Part shown: piece by piece, positions 1-34,044 of the stretch
Layout of the letters: the number at the start of each line of letters is the position of its first letter
How positions within the stretch are numbered: the stretch's first letter is position 1
DNA from: an uncultured Reyranella sp.
GTDB taxonomy: Bacteria; Pseudomonadota; Alphaproteobacteria; Reyranellales; Reyranellaceae
Reading direction: 5' to 3'
Assembly (NCBI GenBank): GCA_937919085.1
Contig: CALFRN010000015.1
Span: 1 to 34,044 of the forward strand
Length of the DNA stretch: 34,044 nt
The notes under the pieces: model-generated
The model's input: the letters and a program-made list of their open reading frames with translations, nothing else
The model's database searches: none
What the model was told of the DNA's origin: nothing
Program-made: the position numbers and the translations under genes

Positions 1-131
1 GCAGGGCACTGGGAGGGCATGTTGCTTGCAGCTTTTGTCATCGGCCTTGCCTATGATCCCACGGCCCCAGCCGGGTCCGATCTTTTGATGCGGGTTTGGA
101 AGGGCGAGGGAACCGCGTTTTCAGACACCGA
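1..131. other. Left edge, no gene assigned
   Basis: This stretch lies downstream of the leftmost ATPase gene on the minus strand. Plus-strand frame 1 is open from base 1, but it continues antisense through the end of the ATPase gene to about 348, so I do not trust it as a gene. Minus-strand frames give only short peptides. The tail of a convergent plus-strand gene, or the start of a further minus-strand gene, could lie here. No terminator hairpin was evident. Confidence 0.3.
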
Positions 132-1094
132 TCAGTTCATGATGCAGGCGCTGAACTGGCCAGGTGCAACTTCCCTCAGATCGGGGACGACCTTTGCGCA
201 CTCTGCAACAGCTTGGGGACAACGGGTGCGAAAGACACAGCCTGATGGAGGGTTGATCGGGCTCGGAATGTCGCCAGCGAGAAGGACCCTACTGCGCTTG
301 TGTCCCGGTCTAGGGACTGGCACCGCCGACAAGAGCGCCTTCGTGTAGGGATGCGCGGGATTGTTATAAAGTGCTGCGGTCGGAGCGATTTCCATGATGC
401 GCCCGAGATACATCACGATGATGCGGTCGCAGATATGCTCCACGACGGCCAAATCGTGCGCGATGAACAGCATCGTCAGGTTGAATTCGGAGCGGAGGTC
501 GTCGAGCAGATTTATGACTTGCGCTTGAATGGACACATCGAGTGCAGAGACCGGCTCGTCGGCCACCACAAATTCCGGGTTGACGGCCAGCGCCCGGGCG
601 ATCCCAATCCGTTGCCGCTGGCCGCCAGAGAATTCGTGCGGAAAGCGATCTAGGTAGTCTGCTGACAGGCCCACCTGTTCCAGCAGTCCGACGATGCGGT
701 CTTCGCGGTCGACAGACGTGCCGATCCTGTGCAGAGCCAGGGCATGGCCGATCACGGTGCGGATCTTTTCACGGGGATTCAGACTGGCGTAGGGGTCCTG
801 GAAGATGATCTGCATGCGCTTGCGGTAGCCACGCATCTCTTCCCGGCTTATATTAATGATGTTGGTGCCGTCGAAGATCACCGCCCCCTCGGTCGCCTCT
901 TCCAAGCGAAGGAGGGTGCGCCCTACGGTAGTCTTGCCCGATCCGCTTTCACCGACCAATCCGACGACTTCGCCCTTATTGACATCGAAGCTGATCCCGT
1001 TGACCGCCTTGACGTTGTTGATCACACGGTTCAGCACGCCGCCCCGTATGGGGAAGTATTTCTTGAGGTTCTTGACGGCCAGAAGAGAGGTCAT
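132..1094 (-). CDS. Dpp/Opp-type ABC importer ATP-binding protein (DppF/OppF-like)
   Basis: This is one of two cytoplasmic ATPases that would power an oligopeptide-type ABC importer. The 320-residue length is usual for DppF/OppF. Visible motifs are Walker A GESGSGKTT at 48-56, Q-loop FQDP near 98-101, signature FSGGQR at 155-160, Walker B FVVADE at 175-180 and H-loop IAHD near 211-214. The C-terminal oligopeptide-transporter region has four cysteines (C286, C292, C299, C317), spaced as in members of this family reported to hold an iron-sulfur cluster. The start overlaps the stop of the upstream ATPase gene as ATGA. The partner binding protein and permeases are not adjacent; they lie about 20 kb away on the other strand at 20600-24141. 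The family is certain; the transported substrate is unknown. Confidence 0.95.
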   Translation of the reverse strand: MTSLLAVKNLKKYFPIRGGVLNRVINNVKAVNGISFDVNKGEVVGLVGESGSGKTTVGRTLLRLEEATEGAVIFDGTNIINISREEMRGYRKRMQIIFQDPYASLNPREKIRTVIGHALALHRIGTSVDREDRIVGLLEQVGLSADYLDRFPHEFSGGQRQRIGIARALAVNPEFVVADEPVSALDVSIQAQVINLLDDLRSEFNLTMLFIAHDLAVVEHICDRIIVMYLGRIMEIAPTAALYNNPAHPYTKALLSAVPVPRPGHKRSRVLLAGDIPSPINPPSGCVFRTRCPQAVAECAKVVPDLREVAPGQFSACIMN

Positions 1095-2107
1095 GCCGGA
1101 ATTCCTTCGGAAAGAGACAGTTCGTCGGCCCGCAAGCAGCGAACCTCGCGCCCAGATGCGTCACGCGTCAAGGCGGGCTCGGTCAGAGCGCAGGCTGGCT
1201 TGGCATAGGCACAGCGCTGTCGGAACCGACAGCCAGAGGGCAGGTGGGCCAGCATCGGCACCTGTCCAGGAATGGTGTCCAGCCGACGATGCTGCCCCGC
1301 CGAACCCAGGCGCGGGATCGACTTCAAAAGACCCGCCGTATAGGGCATGCGCGGGCGTTCGAAGATGTCCACGACTGATGCGGATTCTACGACCTGACTG
1401 GCATACATCACCACCACCCGGTCAGCCATTTCTGCAACCACACCAAGGTCATGCGTGATGAAGATGATAGCCATGCCAATTTGCGCCTGCAGGTCCTTCA
1501 TCAGCTCAAGGATCTGCGCCTGGATCGTCACATCCAGCGCCGTTGTCGGTTCATCCGCAATCAGCAGACGGGGTTGGCAGGCCAGGGCCATGGCGATCAT
1601 CGCGCGCTGCCGCATGCCCCCCGACATCTGGTGCGGATAGCTGTCAGCGCGTTTCTTGGGTTCCGGAATTCCGACCAAGGCCAGCATGTCGATTGCACGG
1701 GCATGGGCCTTGGCAGCCGACAGCCCCTCATGACAGATCAGCACTTCGGAAATCTGCGCGCCGAGGGTATGCACCGGGTTCAGGCTTGTCATCGGTTCTT
1801 GAAAGATCATGCCGATTTCCTTGCCGCGGATGGCGCGCATCTCTCGTTCCGACAACTTGGTCAGGTCGCGGCCGCGCAGCAGTATCTGGCCGCGCGTGAT
1901 CTCGCCCACGCCCTTGGTCAGCAGGCGCATGATCGACAGGCTGGTGACGGATTTGCCAGACCCGCTTTCCCCGACGATGGCCAGGGTCTCGCCGGGGTCG
2001 ACCGAAAAACTGACTCCATCGACTGCCCTGATGTGAAATTTTCCACCCAGATGGAACGTGGTCTGCAGGTCGCGTACTGCCAGAAGCGGTTGTTCAGGAT
2101 CGGTCAT
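1091..2107 (-). CDS. Dpp/Opp-type ABC importer ATP-binding protein (DppD/OppD-like)
   Basis: This is the second ATPase of the oligopeptide-type importer, 338 residues. It shows Walker A GESGSGKS at 46-53, Q-loop [10 protein letters not shown] near 102-111, signature MSGGMRQR at 161-168 and Walker B LLIADE at 181-186. The MSGGMRQR form is typical of DppD/OppD rather than DppF/OppF. The C-terminal region contains the cysteine-rich CRFRQRC element of this family. It overlaps the dihydroorotase-like gene upstream and the DppF-like gene downstream by 4 bases each, so translation is probably coupled. It closes the left gene train together with its partner, while the permeases are in the divergent train. 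Confidence 0.95.
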
Positions 2108-3483
2108 GCCTGTCCTTTCGGAGTGATGAAGCGGCCTTGTCCGGGAGTGCCGGTCAGGCCGTCGTGCCAGATGGTTTCGCCAGCCAGCAGCGTTCGCCGC
2201 AAGGCGCCGTGGAACACCGCCCCTTCGGTCAGGGTGGCGATGTTGTGGGCGGCGGTCAGAAGCTTGGCTGCCGTCGGCGTCGTCAGCGCCGTCGGGTCGA
2301 TCAGAACGATATCTGCCCTGCCGCCCTTAGAAAGCCTACCCCGGTCCGGCAGGCCGAACCTCGCGGCCGCATTTGTCGACATGACTGATACGGCCCGCTG
2401 CAGGCTTATCCTGCCGGTATGGACGGCATCAAGCATGGCAGGCAGCATAGTTTCAAGCCCTGGATGACCGGGCGGTGCGGTCAGGAAGTTGCCAGTGTGT
2501 GCCGCCTTTTCTTGCGGTGTGAAGGCGGCGTGATCGGTTGTCACATGAGCAAGCACGCCGTCCTCGATCGCCTGCCACAGCGCCTCGCGGTCGGCTGCAT
2601 GGCGGATGGGCGGGTTGATCTTGGCCGCAACGCCTGCACGCGCCACGTCGGTCTCGGTATAACACAGATAGTGCGGACAGGTTTCCGCGGTGAAATCGCT
2701 GGTTCCTGCGAATCGGCGCAGCACCTCGATCGAGTCGGCCGAGGTCACGTGGGCGATGTGCAGGCGAGCCTGGGCCCGCATGTTCATCGTCAGCAGCATG
2801 GCCACCGCCAGGGCCTCGGCCATCGGGGGGCGGGCACGGTTGTGGATCCGCGCATCACCGGGGTCGTCGCCGGCAACCAGCTGCGCCGCACGGGCAAGGA
2901 TATCAGCATTCTCGGCGTGCACTACCACCGGAAGACCGGTGCGCGCGATCAGGCGAAGGGCCTGCATCTGATCCGCCGGATCGGGCCAGGCAAGGCCCGC
3001 AAACTCCCTTTCGCGGCCAGGGGGGGGAGGGGTGGTGAATATCTTGAAGGCGATGATCCCACTGCCTGCCAGCGCATCCACGGCAGCTTCGGTCAGGGGA
3101 AGTGGGGCCGCGTAGAGACCGAAGTCGACATGGGCGCGTTGCGCGAAATGTTCGCGCCGGCGCTGGACCTTCTCTGGCGTGTTGCAGCAGGGATCGGTGA
3201 TAGGCATCTCGAAAACGCTGGTGATGCCACCTGCCGCGCAGGCCGCCGTCTCGGTTTCGACCGAACCGCGGTTCGGGTAGGCGGGCGAGCGGATGTGGCA
3301 GTGGATGTCGATCAGCCCGGGCAGTATCTGCAGGCCGGTCGCGTCAATCATTTCACCGGCTTCGGCTTGCTCATCGGGCCCAAGCACGCCAGCGATCCGC
3401 CCGCCTGACAGCGCAAGCTGCCCCGGGCGCGGTCCGTCGGGGGTCATCAGGATGCCTCCCCGGATCAGTTTGTCGAAGCTCAT
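2104..3483 (-). CDS. Dihydroorotase/allantoinase/hydantoinase-type amidohydrolase
   Basis: This is a 459-residue member of the cyclic amidohydrolase group, which opens ring amides (dihydroorotate, allantoin, hydantoins) with a binuclear metal site. The expected ligands are visible: DIHCH with H61 and H63, a lysine at K147 (AFKIF) in the place of the carbamylated lysine, HAEN with H189, HIAHVTS with H245 and TTDHA with D317. No pyrimidine pathway genes are nearby, so a housekeeping dihydroorotase is unlikely. The neighbours are a second amidohydrolase on this strand and a PuuE-type allantoinase in the divergent train. It starts by a 4-base ATGA overlap with the unrecognised 473-residue gene. 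The ring substrate cannot be decided from sequence. Confidence 0.88.
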   Translation of the reverse strand: MSFDKLIRGGILMTPDGPRPGQLALSGGRIAGVLGPDEQAEAGEMIDATGLQILPGLIDIHCHIRSPAYPNRGSVETETAACAAGGITSVFEMPITDPCCNTPEKVQRRREHFAQRAHVDFGLYAAPLPLTEAAVDALAGSGIIAFKIFTTPPPPGREREFAGLAWPDPADQMQALRLIARTGLPVVVHAENADILARAAQLVAGDDPGDARIHNRARPPMAEALAVAMLLTMNMRAQARLHIAHVTSADSIEVLRRFAGTSDFTAETCPHYLCYTETDVARAGVAAKINPPIRHAADREALWQAIEDGVLAHVTTDHAAFTPQEKAAHTGNFLTAPPGHPGLETMLPAMLDAVHTGRISLQRAVSVMSTNAAARFGLPDRGRLSKGGRADIVLIDPTALTTPTAAKLLTAAHNIATLTEGAVFHGALRRTLLAGETIWHDGLTGTPGQGRFITPKGQA

Positions 3484-4901
3484 TTCAGCCCCAATTCCCC
3501 AAGCGCCTCACCCACCCCGTCTAGGTGATCCAACCGCATCGAGGTGTAGTTCGGGGCCAGCACGACGCCGTGCCCGCCTGCACGATAGGTCGCAAGGACT
3601 GACCGATAGGCGATGTCGCGCGTCATCTTTGCTGTGTCTGGGCGCGAGCGTGGTGCATCCACGCCGATACCCATGTAGACGCTGGCCTGCCCATCGACAC
3701 CGCGCACGGCATCGGCGCACTGGCCGAAGACATAGGTGTCGGGATCCATCCCCGCACCGACAAGCTGGTCGAACGGCGCTTCGTTGAGGCCCAAGATACG
3801 GAACAGGCCGCGCGTCGCCTCATCCCCGGTAAAGTCGCGCAGGATCGTTTTGCGGAAGAACGACAATTCCTTGGCCCAGACCTCGCCGGCCTGGTGCTGA
3901 TAGGTGATCGGCTTGACGAAATCGGCATAGCGGGTCTGTTCGGCCCACGGCCATTGCGCGCGCCTGATCAGGTTGAAATGGTTGCGGTTCCAGACGTTGA
4001 GGCCAAAGGGCAGATGCGGCTTGCACCACTTCACCAGACCATAAAGCTCTCGGTCGAGATCCTTGTTGCGCTCCAACCAGAACTTTTCCCACACCATTGC
4101 CTCGGGGTTGTCCAGCAGCACCCGCAGAAAGGTGATGAGCGTGCCATCGACGAAGTTCTTGCCAGCAGCCGCCTCCTGGCAGAAATCGTAAATCCGCAGC
4201 AGCGCCTGACGGCAGCTTTCCGAGTTGACGTTGCGTTCCTCGGCCTCGCGCCGGGCGGGGGCGGAGAAGTCGCCCGGGCAGCCACCTTGGATCAGCGTGT
4301 CCAAGGGCGAGTTGCGCTCGTTGCACCACATGAACCCGTCAAGGTCGTGGTTGCGCACCTGATCCTCGATCATCGAATGGATCCAGCCGCGATAGCCTGG
4401 ATGCGAGGTGGACGGCTCGCCGCCAAGGCGGCCGAAGATGTCAACTTCCATCGCCTGCGGAAGGGTCGGAATGTCGACCGCCGCCGCCGAGCCGTGGCCA
4501 GCGTATTTGAAGAACGGCTCCATCAGCTCGACATAGACCTTCATCCCGCGTGCATGGGCGGCTGGAATGACCATCTTCAGGATGTCTTTACCTTCGAACT
4601 CAGGGTCGCGTGACCGGTAGGCTCCCATGAACGTGTCGCGGTAGTAGCGCGGATCGGGGTCGAAATAGGCCCCGCCCTGCATCTGATAGGGCTCCGGCAC
4701 GCCGTGGTCGGGCCAGCCGTCCAGTTCATGGCTGATCGAGCGCCCGGATTTCAGACCAAGCCAAGACACCGTACCCAGCATCAGGACGTTGACGCCCGCG
4801 CGGGTCTGAAGCGTGTCCAGAACGCTTTCGACGCCTTCGTCGACAAAACTGATCGGGCTGATCTGGCAGCCGACGAACTTACTCTTCGGATCCGCGCTCA
4901 T
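3480..4901 (-). CDS. Unrecognised 473-residue protein, possibly glycoside-hydrolase-like TIM barrel
   Basis: I do not recognise a characterised family. The sequence has features common in glycoside-hydrolase-like TIM barrels: a beta strand ending in NVLMLGTVSW near 38-47, an AHARGMKVYVELMEPF segment near 115-130 like the barrel strand of alpha-amylase-type and family-10-like proteins, and a DLDGFMWCNERN segment near 185-196 where an acidic catalytic residue might sit. The C-terminal part (AYRSVLATYRAGGHGVVLAPNY) also looks like a barrel strand and helix. There is no signal peptide, so it should be cytoplasmic. It overlaps both neighbours by 4 bases (ATGA), between the aminotransferase and the dihydroorotase-like gene, so it belongs to the same unit. 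The fold is an inference; a structure prediction would settle it. Confidence 0.6.
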   Translation of the reverse strand: MSADPKSKFVGCQISPISFVDEGVESVLDTLQTRAGVNVLMLGTVSWLGLKSGRSISHELDGWPDHGVPEPYQMQGGAYFDPDPRYYRDTFMGAYRSRDPEFEGKDILKMVIPAAHARGMKVYVELMEPFFKYAGHGSAAAVDIPTLPQAMEVDIFGRLGGEPSTSHPGYRGWIHSMIEDQVRNHDLDGFMWCNERNSPLDTLIQGGCPGDFSAPARREAEERNVNSESCRQALLRIYDFCQEAAAGKNFVDGTLITFLRVLLDNPEAMVWEKFWLERNKDLDRELYGLVKWCKPHLPFGLNVWNRNHFNLIRRAQWPWAEQTRYADFVKPITYQHQAGEVWAKELSFFRKTILRDFTGDEATRGLFRILGLNEAPFDQLVGAGMDPDTYVFGQCADAVRGVDGQASVYMGIGVDAPRSRPDTAKMTRDIAYRSVLATYRAGGHGVVLAPNYTSMRLDHLDGVGEALGELGLK

Positions 4902-6076
4902 GCTGCGGCCCGTACGCTTTGGGCGAAGGTTGTGATGCGGTGCATCGCCTCCTGGATCATCGGTAAGGGTTGCAGATAGCTGATGCGGATGTAGTCGGTG
5001 CTGTCGTCGCCGAACATCGTGCCCGGAAACAGCATCACTCCCGTTTCCCGCAGCAAGCGTTCGCAGAATTCCGGAGCCGCCATCCCGGTGGAGGAAATGT
5101 TGGTGTAAATGTAGAATGCTCCCCCCGGATGCCCGTAGGTGAACCCTGCGGCGGTCAGCGCGGGCATCAGCCAGTCGCGCCGCGCGGCATAATCGGCCAG
5201 CATTGCCGCCAGCGGTTCCTGCGGCCCGGTCAGCGCGGCCAGCGCGGCGTGCTGGCTGACGGTGCAGGTGTTGATCGACAGCGTGTGGCGCGGCTCGGTC
5301 ACTTTGTTTACGAAGTCCAGCGGTGCGGCCAAGTAGCCGACGCGCCAGCCCGTCATGGCATAGGTCTTGGAAAACCCGTTCAGGGTGATCGTCCGTTCCT
5401 TCATGCCGGGCAGGGTGGCGATGCTGAGGTGCTCGTTTGGGGCGTAGATCATCTTGGCATAAATCTCGTCCGCGATGATCAGGATGTCGTGCTTGATCGC
5501 CAAATCAGCGATCTGGCGGATCACGGCTGGCGGAGTCACGGCTCCCGTCGGGTTATTGGGCGAGACGAGCACGAACATCCGCGTCCGCGGAGTGATCCGC
5601 GCCTCGATCTCGGCCAAGTCCAGCGCGAAGTCGTCCTTTTCATGGGTCGGCGCCGGCACTGGCACCCCGCCGCACAGATGCACCGCGGTGTCGTAGGTGG
5701 TGAAGCGGGGCGAGGTGATCAGCACCTCGTCGCCTGGCGCGCACAGCGCCAGCATGCACAGCATGATGCTTTCCTGCACGCCCGCCGTCACCACGATCTC
5801 TTCCGCCGTATAGTCCAGCCCGTAGCTGGAATTGAGATCAGCGGCGATAGCCGTGCGCAACTGGGGCAGGCCCGTCGGGCCTGTATAGTGGTGCGCATTG
5901 GCGTCAAGTGCCGCCTTGGCCGCCTCGACGATATGCGCAGGTGTGTGGAAATCGGGATCGCCACGGCCTAGGGCGATCACGTCGTTGCGGTCGGCCGCGA
6001 TCCCCAGCATGCGGGTGCGGAACGAGCCGTCTTCTTCCACGATGCGGGGGGCGATATGCTTGGCGAACTGGCTCAT
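4898..6076 (-). CDS. PLP-dependent aminotransferase, class I/II
   Basis: This is a fold-type I aminotransferase of 392 residues in the aspartate aminotransferase superfamily. It has the SPNNPTG motif with N175, DEIY with D203 and Y206 contacting the cofactor, and the Schiff-base lysine K237 in NGFSKTYAMTGWR. The start MSQFAKH at 6076 is chosen because it gives the ATGA overlap with the preceding amidohydrolase and the normal family N terminus; the open frame continues upstream only as antisense of that gene. It is clearly related to the aminotransferase at 12957-14153 in the divergent train: the catalytic lysine is at the same residue number in both and long segments match. The amino donor or substrate is not predictable here. 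Confidence 0.93.
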   Translation of the reverse strand: MSQFAKHIAPRIVEEDGSFRTRMLGIAADRNDVIALGRGDPDFHTPAHIVEAAKAALDANAHHYTGPTGLPQLRTAIAADLNSSYGLDYTAEEIVVTAGVQESIMLCMLALCAPGDEVLITSPRFTTYDTAVHLCGGVPVPAPTHEKDDFALDLAEIEARITPRTRMFVLVSPNNPTGAVTPPAVIRQIADLAIKHDILIIADEIYAKMIYAPNEHLSIATLPGMKERTITLNGFSKTYAMTGWRVGYLAAPLDFVNKVTEPRHTLSINTCTVSQHAALAALTGPQEPLAAMLADYAARRDWLMPALTAAGFTYGHPGGAFYIYTNISSTGMAAPEFCERLLRETGVMLFPGTMFGDDSTDYIRISYLQPLPMIQEAMHRITTFAQSVRAAA

Positions 6077-7293
6077 CCGTGCATCCTCTTGCCGTCGATA
6101 AAGGTCATTTTGATGCGCTCCAGGGCGAACAGGTCCTGATCGGGGTTGCCGTCGACCACGATCACATCCGCGGCCTTGCCCACCTCGAGCGATCCGATCA
6201 GGTGATCCATTGCCGAGACTTTCGCCGCCCGGATGGTGATCGAAGCCAGCGCATCCATGTTGTCGTGGCAAACGCCGACCTTGACCATGTGCGCCAGTTC
6301 AGGGGCGACCACATCATGCTCCACCGCCGGGCTGCCTGCGTCCGTGCCAAAGACGATGGGCACGCCGCGCTCTGCCGCCTTTTTCAGCCCCTCGTAGCGG
6401 CTGGGATCTGCGACGGCCTTGATCCGTTCCTCGACTTTCCAGTCGGGAATTCCGAAGCGGCGGGCGATCTCGGGCTGGCTTTGCTGCACCAGCGGCGCGA
6501 AGGTGGTCACGATCGGCAACTTTCGGTCCAAAAGGACCTGAATCGTCTCGTCCGACATCGATCCACCATGTTCGATGCAGTCAACCCCGAATTCCGCCAC
6601 ACGGCGGATGCAGGCATCATAGGTGGCGTGCGCCGTTACTGGCAGGCGGTTGCGATGCGCCTCGTCGATTACGGCGGCCAACTCCTCGTCGGTGAATTCC
6701 AGCGTGTCGTGGCAGGCCATGATTTTGATTAGGTCTGCCCCGCCCTTTACCTGCTCACGCACCGCGCGGCGCATCTCGTCGGGGCCCGAGGCTTCGCGAC
6801 AGACCCAGTAGGTATGCCCGCCGGTCTGGATGATTGCAGCCCCGCAAACCTTCAGTCGTGGCCCGGGAAAGATGCCCTGCGCGACGGCTTGTTTGGAATA
6901 AAGGTTCATGTCGTGAAATCCAAGGTCACGGACCATCGTGATCCCCGCTCGCAGCGATTTCAGCATGTTGCCCGCCGCCTTGAAGGCGCTGATCGGCTTG
7001 GGGTCATCCATCGACTGGCGGGCCAGGTCGTGGATACCGTCCCAGTTCAAATGTGCGTGGCTGTTGATCATGCCGGGCATCAGTGTGCCGCCCGTCTCGA
7101 TCACCGGGCCCGCCGGCATCTGCGTCCGGGGGCCGACGGCGGCGATCTTGCCGTCCTTCATTTCGACAAATCCATCCTCCACGATGTCGCCGATGATCGG
7201 GATCACCCGGCCTGCCAGAATAGTATGTGGGGCAGCCAGATCGAACATCGGCTTCGTGATCTTCTGATAGCGCCAGGCAGCGGGTTCGGACAT
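6073..7293 (-). CDS. Metal-dependent amidohydrolase (imidazolonepropionase/Xaa-dipeptidase-like)
   Basis: This 406-residue amidohydrolase has the full binuclear metal set: HAH with H79 and H81, K190 in LIKIMACHD as the bridging lysine, AHATY with H222, IEHGG with H242 and FGTDAG with D318. This pattern fits the branch that includes Xaa-Arg/Lys dipeptidase-like and imidazolonepropionase-like enzymes, as opposed to the dihydroorotase branch seen at 2104-3483. There is no signal peptide. It follows the M24 gene after 9 bases, and its AGGAG ribosome site overlaps that gene's TAG stop. Its stop overlaps the aminotransferase start. A role in cutting an amide or peptide bond of the imported compound is likely, but the exact substrate is open. 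Confidence 0.9.
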   Translation of the reverse strand: MSEPAAWRYQKITKPMFDLAAPHTILAGRVIPIIGDIVEDGFVEMKDGKIAAVGPRTQMPAGPVIETGGTLMPGMINSHAHLNWDGIHDLARQSMDDPKPISAFKAAGNMLKSLRAGITMVRDLGFHDMNLYSKQAVAQGIFPGPRLKVCGAAIIQTGGHTYWVCREASGPDEMRRAVREQVKGGADLIKIMACHDTLEFTDEELAAVIDEAHRNRLPVTAHATYDACIRRVAEFGVDCIEHGGSMSDETIQVLLDRKLPIVTTFAPLVQQSQPEIARRFGIPDWKVEERIKAVADPSRYEGLKKAAERGVPIVFGTDAGSPAVEHDVVAPELAHMVKVGVCHDNMDALASITIRAAKVSAMDHLIGSLEVGKAADVIVVDGNPDQDLFALERIKMTFIDGKRMHG

Positions 7294-7302
7294 CGGGGGC
7301 TC

Positions 7303-8451
7303 CTATGATATGACGCGCGCGTCAAGGGGGTGTGTGGATTGAAAGCGGCTTGGCGTCTCGACGCCGGCATCGGTCACGATCAGCGTCTCGATGCAGCGCC
7401 AGCCGTCATGGCCGGGGCGGTAAATGCCGGGTTCACAGGAAAAGACCATTCCTGTGGCGGTGGGTGTGTCGTCCCCGGGCGAAAGCCAGGGTGCTTCGTG
7501 CCCTTCGACACCCATGCCGTGACCGATGCGGTGGCGGATCGCCTCGCCGAAGTCGGCCTCGCGGATTGGCGCAAGTGCAGCGTAGTTGACGCGGGTACAG
7601 GTCTGGCGCTGTGCCAGCGCATCGATCGTGGCGGTGTTGGCGTCCGCCATCGCCTGCATCACGCGGCGTTGGTCAGTCGTGGGTTCGCCATAGACAAGCG
7701 TGACACCGCTTTCGGCGTGATAGCCGCCTAGGCTGCACCCGATGCCCGCGATGATCGGCTCGCCGCGATGCGGCACCCGCTCCAGCACTGCGCCATGCGG
7801 CAGGGCCGCCCTCGGCCCAGAATGGACCGAGGCGGTGATCCCCATCTTGGTACCCGCGAAGGCCTTACCGTGCGCCGCCGCCAGCGCCCGGCGGGCGTGA
7901 CCGGTGCAGTCCACCATCAGGTCAAGCTCTGTCGCACCCTGAGCGATCATGTCGCCCGCCTGCGCCACCAGCCTTTCCAGCACCATGTCGGCAAAGCGCG
8001 CGGCCTCGCGGATCAGGGCAAGTTCGGGGGCGTGCTTGATACTGCGTTCGGGAAGACAATGGTCCGTCAGGTCAAGCGCTGCCACCATGCCCTGCGCCGG
8101 CGCCAGATACCGTGCGTCCAGCGCGTCGACTGCCAGCCGGCGGGCGCCGGTCTGGGCCATCATCCATAGAGCAGGGGGAACAAGCCCCGGAAATTCCTCA
8201 TAGGTGCTGACCTGCACGCCGGCCACGCCAAATGCATTCTCCAACTCCAGATGCGGGACGAACAGCGTCGCCTCGCCGTCGACCGGTACCCACAGGCCCA
8301 TCGGCCGTTCGTTCACGGAAAACAGCCAGCCCGAGGCGTAGGCCACGTTGCCGGGTGCCAGCAGAAGCAGGCCGTCAAGCCCCGCAGCCGCAGCCCGCGC
8401 CCTGAGCCGGTCGCGCAACATGGCGTGAAAGGCGGGGGGAAGGGGGGTCAC
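7303..8451 (-). CDS. M24-family (creatinase/prolidase fold) protein with altered metal site
   Basis: This 382-residue protein has an N-terminal creatinase-type domain (about 1-140) and a C-terminal pita-bread domain (about 145-370). Three of the five usual M24 metal ligands are present: H311 in GHGMGVEGHEAP, E340 in SCEPGIY and E355 in WRCIETL. The two aspartates are not: by motif alignment the first is G236 (IIAGIG) and the second is E247 (YHAESG). It may thus be a creatinase-like or otherwise metal-independent hydrolase, not a true aminopeptidase. The start is a GTG that overlaps the previous stop (GTGA), preceded by GAGGGG at good spacing; ATG at 8421 is the alternative. Hydrolysis of an amide, imide or amidine bond is a reasonable guess. 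Confidence 0.85.
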   Translation of the reverse strand: MTPLPPAFHAMLRDRLRARAAAAGLDGLLLLAPGNVAYASGWLFSVNERPMGLWVPVDGEATLFVPHLELENAFGVAGVQVSTYEEFPGLVPPALWMMAQTGARRLAVDALDARYLAPAQGMVAALDLTDHCLPERSIKHAPELALIREAARFADMVLERLVAQAGDMIAQGATELDLMVDCTGHARRALAAAHGKAFAGTKMGITASVHSGPRAALPHGAVLERVPHRGEPIIAGIGCSLGGYHAESGVTLVYGEPTTDQRRVMQAMADANTATIDALAQRQTCTRVNYAALAPIREADFGEAIRHRIGHGMGVEGHEAPWLSPGDDTPTATGMVFSCEPGIYRPGHDGWRCIETLIVTDAGVETPSRFQSTHPLDARVIS

Positions 8452-9530
8452 AGAATCCCCTCATAAGGGCCGGTGGCGACGATCTGGCGGTCGATGCCGA
8501 TTTCTTCGGCAAGTGCGCGCAGGTCGACCAGAACCTCGTCGTCCAGCGGCACGCCGTCGCGTGACTTGCGCGCCGCACGGTGGGCCTCTTGTTCGCCTGG
8601 CAACAGCACCTCGGTGAACCCCGGCCTCAGCGCGCGGGACCGGATCATGCGGGCAAACTCGCCCATCCGGGCCTCGAACTCGGCCAGCGGCTGGAACCAT
8701 TCGATATCGATGGCGGTCAGGGTGTGGCTGACGTCCAGTTTTGCTGGGTCGGAATAGGGCTTGAGGCCGAACCCACCGCCGCCGATCACGCCCGTCAGCA
8801 CATCGGTCATGAAGGCAAGGCCGTAGCCCTTGTAGGTGCCGATCCCCAGCAGCGCGCCCGCCATCGCGGCGTTCGGATCGTCGGTTTCCTGCCCGTCCGG
8901 TGTTAGCGCCCAGTCCAGTGGCATCGCTTTGCCTTCGCGCGCATGCCACTGCATCATGCCCTTGCCTGCGGTCGTCAGGGCAATGTCCATAACGGCGGGA
9001 AATCCCTGATCGGTCGGGGCGGCGATGCCCCACGGGTTGGTGCCAACCGCGCCTTCGCGCGCACCCCAAGGGGCCATTTCCGGCCCCGCATTGGTAAAGC
9101 TGATGCCGATGCAGCCCGCCTCGGCCGCCTGACAGGCATGCACCGCGCTTGATCCGTAATGGGTGGAATTGCGCACCACCACTTGGCCGATGCCGCAGAC
9201 CTTGGCTTTCTGGATTGCGAGCGTCATCGCCCGCGCCGCCGCCACCGTGCCGATGCCGTTATGCGCATCGACCAGTGCCAAGGCGGGGCTTTCCTTGACC
9301 ACCTCCCACCAGGCGGCGGGATCGACGAGCTTCCGGCTGATGCGTTCGTGATAGCGGCGCAGACGCTTGACGCCTTGACCATGGCCAGGGTGGAAGCGCA
9401 ACTCGGAAAAGATCAGTGCTTCGGCAAAGGTGCGTGCATCGGGCTCGGACAGGCCCAGCACCCGAAAGCCTTCCTCCATGAAGGCGGCAAGGCTGTCGCG
9501 CGTCACGTTGGTCATGGCGATCATGGTCAT
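8448..9530 (-). CDS. Ldh_2-family NAD(P)-dependent oxidoreductase (malate/lactate/ureidoglycolate dehydrogenase type)
   Basis: This is a 360-residue member of the Ldh_2 family, which oxidises 2-hydroxyacids or reduces 2-oxoacids and imines using a non-Rossmann NAD(P) fold. Seen directly are the family blocks around RNSTHYGSSAVHA (H124 is the expected catalytic histidine), GISFTNAGPEMAPWG, VGTNPWGIAAPT and GTYKGYGLAFM. The family includes ureidoglycolate dehydrogenase AllD, sulfolactate dehydrogenase and 2,3-diketogulonate reductase. An AllD-like role is tempting because AllA- and PuuE-type genes occur in the divergent train, but no residue I can see decides it. Its start overlaps the upstream DUF4438 stop (ATGA) and its stop overlaps the M24 start. 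Confidence 0.92.
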   Translation of the reverse strand: MTMIAMTNVTRDSLAAFMEEGFRVLGLSEPDARTFAEALIFSELRFHPGHGQGVKRLRRYHERISRKLVDPAAWWEVVKESPALALVDAHNGIGTVAAARAMTLAIQKAKVCGIGQVVVRNSTHYGSSAVHACQAAEAGCIGISFTNAGPEMAPWGAREGAVGTNPWGIAAPTDQGFPAVMDIALTTAGKGMMQWHAREGKAMPLDWALTPDGQETDDPNAAMAGALLGIGTYKGYGLAFMTDVLTGVIGGGGFGLKPYSDPAKLDVSHTLTAIDIEWFQPLAEFEARMGEFARMIRSRALRPGFTEVLLPGEQEAHRAARKSRDGVPLDDEVLVDLRALAEEIGIDRQIVATGPYEGIL

Positions 9531-10399
9531 GGTTCCAGTCCAAGAAGGTCGGCGATGTTGGCAGAGGCGGCGATGAAGGCGCCAAGCTGCCCGGCGGGGG
9601 CGGTCATCATCACGGCAATGCCGGGGCCGTATCCGGCGCGCGGCCCGTCCGTGGCGCAGACCACGCCGATGGACATGGCCCCCCGCAGGTAGCCGTGGTT
9701 GTAGCGGCTGTCGGTATCCTCCAGCGCCACAAGGTCGCCCAGCCGCAGCCCGTCGAGGCCCAGACGGGCGAGTTCGGCGCGGTCTGTCGACTGCATGTGC
9801 AGGCTACCCCCTTCCGAGGTCAGGCCCAGCCCTGCGCCCGCCAGATGCGCGGGGACGCGGGCAACCACGCCAATCTCCAGCGCGCCGGCCTCGCGCAGGG
9901 ACAGTGCGGCCAGCAGGTTCGGCCCGATGCCCTTCAGCACAATCTCGGGGTGGTCGGGCAGTACCATACCGATGCCTTCTGACCGGATGATGATCTGGTC
10001 GCCCACCGCCATGCGTTCGCGCGCAGCCTTGGGGATGTGGATGATGACCTGTTCGGAGAACCGGCCCGACTTGCCGGTCACGACGCCGACGGTGCCTTGG
10101 GCCTGTCCGGTCATAACTTTGGCGCTGTTGCCCATACAGGCGAACACGTTCAGGCCCCGGTTTTTCAGGTCGTCCGCCTGCCGGATGCTGACACCGGGAT
10201 GGATGCAGTCCGCCGCCCATCCAAAGGCGCTGTCCCCGACAGAGACGTTGTATACGATCCCGCCATAGGTCGGCAGCAGGAACGGCGTGCCGTTGGCGGC
10301 AAGGCGGTAGGGTTCCGCTGGCAGCCCCGCAAAGCCCGGATGGGCGATCGCCCCGGCCACCGAAACGGCCACGAGATCGGCCTGGTTGGTCTTCAGCAT
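9527..10399 (-). CDS. DUF4438 family protein, second of tandem pair
   Basis: This 290-residue protein belongs to the DUF4438 family, whose biochemical role is not established to my knowledge. The start at 10399 gives perfect register with its tandem neighbour: GIVYN at 47-51, FGWA at 59-62, PGVSI at 68-72 and C88-x-G-N91 fall at identical positions in both. It also places the start 2 bases after the neighbour's TAG stop. The open frame upstream of this ATG is antisense noise. The C-terminal half diverges more, with RLGDLVALEDTD and GPGIAVMMTAP still shared in form. The repeated glycine-rich beta elements suggest an all-beta or mixed fold. A metabolic enzyme role in the island is likely from context only. 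Confidence 0.85.
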   Translation of the reverse strand: MLKTNQADLVAVSVAGAIAHPGFAGLPAEPYRLAANGTPFLLPTYGGIVYNVSVGDSAFGWAADCIHPGVSIRQADDLKNRGLNVFACMGNSAKVMTGQAQGTVGVVTGKSGRFSEQVIIHIPKAARERMAVGDQIIIRSEGIGMVLPDHPEIVLKGIGPNLLAALSLREAGALEIGVVARVPAHLAGAGLGLTSEGGSLHMQSTDRAELARLGLDGLRLGDLVALEDTDSRYNHGYLRGAMSIGVVCATDGPRAGYGPGIAVMMTAPAGQLGAFIAASANIADLLGLEP

Positions 10400-10401
10400 G
10401 G

Positions 10402-11265
10402 CTATATTCCCATCTTGCAGAATGCTGCGATGTTGGCGCCGGGGTTGATCTTGAACCCAAGCTCGTCTGCCGGGCCGGTCATCAGCGTCAGGATGCCGGG
10501 GCCATGCCCGGTCATCACGCTGTCGCCGTGGATGCACAGGCAGATGGCGATCCTGCCGGTGCTGTAGCTGCGACCAAACCGGTGATCGACATCGCGGATC
10601 GCGATCAGATCGCCCAGACGCATCTGGTCTACGCCCAGCTCGGCCATCAGCGCACGGTCGCCCGACATCAGATCCTGATCCACATATTCCGCATTCAGTT
10701 CGGCCCCCGATCCCATGATGCGGGCGGGCAGTTCCATCGCCACCGGACAGATCAGCTGGCCGTTCTCCACACGCAGCCCATAGCCCTTGGCAAGCAGCGG
10801 AGAGGTCTTCTTGAACTCGATGTTGGGCCAGTCGGCCAGCGCGATGCCGCGCCCCGCGGCCCGGATCTGGACGGTATCCCCGATCATCAGGTCTTCCATC
10901 ACACCTGGCGCGAAATCGACCAGCAGGCGGGCGTGTTCGCCCGTCACGATGCCCTTGGCACCCCGCGCCAGACCGGACATCACCGTCGCCTCGTTGCCGA
11001 TGCAGGTCAGATAGTGCAACGCGAAATCCTGCATCTCCACCCCGTTGGAGATCGACACCCCAGGCTCCACATGATCGCCCGCCCAGCCAAAGGCGCGGTC
11101 GCCGACCCGCGCGTTATAGACGATCCCCGACATGCCGGGCAGCACGGTCCCCTTGCCATCGGGATAGTGGGCATAGCCGTTCGGCCGCATCGTTGGCTGG
11201 CTGATCTGACCAGTGACGGCCATCTCTACCAAGCTGTCCGTATTCCATCGCAGCGTGTCTTGCAT
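10402..11265 (-). CDS. DUF4438 family protein, first gene of the left train
   Basis: This 287-residue DUF4438 protein is encoded first in the left train, next to the divergent control region. It shares colinear blocks with the downstream paralogue: GIVYN at 47-51, AFGWA at 58-62, PGVSI at 68-72, TCIGN at 87-91, MRLGDLIAIRDVDHRFG and GHGPGILTLMTGPADELG. The upstream ribosome site is a GGGGG run close to the ATG. The function of the family is unknown to me. Two diverged copies kept side by side suggest a heteromeric protein or two related substrates. The alternative is an older duplication with one copy specialised. Confidence 0.85.
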   Translation of the reverse strand: MQDTLRWNTDSLVEMAVTGQISQPTMRPNGYAHYPDGKGTVLPGMSGIVYNARVGDRAFGWAGDHVEPGVSISNGVEMQDFALHYLTCIGNEATVMSGLARGAKGIVTGEHARLLVDFAPGVMEDLMIGDTVQIRAAGRGIALADWPNIEFKKTSPLLAKGYGLRVENGQLICPVAMELPARIMGSGAELNAEYVDQDLMSGDRALMAELGVDQMRLGDLIAIRDVDHRFGRSYSTGRIAICLCIHGDSVMTGHGPGILTLMTGPADELGFKINPGANIAAFCKMGI

Positions 11266-11316
11266 AGCACCCCCGGCCGTTCTCTTTAGGTAGCGCGGGC
11301 GTCGGCCAAAGTCGCC

Positions 11317-11343
11317 TTGACAATCCCGTTCGAATCATACAAT
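11317..11343 (+). promoter_or_regulatory. Candidate sigma-70 promoter of the right (plus-strand) train
   Basis: A consensus TTGACA at 11317-11322 is followed after 15 bases by TACAAT at 11338-11343, one mismatch from TATAAT. The spacing is short (17 is ideal), and other AT-rich hexamers nearby could serve. The predicted start would lie just upstream of the two palindromes, which would then sit in the 5' leader where a bound repressor would block elongation or initiation. Confidence 0.4.
11334..11339 (-). promoter_or_regulatory. Candidate -10 of the left (minus-strand) train
   Basis: On the minus strand this reads TATGAT, one mismatch from TATAAT, about 70 bases upstream of the first DUF4438 start. 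The hexamer at normal spacing upstream is not a good -35, but it falls next to the TTGTCGACAA palindrome, where an activator or repressor could act. This is a weak prediction based on sequence pattern only. Confidence 0.3.
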
Positions 11344-11357
11344 AGTTGATTTATAAG

Positions 11358-11389
11358 TTGTCGACAATATACAATATATCAGTCGACTG
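11358..11389. promoter_or_regulatory. Candidate operator pair for the GntR/FCD regulator
   Basis: Two perfect 10-bp palindromes lie in the divergent region: TTGTCGACAA at 11358-11367 and CAGTCGACTG at 11380-11389. Both have a GTCGAC core and their centres are 22 bp apart, about two helical turns. Between them is a tandem 7-bp repeat ACAATAT at 11364-11377 that overlaps the first palindrome. TTGT-NN-ACAA is the form of site commonly bound by FCD-type GntR regulators, and one is encoded at 17930-18619. Its binding here is an inference. Confidence 0.55.
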
Positions 11390-11436
11390 TTGCAATGCGC
11401 CGAGTCGGTATCGATCGAAGGGAAGACAGCTCAGTC

Positions 11437-12957
11437 ATGGGATATGCAGCATTTCTTGACCGGATGGGGCAGGTGAACGACCTGCTCAACGCCAAGTCCA
11501 TCCTGTCGTGGGACGCCAATACCATGATGCCCCCCGGCGGCGCCGCGACCCGCGCCAAGCAGATGGCTTCCCTGATGGGCCTGGCGCGCGACGTACTTGT
11601 GTCCGACGAAACCCGCCGCCTGCTGGACAAGGCGGAGGGTGAGGTTTCCTCTACCCCCGTTGGTAGCGTTGAGCGCACCATCTGCGCCCAGACGAGTGAA
11701 GCCATCGACTATCATCTGCGCATCCCTTCCGACCTGATCCGCAAGCGGACGGAACTGGGTGGCCTTGGCCATGACATATGGGCCGAGGCGCGCAAGAACG
11801 ATGATTTCGCCGCCTTCGCGCCGCTGCTGACGGAAACCGTCGCCCTGAACCGCGAGATGGCGGAACACATCGGCTATGACGCGCACCCCTATGATGCGCT
11901 GATGTACCGGTTCGAACCTGGCGAGACGATGGCCACTCTGAAAACTTTGTTCGCCACGCTGCGCGAAGGGTTATTGCCGCTTCTGCGCAAGGTGCAGGGA
12001 GGCGACGCCCCCCGCACCGACTTTCTGGAGCGCGCATATCCCGCTGAGAAGCAACTGGCGTTTGGCCTGTCGATGGCCAGCAAGCTGGGCTACGACCTGC
12101 ACCGCGGTCGGCTGGATCTGACGGTGCACCCGTTCGAGGTGTCGTTCACCCGCAATGACGTGCGCATAACCACCCGCATCGTCGAGAACTGGATGCCCGG
12201 CAGCCTGTTCGGAACGCTGCACGAGGCCGGGCATGGCCTTTATGAACAATGCGCGGATCCCGCCTTCGTCCGCACGCCACTGGCGACTGATCTAATCGGA
12301 CTTTACGCGGTCAGCGGCGTCAGCTTCGGCGCGCATGAAAGCCAGTCGCGTCTCTTCGAAAACCAGGTCGGCCGGTCGCGCGAGTTCTGGGACCTGAACT
12401 TCGCGGAGGCCAAGGCGGCCTTTCCCGACCAGCTTGCCGATGTAGACGCCACCGCCTTCTGGCGCGGCGTGAACCGCGTGAAGCCGGGCTTCATCCGGGT
12501 CGAGGCGGACGAACTGACCTATGACTTCCACATCATGCTGCGTGTCGATATCGAGGCAGCACTCGTGGACGGATCGTTGTCGGTCAAGGACCTACCCGAG
12601 GCGTGGAATGCCAAAATCAAGGAATACCTTGACCTTGATGTACCCAGCAACCGACTTGGCGTGCTGCAGGACGTGCACTGGTCCTCGGGCCAGATCGGCA
12701 CCTTCTGCAACTATACCATCGGCAACGTCATGGCGGGCCAGCTGTTCGCCAAGGCGCGTGAGAATGCTGCGGTGGCCGATGGTCTGGCGTGCGCCGACTA
12801 TACGCCGGTCCGCGAATGGATGACCGAACACGTCCACCGTCACGGCCGCCGCTACACCCGCGATGAACTTCTGGTCCGCGCCACCGGCCGCCCGCTCGAT
12901 CCCGCCCCCTATGTGGCGCACCTGACGCAGAAATATTCCGAAGTCTACGGGGTCTGA
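11437..12957 (+). CDS. M32-family metallocarboxypeptidase
   Basis: This is a zinc carboxypeptidase of the thermostable carboxypeptidase Taq family, 506 residues, close to the usual length. The zinc motif HEAGH is at 262-266 with catalytic E263, followed by the family block FGAHESQSRLFEN at 298-309, where E301 is the expected third ligand. The N-terminal KSILSWDANTMMPPG block is also typical. I chose ATG 11437, preceded by AGGGA, because the earlier in-frame ATG at 11395 has no ribosome site and sits only 5 bases after a palindrome. There is no signal peptide, so it should trim C-terminal residues of imported peptides in the cytoplasm. It opens the right train, and its TGA stop overlaps the next start by one base. 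Confidence 0.95.
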   Translation: MGYAAFLDRMGQVNDLLNAKSILSWDANTMMPPGGAATRAKQMASLMGLARDVLVSDETRRLLDKAEGEVSSTPVGSVERTICAQTSEAIDYHLRIPSDLIRKRTELGGLGHDIWAEARKNDDFAAFAPLLTETVALNREMAEHIGYDAHPYDALMYRFEPGETMATLKTLFATLREGLLPLLRKVQGGDAPRTDFLERAYPAEKQLAFGLSMASKLGYDLHRGRLDLTVHPFEVSFTRNDVRITTRIVENWMPGSLFGTLHEAGHGLYEQCADPAFVRTPLATDLIGLYAVSGVSFGAHESQSRLFENQVGRSREFWDLNFAEAKAAFPDQLADVDATAFWRGVNRVKPGFIRVEADELTYDFHIMLRVDIEAALVDGSLSVKDLPEAWNAKIKEYLDLDVPSNRLGVLQDVHWSSGQIGTFCNYTIGNVMAGQLFAKARENAAVADGLACADYTPVREWMTEHVHRHGRRYTRDELLVRATGRPLDPAPYVAHLTQKYSEVYGV

Positions 12958-14153
12958 TGATGAACGCGACCACACGCCTTGCCGACCGGGTCAAGCTCAA
13001 GGATGCCCACCTTATCACCCGCATGACGGACATTGCCGAGGGATTGACGGACGTGATCAAGCTGGGGCGGGGTGATCCCGACCTCGACACGCCCGCGCAT
13101 ATCATCAAGGCGGGGCAGAACGCGCTTGGCAACGGCGCGACACACTACACCCACCCGCTTGGCCTGCCCGCCCTGCGTCAGGCCATCGCGGCCAATATCG
13201 TCGCCTATGGCGGGGCGACCTATGCGCCCGAAAACATCGTTGTCACCCCCGGCGGGCAGCATGCGATGTTCATCATCGCGCTAGCACTTCTGAACCCGGG
13301 CGATGAGATCCTGGTGCCCTGTCCGGGATACAACCCCTACCATCAGGCTGCCGAAATGGCGGGCGCCGAAACTGTCCACATCCGCATGTCGATGGAGACG
13401 AACTTCACCCTGACCGCCGAGATGGTCGAGGCGCACATCACGCCCCGCTCCAAGATACTCGTGCTGATCAACCCGTCGAACCCGACCGGCACCGTCACCC
13501 CCCCGTCCGAGGTGCGCCGCATCGCGGAAGTGGCGCGCAAGCACGACCTGATCGTGATTTCCGATGAGATCTATGCCCGCCTGACCTACGGCAACAATAC
13601 CGTGCAGCCGGTTGCAAGCCTGCCGGGCATGTTCGATCGCACGATCACCCTGTCGGGGTTCAGCAAGGCCTATGCAATGACCGGTTGGCGCATTGGCTAC
13701 TTTGCCGGACCGCCCGACCTGATCCCCGCCCTGGCCGAGATCAACCACGCCTTCGCCATCTCAACAGCCGCTGCCAGCCAACACGCCGCAATTGCCGCGT
13801 TGACCGGCTCGCAGGACTGCGTCGAAGAGATGCGCCAGATCTACGACGCGCGCCGCATCGCCCTTTGCGCCGCGCTGACCGAAATGGGCATCCCCTACGC
13901 CGAGCCGCAGGGCGCATTCTATGTCTATGCCAACGTCGCCTCCACCGGGATCGGCGCGACGGCCTTTTGCGAGCGGTTGCTGCGCGAAGGCCAGGTGCTG
14001 ATGTACCCCGGCGGCATCTACGGCGACTATACCGACGATTTCGTCCGCATGTCGCTGACCCAGCCCGTCGACCGTATCCGCGAAGCCATCACCCGGATGA
14101 AGACCGTCGTCGCGTCTATCCGCACTGAAACCGTCTTAAGGAGCCCCCGATGA
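12957..14153 (+). CDS. PLP-dependent aminotransferase, class I/II (second copy)
   Basis: This 398-residue fold-type I aminotransferase has INPSNPTG with N175, DEIY with D203 and Y206, and the Schiff-base lysine K237 in SGFSKAYAMTGWR. It matches the left-train aminotransferase over long stretches (LGRGDPD, DTPAHI, MTGWR-GY) with the same residue numbering at the active site, so the two are paralogues. ATG at 12957 overlaps the M32 stop; a second ATG follows at once at 12960. The stop overlaps the VOC gene start as ATGA. Substrate specificity cannot be read from the sequence, but two related copies on opposite arms suggest two different amino products of the same pathway, or donor and acceptor specialisation. 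Confidence 0.93.
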   Translation: MMNATTRLADRVKLKDAHLITRMTDIAEGLTDVIKLGRGDPDLDTPAHIIKAGQNALGNGATHYTHPLGLPALRQAIAANIVAYGGATYAPENIVVTPGGQHAMFIIALALLNPGDEILVPCPGYNPYHQAAEMAGAETVHIRMSMETNFTLTAEMVEAHITPRSKILVLINPSNPTGTVTPPSEVRRIAEVARKHDLIVISDEIYARLTYGNNTVQPVASLPGMFDRTITLSGFSKAYAMTGWRIGYFAGPPDLIPALAEINHAFAISTAAASQHAAIAALTGSQDCVEEMRQIYDARRIALCAALTEMGIPYAEPQGAFYVYANVASTGIGATAFCERLLREGQVLMYPGGIYGDYTDDFVRMSLTQPVDRIREAITRMKTVVASIRTETVLRSPR

Positions 14154-14626
14154 AGACCGACAACCCCAACGTAATCGGCATCAAGCACATGGCCTTTGGC
14201 GTTCGCGACGCCGAGGCGGCGCTGGCCACTTACGCCCGCTTTCTGGACGTGCCCGCCGACACCGAGATTACAGTATTCCCCAAGTCGCAGAACAAGGTGG
14301 CGCTCTTCAATCTGGGTGGCATCGAATATCAACTATGCCAGTCGCTCGACCCGCAAGGCCGCTTTGCCAAATGGATCGACGAGCGTGGCTCCGAAGGTCT
14401 GCACCACATCTGCTATGAGGTGACGGACATCGACATGGCCTTGGCTCATGCCCAGGAAAAAGGTGCCACTCTCCGCATTTGCCAGGCTTGCCAGAAATTC
14501 GGATCGCACCCGCATCCCGAAGGCTGGGTCGCCTTTCTCGACAATGACGCGGGCGGCATCGAGATCGAATTCATGCAGGTCTACACGCCCGAGCAGTTGG
14601 ATCGTTACCAAGTCAAGGGCGTCTGA
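14150..14626 (+). CDS. VOC-family protein, methylmalonyl-CoA epimerase-like
   Basis: This 158-residue vicinal oxygen chelate protein is made of two beta-alpha-beta-beta-beta modules. The first begins IKHMAFGVRD (H13) and the second GLHHICYEVTDID (H85/H86), and the end has GGIEIEFMQ with E138 or E140. With Q61 these could form the usual His-Gln-His-Glu metal site. The pattern resembles methylmalonyl-CoA epimerase, but glyoxalase- or dioxygenase-type relatives look similar and no mutase or carboxylase genes are nearby. It is therefore better called a VOC enzyme, possibly an epimerase or lyase for a pathway intermediate. It has 4-base overlap with the aminotransferase gene and a 1-base gap before the next gene. 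Confidence 0.85.
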   Translation: MKTDNPNVIGIKHMAFGVRDAEAALATYARFLDVPADTEITVFPKSQNKVALFNLGGIEYQLCQSLDPQGRFAKWIDERGSEGLHHICYEVTDIDMALAHAQEKGATLRICQACQKFGSHPHPEGWVAFLDNDAGGIEIEFMQVYTPEQLDRYQVKGV

Positions 14627-14627
14627 C

Positions 14628-15614
14628 ATGCCGCAAACCCTGACCATCGGCACCGCATCGGCAGCACCGGGCACTATCGCCCGCGGCGCCATTCCCGTCA
14701 CCCAGCTGGCCGGGGGCACTCCGATTGAAATCCCCGTGGCCATCGTCAACGGGGCGATGGACGGCCCCTGCTTCTGGGTCAACGGCGCGATCCACGGCGA
14801 TGAGCCGGAAGGCCCGCTTGCCTGCCAGATCGCACTGGCAGAAGTGGATCCCGCTCAACTAAAGGGCCGACTGGTGATGATCCCGGTGGTGAACGTCCCC
14901 GCGTTCGAGGCGGCCCAGCGTGGCAACCCGCTGGATACCTTCAGCTACGACATGAACCGGATCTATCCCGGCAATGCCAAAGGCTATCTGTCCGACCGGA
15001 TCGCCGCCGCCCATGCCGCCGCGATGGGGCCGGTTGCGGATTTTGAGATCTCGATCCATTCCGGCGGCGCGCATAGCTATCTGGCCAAGGCGATCTTCGT
15101 CGACGAATCCCCCGCCTCAGTGGAACTTGCCACCGCGATGGGCCCAGGCTGGGGCTGCATCATGTCAAACTTCCTTCCCAAGGGCAGCCCGATGGCCTTT
15201 ATGAAGGACATCGGCAAGGTCGGCATTACGGTCGAACTTGGTGGGCGCTCCGCCACCTCGCCCAAGGAATTCGCCCAGGTCGGACGTGAACTTGCGAACT
15301 CAATCCTGAACATCCTGCGCCACTACAAGATGTATCCCGGCACGGCTGAATACCCCCACCCCCGCTACATCGGCGAACAAGAGGCCCTGCTTGCCCCCGC
15401 CTCGGGAATCTTCCTGCCAGCGGATGGGGTGGAGTTTCTGACGATGATGAAAAAGGGCGACCCCATCGCCCGGATCGTCAACATCTTTGGCGACACCCTG
15501 GCCGAGCTTTCTGCCCCCGCCGATGGCATGTTCTTCGGCTTGCGGGCCCTGCCCAACGTGCAGACTGGCGACTGGTGCTGTTTCTTCTGCAAGGTGTCGG
15601 GGAGACGTGATTGA
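14628..15614 (+). CDS. Succinylglutamate desuccinylase/aspartoacylase-family deacylase
   Basis: This 328-residue zinc hydrolase is of the AstE/AspA group, a branch of the M14 fold that removes N-acyl groups from amino acids. Zinc ligands are H56 and E59 in AIHGDEPEG and H144 in ISIHSGG. DMNRIYPG at 108-115 is the substrate-carboxylate block, and E203 in ITVELGG is the catalytic glutamate. A C-terminal beta domain follows residue 250, as in the relatives that act in ectoine breakdown (DoeB/EutE) and others. The start at 14628 gives a one-base gap after the VOC stop; the longer frame upstream is antisense or off-frame noise. In this island it probably deacylates an amino acid released from the substrate. 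Confidence 0.92.
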   Translation: MPQTLTIGTASAAPGTIARGAIPVTQLAGGTPIEIPVAIVNGAMDGPCFWVNGAIHGDEPEGPLACQIALAEVDPAQLKGRLVMIPVVNVPAFEAAQRGNPLDTFSYDMNRIYPGNAKGYLSDRIAAAHAAAMGPVADFEISIHSGGAHSYLAKAIFVDESPASVELATAMGPGWGCIMSNFLPKGSPMAFMKDIGKVGITVELGGRSATSPKEFAQVGRELANSILNILRHYKMYPGTAEYPHPRYIGEQEALLAPASGIFLPADGVEFLTMMKKGDPIARIVNIFGDTLAELSAPADGMFFGLRALPNVQTGDWCCFFCKVSGRRD

Positions 15615-16540
15615 TGCCGGACACTCCTCGCCCCCTCACCGGCTATGGTAACCAAGCGCCAGATATTCGTTGGCCGAACGGGGCTCGCGTGGCGGTGAAT
15701 TTCGTGCTGAACTACGAAGAGGGGTCGGAGTACACCTTTGGCGACGGCGACGGGAAATCCGACGCCGCGCTGACCGAGGTCGCCCAGGCCCGCGTGCCGC
15801 CCAGTCTGCGCGATCTTGCGGCGGAAAGCATGTTCGAATTCGGTACGCGGGTCGGGTTCTGGCGGCTTTATCGCCTGTTTCAGGACCGTGGCTTGCCGCT
15901 GACCGTCTTTGCCTCAGCACTGGCGCTGGAACGCGCGCCCGATGCCGCAGCGGCAATTGCCAAAACCAACTGGGACATCGTCTGCCATGGCTGGCGCTGG
16001 ATCGAACATTACCTTCTGGATGAGGCGACGGAGCGCGAACACATCGCGCGCGCCCATGCCTCTATCCTGAGGATGGTGGGGCGACCGGCAGAAGGCTGGT
16101 ATTGCCGCTACGGGCCAAGCCCTGCCACGCGCCGGCTTGTGGTAGAGCATGGCGGCTTTTCTTACGACAGCGACGCCTACAACGACGAGCTTCCCTACTG
16201 GCAGACCGTCGCGGGCAAGGGCCATCTGGTGGTACCCTATTCGCTGGCCACCAATGACGCCAAGCTGGTTGGTGGGTCGCTTGTCACTGGCCGGGCCTTT
16301 GGCGAATTCCTTATCGACAGCTTCAACGTCCTCGCCTCCGAGGCACATCTGCACCCGCGCATGATGTCGGTGGGAATGCATACCCGCGTTCTGGGCCAGC
16401 CGGGCCGGATCGTGGGCCTCATGGCCTTCCTCGACCATCTTGCATGCCGCGAGGACGTTTGGGTGTGCCGCAGGGCAGACCTTGCCGCGCATTGGCGCGC
16501 ACAGGTACCGTATGACGTGGCCGGGGTGGGGGCAGGATGA
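15614..16540 (+). CDS. puuE: PuuE-type allantoinase (polysaccharide deacetylase fold)
   Basis: This 308-residue protein belongs to the metal-dependent allantoinase branch of the polysaccharide deacetylase superfamily. The blocks I recognise are FVLNYEEGSEY near 30-40, CHGWRWIEH at 124-132, YDSDAYNDELPYW at 184-196 and the C-terminal MHTRVLGQPGRI at 255-266. All are characteristic of PuuE and related cyclic-imide hydrolases. ATG 15614 is preferred over the TTG just upstream and overlaps the preceding TGA stop. The next gene is an AllA-type ureidoglycolate lyase, the classic PuuE neighbour. Uricase, HIU hydrolase, OHCU decarboxylase and allantoicase are all absent, so hydantoin- or ureide-ring opening on a different substrate is quite possible. 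Confidence 0.88.
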   Translation: MPDTPRPLTGYGNQAPDIRWPNGARVAVNFVLNYEEGSEYTFGDGDGKSDAALTEVAQARVPPSLRDLAAESMFEFGTRVGFWRLYRLFQDRGLPLTVFASALALERAPDAAAAIAKTNWDIVCHGWRWIEHYLLDEATEREHIARAHASILRMVGRPAEGWYCRYGPSPATRRLVVEHGGFSYDSDAYNDELPYWQTVAGKGHLVVPYSLATNDAKLVGGSLVTGRAFGEFLIDSFNVLASEAHLHPRMMSVGMHTRVLGQPGRIVGLMAFLDHLACREDVWVCRRADLAAHWRAQVPYDVAGVGAG

Positions 16541-17034
16541 ACGAACACAGGATCATCGCAAGCGCGCCGGATGCGGACGCATTCCGACAGTTCGGGGAAC
16601 TCCTTGCGCCACCGGAATCGCATGGCGACCGTCGGCAGTTTGGCCACTGGCTGGTATCGACACCGGGCCTCGGGCTGCGCTGCCATTTGAACTCTGTCGC
16701 CGCCGTTTCCTTGCCGGTTGGGCTGGAGCAGGTGGAAAAGCACCCGCATGCAGCGCAGATCTTTTTGCCAGTGGATGTCAGCCGCTATCTGGTCACCGTG
16801 ATGCTCTCGGACCCCAAGGGCCGACCCGACCCTGCGCGTGCGCTTTCAATTTTGGTGCCGGGGACGGTTGGTGTGGTCTACCGTCCGGGCGTCTGGCATG
16901 CCGGGATCACTGCGCTGGACCGCGACGGCCATTTTGCGGTGATGATGCAGCGCGGAGCGGCCGATGACGATGTCTTTGCCATGATCCCTTACCTTACAGT
17001 GACCGGCCTGCGGGCACAGGAGCTTCAACGATGA
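16537..17034 (+). CDS. allA: Ureidoglycolate lyase (AllA-type)
   Basis: This 165-residue cupin-fold protein fits the ureidoglycolate lyase family, which splits ureidoglycolate into glyoxylate and urea. The conserved blocks are EKHPHAAQIFLPV at 67-79, with the family histidines and glutamine, and VPGTVGVVYRPGVWHAGI at 107-124, where YRPGVWH is diagnostic. Length is normal for the family. It begins inside the PuuE-like stop (ATGA) and ends by an ATGA overlap with the DapA-like gene. Urease and urea uptake genes are not in the window. If the name reflects the true reaction, the island yields a ureido-type two-carbon fragment. Confidence 0.88.
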   Translation: MNEHRIIASAPDADAFRQFGELLAPPESHGDRRQFGHWLVSTPGLGLRCHLNSVAAVSLPVGLEQVEKHPHAAQIFLPVDVSRYLVTVMLSDPKGRPDPARALSILVPGTVGVVYRPGVWHAGITALDRDGHFAVMMQRGAADDDVFAMIPYLTVTGLRAQELQR

Positions 17035-17933
17035 TCCATAAGACGCGCCTTTTCGTGCCCGCTATCACGCCGTTCCGGGCCGACCTCAGCGTCGATACCG
17101 CGCGCTTCGTGGCCCATTCCAAGCTTTTGCTTGAAGACGGCGCCGATGGTTTGGCCCCCTTCGGCACCACGTCCGAAGCCACGTCGATGAGTGTGGCCGA
17201 ACGCATGAGCGCGTTGGATGCATTGGTCGATGCCGGTGTCCCCGCCGCCCGCCTGATCCCTGGCACCGGCTGCTCTGCATTGCCCGACAGCATCGCGCTG
17301 ACCCGCCATGCGCTGGCCCACGGCGTGCGCGGCACGCTGACCTTGCCGCCGTTCTTCTACAAGCCGGTGTCGCCCGATGGGCTTTTCGCCAGCTACGCTC
17401 GCCTGATCGAGGCGGTGGGGTCGGACGGTTTGCGCCTTTACCTCTACCACATTCCGCAGATGACCGGCGTTGGCATCACGCTGGACCTGATCGGCCGTCT
17501 GACAACCGAATTTCCCAGCATCATCGCGGGGCTGAAGGACAGTTCAGGCAACTGGGACAACACCGCCGCCGTCATCGCCGCCTTTCCTGAGATCGAGACC
17601 TATTCGGCGTCCGAGTCTCTTTTGGTCCGCAACGTCGCCGCTGGTGGCGCGGGCTGCATCAGCGCTAGCGCCAACGTCAACGCGGCTAGCATCATGGCGC
17701 TGATCCGCGCGCTTGGCACGCCCGAAGAAACAGCGCGGCTTGAGGCTGTCGGCGTTATCCGTGCGCTATTTGAACAGGTGCCGCTGATCCCGGCGATCAA
17801 GGCGACTATCGCCCGCCGCCTGTCCGACCCAGACTACGCGATAACCCGTCCGCCGCTGATGCGCCTCGACGCATCGCACGACGCGGCTATCCTGCGTGCC
17901 AGTGCCTTGTGTTTTGGAGAAAAAACCCCGTGA
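17031..17933 (+). CDS. DapA/N-acetylneuraminate lyase-family protein
   Basis: This is a 300-residue class I aldolase-type TIM barrel. It has the GTTSEA block at 45-50 (the GTTGE motif of the family with serine in place of glycine), the catalytic tyrosine Y139 in YLYHIP and the Schiff-base lysine K169 in GLKDSSG. These residues show a working pyruvate-type lyase/aldolase. A housekeeping dihydrodipicolinate synthase is unlikely, because lysine biosynthesis genes are absent and the gene is embedded in a catabolic train just before a GntR regulator, which is common for catabolic members. The carbon substrate is unknown; a 2-oxoacid aldol is the usual type. Confidence 0.92.
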   Translation: MIHKTRLFVPAITPFRADLSVDTARFVAHSKLLLEDGADGLAPFGTTSEATSMSVAERMSALDALVDAGVPAARLIPGTGCSALPDSIALTRHALAHGVRGTLTLPPFFYKPVSPDGLFASYARLIEAVGSDGLRLYLYHIPQMTGVGITLDLIGRLTTEFPSIIAGLKDSSGNWDNTAAVIAAFPEIETYSASESLLVRNVAAGGAGCISASANVNAASIMALIRALGTPEETARLEAVGVIRALFEQVPLIPAIKATIARRLSDPDYAITRPPLMRLDASHDAAILRASALCFGEKTP

Positions 17934-18619
17934 GTGAAAATCCCCTTACCCAGTTGGGTTCCACTCTGACCGCGATCGAACAGATGCCGCTGCGGATTCA
18001 GATCGCTGACATGCTGCGGCGCGCCATCGTCTCGGGCAATTTGCGCCCTGGCTCTTTGCTGGTGGAAACCGCATTGGCCGCCCAAATGAACGTCAGCCGC
18101 GCCCCAATCCGTGAGGCGATCCAGATCCTTGAAAATGACGGGCTGATTGAATCCATCGCTTACAAGGGCAAGCGGGTAAAACCCCTGACCCAGCGCGAGA
18201 TTGAGGAGACCTACAGCCTGCGCGTGGTGTTCGAAGTGATGGCCGCCCGCCGCATTCTTGAAATGAATAAGCCGGTGGACGCGCTCTGGATACATTGCCG
18301 CGCTATGGCGACTGCCGCCGACAACAACGACCGCGATGCGCTTACTACGGCGGACGAGGCGTTCCATCGGACGCTTATCGGCCTGGCGGACCATGATCTG
18401 ATGCTGACCTCGTGGAACAGTCTGTATCTGCGGATCCACCAAATCATGGCCCTGCGCAATGTGGCCCAGCTCAACCTCGCCGAAATCGCGGGGAACCATC
18501 CTCCCATCGTCCACGCGCTGGAAAACGGGGATGTCGACAAGGTGATCAACCTGATATCTAAACACACCCGCAGCATCGCCGATCTTGACGCGGCAAAGAT
18601 CGCCGAGATGAACCTGTGA
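17930..18619 (+). CDS. GntR-family transcriptional regulator, FCD (FadR) type
   Basis: This regulator is about 229 residues if started at GTG 17930. That start overlaps the DapA-like stop as GTGA and has GGAG 10 bases upstream; GTG 17909 is a longer alternative. The N-terminal winged helix (about 15-85) contains IADMLRRAIVSGNLRPG and VSRAPIREAIQILENDGLI, typical of GntR proteins. The C-terminal all-helical FCD domain includes TYSLRVVFEVMAARR and ADEAFHRTLI, with histidines in position for a metal or ligand site (the second in GNHPPIVHALENGD). Such proteins usually repress catabolic genes until a substrate or intermediate binds. The palindromes at 11358-11389 are the natural targets. It is the only regulator in the window. 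Confidence 0.93.
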   Translation: MSENPLTQLGSTLTAIEQMPLRIQIADMLRRAIVSGNLRPGSLLVETALAAQMNVSRAPIREAIQILENDGLIESIAYKGKRVKPLTQREIEETYSLRVVFEVMAARRILEMNKPVDALWIHCRAMATAADNNDRDALTTADEAFHRTLIGLADHDLMLTSWNSLYLRIHQIMALRNVAQLNLAEIAGNHPPIVHALENGDVDKVINLISKHTRSIADLDAAKIAEMNL

Positions 18620-19524
18620 TCGGCGCGCGGATACTGATCTCTGGGGCGGGGGGCTTCGTCGTGGGACATATAGCGGCTGGCCTCGCGACGCTGGGGTACA
18701 AGGTCTGCGCGCTGGACCTGACCTTCGATGCGGCGGCAGAGCAGCGACTGGCGGGCTGCGATCTGGTTGCTGTCGATCTGGCTTCGGACTGGGTCGCGTT
18801 GCCGTCCGCAGATATCCTGATACATGGCGCGGCGCTGACGACGAACCCGGCTGCACTGGGGCTGACTGCCGCGCAGCATGTGGCCGCCAACATGCGCCCG
18901 CTTTTGACCATGCTGACCCATGCTGGCAACCTGCACCCCAACGCCTTTGTCTTTCTGTCCTCGTCGGGGGTCTTTGCCGCCACAGATGGCGCGCCAGATC
19001 TGACAGACACCTGCACGCCCACTGCTCAGGGCCCTTACAGCGCCGCCAAACGGGCAGGCGAAGCATTGGTGCAGGGCGCATTGGGCGACACCTGCCAAAC
19101 CTTCACCTTGCGTCTGGGCTACATCTATGGCCCCGGCGAGGCCGCGCGTGCTACCCGGATGAAAGTGTCTCTGGTGCAAGGCTGGATTGATGCCGCCGGC
19201 AGCGGTGAAACCCTGCAGCATGACGCCACTGATCCTCGCCGCGACTTGACCTTTGCGCCCGACCTTGGCCCGGCCATCGATCGGCTTGTCAGAGGTCTCG
19301 GGCAGGCGCAGCCGATTCACCTTTGCGCCCCTAACCCGCCCCGTGACAGCGAGGTGTTAGCCCAGATCCTGCGCTACCACCCGGATGCCACGCGCCGCGC
19401 GGTGCCGGGTTCCGGAGTCAAGCCGCCGATGATCCCCTCATCCATGCCCTCGCTCGACGGCTTTGCCTGGACGACGATTGCAGACGGAATCGCGCACCTG
19501 TGCCTGACGGAGGTGTCCGCGTGA
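18616..19524 (+). CDS. NAD-dependent epimerase/dehydratase (extended SDR)
   Basis: This 302-residue extended short-chain dehydrogenase starts at a GTG that overlaps the regulator's stop. The nucleotide-binding turn is SGAGGFVVG at 9-17, with the active-site serines near 115-117 (FLSSSGVF), and Y141 and K145 in YSAAK complete the triad. RLGYIYGPGE follows, as in nucleotide-sugar epimerases and lactone- or sugar-acid dehydrogenases. It lies between the regulator and a Gfo/Idh oxidoreductase, so this pair may oxidise or epimerise a sugar-like or polyol part of the substrate. The exact reaction is undetermined. Confidence 0.9.
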   Translation: MIGARILISGAGGFVVGHIAAGLATLGYKVCALDLTFDAAAEQRLAGCDLVAVDLASDWVALPSADILIHGAALTTNPAALGLTAAQHVAANMRPLLTMLTHAGNLHPNAFVFLSSSGVFAATDGAPDLTDTCTPTAQGPYSAAKRAGEALVQGALGDTCQTFTLRLGYIYGPGEAARATRMKVSLVQGWIDAAGSGETLQHDATDPRRDLTFAPDLGPAIDRLVRGLGQAQPIHLCAPNPPRDSEVLAQILRYHPDATRRAVPGSGVKPPMIPSSMPSLDGFAWTTIADGIAHLCLTEVSA

Positions 19525-20597
19525 CCGAGTTGCGCCTAATCTTGGTCGGCCTCGGAGCGCGCAGCGTCATCTGGCGACGTGTGATAGGCGAAAGCCCCCG
19601 AGCACGCATCGTCGGGCTTGTTGATACCAGCCCCGCGCGGCTTGCGGCGGCGCTTGAGGCGCATCCGGGCTGCATCGGCGGTGTGACCCTTGAGGAGGTC
19701 GCGGCGGAGGTCGACGCCGACGCCGTCCTTCTGATAACCCCGCCAGGGGACCGCCATGCTCAGATCGCTGCGGCCTGCGCCGCCGGCCTTGCCATCCTTG
19801 CTGAAAAGCCGCTGGCCGACAGCCTTGCCGATGCCAGCGCCCTTGTCGCCGCAGCCGCGCGCGCGAAGGTGCCGCTGATGGTCGGGCTCAACTTCCGGTA
19901 TCTCGCGGTGACACGGGCGCTGGCCGATCTGTTCCGCGATGACCTGTTGGGCGCTCCTGCCTTCGGGCGCTTGACCTACGAGCGGTGGCGTGACGGGCGT
20001 CTGCCGCATCTGAACCGCTATCCGCTGACCATGCCCCAACCGATGCTCTGGGAGCAGTCGATCCACCATTTTGACCTGATGCGCTTCGTCTATGGCCGCG
20101 AACCGGTGTCGATTGTTGCGCGCACATGGAACCCGCCCTGGTCGATGTACGCGGGCGATGCCAACGTCGCCGCGCTGATCAGCTTTGAGGGCGGGATCGA
20201 GGTGACCTATCAGGGCACTTGGGCCGGCAACCACGACCATCTGGCGTTCGACTGGCGCACCGATTGCGCGCATGGCGTTGCCGTTCAGGCCGAGATGTTC
20301 GGTGGCCTGTCTTACGCCCGGCGCGACGACCGCAGCTTCACCCCGGTCGATGTGCCGCCGACCGAGATGTGGCGTGACGATGCCGCAGCCGTGCTGACCG
20401 ACTTTCTGGCCCACCTTCTTGACGATGCGCCGTTGCACTGTTCCGGCGCGGACCACCTCAAATCGCTCCGCATGGTCGAGGCATGTATTGTCTCTTCCTC
20501 CCAAGGAAAAAAAATCAATCCGGCTGAACTGAACAACCTGGCGGGGCCAGTCAGCCGCACCTTCCCATTATCATCTCCAACAGAAAAAAGGATATAA
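19521..20597 (+). CDS. Gfo/Idh/MocA-family oxidoreductase
   Basis: This 358-residue NAD(P)-dependent dehydrogenase is started at GTG 19521, which overlaps the epimerase stop (GTGA) and follows GGAGG; GTG 19500 is the alternative. The Rossmann turn is VGLGARS at 9-15, the conserved EKP is at 95-97, and the catalytic region SIHHFDLMR is at 180-188 with H182/H183. The last 25 or so residues (from NPAELNN onward) run past the usual family end, are coded by more AT-rich DNA and stop only 2 bases before the binding-protein gene. That tail may simply be leader sequence for the next gene that happens to be open. Sugar, inositol or cyclic polyol derivatives are usual substrates. Confidence 0.9.
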   Translation: MTELRLILVGLGARSVIWRRVIGESPRARIVGLVDTSPARLAAALEAHPGCIGGVTLEEVAAEVDADAVLLITPPGDRHAQIAAACAAGLAILAEKPLADSLADASALVAAAARAKVPLMVGLNFRYLAVTRALADLFRDDLLGAPAFGRLTYERWRDGRLPHLNRYPLTMPQPMLWEQSIHHFDLMRFVYGREPVSIVARTWNPPWSMYAGDANVAALISFEGGIEVTYQGTWAGNHDHLAFDWRTDCAHGVAVQAEMFGGLSYARRDDRSFTPVDVPPTEMWRDDAAAVLTDFLAHLLDDAPLHCSGADHLKSLRMVEACIVSSSQGKKINPAELNNLAGPVSRTFPLSSPTEKRI

Positions 20598-20599
20598 AA
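20588..20599 (+). promoter_or_regulatory. Strong ribosome binding site of the binding-protein gene
   Basis: An AAGGAT element is followed by an A-rich spacer directly before ATG 20600, and the surrounding 100 bases are clearly richer in A and T than the rest of the operon. An open, strong initiation site fits the need for more binding protein than other gene products. No convincing -35/-10 pair was found here. Confidence 0.5.
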
Positions 20600-22150
20600 A
20601 TGCTTAGGAAAAAACATCTCTTAATTGCATCTGCCGCAGGCCTGTTGCTTGCGGGAACGACTTTTGCGCAGGCTTCTGGCGACACGCTTGTCGTCGGTCT
20701 CAGTGCCGACATCACCACGTTTGAACCGGCTTCCGTTTCCAGCCGCGACAATGCCAACGTGGTTCGGCACATCTTTGACACGCTGCAGTCAATCGAAGGC
20801 GATGGATCGGTGGTCCCCGATCTTGCTACCAATCTGGCCATCTCGGAAGACGGGCTGGCCTATACATACACCATCGAGTCCGGGCGCACCTGCCACGATG
20901 GCGAAGCGCTGACGGCAGAAGACGTGGCCTTCAGCTTCAACCGTGCCAAGGATCCCGCGAACGCCTTTACCGGCAACACGCCCGGTTTCGTGTTTTCTTC
21001 CGTCGGGTTTGTCGATGCGGTCGCGCTGAGCGATACCGAAGTGCAGATCAACATCAGCGCTAAGAACCAGATCGCCTTCGGCCTGTTGGCCGAGGTCTAC
21101 ATCCACTGCAAGGACAGCTACGAAAAGATGACGCTCGAGCAGGCCGCGACCACTCCGATCGGGTCCGGATCTTACAAGCTGGAAAGCTGGATGCCAGGCT
21201 CTGAAGTGCGTCTGAGCAAGGTGGCCGAACCTGGCAACTTCCAGAACATCGTCTACCGGATCATCCCGGAAGCTTCTACCCGGTCCGCCGAATTGATGGC
21301 CGGAAACGTCGATATCATAACCAACGTGGCTCCCGACCAGATCGACGTGATCAACGATTCTGGCACGTCTGCAGTGCAATCGGTGCAGGGAACCCGGCGA
21401 ATGTATGTCGGCTTCAACTTGTCGCCGGAATTCGCGGCGATGCCGGGTGGCGATGCGATCCAGAATCCCGACGTGCGCCGCGCGCTGCAATATGCGGTCG
21501 ATGTGCCGGCGATCTGTTCGCAACTGCTGAACTTTCCCTGCGAACGTATGACCGGCATAGTCAACCCGCCGAACGCCAACAAGTCGCTGCCGCCTTATCC
21601 TTACGACCCGAAAAAGGCCGAAGAGTTGCTGGACGCCGCCGGGTGGCAGCGTCAGGCGGACGGAACGCGGTTCACGATCCGCTTTCAGGCGGGTCGTGGA
21701 CGTTACCTGAACGACGAGAACGTAGTTTTGGCCGTGGCACAGTATCTGTCGGATGTCGGTCTTAAGGTCGAAACCGACATCATGGAATGGGGTTCGGTGT
21801 ATGTGCCCCTCATCCGCAAACGCAATGTCGGCCCGTTGTTTTTTCTGGGCTCCGGCGGGGCCCTGTGGTCGCCACTTTACGACATGACCGATCTTGCAAA
21901 AGCAGACAGTGGGACCAACTACACCCACTGGAACGACCCGCGCTGGTTTGACCGCTGGACGGATATCGCTGCTTCGAAGTCGCCAGAGGAAACCCGTGTC
22001 ATCATCGACGAGATGCTGAAGGTGTTCTACGAGGACGGCCCGTGGATGCACATGTACTTCCAGCCCGACTTCTACGGTGTGTCGAAGCGGCTGAACTGGA
22101 CCGCGCGTCCGGATGAGAAAGTCTATCTCTTCTCTGCAACCCTGAACTGA
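20600..22150 (+). CDS. ABC importer substrate-binding protein, family 5 (peptide/nickel type)
   Basis: This 516-residue periplasmic solute-binding protein is of the oligopeptide-binding type. It has a clear Sec signal peptide: positive KK near the start, hydrophobic core LLIASAAGLLLAG, and a likely cut after AQA near residue 25. There is no lipobox cysteine, so it should be soluble in the periplasm. The mature protein starts DTLVVGLSADITTFEP, and later shows NVVRHIFDTLQ and the DVRRALQYAVDVPAIC block typical of the family. It defines the substrate of the importer whose permeases follow and whose ATPases are at 132-2107. Family 5 proteins bind peptides, opines, nickel chelates or glycosides, so the ligand is open. 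Confidence 0.95.
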   Translation: MLRKKHLLIASAAGLLLAGTTFAQASGDTLVVGLSADITTFEPASVSSRDNANVVRHIFDTLQSIEGDGSVVPDLATNLAISEDGLAYTYTIESGRTCHDGEALTAEDVAFSFNRAKDPANAFTGNTPGFVFSSVGFVDAVALSDTEVQINISAKNQIAFGLLAEVYIHCKDSYEKMTLEQAATTPIGSGSYKLESWMPGSEVRLSKVAEPGNFQNIVYRIIPEASTRSAELMAGNVDIITNVAPDQIDVINDSGTSAVQSVQGTRRMYVGFNLSPEFAAMPGGDAIQNPDVRRALQYAVDVPAICSQLLNFPCERMTGIVNPPNANKSLPPYPYDPKKAEELLDAAGWQRQADGTRFTIRFQAGRGRYLNDENVVLAVAQYLSDVGLKVETDIMEWGSVYVPLIRKRNVGPLFFLGSGGALWSPLYDMTDLAKADSGTNYTHWNDPRWFDRWTDIAASKSPEETRVIIDEMLKVFYEDGPWMHMYFQPDFYGVSKRLNWTARPDEKVYLFSATLN

Positions 22151-22158
22151 CGAAACAC

Positions 22159-22195
22159 GGCGTCACGCGGGGCCTTTCCTGCCCCGCGTGACGCC
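22159..22195 (+). terminator. Perfect 15-bp hairpin between binding-protein and permease genes
   Basis: The arms 22159-22173 and 22181-22195 are perfect inverted complements of 15 bases, very GC-rich, with a 7-base loop CTTTCCT. The hairpin begins 8 bases after the binding-protein stop and has no T run after it. It is thus more likely an mRNA-stabilising or partial attenuating stem than a full terminator, an arrangement often seen after binding-protein genes to lower permease expression. The remainder of the 22151-22233 gap contains only the permease ribosome site region. Confidence 0.85.
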
Positions 22196-22233
22196 ACAAA
22201 CTGCGATCCCTGCTTGGAAAGGCCCCCGGCACA

Positions 22234-23208
22234 ATGTGGACGTTCATCATCCGACGGCTTCTTCAAAGCGTTGTGGTCATCCTCGGTGTGACTCTAATCA
22301 GTTTCGTGGCCCTCCAGATTGGTGGCGACCCGACTTTCCTGTTTGTCAGCGAGCGCGCGACCGACGAGGAAATCGAGCTTATCCGCAAGGCGCTGGGCTT
22401 CGACCAGCCGCTGCACATTCAGTACCTTACCTACCTCGGCAATATCCTGCAGGGCGACTTCGGCAACTCACTCAGCTATCGTCAGCCCGCCATGGAGATC
22501 GTGCTGGGCGCTTTGCCCGCCACGATCGAACTTACAGTATTCTCGATGATTTTTGCGATCGGACTGGCAATTCCCTTCGGCGTCTTTGCCGCCCTCTATC
22601 GCGGCACGCCCGTGGATGGAGGCATCATGACGCTGGCGATGTTCGGCCAGTCGATCCCCAACTTCTGGCTTGGGATCATGATGATCCTGTTCTTCGGCCT
22701 TCATCTCAAATGGTTTCCTATCTCGGGGCATGTGCCCCTGATCATGCCACTTTTGCAGGGCGAGTTCCTGACCGCAGTGACCAACATCCCGAAGTCGATC
22801 TACTACATGATCCTGCCGGGCATTGCGGTCGGTTTCTATTCGCTGTCTAGGAATGCCCGGCTCGTGCGATCCTCGATGCTGGAAGTGCTTAGCCAGGACT
22901 ACGTTCGCACTGCACGGTCGAAGGGGATCAGCGAACGCGCCGTGGTGATCAATCACGCGCTGCGCAACGCCTGGCTGCCGGTCGTCACGATGGTCGGGCT
23001 GGAATTCGGCTTCCTCTTGGGCGGCGTCGTGGTGATCGAGACGGTGTTCTCCTGGCCGGGGATAGGCCGGTTGGTGTTCACCGCGATCAATCAGAAGGAT
23101 ATCCCGGTTGTGCAGGCTTCGGTCATCGTGCTGTCGGTGATATTCATCGCTCTCAACCTGATCGTTGACTTGATCTATGCGCGGATTGACCCGCGCGTGA
23201 AACTCTGA
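22234..23208 (+). CDS. ABC importer permease, DppB/OppB type
   Basis: This 324-residue inner-membrane permease begins with the typical MWTFIIRRLLQSV helix, followed by a periplasmic segment containing LGFDQPLHIQYLTYL and GDFGNSLSYRQP, as in DppB-type subunits. About six membrane helices are apparent. The cytoplasmic EAA loop is RTARSKGISERAVVINHALRNAW near 228-250, which docks an ATPase. The C-terminal half has the GGVVVIETVFSWPGIGRL block diagnostic of the family. It pairs with the DppC-type subunit 12 bases downstream. It is preceded by the hairpin at 22159-22195, so its level is probably below that of the binding protein. Confidence 0.95.
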   Translation: MWTFIIRRLLQSVVVILGVTLISFVALQIGGDPTFLFVSERATDEEIELIRKALGFDQPLHIQYLTYLGNILQGDFGNSLSYRQPAMEIVLGALPATIELTVFSMIFAIGLAIPFGVFAALYRGTPVDGGIMTLAMFGQSIPNFWLGIMMILFFGLHLKWFPISGHVPLIMPLLQGEFLTAVTNIPKSIYYMILPGIAVGFYSLSRNARLVRSSMLEVLSQDYVRTARSKGISERAVVINHALRNAWLPVVTMVGLEFGFLLGGVVVIETVFSWPGIGRLVFTAINQKDIPVVQASVIVLSVIFIALNLIVDLIYARIDPRVKL

Positions 23209-23220
23209 AGGGCGCGCCAG

Positions 23221-24141
23221 ATGACCAACCTTGCCGATACCATCGCGATCGCGCCCGTCACCCGATCGAACTTCAGTCGCGAACTGCGCCGCGCGGGCCG
23301 CAGTATGGTGGCCGCAAAATGGCCGCTGCTTGCGCTAGCAATCCTGTTCGTAGTGCTGGTAGTCGCGATTTTCGGGCCGTGGCTTTCGCCGCTCGACCCG
23401 AACCGGCAGAACATCATGCTGAGGTTGGCTGGTCCGATGGCGCCGGGGCCAAACGGGGCCACCTTCATGCTGGGCTCGGACGCACTGGGGCGGGACGTGC
23501 TGTCGCGGCTCCTCTACGGCGCACGGGTGTCGCTGCTGGTTGGCATCTCGGCAATCCTGGTGGGCGGAACCATCGGCACCGTGGCGGGTCTTCTGTCAGG
23601 CTATTTTGGCGGCTGGATCGATGACGTGATCATGCGCATGGGCGACATCCAGCTGGCCTTTCCCTTCATCCTGCTGGCGATCATGTTCCTTGTAGTGCTG
23701 GGCCCTGGGGTGGTCAATCTGATCCTGGTGTTGGGGATCGGCCAATGGGTGACCTATGCCCGAATCGTGCGCGCACAGACCCTGTCCTTACGCGAAAAGG
23801 AGTTTGTCGAGGCCGCCCGCGCTATGGGCGACAGTACCATCTCGATCATGTTCCGGACCATCCTGCCCAATATCGTTGCGCCGCTGACGGTCATCGCGTC
23901 GTTCAACGTGGCAAGCGTGATCCTGGCCGAGGCGTCGCTTTCGTTCCTCGGCCTCGGCGTCCCGCCCCAAACACCCACCTGGGGCAGCATGCTGGCCCAA
24001 AGCCGCGACCAGCTGATCGCCAACAGGTGGTGGCTGGCGGTGTTTCCCGGCATGGCCATCGTGGTCACCGTGCTCAGCTTTAACATAATTGGCGACTGGT
24101 TGCGCGACCTGCTTGACCCGCGCCTCAAGGAACGGGGATAG
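23221..24141 (+). CDS. ABC importer permease, DppC/OppC type
   Basis: This 306-residue permease has a cytoplasmic N terminus, a first helix at about 38-58 and the FMLGSDALGRDVLSRLLYGAR block that marks DppC-type proteins. Five further helices follow. The EAA loop FVEAARAMGDSTISIMFRTILPN lies near 196-218, and the C-terminal block EASLSFLGLGVPPQTPTWGSML is diagnostic. With the DppB-type subunit it would form the channel; the ATPases must come from 132-2107. Three bases separate it from the next gene. Confidence 0.95.
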   Translation: MTNLADTIAIAPVTRSNFSRELRRAGRSMVAAKWPLLALAILFVVLVVAIFGPWLSPLDPNRQNIMLRLAGPMAPGPNGATFMLGSDALGRDVLSRLLYGARVSLLVGISAILVGGTIGTVAGLLSGYFGGWIDDVIMRMGDIQLAFPFILLAIMFLVVLGPGVVNLILVLGIGQWVTYARIVRAQTLSLREKEFVEAARAMGDSTISIMFRTILPNIVAPLTVIASFNVASVILAEASLSFLGLGVPPQTPTWGSMLAQSRDQLIANRWWLAVFPGMAIVVTVLSFNIIGDWLRDLLDPRLKERG

Positions 24142-24144
24142 ATC

Positions 24145-25206
24145 ATGAAAGTTGGGATCATCGGGGCAGGCTTCGCCCGTGCGGCTTACCTGCCCGCATT
24201 GGCCCATGTGCCGGGGGCCGAGGTCGTGGCTATCGCCTCGGGTCGGTTGGAAAGCGCCCGGTCGGCGGCGGATGCTTTTGGCGTGCCGCATGCCTATGAC
24301 GACTGGCAAGCGATGCTGGTAGACCATGCCTTAGACCTGGTCTGCATTGCCACCCCCACCAACCTGCACGCAGCCCAGTCGCTTGCCGCGCTTGCCGCCG
24401 GGGCGCATGTCCTATGCGAAAAGCCCACCGCGATGGATGCGGCCGAAGCAGCGCAGATGCTGCACGCCGCCGACGCTGCTGGGCGGATCCACATGATCGA
24501 CCACGAAATGCGCTTCAATCCCAACCGAGCCCGCATCGCCCGGATGATCGCCGAGGGTGACTTGGGCAAGATCCGTCACGTCAACATCGCCAACATCGGC
24601 AATTCTTGGGCCGACCCCGCGAGCCGGCCCAAGGGCGACTGGTGGTCGGCGGCCGATCAGGGCGGCGGTCGCCTTGGTGCCAATGGCAGCCATCAGGTCG
24701 ACATGCTGCGCTGGTGGTTGGGTGAAGTCGCCTGGGTCACCGGGGCCGCACCGACCCTGGTGCCCGACCGTCTGGACAAGGCTACCGACGCGCCTTGGAC
24801 CGCGACAGCCGACGACCTGGCCTGGATGGGGCTGGAGATGGCAAGCGGTGCCCTTGCGCAAGTCTTCATGTCCGGTGTGGCGGCCCACAACATAGGCAAC
24901 CTTACGCAGGTTTTCGGATCGAAAGGGACCATCACGCTCGACAATGCGGATGAAAAGCTTTGGTTCGCCAAGGCGGGGCAGGGGTTCGAGGAGATCACCG
25001 AGGCTGATCCGAACGCCGCCCTGCCGGGCCTGAATGCCGGCATCTGGAATGTCTCGGTCGTGGCGGTCCTGCTTGAGATTGCCGCGGCAATTGCCGAAGG
25101 CCGTCCGCTGGCGCGCGGAGCGACGTTCCGCGACGGGCTGGCGAACCAGAAGGTTCTGGACGCGGTGCGCCGGTCGGGCACCGAAAGGCGCTGGGTTCAG
25201 CCATGA
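24145..25206 (+). CDS. Gfo/Idh/MocA-family oxidoreductase (second copy)
   Basis: This 353-residue NAD(P)-dependent oxidoreductase has a Rossmann turn GAGFAR at 7-12, CEKP with EKP at 92-94 and the catalytic histidine region GSHQVDMLRWW with H183. The C-terminal domain contains the usual beta sheet and ends with DGLANQKVLDAVRRS, the family's closing helix. It differs considerably from the copy at 19521-20597, so these are two separate enzymes and not a recent duplication. It begins 3 bases after the permease stop and overlaps the following SDR by 4 bases. Substrate is unknown. Confidence 0.92.
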   Translation: MKVGIIGAGFARAAYLPALAHVPGAEVVAIASGRLESARSAADAFGVPHAYDDWQAMLVDHALDLVCIATPTNLHAAQSLAALAAGAHVLCEKPTAMDAAEAAQMLHAADAAGRIHMIDHEMRFNPNRARIARMIAEGDLGKIRHVNIANIGNSWADPASRPKGDWWSAADQGGGRLGANGSHQVDMLRWWLGEVAWVTGAAPTLVPDRLDKATDAPWTATADDLAWMGLEMASGALAQVFMSGVAAHNIGNLTQVFGSKGTITLDNADEKLWFAKAGQGFEEITEADPNAALPGLNAGIWNVSVVAVLLEIAAAIAEGRPLARGATFRDGLANQKVLDAVRRSGTERRWVQP

Positions 25207-25910
25207 TCCCGCTTTCCTCGCAGAAGATTGTTATCACCGGTGCGGCAGAAGGCTTGGGCGCCGCCATCGCGCGCCACCTTTCTGCGCAAGGCGCGCGGCT
25301 GGTTCTGATGGACCGCAACGCGCTGGCGCTGGCGCAGACGCAGGCCTTGTGCCCCGGTTCCACCGCGCTGACAGTGGATCTGTCAGACGCAGCCGCTACC
25401 GCCGAGGCGATCGCCCAGTTTTCTACCCCCATCGATACCGTGATCCACAACGCCGCCATCCTGCGGGTCGAGGCGGTCGATGACACCAACCTTGCCACCT
25501 TTCAGGCTACTCTCAACGTCGGAATCCAGGCGGCGTTCCAGCTGACCCAGGCGGTCTGGCCGCAGATGAAGACGCACGGCGGGGCGCTGATCTTCGTCTC
25601 GTCCCGCTCGGGGATCGAGGGTTTTGTCAACGAAACCGCCTATTGCGCCGCCAAGCACGCGCTTGAGGGGTTCTCCAAATGCCTTGCCATTGAAGGCGCG
25701 CCGCATGGTATCGTCTCTTACACCATCACTCCGGGTATGCTGATGAACACCCCGATGAGCGAGACGACCTACGGCGCCGAACAGCGCGCCCGCTGGGTCG
25801 ATCCGATCCGCCTCGCCCCCGCCTTCGCCCATCTGGCAGAGTTGCGTCCGATGCAGCTGTCAGGGCAGCGGCTGAATGCTTGGGCTTTGTCCAAAGGAAC
25901 CGACACATGA
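25203..25910 (+). CDS. Short-chain dehydrogenase/reductase (classical SDR)
   Basis: This 235-residue classical SDR has the TGAAEGLG cofactor motif at 12-19, NAA at 83-85 in place of NAG, an active-site serine near 133-134 (FVSSRSG) and Y147 and K151 in YCAAK. It is shorter than average at the C terminus, where the substrate loop reads TPGMLMNTPMSE. Coupled by ATGA overlaps to the Gfo/Idh gene before and the M20 peptidase after, it probably oxidises an alcohol or reduces a carbonyl intermediate. Confidence 0.92.
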   Translation: MIPLSSQKIVITGAAEGLGAAIARHLSAQGARLVLMDRNALALAQTQALCPGSTALTVDLSDAAATAEAIAQFSTPIDTVIHNAAILRVEAVDDTNLATFQATLNVGIQAAFQLTQAVWPQMKTHGGALIFVSSRSGIEGFVNETAYCAAKHALEGFSKCLAIEGAPHGIVSYTITPGMLMNTPMSETTYGAEQRARWVDPIRLAPAFAHLAELRPMQLSGQRLNAWALSKGTDT

Positions 25911-27280
25911 CCATGCAAGCCATCTACGACTGGATCGACGCGAATGCCGACGAATGCATCCGCGACCTGCAAACATTCGTGCAGCAACCCTCGATCAGCG
26001 CCCAGAACATTGGCCTGCGCGAAGGGGCCACGCTGATCCGTGACATGATGCGCCGCGACGGCTTGCCCGCCGACTTTCACGAACTTGCCGAAGGCCCGCC
26101 GGTGGTCTTTGGCCATCTTGTGGCGAAGGCGAAGGCCAAGACCATCCTGTGCTACGCCCATTACGACGTGCAGCCCCCCGAACCGATCGACGCCTGGTCC
26201 CATGGCGGCCCGTGGTCCGGCTCGATCGTGGACGGCGTCCTTTACGGGCGCGGCGCGACCGATAACAAGTCCGGCGTGCTGGCCTTCACCAAAGCCGCGA
26301 AGGCCTTTCTTCAGGTGCGTGGCGAGGTGCCTGCAAACCTGAAGTTCCTGATCGAGGGCGAGGAAGAGATCGGCTCGCCCAACCTTGCAGCCTGGGCCGA
26401 ACAGAACAAGGATCTGCTGGCCGCCGACGGGATGCACTGCCTTGACGGGTCCATCGAGACCGGAACCGAGGTGCCCGACGTGTCGCTGGGCCTGAAATCG
26501 GTGCTGTTCGTGGAGCTGATCGCGCGGGGGGCGAACAAGGATATCCACTCGCTGAACTTCCCGCTGGTGCCGGCCCCAGTCTGGGACCTGATCCGCGCGC
26601 TGAACACCATCATGGACGAAAACCGCCGCATCCTGATCGAGGACTGGTACGAAGGAATCTGGCAACTTGGCCCTGACGATGAGGCGCAGCTGGTCGACAA
26701 AGCGAGCCGGGTCGACCTTGCGGCTATGAAGGAGCAATGGGGGATCGAGCAGTTCGCCATGGGCCGCGACGGGATCGCCGCGCTGCGCGCCCGCAGCTAT
26801 GAACCCACCGCCAACATCCAGGGCCTGATCGCGGGGTATACCGGCCCCGGCACCAAGACCATCGTCCCGAACGAGGCACGCGCCCGGCTCGACTTCCGCC
26901 TGATCCCCAACATCCAGCCCGACGCCGCGATTCGCCGCCTGAAGGCGCATCTAGTCAAGCACGGCTTCGGCCATATTGAGGTCAAGGCCTTTGACGGGGC
27001 CGAGCCGCCCTACAAGATCAGCGTCAAGGAAGACATCAGCCAGGCCATCATCGCCGCCGCGACCGAGGTTTACGGCGAATTGCCCATCGTCAACGGCGTG
27101 TCCGCCGAGGGTGCAATACTGCGGCATGTCTGGATTCCCTGCGTGCTGACCGGCTTTGCAAACCCCGGCGCCAACCTGCATGCCCCAGACGAGAACATCC
27201 ACATTGACAAGTATATCAAGGGCATCAAATACGCGGCCGCGATCATGGAACACTTCGGCCGCAGCGGGGATGTCTTGTGA
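25907..27280 (+). CDS. M20-family dipeptidase
   Basis: This 457-residue zinc peptidase belongs to the carnosinase/CndP-type branch of M20, with the AHYDVQPPEPIDAW block (H85 and catalytic D87), GRGATDNKSG with D119, EGEEEIGSP with E152/E153, D180 in CLDGSIE and a final H425 in ANLHAPDEN. The dimerisation (lid) domain occupies roughly 195-375. It is longer than M20 amidohydrolases such as allantoate amidohydrolase, so a dipeptidase is the better call. The start ATG 25907 overlaps the SDR stop (ATGA). It has no signal peptide. The expected role is splitting a dipeptide or N-acyl amino acid in the cytoplasm. Confidence 0.93.
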   Translation: MTMQAIYDWIDANADECIRDLQTFVQQPSISAQNIGLREGATLIRDMMRRDGLPADFHELAEGPPVVFGHLVAKAKAKTILCYAHYDVQPPEPIDAWSHGGPWSGSIVDGVLYGRGATDNKSGVLAFTKAAKAFLQVRGEVPANLKFLIEGEEEIGSPNLAAWAEQNKDLLAADGMHCLDGSIETGTEVPDVSLGLKSVLFVELIARGANKDIHSLNFPLVPAPVWDLIRALNTIMDENRRILIEDWYEGIWQLGPDDEAQLVDKASRVDLAAMKEQWGIEQFAMGRDGIAALRARSYEPTANIQGLIAGYTGPGTKTIVPNEARARLDFRLIPNIQPDAAIRRLKAHLVKHGFGHIEVKAFDGAEPPYKISVKEDISQAIIAAATEVYGELPIVNGVSAEGAILRHVWIPCVLTGFANPGANLHAPDENIHIDKYIKGIKYAAAIMEHFGRSGDVL

Positions 27281-28929
27281 TGGATATCCGCTTTGACACC
27301 TACCACGACTATGATGCGCTGACCGTGCACCTGCACGCGCTTGCAGCCGCCTATCCGCGCCTTGCCACGCTGACCTCGATCGGCCGTACGCATGGTGGGC
27401 GCGACGTCTGGTTCATGCAGATCACCAACCCCGACACCGGTCCCGCGCTGGAAAAGCCCGGCTACTACATCGACGCGCAGATCCACGCCGAGGAACACGC
27501 CACCTCGGCCACCGCGCTTTACGCGATCCACTACCTGCTGACTGGCTACGGCATCGACCCCGAGGTGACACGTCTGGTGGATGACCAGGTCTTCTATATC
27601 ATCCCCCGCATCAATCCCGACGGGGCGGAATACGCGATCAAGTCGCCTTACCAGCCGTGGTGCGGCAACGGGCGCGTCCGGCCCGGCGAAGACCGCCTGG
27701 AGGGCCTGCAGGCGCAGGACATCGACGGCGACGGCTACATCGTCAACATGCGTGTTCCTGACCCCAAGGGCGAATGGAAAAAAGACCCCGCCGAGCCGCG
27801 CCTGATGATCCAGCGCGAACCTGGCGAAGAGGGAGGCGAATACTACCGCATCTACCCCGAAGGGCTGATCCCCGACTATGACGGCGCTGAGGTGACGATC
27901 CTGCCGCAGGCGGACGGTAACATGAACCGCAACTTCCCTATCAACTGGTCGCCGCAGGAATACGGCGCGGGTGAATACCCCTTCTCGGAGCCCGAAACGA
28001 TGGGTATTGCGCGGTTGATCTTTGATCACCCGAACATCTGCGGCATGTGCGCCTATCACACCCACGGCGGCATCATCCTGCGCCCCTCGATGATGGCGAC
28101 CGATGCCGAGATGAGCCCGCGCGACCTGGCGCTTTACAAGGCGTTGGGCGAGGTGGGCACCCGGCTGACCGGCTATCCAGTGATCTCGACCTTTGAGGAT
28201 TTCACGCCAGACAAGTCCAAGGTCCGCCACGGCTCGCTCAAGGACTGGGTCTATGAAGAGATGGGGATCATCTGCTTCTCGACCGAGCTCTGGGACATCG
28301 AGATCGCCGCCGGGGTGGAAAAGAAAGGCTACTACAACCTGCGTCCGCGCGACGCCGAAGTGCAGCGCAAGCTGTTCGACTGGGTGCTGGCCAATGTGGG
28401 CGACCACGGCTTCCGCAACTGGCGCGCCTTTGATCACCCGCAGCTTGGCCCGGTCGAAGTTGGCGGTATGGTCTATATCTGGAGCTACCGCAACCCGCCT
28501 GGGCACCTCCTGGAACAGGTCTGCCACAACAACACGCTGTTCAACCTGCGCCACGCTGCCGCAGCACCACGCGTGCGGGTGGATAGTATTACCGTCACGC
28601 CGCTGGGTGCCGATCTGCACAAGGTGACAGCAATCGTCGCCAACCACGGCTACCTGCCGACGAACCTGTCGGACGTGGCCATCAAGAACAAGGTCGCCCG
28701 CACCGTCACCGTAACAATCGAGGGGGCAGAGGTGCTGATTAACCCGCCGACCGCTGATCTGGGCCATCTTGCGGGCCGGAACGAACGCAGCTATGAATAT
28801 TCCAACTGGGGCCAGCAATGGTCGAGTGTGGCACGCAAGGTCGAATGGCTGGTACGCGGAACCGGTCCCATCACCGTCACTGCATGCTCCGAAAAAGGCG
28901 GCACTCACCGGTTTGAGATGACGTTATGA
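27280..28929 (+). CDS. M14-family zinc carboxypeptidase
   Basis: This 549-residue protein has an M14 catalytic domain at about 1-380 and a C-terminal beta-rich domain at about 430-549. The zinc ligands H69 and E72 are in the AQIHAEEHA segment, the substrate-carboxylate block NRNFP is at 216-220, the third zinc histidine is H260 or H262 in YHTHGG, and the catalytic glutamate is E336 in FSTELWD. An insertion at about 122-212 with many charged residues is unusual relative to short M14 enzymes. No signal peptide is present, although many M14 carboxypeptidases are secreted. ATG 27280 is chosen; GTG 27277 immediately before it is possible. It overlaps the stop of the M20 gene. Confidence 0.92.
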   Translation: MDIRFDTYHDYDALTVHLHALAAAYPRLATLTSIGRTHGGRDVWFMQITNPDTGPALEKPGYYIDAQIHAEEHATSATALYAIHYLLTGYGIDPEVTRLVDDQVFYIIPRINPDGAEYAIKSPYQPWCGNGRVRPGEDRLEGLQAQDIDGDGYIVNMRVPDPKGEWKKDPAEPRLMIQREPGEEGGEYYRIYPEGLIPDYDGAEVTILPQADGNMNRNFPINWSPQEYGAGEYPFSEPETMGIARLIFDHPNICGMCAYHTHGGIILRPSMMATDAEMSPRDLALYKALGEVGTRLTGYPVISTFEDFTPDKSKVRHGSLKDWVYEEMGIICFSTELWDIEIAAGVEKKGYYNLRPRDAEVQRKLFDWVLANVGDHGFRNWRAFDHPQLGPVEVGGMVYIWSYRNPPGHLLEQVCHNNTLFNLRHAAAAPRVRVDSITVTPLGADLHKVTAIVANHGYLPTNLSDVAIKNKVARTVTVTIEGAEVLINPPTADLGHLAGRNERSYEYSNWGQQWSSVARKVEWLVRGTGPITVTACSEKGGTHRFEMTL

Positions 28930-29624
28930 AACTTGCTGGGATGAACTGGGCCGACGTGGTGGCCGCCGCCGCGCGCGATTCCCGTGCGGTCCTGCCAATC
29001 GGCTCGGTTGAACAGCACGCGCAACTGTCGCTTTGCGTCGACATGATCCTGGCCGAAAAGGTCGCGCTGGATGCGGCCGAACCGCTGGGTGTTCCGGTCT
29101 GGCCGGCGATGCCCTTCGGCCTGGCGCCCTACTTTGTCGACTATCCCGGCACCGTCACATTGCGCGTGGAGACGCTGCTGGCGGTGATGCGCGACGTTCT
29201 GGCATCGATCCGTCGGGCAGGTTTTCGCCGTATCCTGATCGTCAACGGGCACGGCGGCAACGGGCCTGTCGATGCACTTGCGCAGGAACTGATGGCCGAC
29301 AGGGGCGACACCTCGATCAAGTTCCACAACTGGTGGCGCGCGCCCCGCACCTGGGCCTTCGTACAAGAAAACGGTGGCGGCAGCCATGCCAGCTGGATGG
29401 AAAACTTCCCCTGGACCCGACTACCCCATGCCCCGGCCCCGGCGGGTGACAAGCCGATGGCCGATTTTGATCTGTTGCGCGCCAGCCCGCCTGCAGCGGC
29501 GCGCGCGATGTTGGGCGACGGCAACTTTGGTGGTGCCTGGCAAAAGCCTGATGCCGTGACCGATGCGCTGTGGCAGATCGGCGTCGAAGAAACACGCAAC
29601 GCGCTGGAGGGGCCATGGGCTTGA
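28926..29624 (+). CDS. Creatininase-family amidohydrolase
   Basis: This 232-residue member of the creatininase family has metal-site residues in PIGSVEQHAQ (E29, H31), D39 in LCVDM, H109 in VNGHGGN and E159 in GSHASWMEN. Such enzymes open cyclic amides (creatinine) or hydrolyse formamides and peptide-like C-N bonds, as in MftE. No creatine or sarcosine genes are in the window, so creatinine itself is only one possibility. The ATG overlaps the M14 stop, and the gene ends 10 bases inside the following SDR gene. It is another C-N hydrolase of a different fold in the same transcription unit. Confidence 0.9.
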   Translation: MKLAGMNWADVVAAAARDSRAVLPIGSVEQHAQLSLCVDMILAEKVALDAAEPLGVPVWPAMPFGLAPYFVDYPGTVTLRVETLLAVMRDVLASIRRAGFRRILIVNGHGGNGPVDALAQELMADRGDTSIKFHNWWRAPRTWAFVQENGGGSHASWMENFPWTRLPHAPAPAGDKPMADFDLLRASPPAAARAMLGDGNFGGAWQKPDAVTDALWQIGVEETRNALEGPWA

Positions 29625-30364
29625 TCCTGGACGGAACGACCGCGCTGGTCACGGGCGTGGTCGGAGGCATAGGCGCGGCCATCGCCCGGCGCCTTGTGCG
29701 CGACGGCGCGCACGTCACTGTAATCGACCTGCCCGGACCCGCCTTTGATGCCGCCTGCGCGGGGCTTGGCCTGCCGGGCCATGCCGCCGATCTTGGCCAG
29801 ATCGCCGACGTCCGCGCGCTGGCCGAGCGGATGGCAGAAGCCCCACCCCTGATCGTGGTTAGCGCCGCAGGCGGCGTGCGCGGCCAGATCCGCCGCCCGG
29901 TCGAAGATGTTCCCGAAGACGACTGGCAGGCGATCTTCGCCGCCAACGTCGACAGCGCGTTTCACCTGGCGCAGGCCTTTGCCCCGGCGATGAAGGTGAG
30001 GGGGCAGGGCCGTTTCGTCACCATTAGTTCGGGTGCTGGCCTAAGGGCAAGCCTTACCGGCATCCAGGCCTACGCCGCCGCCAAGCACGCGCTTGTGGGC
30101 CTAACGCGCCAGCTGGCGCTGGAGCTTGGGCCGTTTGGCATCACAGTGAATTCAGTTGCGCCCGGCTTCGTGCTGTCGAACCCTGCCAGTCGTGCGCAAT
30201 GGGATAGCTACGGGCCTGAGGGGCAGGCCGCCATCCTCGCCACCACCCACACCCGCAGGCTGGGCGAGCCCGAGGACATTGCGGGGGCCGTGGCCTTTCT
30301 GGCAGGGCCGGACGCCAGCTGGATCACCGGTCAGGTGCTTTCGGTGGATGGGGGCCATGGCTAA
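29615..30364 (+). CDS. Short-chain dehydrogenase/reductase (second classical SDR)
   Basis: This 249-residue classical SDR has TGVVGGIG at 13-20, an active-site serine at about 138 (TISSGAG), Y153 and K157 in YAAAK, and the PGFV segment with a closing ITGQVLSVDGGHG, normal for the family. ATG 29615 is selected because it gives the standard N terminus; the frame upstream is within the creatininase gene. The sequence around residues 82-88 reads VSAAGGV where NAG is usual, a mild variation. The gene overlaps the first exporter gene by 8 bases, tying metabolism and export into one transcript. Confidence 0.93.
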   Translation: MGLILDGTTALVTGVVGGIGAAIARRLVRDGAHVTVIDLPGPAFDAACAGLGLPGHAADLGQIADVRALAERMAEAPPLIVVSAAGGVRGQIRRPVEDVPEDDWQAIFAANVDSAFHLAQAFAPAMKVRGQGRFVTISSGAGLRASLTGIQAYAAAKHALVGLTRQLALELGPFGITVNSVAPGFVLSNPASRAQWDSYGPEGQAAILATTHTRRLGEPEDIAGAVAFLAGPDASWITGQVLSVDGGHG

Positions 30365-32198
30365 AGCGCAGCGCCATCCGACCAAGCCTCCCGTCGAGGA
30401 GCAGAGGTTTACTGATACCGTCAGCCCCGCCAAGGGCCTGCGCACGATGTGGCGTGTGCTGCGCATCGGGATGGAAACGCCTTGGCAGATGGCCTTTGCT
30501 CTGGTCGCCACCATCGTCGCGGCTGTGCTGCAACTGATCATCCCGCAACTGCTGGGTCGGGCGGTGGACCAGACGCAGGTCGCGGCGGCCGGTGGCGACG
30601 ATGCCGCGACGCGGGCGCTGTTCCTCACCGCTCTTCTGGTGCTGGCGGTGTCCGCCTTGCGCGGTCTTTTTGCGACCTTCCAGAACTACTTCAGCGAGAC
30701 GGTGGGGCACTACACCGGCCTGCGGCTGCGGCTGGCCTATTACGACAAGATCCAGCACCTGAGTTTCGGTTTCCATGACCGGATGCATTCGGGCGATCTG
30801 ATCACACTGGGGCTGCTGGACCTTGAAGGCGCGCGCACGTTTTTTGCAACGGGCGTTGTGCGCCTGCTGCTGCTGGTCGTGCTGATCGGTTTTGGCGGCT
30901 GGTGGCTGATCAGTATTGATCCGGTCCTGGGGCTTTTGGCGCTCAGCTTCGTGCCCTATGTCGGGTGGCGGTCCTCCACCTCGCAGCTTGAGCTGCGCCA
31001 GACCTGGCTCGACCTGCAAGAACGCCTCTCCGTCCTGACCAGGGTGATAGAAGAGAATCTGGCCGGCATCCGTGTCGTGCGGGCCTTTTCTGCGCAGGAT
31101 CACGAACTGGCCAAGTTTCGGGTGGAGTCCATCCGGGCGCTGGACCTTGCGCATGAGCGGGTGGACTTGCGGGTGCGCAGCTCTTCGGTGATGACGCTGT
31201 CATTCTTTGCGGCGATGGGGCTGGTTCTGCTGGTGGGCGGTCTGAAGGTGCAGGCAGGCAACATGACCGTCGGCACGCTGACCGCCTTTCTGACTTTCAT
31301 GATGATCCTGCAGATGCCGGTCCGCCAGTTGGGGATGCTGGTCAACTCGGTCGCCCGCACCTCGACCTGCGGCGCGCGGATCTTTGCGCTGCTGGACCTT
31401 GAGCCTACCGTATCCACCGACCCCCACGCCCCCTCGTTCAACCTGACAGAAGGTACGCTGCGCCTTGACTGCGTCAGCTTTGCCTACCCCTCGGCCCCCG
31501 ATCATCTGGTGCTGCGCGACATCTCGTTCACCGCCCGCCGTGGCGAGACGATCGGGATCGTTGGCGAACAGGGCAGCGGCAAGACCACCATCGCCCAGCT
31601 GATCCCACGCTTTTACGATGTGACCGGCGGGGCCATCACCCTGGACGGCCAGAATATTCGCCACGTCACGCTTTTGTCGGTGCGCAAGGCTGTGGCGGTG
31701 GTCACGCAGGATGTGTTCATGTTCACCACCACGATGGAAAACAACATCGCCTACGGGGACCCTTGGACACATGAAGAAGGGATTGAAACATCCAGCAGCG
31801 ACGCACAACTGCACGACTACATCGACACTCTGCCTGAACGATATCGCACCGTTGTCGGCGAACGCGGCGCCTCGCTGTCGGGCGGGCAGCGCCAGCGCAT
31901 GTCGATTGCGCGCAGCCTGATCCTCGATCCCGCCGTGCTGATCTTCGACGATTCCACCGCTGCGATCGACGCCCGCACCGAAGAGCGGATCTTCGCGGCC
32001 ATCCGTGCGAAGGCCGCAAGCCGCGTCACCATCCTGATCGCGCACCGGCTTAACACGCTGATGCACGCCGACCGCATCCTGGTGTTGGAAGGCGGCACCA
32101 TCGCTGAAGAGGGCACTCATGCCGACCTTCTGGCGCTGAACGGCCGCTACCGCGCGCTTTACGACCTGCAGCATCATTCTTTCGGAGACCGGCCATGA
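30357..32198 (+). CDS. ABC exporter half-transporter with degenerate Walker B
   Basis: This 613-residue type IV ABC transporter has six membrane helices (about 40-325) fused to a C-terminal ATPase. Motifs are Walker A GEQGSGKTT at 403-411, Q-loop Q451, an intact LSGGQ signature at 507-511 and Walker B VLIFDD at 527-532. The catalytic glutamate after Walker B is aspartate (D532, in DDSTAAID), as in the regulatory half of heterodimeric multidrug-type exporters. The start ATG 30357 is within the SDR end, and the frame upstream of it is not coding. The next gene encodes the partner with an intact glutamate. The cargo is unknown: a drug, lipid or peptide is usual. Confidence 0.94.
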   Translation: MAKAQRHPTKPPVEEQRFTDTVSPAKGLRTMWRVLRIGMETPWQMAFALVATIVAAVLQLIIPQLLGRAVDQTQVAAAGGDDAATRALFLTALLVLAVSALRGLFATFQNYFSETVGHYTGLRLRLAYYDKIQHLSFGFHDRMHSGDLITLGLLDLEGARTFFATGVVRLLLLVVLIGFGGWWLISIDPVLGLLALSFVPYVGWRSSTSQLELRQTWLDLQERLSVLTRVIEENLAGIRVVRAFSAQDHELAKFRVESIRALDLAHERVDLRVRSSSVMTLSFFAAMGLVLLVGGLKVQAGNMTVGTLTAFLTFMMILQMPVRQLGMLVNSVARTSTCGARIFALLDLEPTVSTDPHAPSFNLTEGTLRLDCVSFAYPSAPDHLVLRDISFTARRGETIGIVGEQGSGKTTIAQLIPRFYDVTGGAITLDGQNIRHVTLLSVRKAVAVVTQDVFMFTTTMENNIAYGDPWTHEEGIETSSSDAQLHDYIDTLPERYRTVVGERGASLSGGQRQRMSIARSLILDPAVLIFDDSTAAIDARTEERIFAAIRAKAASRVTILIAHRLNTLMHADRILVLEGGTIAEEGTHADLLALNGRYRALYDLQHHSFGDRP

Positions 32199-34044
32199 GC
32201 GGCGAGAACGAGATGGAGCGCAACGAAGTGCGCGAAGACGGCCGCCGCCCCCCGCGCGCCGTAGTCGGTTCGCACCGCGTCAAGGAAGAGATGTTCGGCC
32301 GTGTCTTCGACACCAAGGTCATGCGCCGCATCTGGGTCTTTGTTCGGCCGTATCGCCGAGAGCTGGTAATCTCTGTGATTTCGGTCCTGATCTTCACGCT
32401 GTCGCAGCTGTCGATCCCGATCATCATCCGTACCGCGATCGACGAGGGCCTTTTGGTCCCCGACGGGCGAAGCGCCCTCATCTGGTCGGTCCTGGCCTTT
32501 GCCGTGGCGATCCTCGTCAACTTCCTGTCCAGCTTCACGCAGGAAAAGCTGGTGGGGCGGGTCGCCGAGAACGTGCTGTTCGACATTCGCGAGGCGATGT
32601 TCACCCATCTGCAGCGCGTGTCGCAAAGCTTCATGGATAAGACCGAGGTCGGCCGCCTGATGTCGCGGCTGCAAGGCGACGTGAACTCTATGCAGGAATT
32701 CCTGGAAACGTCGGTCATTTCGGTGGGTGATCTGGTGCTGCTGTTTGGCATCGTCGGCTGCATGCTGTGGCTGGACTGGCAACTGGGTCTGCTGACGCTG
32801 TCGATCCTGCCGGTCCTGTTCCTCGTCCGCATCGTTTGGTTGCCGCGCGCCCGGATGGCCTTCATCGTAGCGCATGACACCAACTCGGTCACCGGAGGCG
32901 CGCTGGCAGAGGGAATTCACGGCGTACGCACGGTACAGGGCATGACCCGGCAGATTGTCAACATGCAACTGTTCGAGGACAAGGCAACGGCGAACCTGCG
33001 CGCACATCTGGTCGCGGCACGCTATGCGCAGGTGCTGGTTCCCATCGTCGACGCGCTGACCGGCCTTGCGATGGCAGCGGTTGTCGTCGTGGGCGGCGCG
33101 ATGGTGCTGGACCGCAGGATGGACGTCGGCGTGATGGTCGCCTTCCTGTTCTTTATCCAGCGCTTTTTCGACCCGGTGCGGTCGCTGACCATGCAGTACT
33201 CGGTGATGCAGCGCGCCATGGCCTCTGGCCAGCGCCTGACAGAGGTACTGGATGTTCCTGTCGGCATCAAGGATGCGCACGAAGCCGTCGATCTGCCGCC
33301 CGGCACACCCGGGGCTGTGGAGTTCCGTGACGTGCGGTTTTCCTACGTGCCCGGCCAGCTGGTGCTGCAGGGCCTGAGCTTCAAGGTGGCGCCCGGCGAG
33401 ACGGTGGCGCTGGTCGGCCCGACCGGCTCGGGTAAGTCCAGCATTATGTCGCTGATCCACCGGTTCTATGATGTATCTTCTGGCGTGGTTTTGGTCGGCG
33501 GGCATGATGTGCGACAGGTGACACAACGCTCGCTTGGCGCGCAAATCGCGATGGTGCTGCAAGAGCCGTTTCTTTTCACCGGCACCGTTATGGACAACAT
33601 CCGGTATAACAAGACCACCGCCACCGACGCCGAGGTGATTGAGGCCGCGCGCACCGTTGGCGCGCATGACCTGATCCAGCGCCTGCCGAACGGCTACATG
33701 ACGGAACTGAACGAACGTGGGGCAAACCTGTCGATGGGGCAGCGCCAGCTCATCAGCTTCGCGCGCGCTCTGATCGTCGATGCGCCCATCCTTGTGCTGG
33801 ACGAGGCGACCTCCAGCATCGACAGCCAGACGGAACAGCAGATACAGAAGGCGCTCGCAGTTCTACTGAGCGGCAGAAGCGGCCTAATCATAGCGCATCG
33901 CCTCGCGACAGTTCGCCATGTGGATAGGATCCTGATCCTCAGCGCTGGGCGGATCGTTGAACAGGGCAGCCATTCAGAACTGATCGCCCTGGGGGGCACT
34001 TACGCCAAGCTCTTCAAGGCCAATCATGCTTCGTTTAATGATGG
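32195..34044 (+). CDS. ABC exporter half-transporter, partner subunit (runs off window end)
   Basis: The frame is open from ATG 32195, which overlaps the preceding stop as ATGA, to the window end (616 codons, no stop yet). The N-terminal 40 residues are highly charged. Six membrane helices (about 55-330) precede the ATPase. It shows Walker A GPTGSGKSS at 408-416, Q456, Walker B ILVLDE at 532-537 with an intact catalytic E537, and the H-loop IIAHR. The signature is LSMGQ at 512-516, not LSGGQ. So this subunit has a working Walker B and a weakened signature, the mirror image of its neighbour. The last visible residues are past the end of the ATPase domain, so only a short tail is missing. Confidence 0.93.
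   Translation, partial: MSGENEMERNEVREDGRRPPRAVVGSHRVKEEMFGRVFDTKVMRRIWVFVRPYRRELVISVISVLIFTLSQLSIPIIIRTAIDEGLLVPDGRSALIWSVLAFAVAILVNFLSSFTQEKLVGRVAENVLFDIREAMFTHLQRVSQSFMDKTEVGRLMSRLQGDVNSMQEFLETSVISVGDLVLLFGIVGCMLWLDWQLGLLTLSILPVLFLVRIVWLPRARMAFIVAHDTNSVTGGALAEGIHGVRTVQGMTRQIVNMQLFEDKATANLRAHLVAARYAQVLVPIVDALTGLAMAAVVVVGGAMVLDRRMDVGVMVAFLFFIQRFFDPVRSLTMQYSVMQRAMASGQRLTEVLDVPVGIKDAHEAVDLPPGTPGAVEFRDVRFSYVPGQLVLQGLSFKVAPGETVALVGPTGSGKSSIMSLIHRFYDVSSGVVLVGGHDVRQVTQRSLGAQIAMVLQEPFLFTGTVMDNIRYNKTTATDAEVIEAARTVGAHDLIQRLPNGYMTELNERGANLSMGQRQLISFARALIVDAPILVLDEATSSIDSQTEQQIQKALAVLLSGRSGLIIAHRLATVRHVDRILILSAGRIVEQGSHSELIALGGTYAKLFKANHASFND

Follow-up and report, generated by a model that had tools for sequence, protein, structure and literature searches.

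A conserved divergent gene island, probably a single GntR regulon, that may scavenge a peptide-like, nitrogen-rich molecule

The window analysed here is the whole of contig CALFRN010000015.1 (GCA_937919085.1; 34,044 nt). As an earlier note on this DNA had described, it carries 31 genes in two divergent trains: 10 on the minus strand (132–11265) and 21 on the plus strand (from 11395 onwards), of which the final one, an ABC exporter half, is truncated where the contig ends (Table 1). That note counted at least nine C–N bond hydrolases of differing folds; all nine are present, in eight Pfam families (M14, M20, M24, M32, AstE/aspartoacylase-like, creatininase, two amidohydrolases of one superfamily, and PuuE-like). 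The peptide-type importer is of the Dpp type (SBP5, DppB, DppC and two ATPases), both aminotransferases are of class I, and the oxidoreductases, put at five or more, number six (Ldh_2, Epimerase, two GFO/IDH and two SDR proteins). The lyase (AllA-like) and the single GntR/FCD regulator are likewise found. The joining of the trains by 4-base overlaps holds for 16 of the 29 same-strand junctions, counted with corrected starts (for AstE, 14628, from the translation); the rest are short gaps, an 83-bp gap 5′ of dppB, or overlaps with uncertain starts. Additional to the earlier inventory are the occurrence of DUF4438 as a pair of paralogues, an ABC exporter pair, and single genes for a VOC protein and a DHDPS-type aldolase. 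The contig is Rhodobacterales-like in sequence (96% to a Tabrizicola MAG), and the gene for the 473-residue protein GHL473 is found in 0/75 other searched genomes of the order to which the source assembly belongs. It may thus represent DNA from Rhodobacterales that was mis-binned into this assembly.

Table 1. Genes and sequence elements of the window.
Feature	Position	Strand	Basis
OppD2, DppF/OppF-type importer ATPase	132..1094	-	PF00005+PF08352
OppD1, DppD/OppD-type importer ATPase	1091..2107	-	PF00005+PF08352
AHcyc, allantoinase/hydantoinase/dihydroorotase-like amidohydrolase	2104..3483	-	PF01979; TIGR03178 283.9 bits < cut-off 357.85
GHL473, glycoside-hydrolase-like TIM barrel, island marker	3480..4901	-	0 Pfam/NCBIfam families; AF2 model
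AT1, class I aminotransferase	4898..6076	-	PF00155; ORF opens 6271, ATG at 6076 chosen
AH1, amidohydrolase, Xaa-Arg/Xaa-Pro dipeptidase group	6073..7293	-	PF01979; PDB kin
M24, creatinase/prolidase family without prolidase Asp metal pair	7303..8451	-	PF00557; alignment
Ldh2, malate/L-lactate/ureidoglycolate dehydrogenase family	8448..9530	-	PF02615
DUF4438b	9527..10399	-	PF14505+PF20999; ORF opens 10537, ATG at 10399 chosen
DUF4438a, DUF4438b paralogue	10402..11265	-	PF14505+PF20999; alignment
Promoter-like TTGACA element facing plus train, putative	11317..11346	+	10/12 consensus matches
Palindromic operator-like site, TTGTCGACAA core, probable GntR site (predicted)	11357..11368		Sequence enrichment
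M32, carboxypeptidase Taq family	11395..12957	+	PF02074
AT2, class I aminotransferase	12957..14153	+	PF00155
VOC superfamily, methylmalonyl-CoA-epimerase-like	14150..14626	+	PF13669; TIGR03081 63.1 bits < cut-off 114.95
AstE/aspartoacylase-like deacylase, DoeB-related	14628..15614	+	PF24827; ORF opens 14448
PuuE-type cyclic-ureide hydrolase	15611..16540	+	TIGR03212 351.6 bits < cut-off 424.6; 3CL6 PuuE 288 bits
AllA-like lyase	16537..17034	+	PF04115
DHDPS-family aldolase/lyase	17031..17933	+	PF00701
GntR/FCD regulator	17909..18619	+	PF00392+PF07729
Epim, NAD-dependent epimerase/dehydratase family	18616..19524	+	PF01370
GFO1, GFO/IDH/MocA dehydrogenase	19500..20597	+	PF01408
SBP5, importer periplasmic binding protein	20600..22150	+	PF00496
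DppB permease	22234..23208	+	PF00528
DppC permease	23221..24141	+	PF00528+PF12911
GFO2, GFO/IDH/MocA dehydrogenase	24145..25206	+	PF01408
SDR1 short-chain dehydrogenase	25203..25910	+	PF00106
M20 metallopeptidase/deacylase	25880..27280	+	PF01546
M14 zinc carboxypeptidase (accessory)	27277..28929	+	PF00246
Creatininase-family hydrolase (accessory)	28926..29624	+	PF02633
SDR2 short-chain dehydrogenase	29615..30364	+	PF13561; ORF opens 29570
ABC exporter half 1	30156..32198 (open frame; likely start ~30360)	+	PF00664+PF00005
ABC exporter half 2, cut at contig end	32195..34044	+	PF00664+PF00005

Co-conservation was the main test set for the earlier reading, and the island passed it, with its genes co-occurring across phyla: in Rhodobacterales, Hyphomicrobiales and low-GC alphaproteobacterial single cells, in Gemmatimonadota and Acidobacteriota bins, and in Trueperaceae, where much of the gene kit is found in one genome, spread over two contigs. 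Chloroflexota and Acidimicrobiia carry a shorter form. Among 80 fetched GHL473 loci, in which same-clade loci are not independent and each denominator gives the loci with flanks long enough, GHL473 is accompanied by AT1 in 73/78, AH1 in 73/76, M24 in 61/74, Ldh2 in 64/72, DUF4438b in 59/68, DUF4438a in 56/65, M32 in 57/63, AT2 in 57/60, AHcyc in 63/73, OppD1 in 54/59 and OppD2 in 49/55. The longer neighbourhoods retain the gene-by-gene order across most of both trains, and SBP5 has a match of at least 52% identity in 29 of the 31 genomes searched (G000 itself counted). AHcyc, M24 and DUF4438a are missing from some eligible loci (10/73, 13/74 and 9/65, respectively), so none of their steps is indispensable everywhere. 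In Acidimicrobiia and Caldilinea, a 2-hydroxyacid dehydrogenase gene adjoins the core where alphaproteobacteria have Ldh2. These observations support the view that the genes belong together as a co-inherited unit across phyla, between which the island has apparently moved.

A palindrome, TTGTCGACAA, is enriched at the heads of the island's transcription units, also where a split island has more than one head, and its occurrence there is new here. With heads defined by us as extending 100 bp into genes, 22 of the 35 near-exact sites fall in heads, which make up 3.65% of 1.06 Mb, and 13 sites lie outside them. None of the 19 remaining palindromes with this composition had more than one head match, and 200 random draws gave at most five. 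Genome-wide, seven of the nine distinct RATTGTCGACAWT sites in eight genomes lie within the island, against none for the reversed control. No TGTCGACA core is present in 22 of the 55 divergent gaps (low-GC SAGs account for 13 of the 22), nor in the stitched Rhizobium, Neorhizobium, Aureimonas, SAG, Caldilinea and Acidobacteriota regions; the exact core was not found in SAGs and some Hyphomicrobiales, and the strict 13-mer is absent in G457 and G461 and occurs in G479 only away from the GHL473 locus. A common operator-like site at unit heads, as a single GntR regulon calls for, is present in 13 of the 21 neighbourhoods examined. Its recurrence at unit heads, in split islands too, points to one regulon, and on this sequence evidence the island is very likely to be regulated as a single unit. 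The copy at 11357–11368 is predicted to be, and probably is, a GntR site.

The marker protein GHL473 matches no Pfam or NCBIfam family (0 families) and is modelled as a TIM barrel resembling glycoside hydrolases (AF2 pLDDT 84.7). It shares this fold with PgaB (GH153), Cwp19, GH42 and GH164 (Z ~20–24), but at only 10–16% identity. In clan-A glycoside hydrolases, the two catalytic carboxylates, acid/base and nucleophile, sit where strands 4 and 7 end. GHL473 has the clan-A fold but not this conserved pair: across 22 aligned rows of relatives, E195 is found in 21 and D415 in 10, which makes glycosidase activity doubtful, while D327 and K330 are invariant. DUF4438 is an orphan fold, with both domains (PF14505/PF20999) scoring above the gathering cut-off in DUF4438b (158.9/129.3 bits) and DUF4438a (151.9/141 bits). 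The paralogues lie side by side in 67 of the 70 loci with any DUF4438. All fold matches at E ≤ 0.001 are to Thermotoga maritima TM1086 (3DCL, 3N99), the only solved homologue found (36–38% identity over the aligned fold), whose crystallisation is reported (PMC2661377) and which is not known to have an assigned function; the island differs in having two adjacent paralogues. The literature searched holds no mention of DUF4438 by that name.

The earlier note counted M24 among the C–N hydrolases. A family member is indeed present, but the two prolidase Asp metal ligands are absent from it and from 10/10 aligned island orthologues, whereas a Granulicella homologue in the same alignment has the pair. 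The window M24 therefore lacks the full set of five metal-ligand residues (Asp pair included) that we take to mark prolidase and aminopeptidase P, and the label ‘peptidase’ is doubtful for it. Its best PDB matches are prolidases, and creatinase 1CHM scores 45 bits. The PDB kin of AH1 include Cc2672 L-Arg carboxypeptidase, prolidases and ochratoxinase. For all proteins but DppB and DppC, none of the best 25 NCBIfam matches per protein reaches its curated cut-off, so specific functions are unsupported. This applies (score/cut-off, bits) to allantoinase (PuuE TIGR03212, 351.6/424.6; AllB TIGR03178 in AHcyc, 283.9/357.85), ureidoglycolate lyase and dehydrogenase (best AllA, 64/212; AllD TIGR03175 in Ldh2, 145.9/496.2), creatininase (TIGR04448, 73/235) and the ectoine equivalogs DoeA (M24, 38.8/613) and DoeB (AstE-like, 99.6/402.7). 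Ergothioneine utilisation was considered through the ErtD equivalog and rejected (AHcyc, 263.1/650).

Judged by family, PuuE, AllA and AHcyc may still act on ureides, and the window also has a creatininase-family member. No Hydantoinase A/B was detected by Pfam among the window genes scanned, but the Trueperaceae core neighbourhood has two Hydantoinase_B genes (Pfam), and BLAST places Hydantoinase A/B near the core at one Chloroflexota locus, four Devosia loci and in one Rhizobiales MAG. An isochorismatase-family gene lies near the core in Acidimicrobiia, and PuuE is directly 5′ of M20 in one SAG. The recurrence of hydantoin and creatinine families beside the core in different phyla hints at a ring of the cyclic ureide or guanidine kind, although Hydantoinase A/B genes are widespread and their nearness may be coincidental. 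Such a ring in the substrate is conceivable, if somewhat short of an even chance. The two GFO/IDH proteins, Epimerase, SDR, DHDPS and the TIM-barrel GHL473 suggest a sugar- or polyol-like part, the odds of which may be only just below even.

The importer, hydrolases and aminotransferases are naturally read as breaking down a compound that is rich in amides or peptide-like, and a catabolic role is likely. The earlier proposal of such a system is upheld in so far as the genes are co-conserved and the palindrome is common to many copies, but it left out the sugar/polyol-like part, and M24 is not a standard peptidase. We favour, at a probability of roughly 0.55, one GntR-controlled regulon that scavenges a peptide-like, nitrogen-rich molecule. 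Judged from protein families, the SBP5/DppBC/OppD1D2 importer would bring the molecule in intact, and the substrate or a product would free GntR from its TTGTCGACAA sites and open the divergent promoter. Cytoplasmic GHL473 might then split off or process the sugar/polyol part; its conversion to central intermediates would fall to GFO1, GFO2, Epim, SDR1 and the DHDPS-type aldolase. AHcyc, PuuE, the creatinase-like M24, AllA and probably DUF4438a/b would open and strip the cyclic ureide/guanidine ring; AH1, M20, M32, M14 and AstE could cleave the remaining acyl-amino-acid or dipeptide bonds; and AT1/AT2 and Ldh2 would deaminate and interconvert the freed amino, oxo and hydroxy acids. It is rather unlikely, though worth stating, that the island is the catabolic route for a widespread kind of biomolecule that has gone unrecognised, namely peptide-like conjugates bearing a cyclic guanidine/hydantoin ring and a sugar/polyol part, with DUF4438a/b a new orphan-fold ring-opening enzyme and GHL473 a new TIM-barrel hydrolase/lyase using D327/K330.

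The island could instead scavenge mixed peptides, cyclic dipeptides included, through a broad importer and many peptidases with no special substrate, as the Dpp-type importer, M14/M20/M32 and the Xaa-Arg/Xaa-Pro-type amidohydrolase would allow. Diketopiperazines could be opened by cyclic amide hydrolases, and one study reports three strains hydrolysing hydantoins and dihydropyrimidines, one a Rhizobium, that degrade some of them; in that study, however, none of the peptidases tested cleaved diketopiperazines, and dihydrouracil was not attacked by two isolates that were able to cleave them (PMC3852281). Plain peptides need no PuuE, AllA, DHDPS, two GFO/IDH, Epimerase, VOC, GHL473 or DUF4438, the palindrome is nearly confined to the island in the genomes scanned for it, and the island is conserved in small low-GC genomes, all of which make general scavenging improbable. 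Slightly less probable again is the breakdown of guanidino or imidazolone conjugates, for instance glycation products that derive from arginine, or other rings resembling creatinine. The families of all four creatinine-route enzymes do occur at or beside the core in some lineage (creatininase and M24 in the window, Hydantoinase_B in Trueperaceae, A/B in Devosia and Chloroflexota, the isochorismatase family in Acidimicrobiia), and AH1 has an Arg carboxypeptidase among its kin, but the four were not found together in one locus, none reaches a curated cut-off (creatininase 73/235 bits; DoeA 38.8/613), and no abundant source in nature readily suggests itself.

Mycosporine-like amino acids occur in lake, sea and leaf habitats, to which the records of some relatives point (Erken, Tara Red Sea, Leaf420). 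In their catabolism a non-metal M24 and AH1 would hydrolyse imine/enaminone C–N bonds, freeing glycine and serine/threonine, and IolG-like GFO/IDH proteins would process the cyclohexenone ring. M24 indeed lacks the prolidase Asp pair, as do amidine/guanidine hydrolases of its family, and the GFO/IDH proteins match IolG with scores under the cut-off. Yet PuuE, AllA, AHcyc and the hydantoinases have no evident role in such chemistry, the best PDB matches of M24 are prolidases, and no described bacterial catabolic cluster was found for comparison in the open-licence PMC literature, so we consider breakdown of these compounds by the island quite unlikely. That unrelated catabolic operons lie together by chance, or were joined by an error of assembly, is brought to mind by a window that is a whole contig and looks foreign within its own assembly; the same gene order recurs in many independent assemblies, isolates among them, many of which have the common palindrome, and mis-binning, if proven, would alter only the host name. 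Chance or artefact as the explanation is very improbable.

The retention of some 20–30 genes, probably under one regulator, in small-genomed alphaproteobacteria, together with their apparent transfer between phyla, suggests a common food molecule unnamed by current annotation. If the conjugate route is real, spread between phyla and retention in ~1.5 Mb genomes would make that molecule an important environmental nitrogen source. The island links DUF4438, whose structures are solved, to a pathway, and gives experiments three points of entry: the conserved binding protein, the short site resembling an operator, and two families of proteins whose function is not known.

In line with the earlier claim that no described pathway has the full set, a limited search of the open-licence PMC literature found none. 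The allantoin/ureide route (PuuE/AllB, AllA, AllD, AllC) has four homologous members in the window (PuuE-like, AHcyc, AllA-like and Ldh2), all below curated cut-offs; no urate-to-allantoin enzyme is among the window's families, and the island adds a peptide importer, many peptidases, sugar-type dehydrogenases and DUF4438. Creatinine/creatine degradation employs creatininase, creatinase, N-methylhydantoinase and N-carbamoylsarcosine amidohydrolase. The window shares creatininase- and creatinase-family members with it, and in other lineages genes of the Hydantoinase A/B and isochorismatase families lie close to the core, but the island sequences are distant (73/235 bits; 1CHM 45 bits) and the gene set is much larger. 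Ectoine degradation (DoeA M24, DoeB AstE-like, DoeD aminotransferase) draws on the same superfamilies, whereas the island scores low (38.8/613, 99.6/402.7) and has a Dpp-type importer and extra ring-opening amidohydrolases. Dpp/Opp peptide uptake with a GntR/FCD regulator is alike in importer architecture and regulator family, while the island has a binding protein conserved alongside an enzyme set, together with the palindrome TTGTCGACAA.

The window is the entire contig C15 of an assembly of 525 contigs (4.9 Mb) and carries 31 genes in two trains that diverge from a 129-bp gap, the minus-strand train having 10 genes and the plus-strand train 21. All of the families named by the earlier note were recovered by Pfam and NCBIfam scans, which also showed a further DUF4438 paralogue, a VOC protein, an aldolase of the DHDPS type and two ABC exporter halves, the second of them truncated at the contig end. 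The four-base overlaps said to join the trains are found at 16 of the 29 same-strand junctions once starts are corrected, the start of the AstE gene being set from its translation. Two MsbA-like exporter halves close the plus train, and related exporters occur in several Rhodobacterales islands and in the Enemella island. The tRNA search of the window found none, and an Rfam search at gathering thresholds gave no match.

Coordinates of features in the window and in homologous loci
Sequence	Feature	Position	Strand
Window	Entire contig C15	1-34044	
Window	Palindrome between the trains	11357-11368	
Window	Corrected AstE start	14628	plus
Window	SBP5, periplasmic binding protein of the importer	20600-22150	plus
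Window	Two ABC exporter halves	30156-34044	plus
L068 (Trueperaceae)	Hydantoinase_B gene(s) heading the GHL473 operon	4004-7362	
L066 (Trueperaceae)	Hydantoinase_B gene(s) heading the GHL473 operon	34-3366	
L103 (low-GC SAG)	VOC-AstE-PuuE at a second site, with M20	9451-14087	
L143 (Granulicella plasmid)	Hydroxyproline-type cluster	4797-14841	
L144 (Parabacteroides)	GHL473 homologue region	6923-16119	
L182 (Chloroflexota)	GHL473 locus	3601-9444	

GHL473, a 473-residue glycoside-hydrolase-like protein of the minus train, has no Pfam or NCBIfam match and was therefore chosen as the marker of the island. Searching a single genome from each species gave 153 relatives, the best 80 of which were fetched with their flanks. 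The earlier note had proposed looking for co-conservation, and in most of the 80 fetched loci island genes do adjoin GHL473, with their order mostly kept. Counted by tblastn (at least 60 bits, 34% identity and 40% coverage) under a flank rule of our own, and across related species that are not independent, loci with sufficient flank have on the minus train the aminotransferase AT1 (73/78), the amidohydrolase AH1 (73/76), M24 (61/74), Ldh2 (64/72), DUF4438b (59/68), DUF4438a (56/65), the allantoinase-like AHcyc (63/73), OppD1 (54/59) and OppD2 (49/55), and on the plus train M32 (57/63) and the aminotransferase AT2 (57/60). Most of the plus train (AstE, PuuE, AllA, DHDPS, GntR, Epim, GFO1, SBP5, DppBC, GFO2, SDR1 and M20) is present in 20 other longer neighbourhoods, the variable members being M14, creatininase, SDR2 and the exporters. 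SBP5 has a match of at least 52% identity in 29 of the 31 genomes searched, that of the window included.

The gap between DUF4438a and M32 contains an operator-like palindrome around TTGTCGACAA, together with a TTGACA promoter-like element oriented toward the plus train. The TGTCGACA core recurs in 33 of 55 such divergent gaps, the window counted; the 22 gaps that lack it include all 13 from low-GC alphaproteobacterial single-cell genomes (SAGs). Where the island is split, as in Limimaricola, Flavimaricola, Enemella, Pseudooceanicola, Pelagibacterium and Trueperaceae, which represent more than one phylum, the palindrome appears again at further heads (dppB/oppD1, oppD2/gntR or SBP5, M32/M14, and gntR/GHL473). 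Over 1.06 Mb of neighbourhoods, in which related species are counted more than once, 22 of 35 near-exact sites fall in unit heads, which make up 3.65% of the sequence, and 13 of 21 neighbourhoods have the palindrome at unit heads. None of the 19 other palindromes with this half-site composition gives more than one head match, and none of 200 random draws more than five. Searched genome-wide in eight genomes, RATTGTCGACAWT has nine distinct sites, seven of them within the island, and its reversed control has none; this strict form is absent from two of the genomes and has a single site outside the island in one. We infer that the GntR regulator of the plus train binds the palindrome. Jointly with co-conservation, these sites indicate that the island is probably one regulon, which strengthens the reading of its genes as a unit.

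Of the 70 fetched loci with any DUF4438 gene, some of which overlap, 67 have the two paralogues side by side; of the three single-DUF4438 loci, two are cut by a contig end and the other (L202) has DUF4438a alone. Confident structure matches of DUF4438 are confined to Thermotoga TM1086. In the fold search with DUF4438b, run from a model of pLDDT 71.9 that is poor at residues 20-80, all seven rows at E ≤ 0.001 are TM1086 entries, and the search therefore gave no function. For TM1086, crystallisation is reported (PMC2661377). The domain name DUF4438 appears in none of the open-licence PMC papers covered by full-text search, and a plasmid search with DUF4438b gave no match.

The predicted model of GHL473 (mean pLDDT 84.7) is a TIM barrel, with PgaB (GH153), Cwp19, an alpha-L-fucosidase entry, GH42 and GH164 among its closest fold matches (Z of about 20-24, 10-16% identity). 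Of 22 aligned relatives, 21 keep E195 and only 10 the strand-7 carboxylate D415, with E22, D327 and K330 invariant, and the protein is therefore not filed as a clan-A glycosidase. A 30% homologue in Parabacteroides comes after TonB receptor and SusD genes and before one more hypothetical protein gene and a gene for glycerate kinase. A plasmid of Granulicella encodes another 30% homologue, within a catabolic cluster of the hydroxyproline type and beside an aminopeptidase P-type gene.

Among the carriers of GHL473 are isolates of Rhodobacterales and Hyphomicrobiales, bins under the names Gemmatimonadota or Acidobacteriota, Trueperaceae and low-GC alphaproteobacterial SAGs; isolates with the island include Pseudotabrizicola algicola, Devosia enhydra and Limimaricola pyoseonensis. 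The SAGs, which we take to be marine from their AG- names, have a GC content of 29-30% (three loci) and genomes of 1.4-1.5 Mb (three genomes), values from which one might guess at a HIMB59-like group. One SAG has VOC-AstE-PuuE at a second site, followed by M20, with a divergent LysR-type regulator. The GHL473 tree has 41 rows, and its nine rows from Gemmatimonadota and Acidobacteriota form a strongly supported nesting within the alphaproteobacteria, a placement that suggests transfer between phyla; the bin labels call for caution, since bins can contain foreign contigs and the phylum label of a single bin is uncertain. A Rhodobacterales-like island copy on a 266-kb contig of an Enemella evansiae strain (Actinomycetota; L051) represents either transfer or contamination. 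Genes of the neighbourhoods in Acidimicrobiia, Chloroflexota, Devosia, Trueperaceae and SAGs took their labels from BLAST against labelled proteins, a subset being checked with Pfam. Acidimicrobiia and Chloroflexota have shorter operons that contain a second subfamily of GHL473 (about 37% identity). Each of the five Acidimicrobiia regions fetched has Epimerase, AT1, a 2-hydroxyacid dehydrogenase, GHL and AH1; AHcyc comes next in four, and four have M24 genes nearby. In one Chloroflexota locus the DUF4438 pair is again present, accompanied by VOC, GFO1, GFO2 and Dpp genes, and one Trueperaceae genome has much of the kit on two contigs. The Chloroflexota locus L182 also contains DUF1028, a gene of the MR/MLE enolase family and a distant homologue of AstE.

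GHL473 was found in none of the 75 other genomes searched of the assembly's order and in 4 of 385 genomes of a class sample, its own counted. The window's GHL473 is 96% identical to one from a Tabrizicola MAG, with which it pairs in the tree at 100/99. The tetranucleotide distance from the window to seven pooled contigs of its own assembly is 0.171, that of each of the seven to the rest being 0.085-0.156; distances to Tabrizicola flanks are 0.147 (19.5 kb) and 0.250 (a shorter flank of 8 kb). By composition, marker distribution and this match, the contig looks foreign to its assembly. Mis-binned Rhodobacterales DNA and a very recent arrival both fit these observations, and composition alone is compatible with either.

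That one regulon joins an importer to hydrolases, aminotransferases and dehydrogenases suggests that a molecule would be taken up and then dismantled by the island enzymes. One idea, that part of it may be a cyclic ureide or guanidine, draws on different families of a single chemical theme that recur at or beside the core. The window has PuuE, AHcyc and creatininase; an isochorismatase-family gene lies near the core in Acidimicrobiia, and an M20 gene directly follows PuuE in one SAG. Hydantoinase genes, which are common, may also belong to this theme: the Trueperaceae GHL473 operon begins with two Hydantoinase_B genes (Pfam), Hydantoinase A and B occur in one Chloroflexota locus (BLAST), and B occurs in four Devosia loci and one Rhizobiales MAG, three of which also have A (BLAST). 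A polyol part is another idea, to which the two GFO/IDH enzymes, Epimerase, SDR1, DHDPS, the GHL fold and nearby DegT-type aminotransferases (one Trueperaceae genome, one Acidimicrobiia genome and several SAGs) could belong. Both ideas fall short of proof. Hydroxyproline glycopeptides, hinted at solely by the Granulicella homologue, were not retained; the window families include neither a proline racemase nor an amino-acid oxidase. Muropeptides, folates or pterins, F420 and t6A nucleosides were weighed on chemical grounds and not adopted.

The M24 protein, in the window and in 10 aligned orthologues, lacks the prolidase Asp pair, which is likewise lacking in creatinase and ectoine hydrolase; its best PDB matches by sequence are prolidases. 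PuuE scores 288 bits to its close relative 3CL6, a true allantoinase, and stays below the curated cut-off, and AH1 groups with Xaa-Arg and Xaa-Pro dipeptidases and ochratoxinase. Among the NCBIfam matches listed, no window enzyme reaches the curated cut-off of an allantoin, creatinine, ectoine or ergothioneine equivalog, and these compounds were for that reason not adopted as plain substrates. Full-text searches for DUF4438, mycosporine-like amino acid catabolism, the enzyme combination and cyclic dipeptide hydrolysis recognised no cluster of such make-up, a weak negative since open-licence PMC papers alone are covered. With a gene set that we did not find described and a substrate that is itself probably undescribed, the island falls within a general class of catabolic regulon that is already known.
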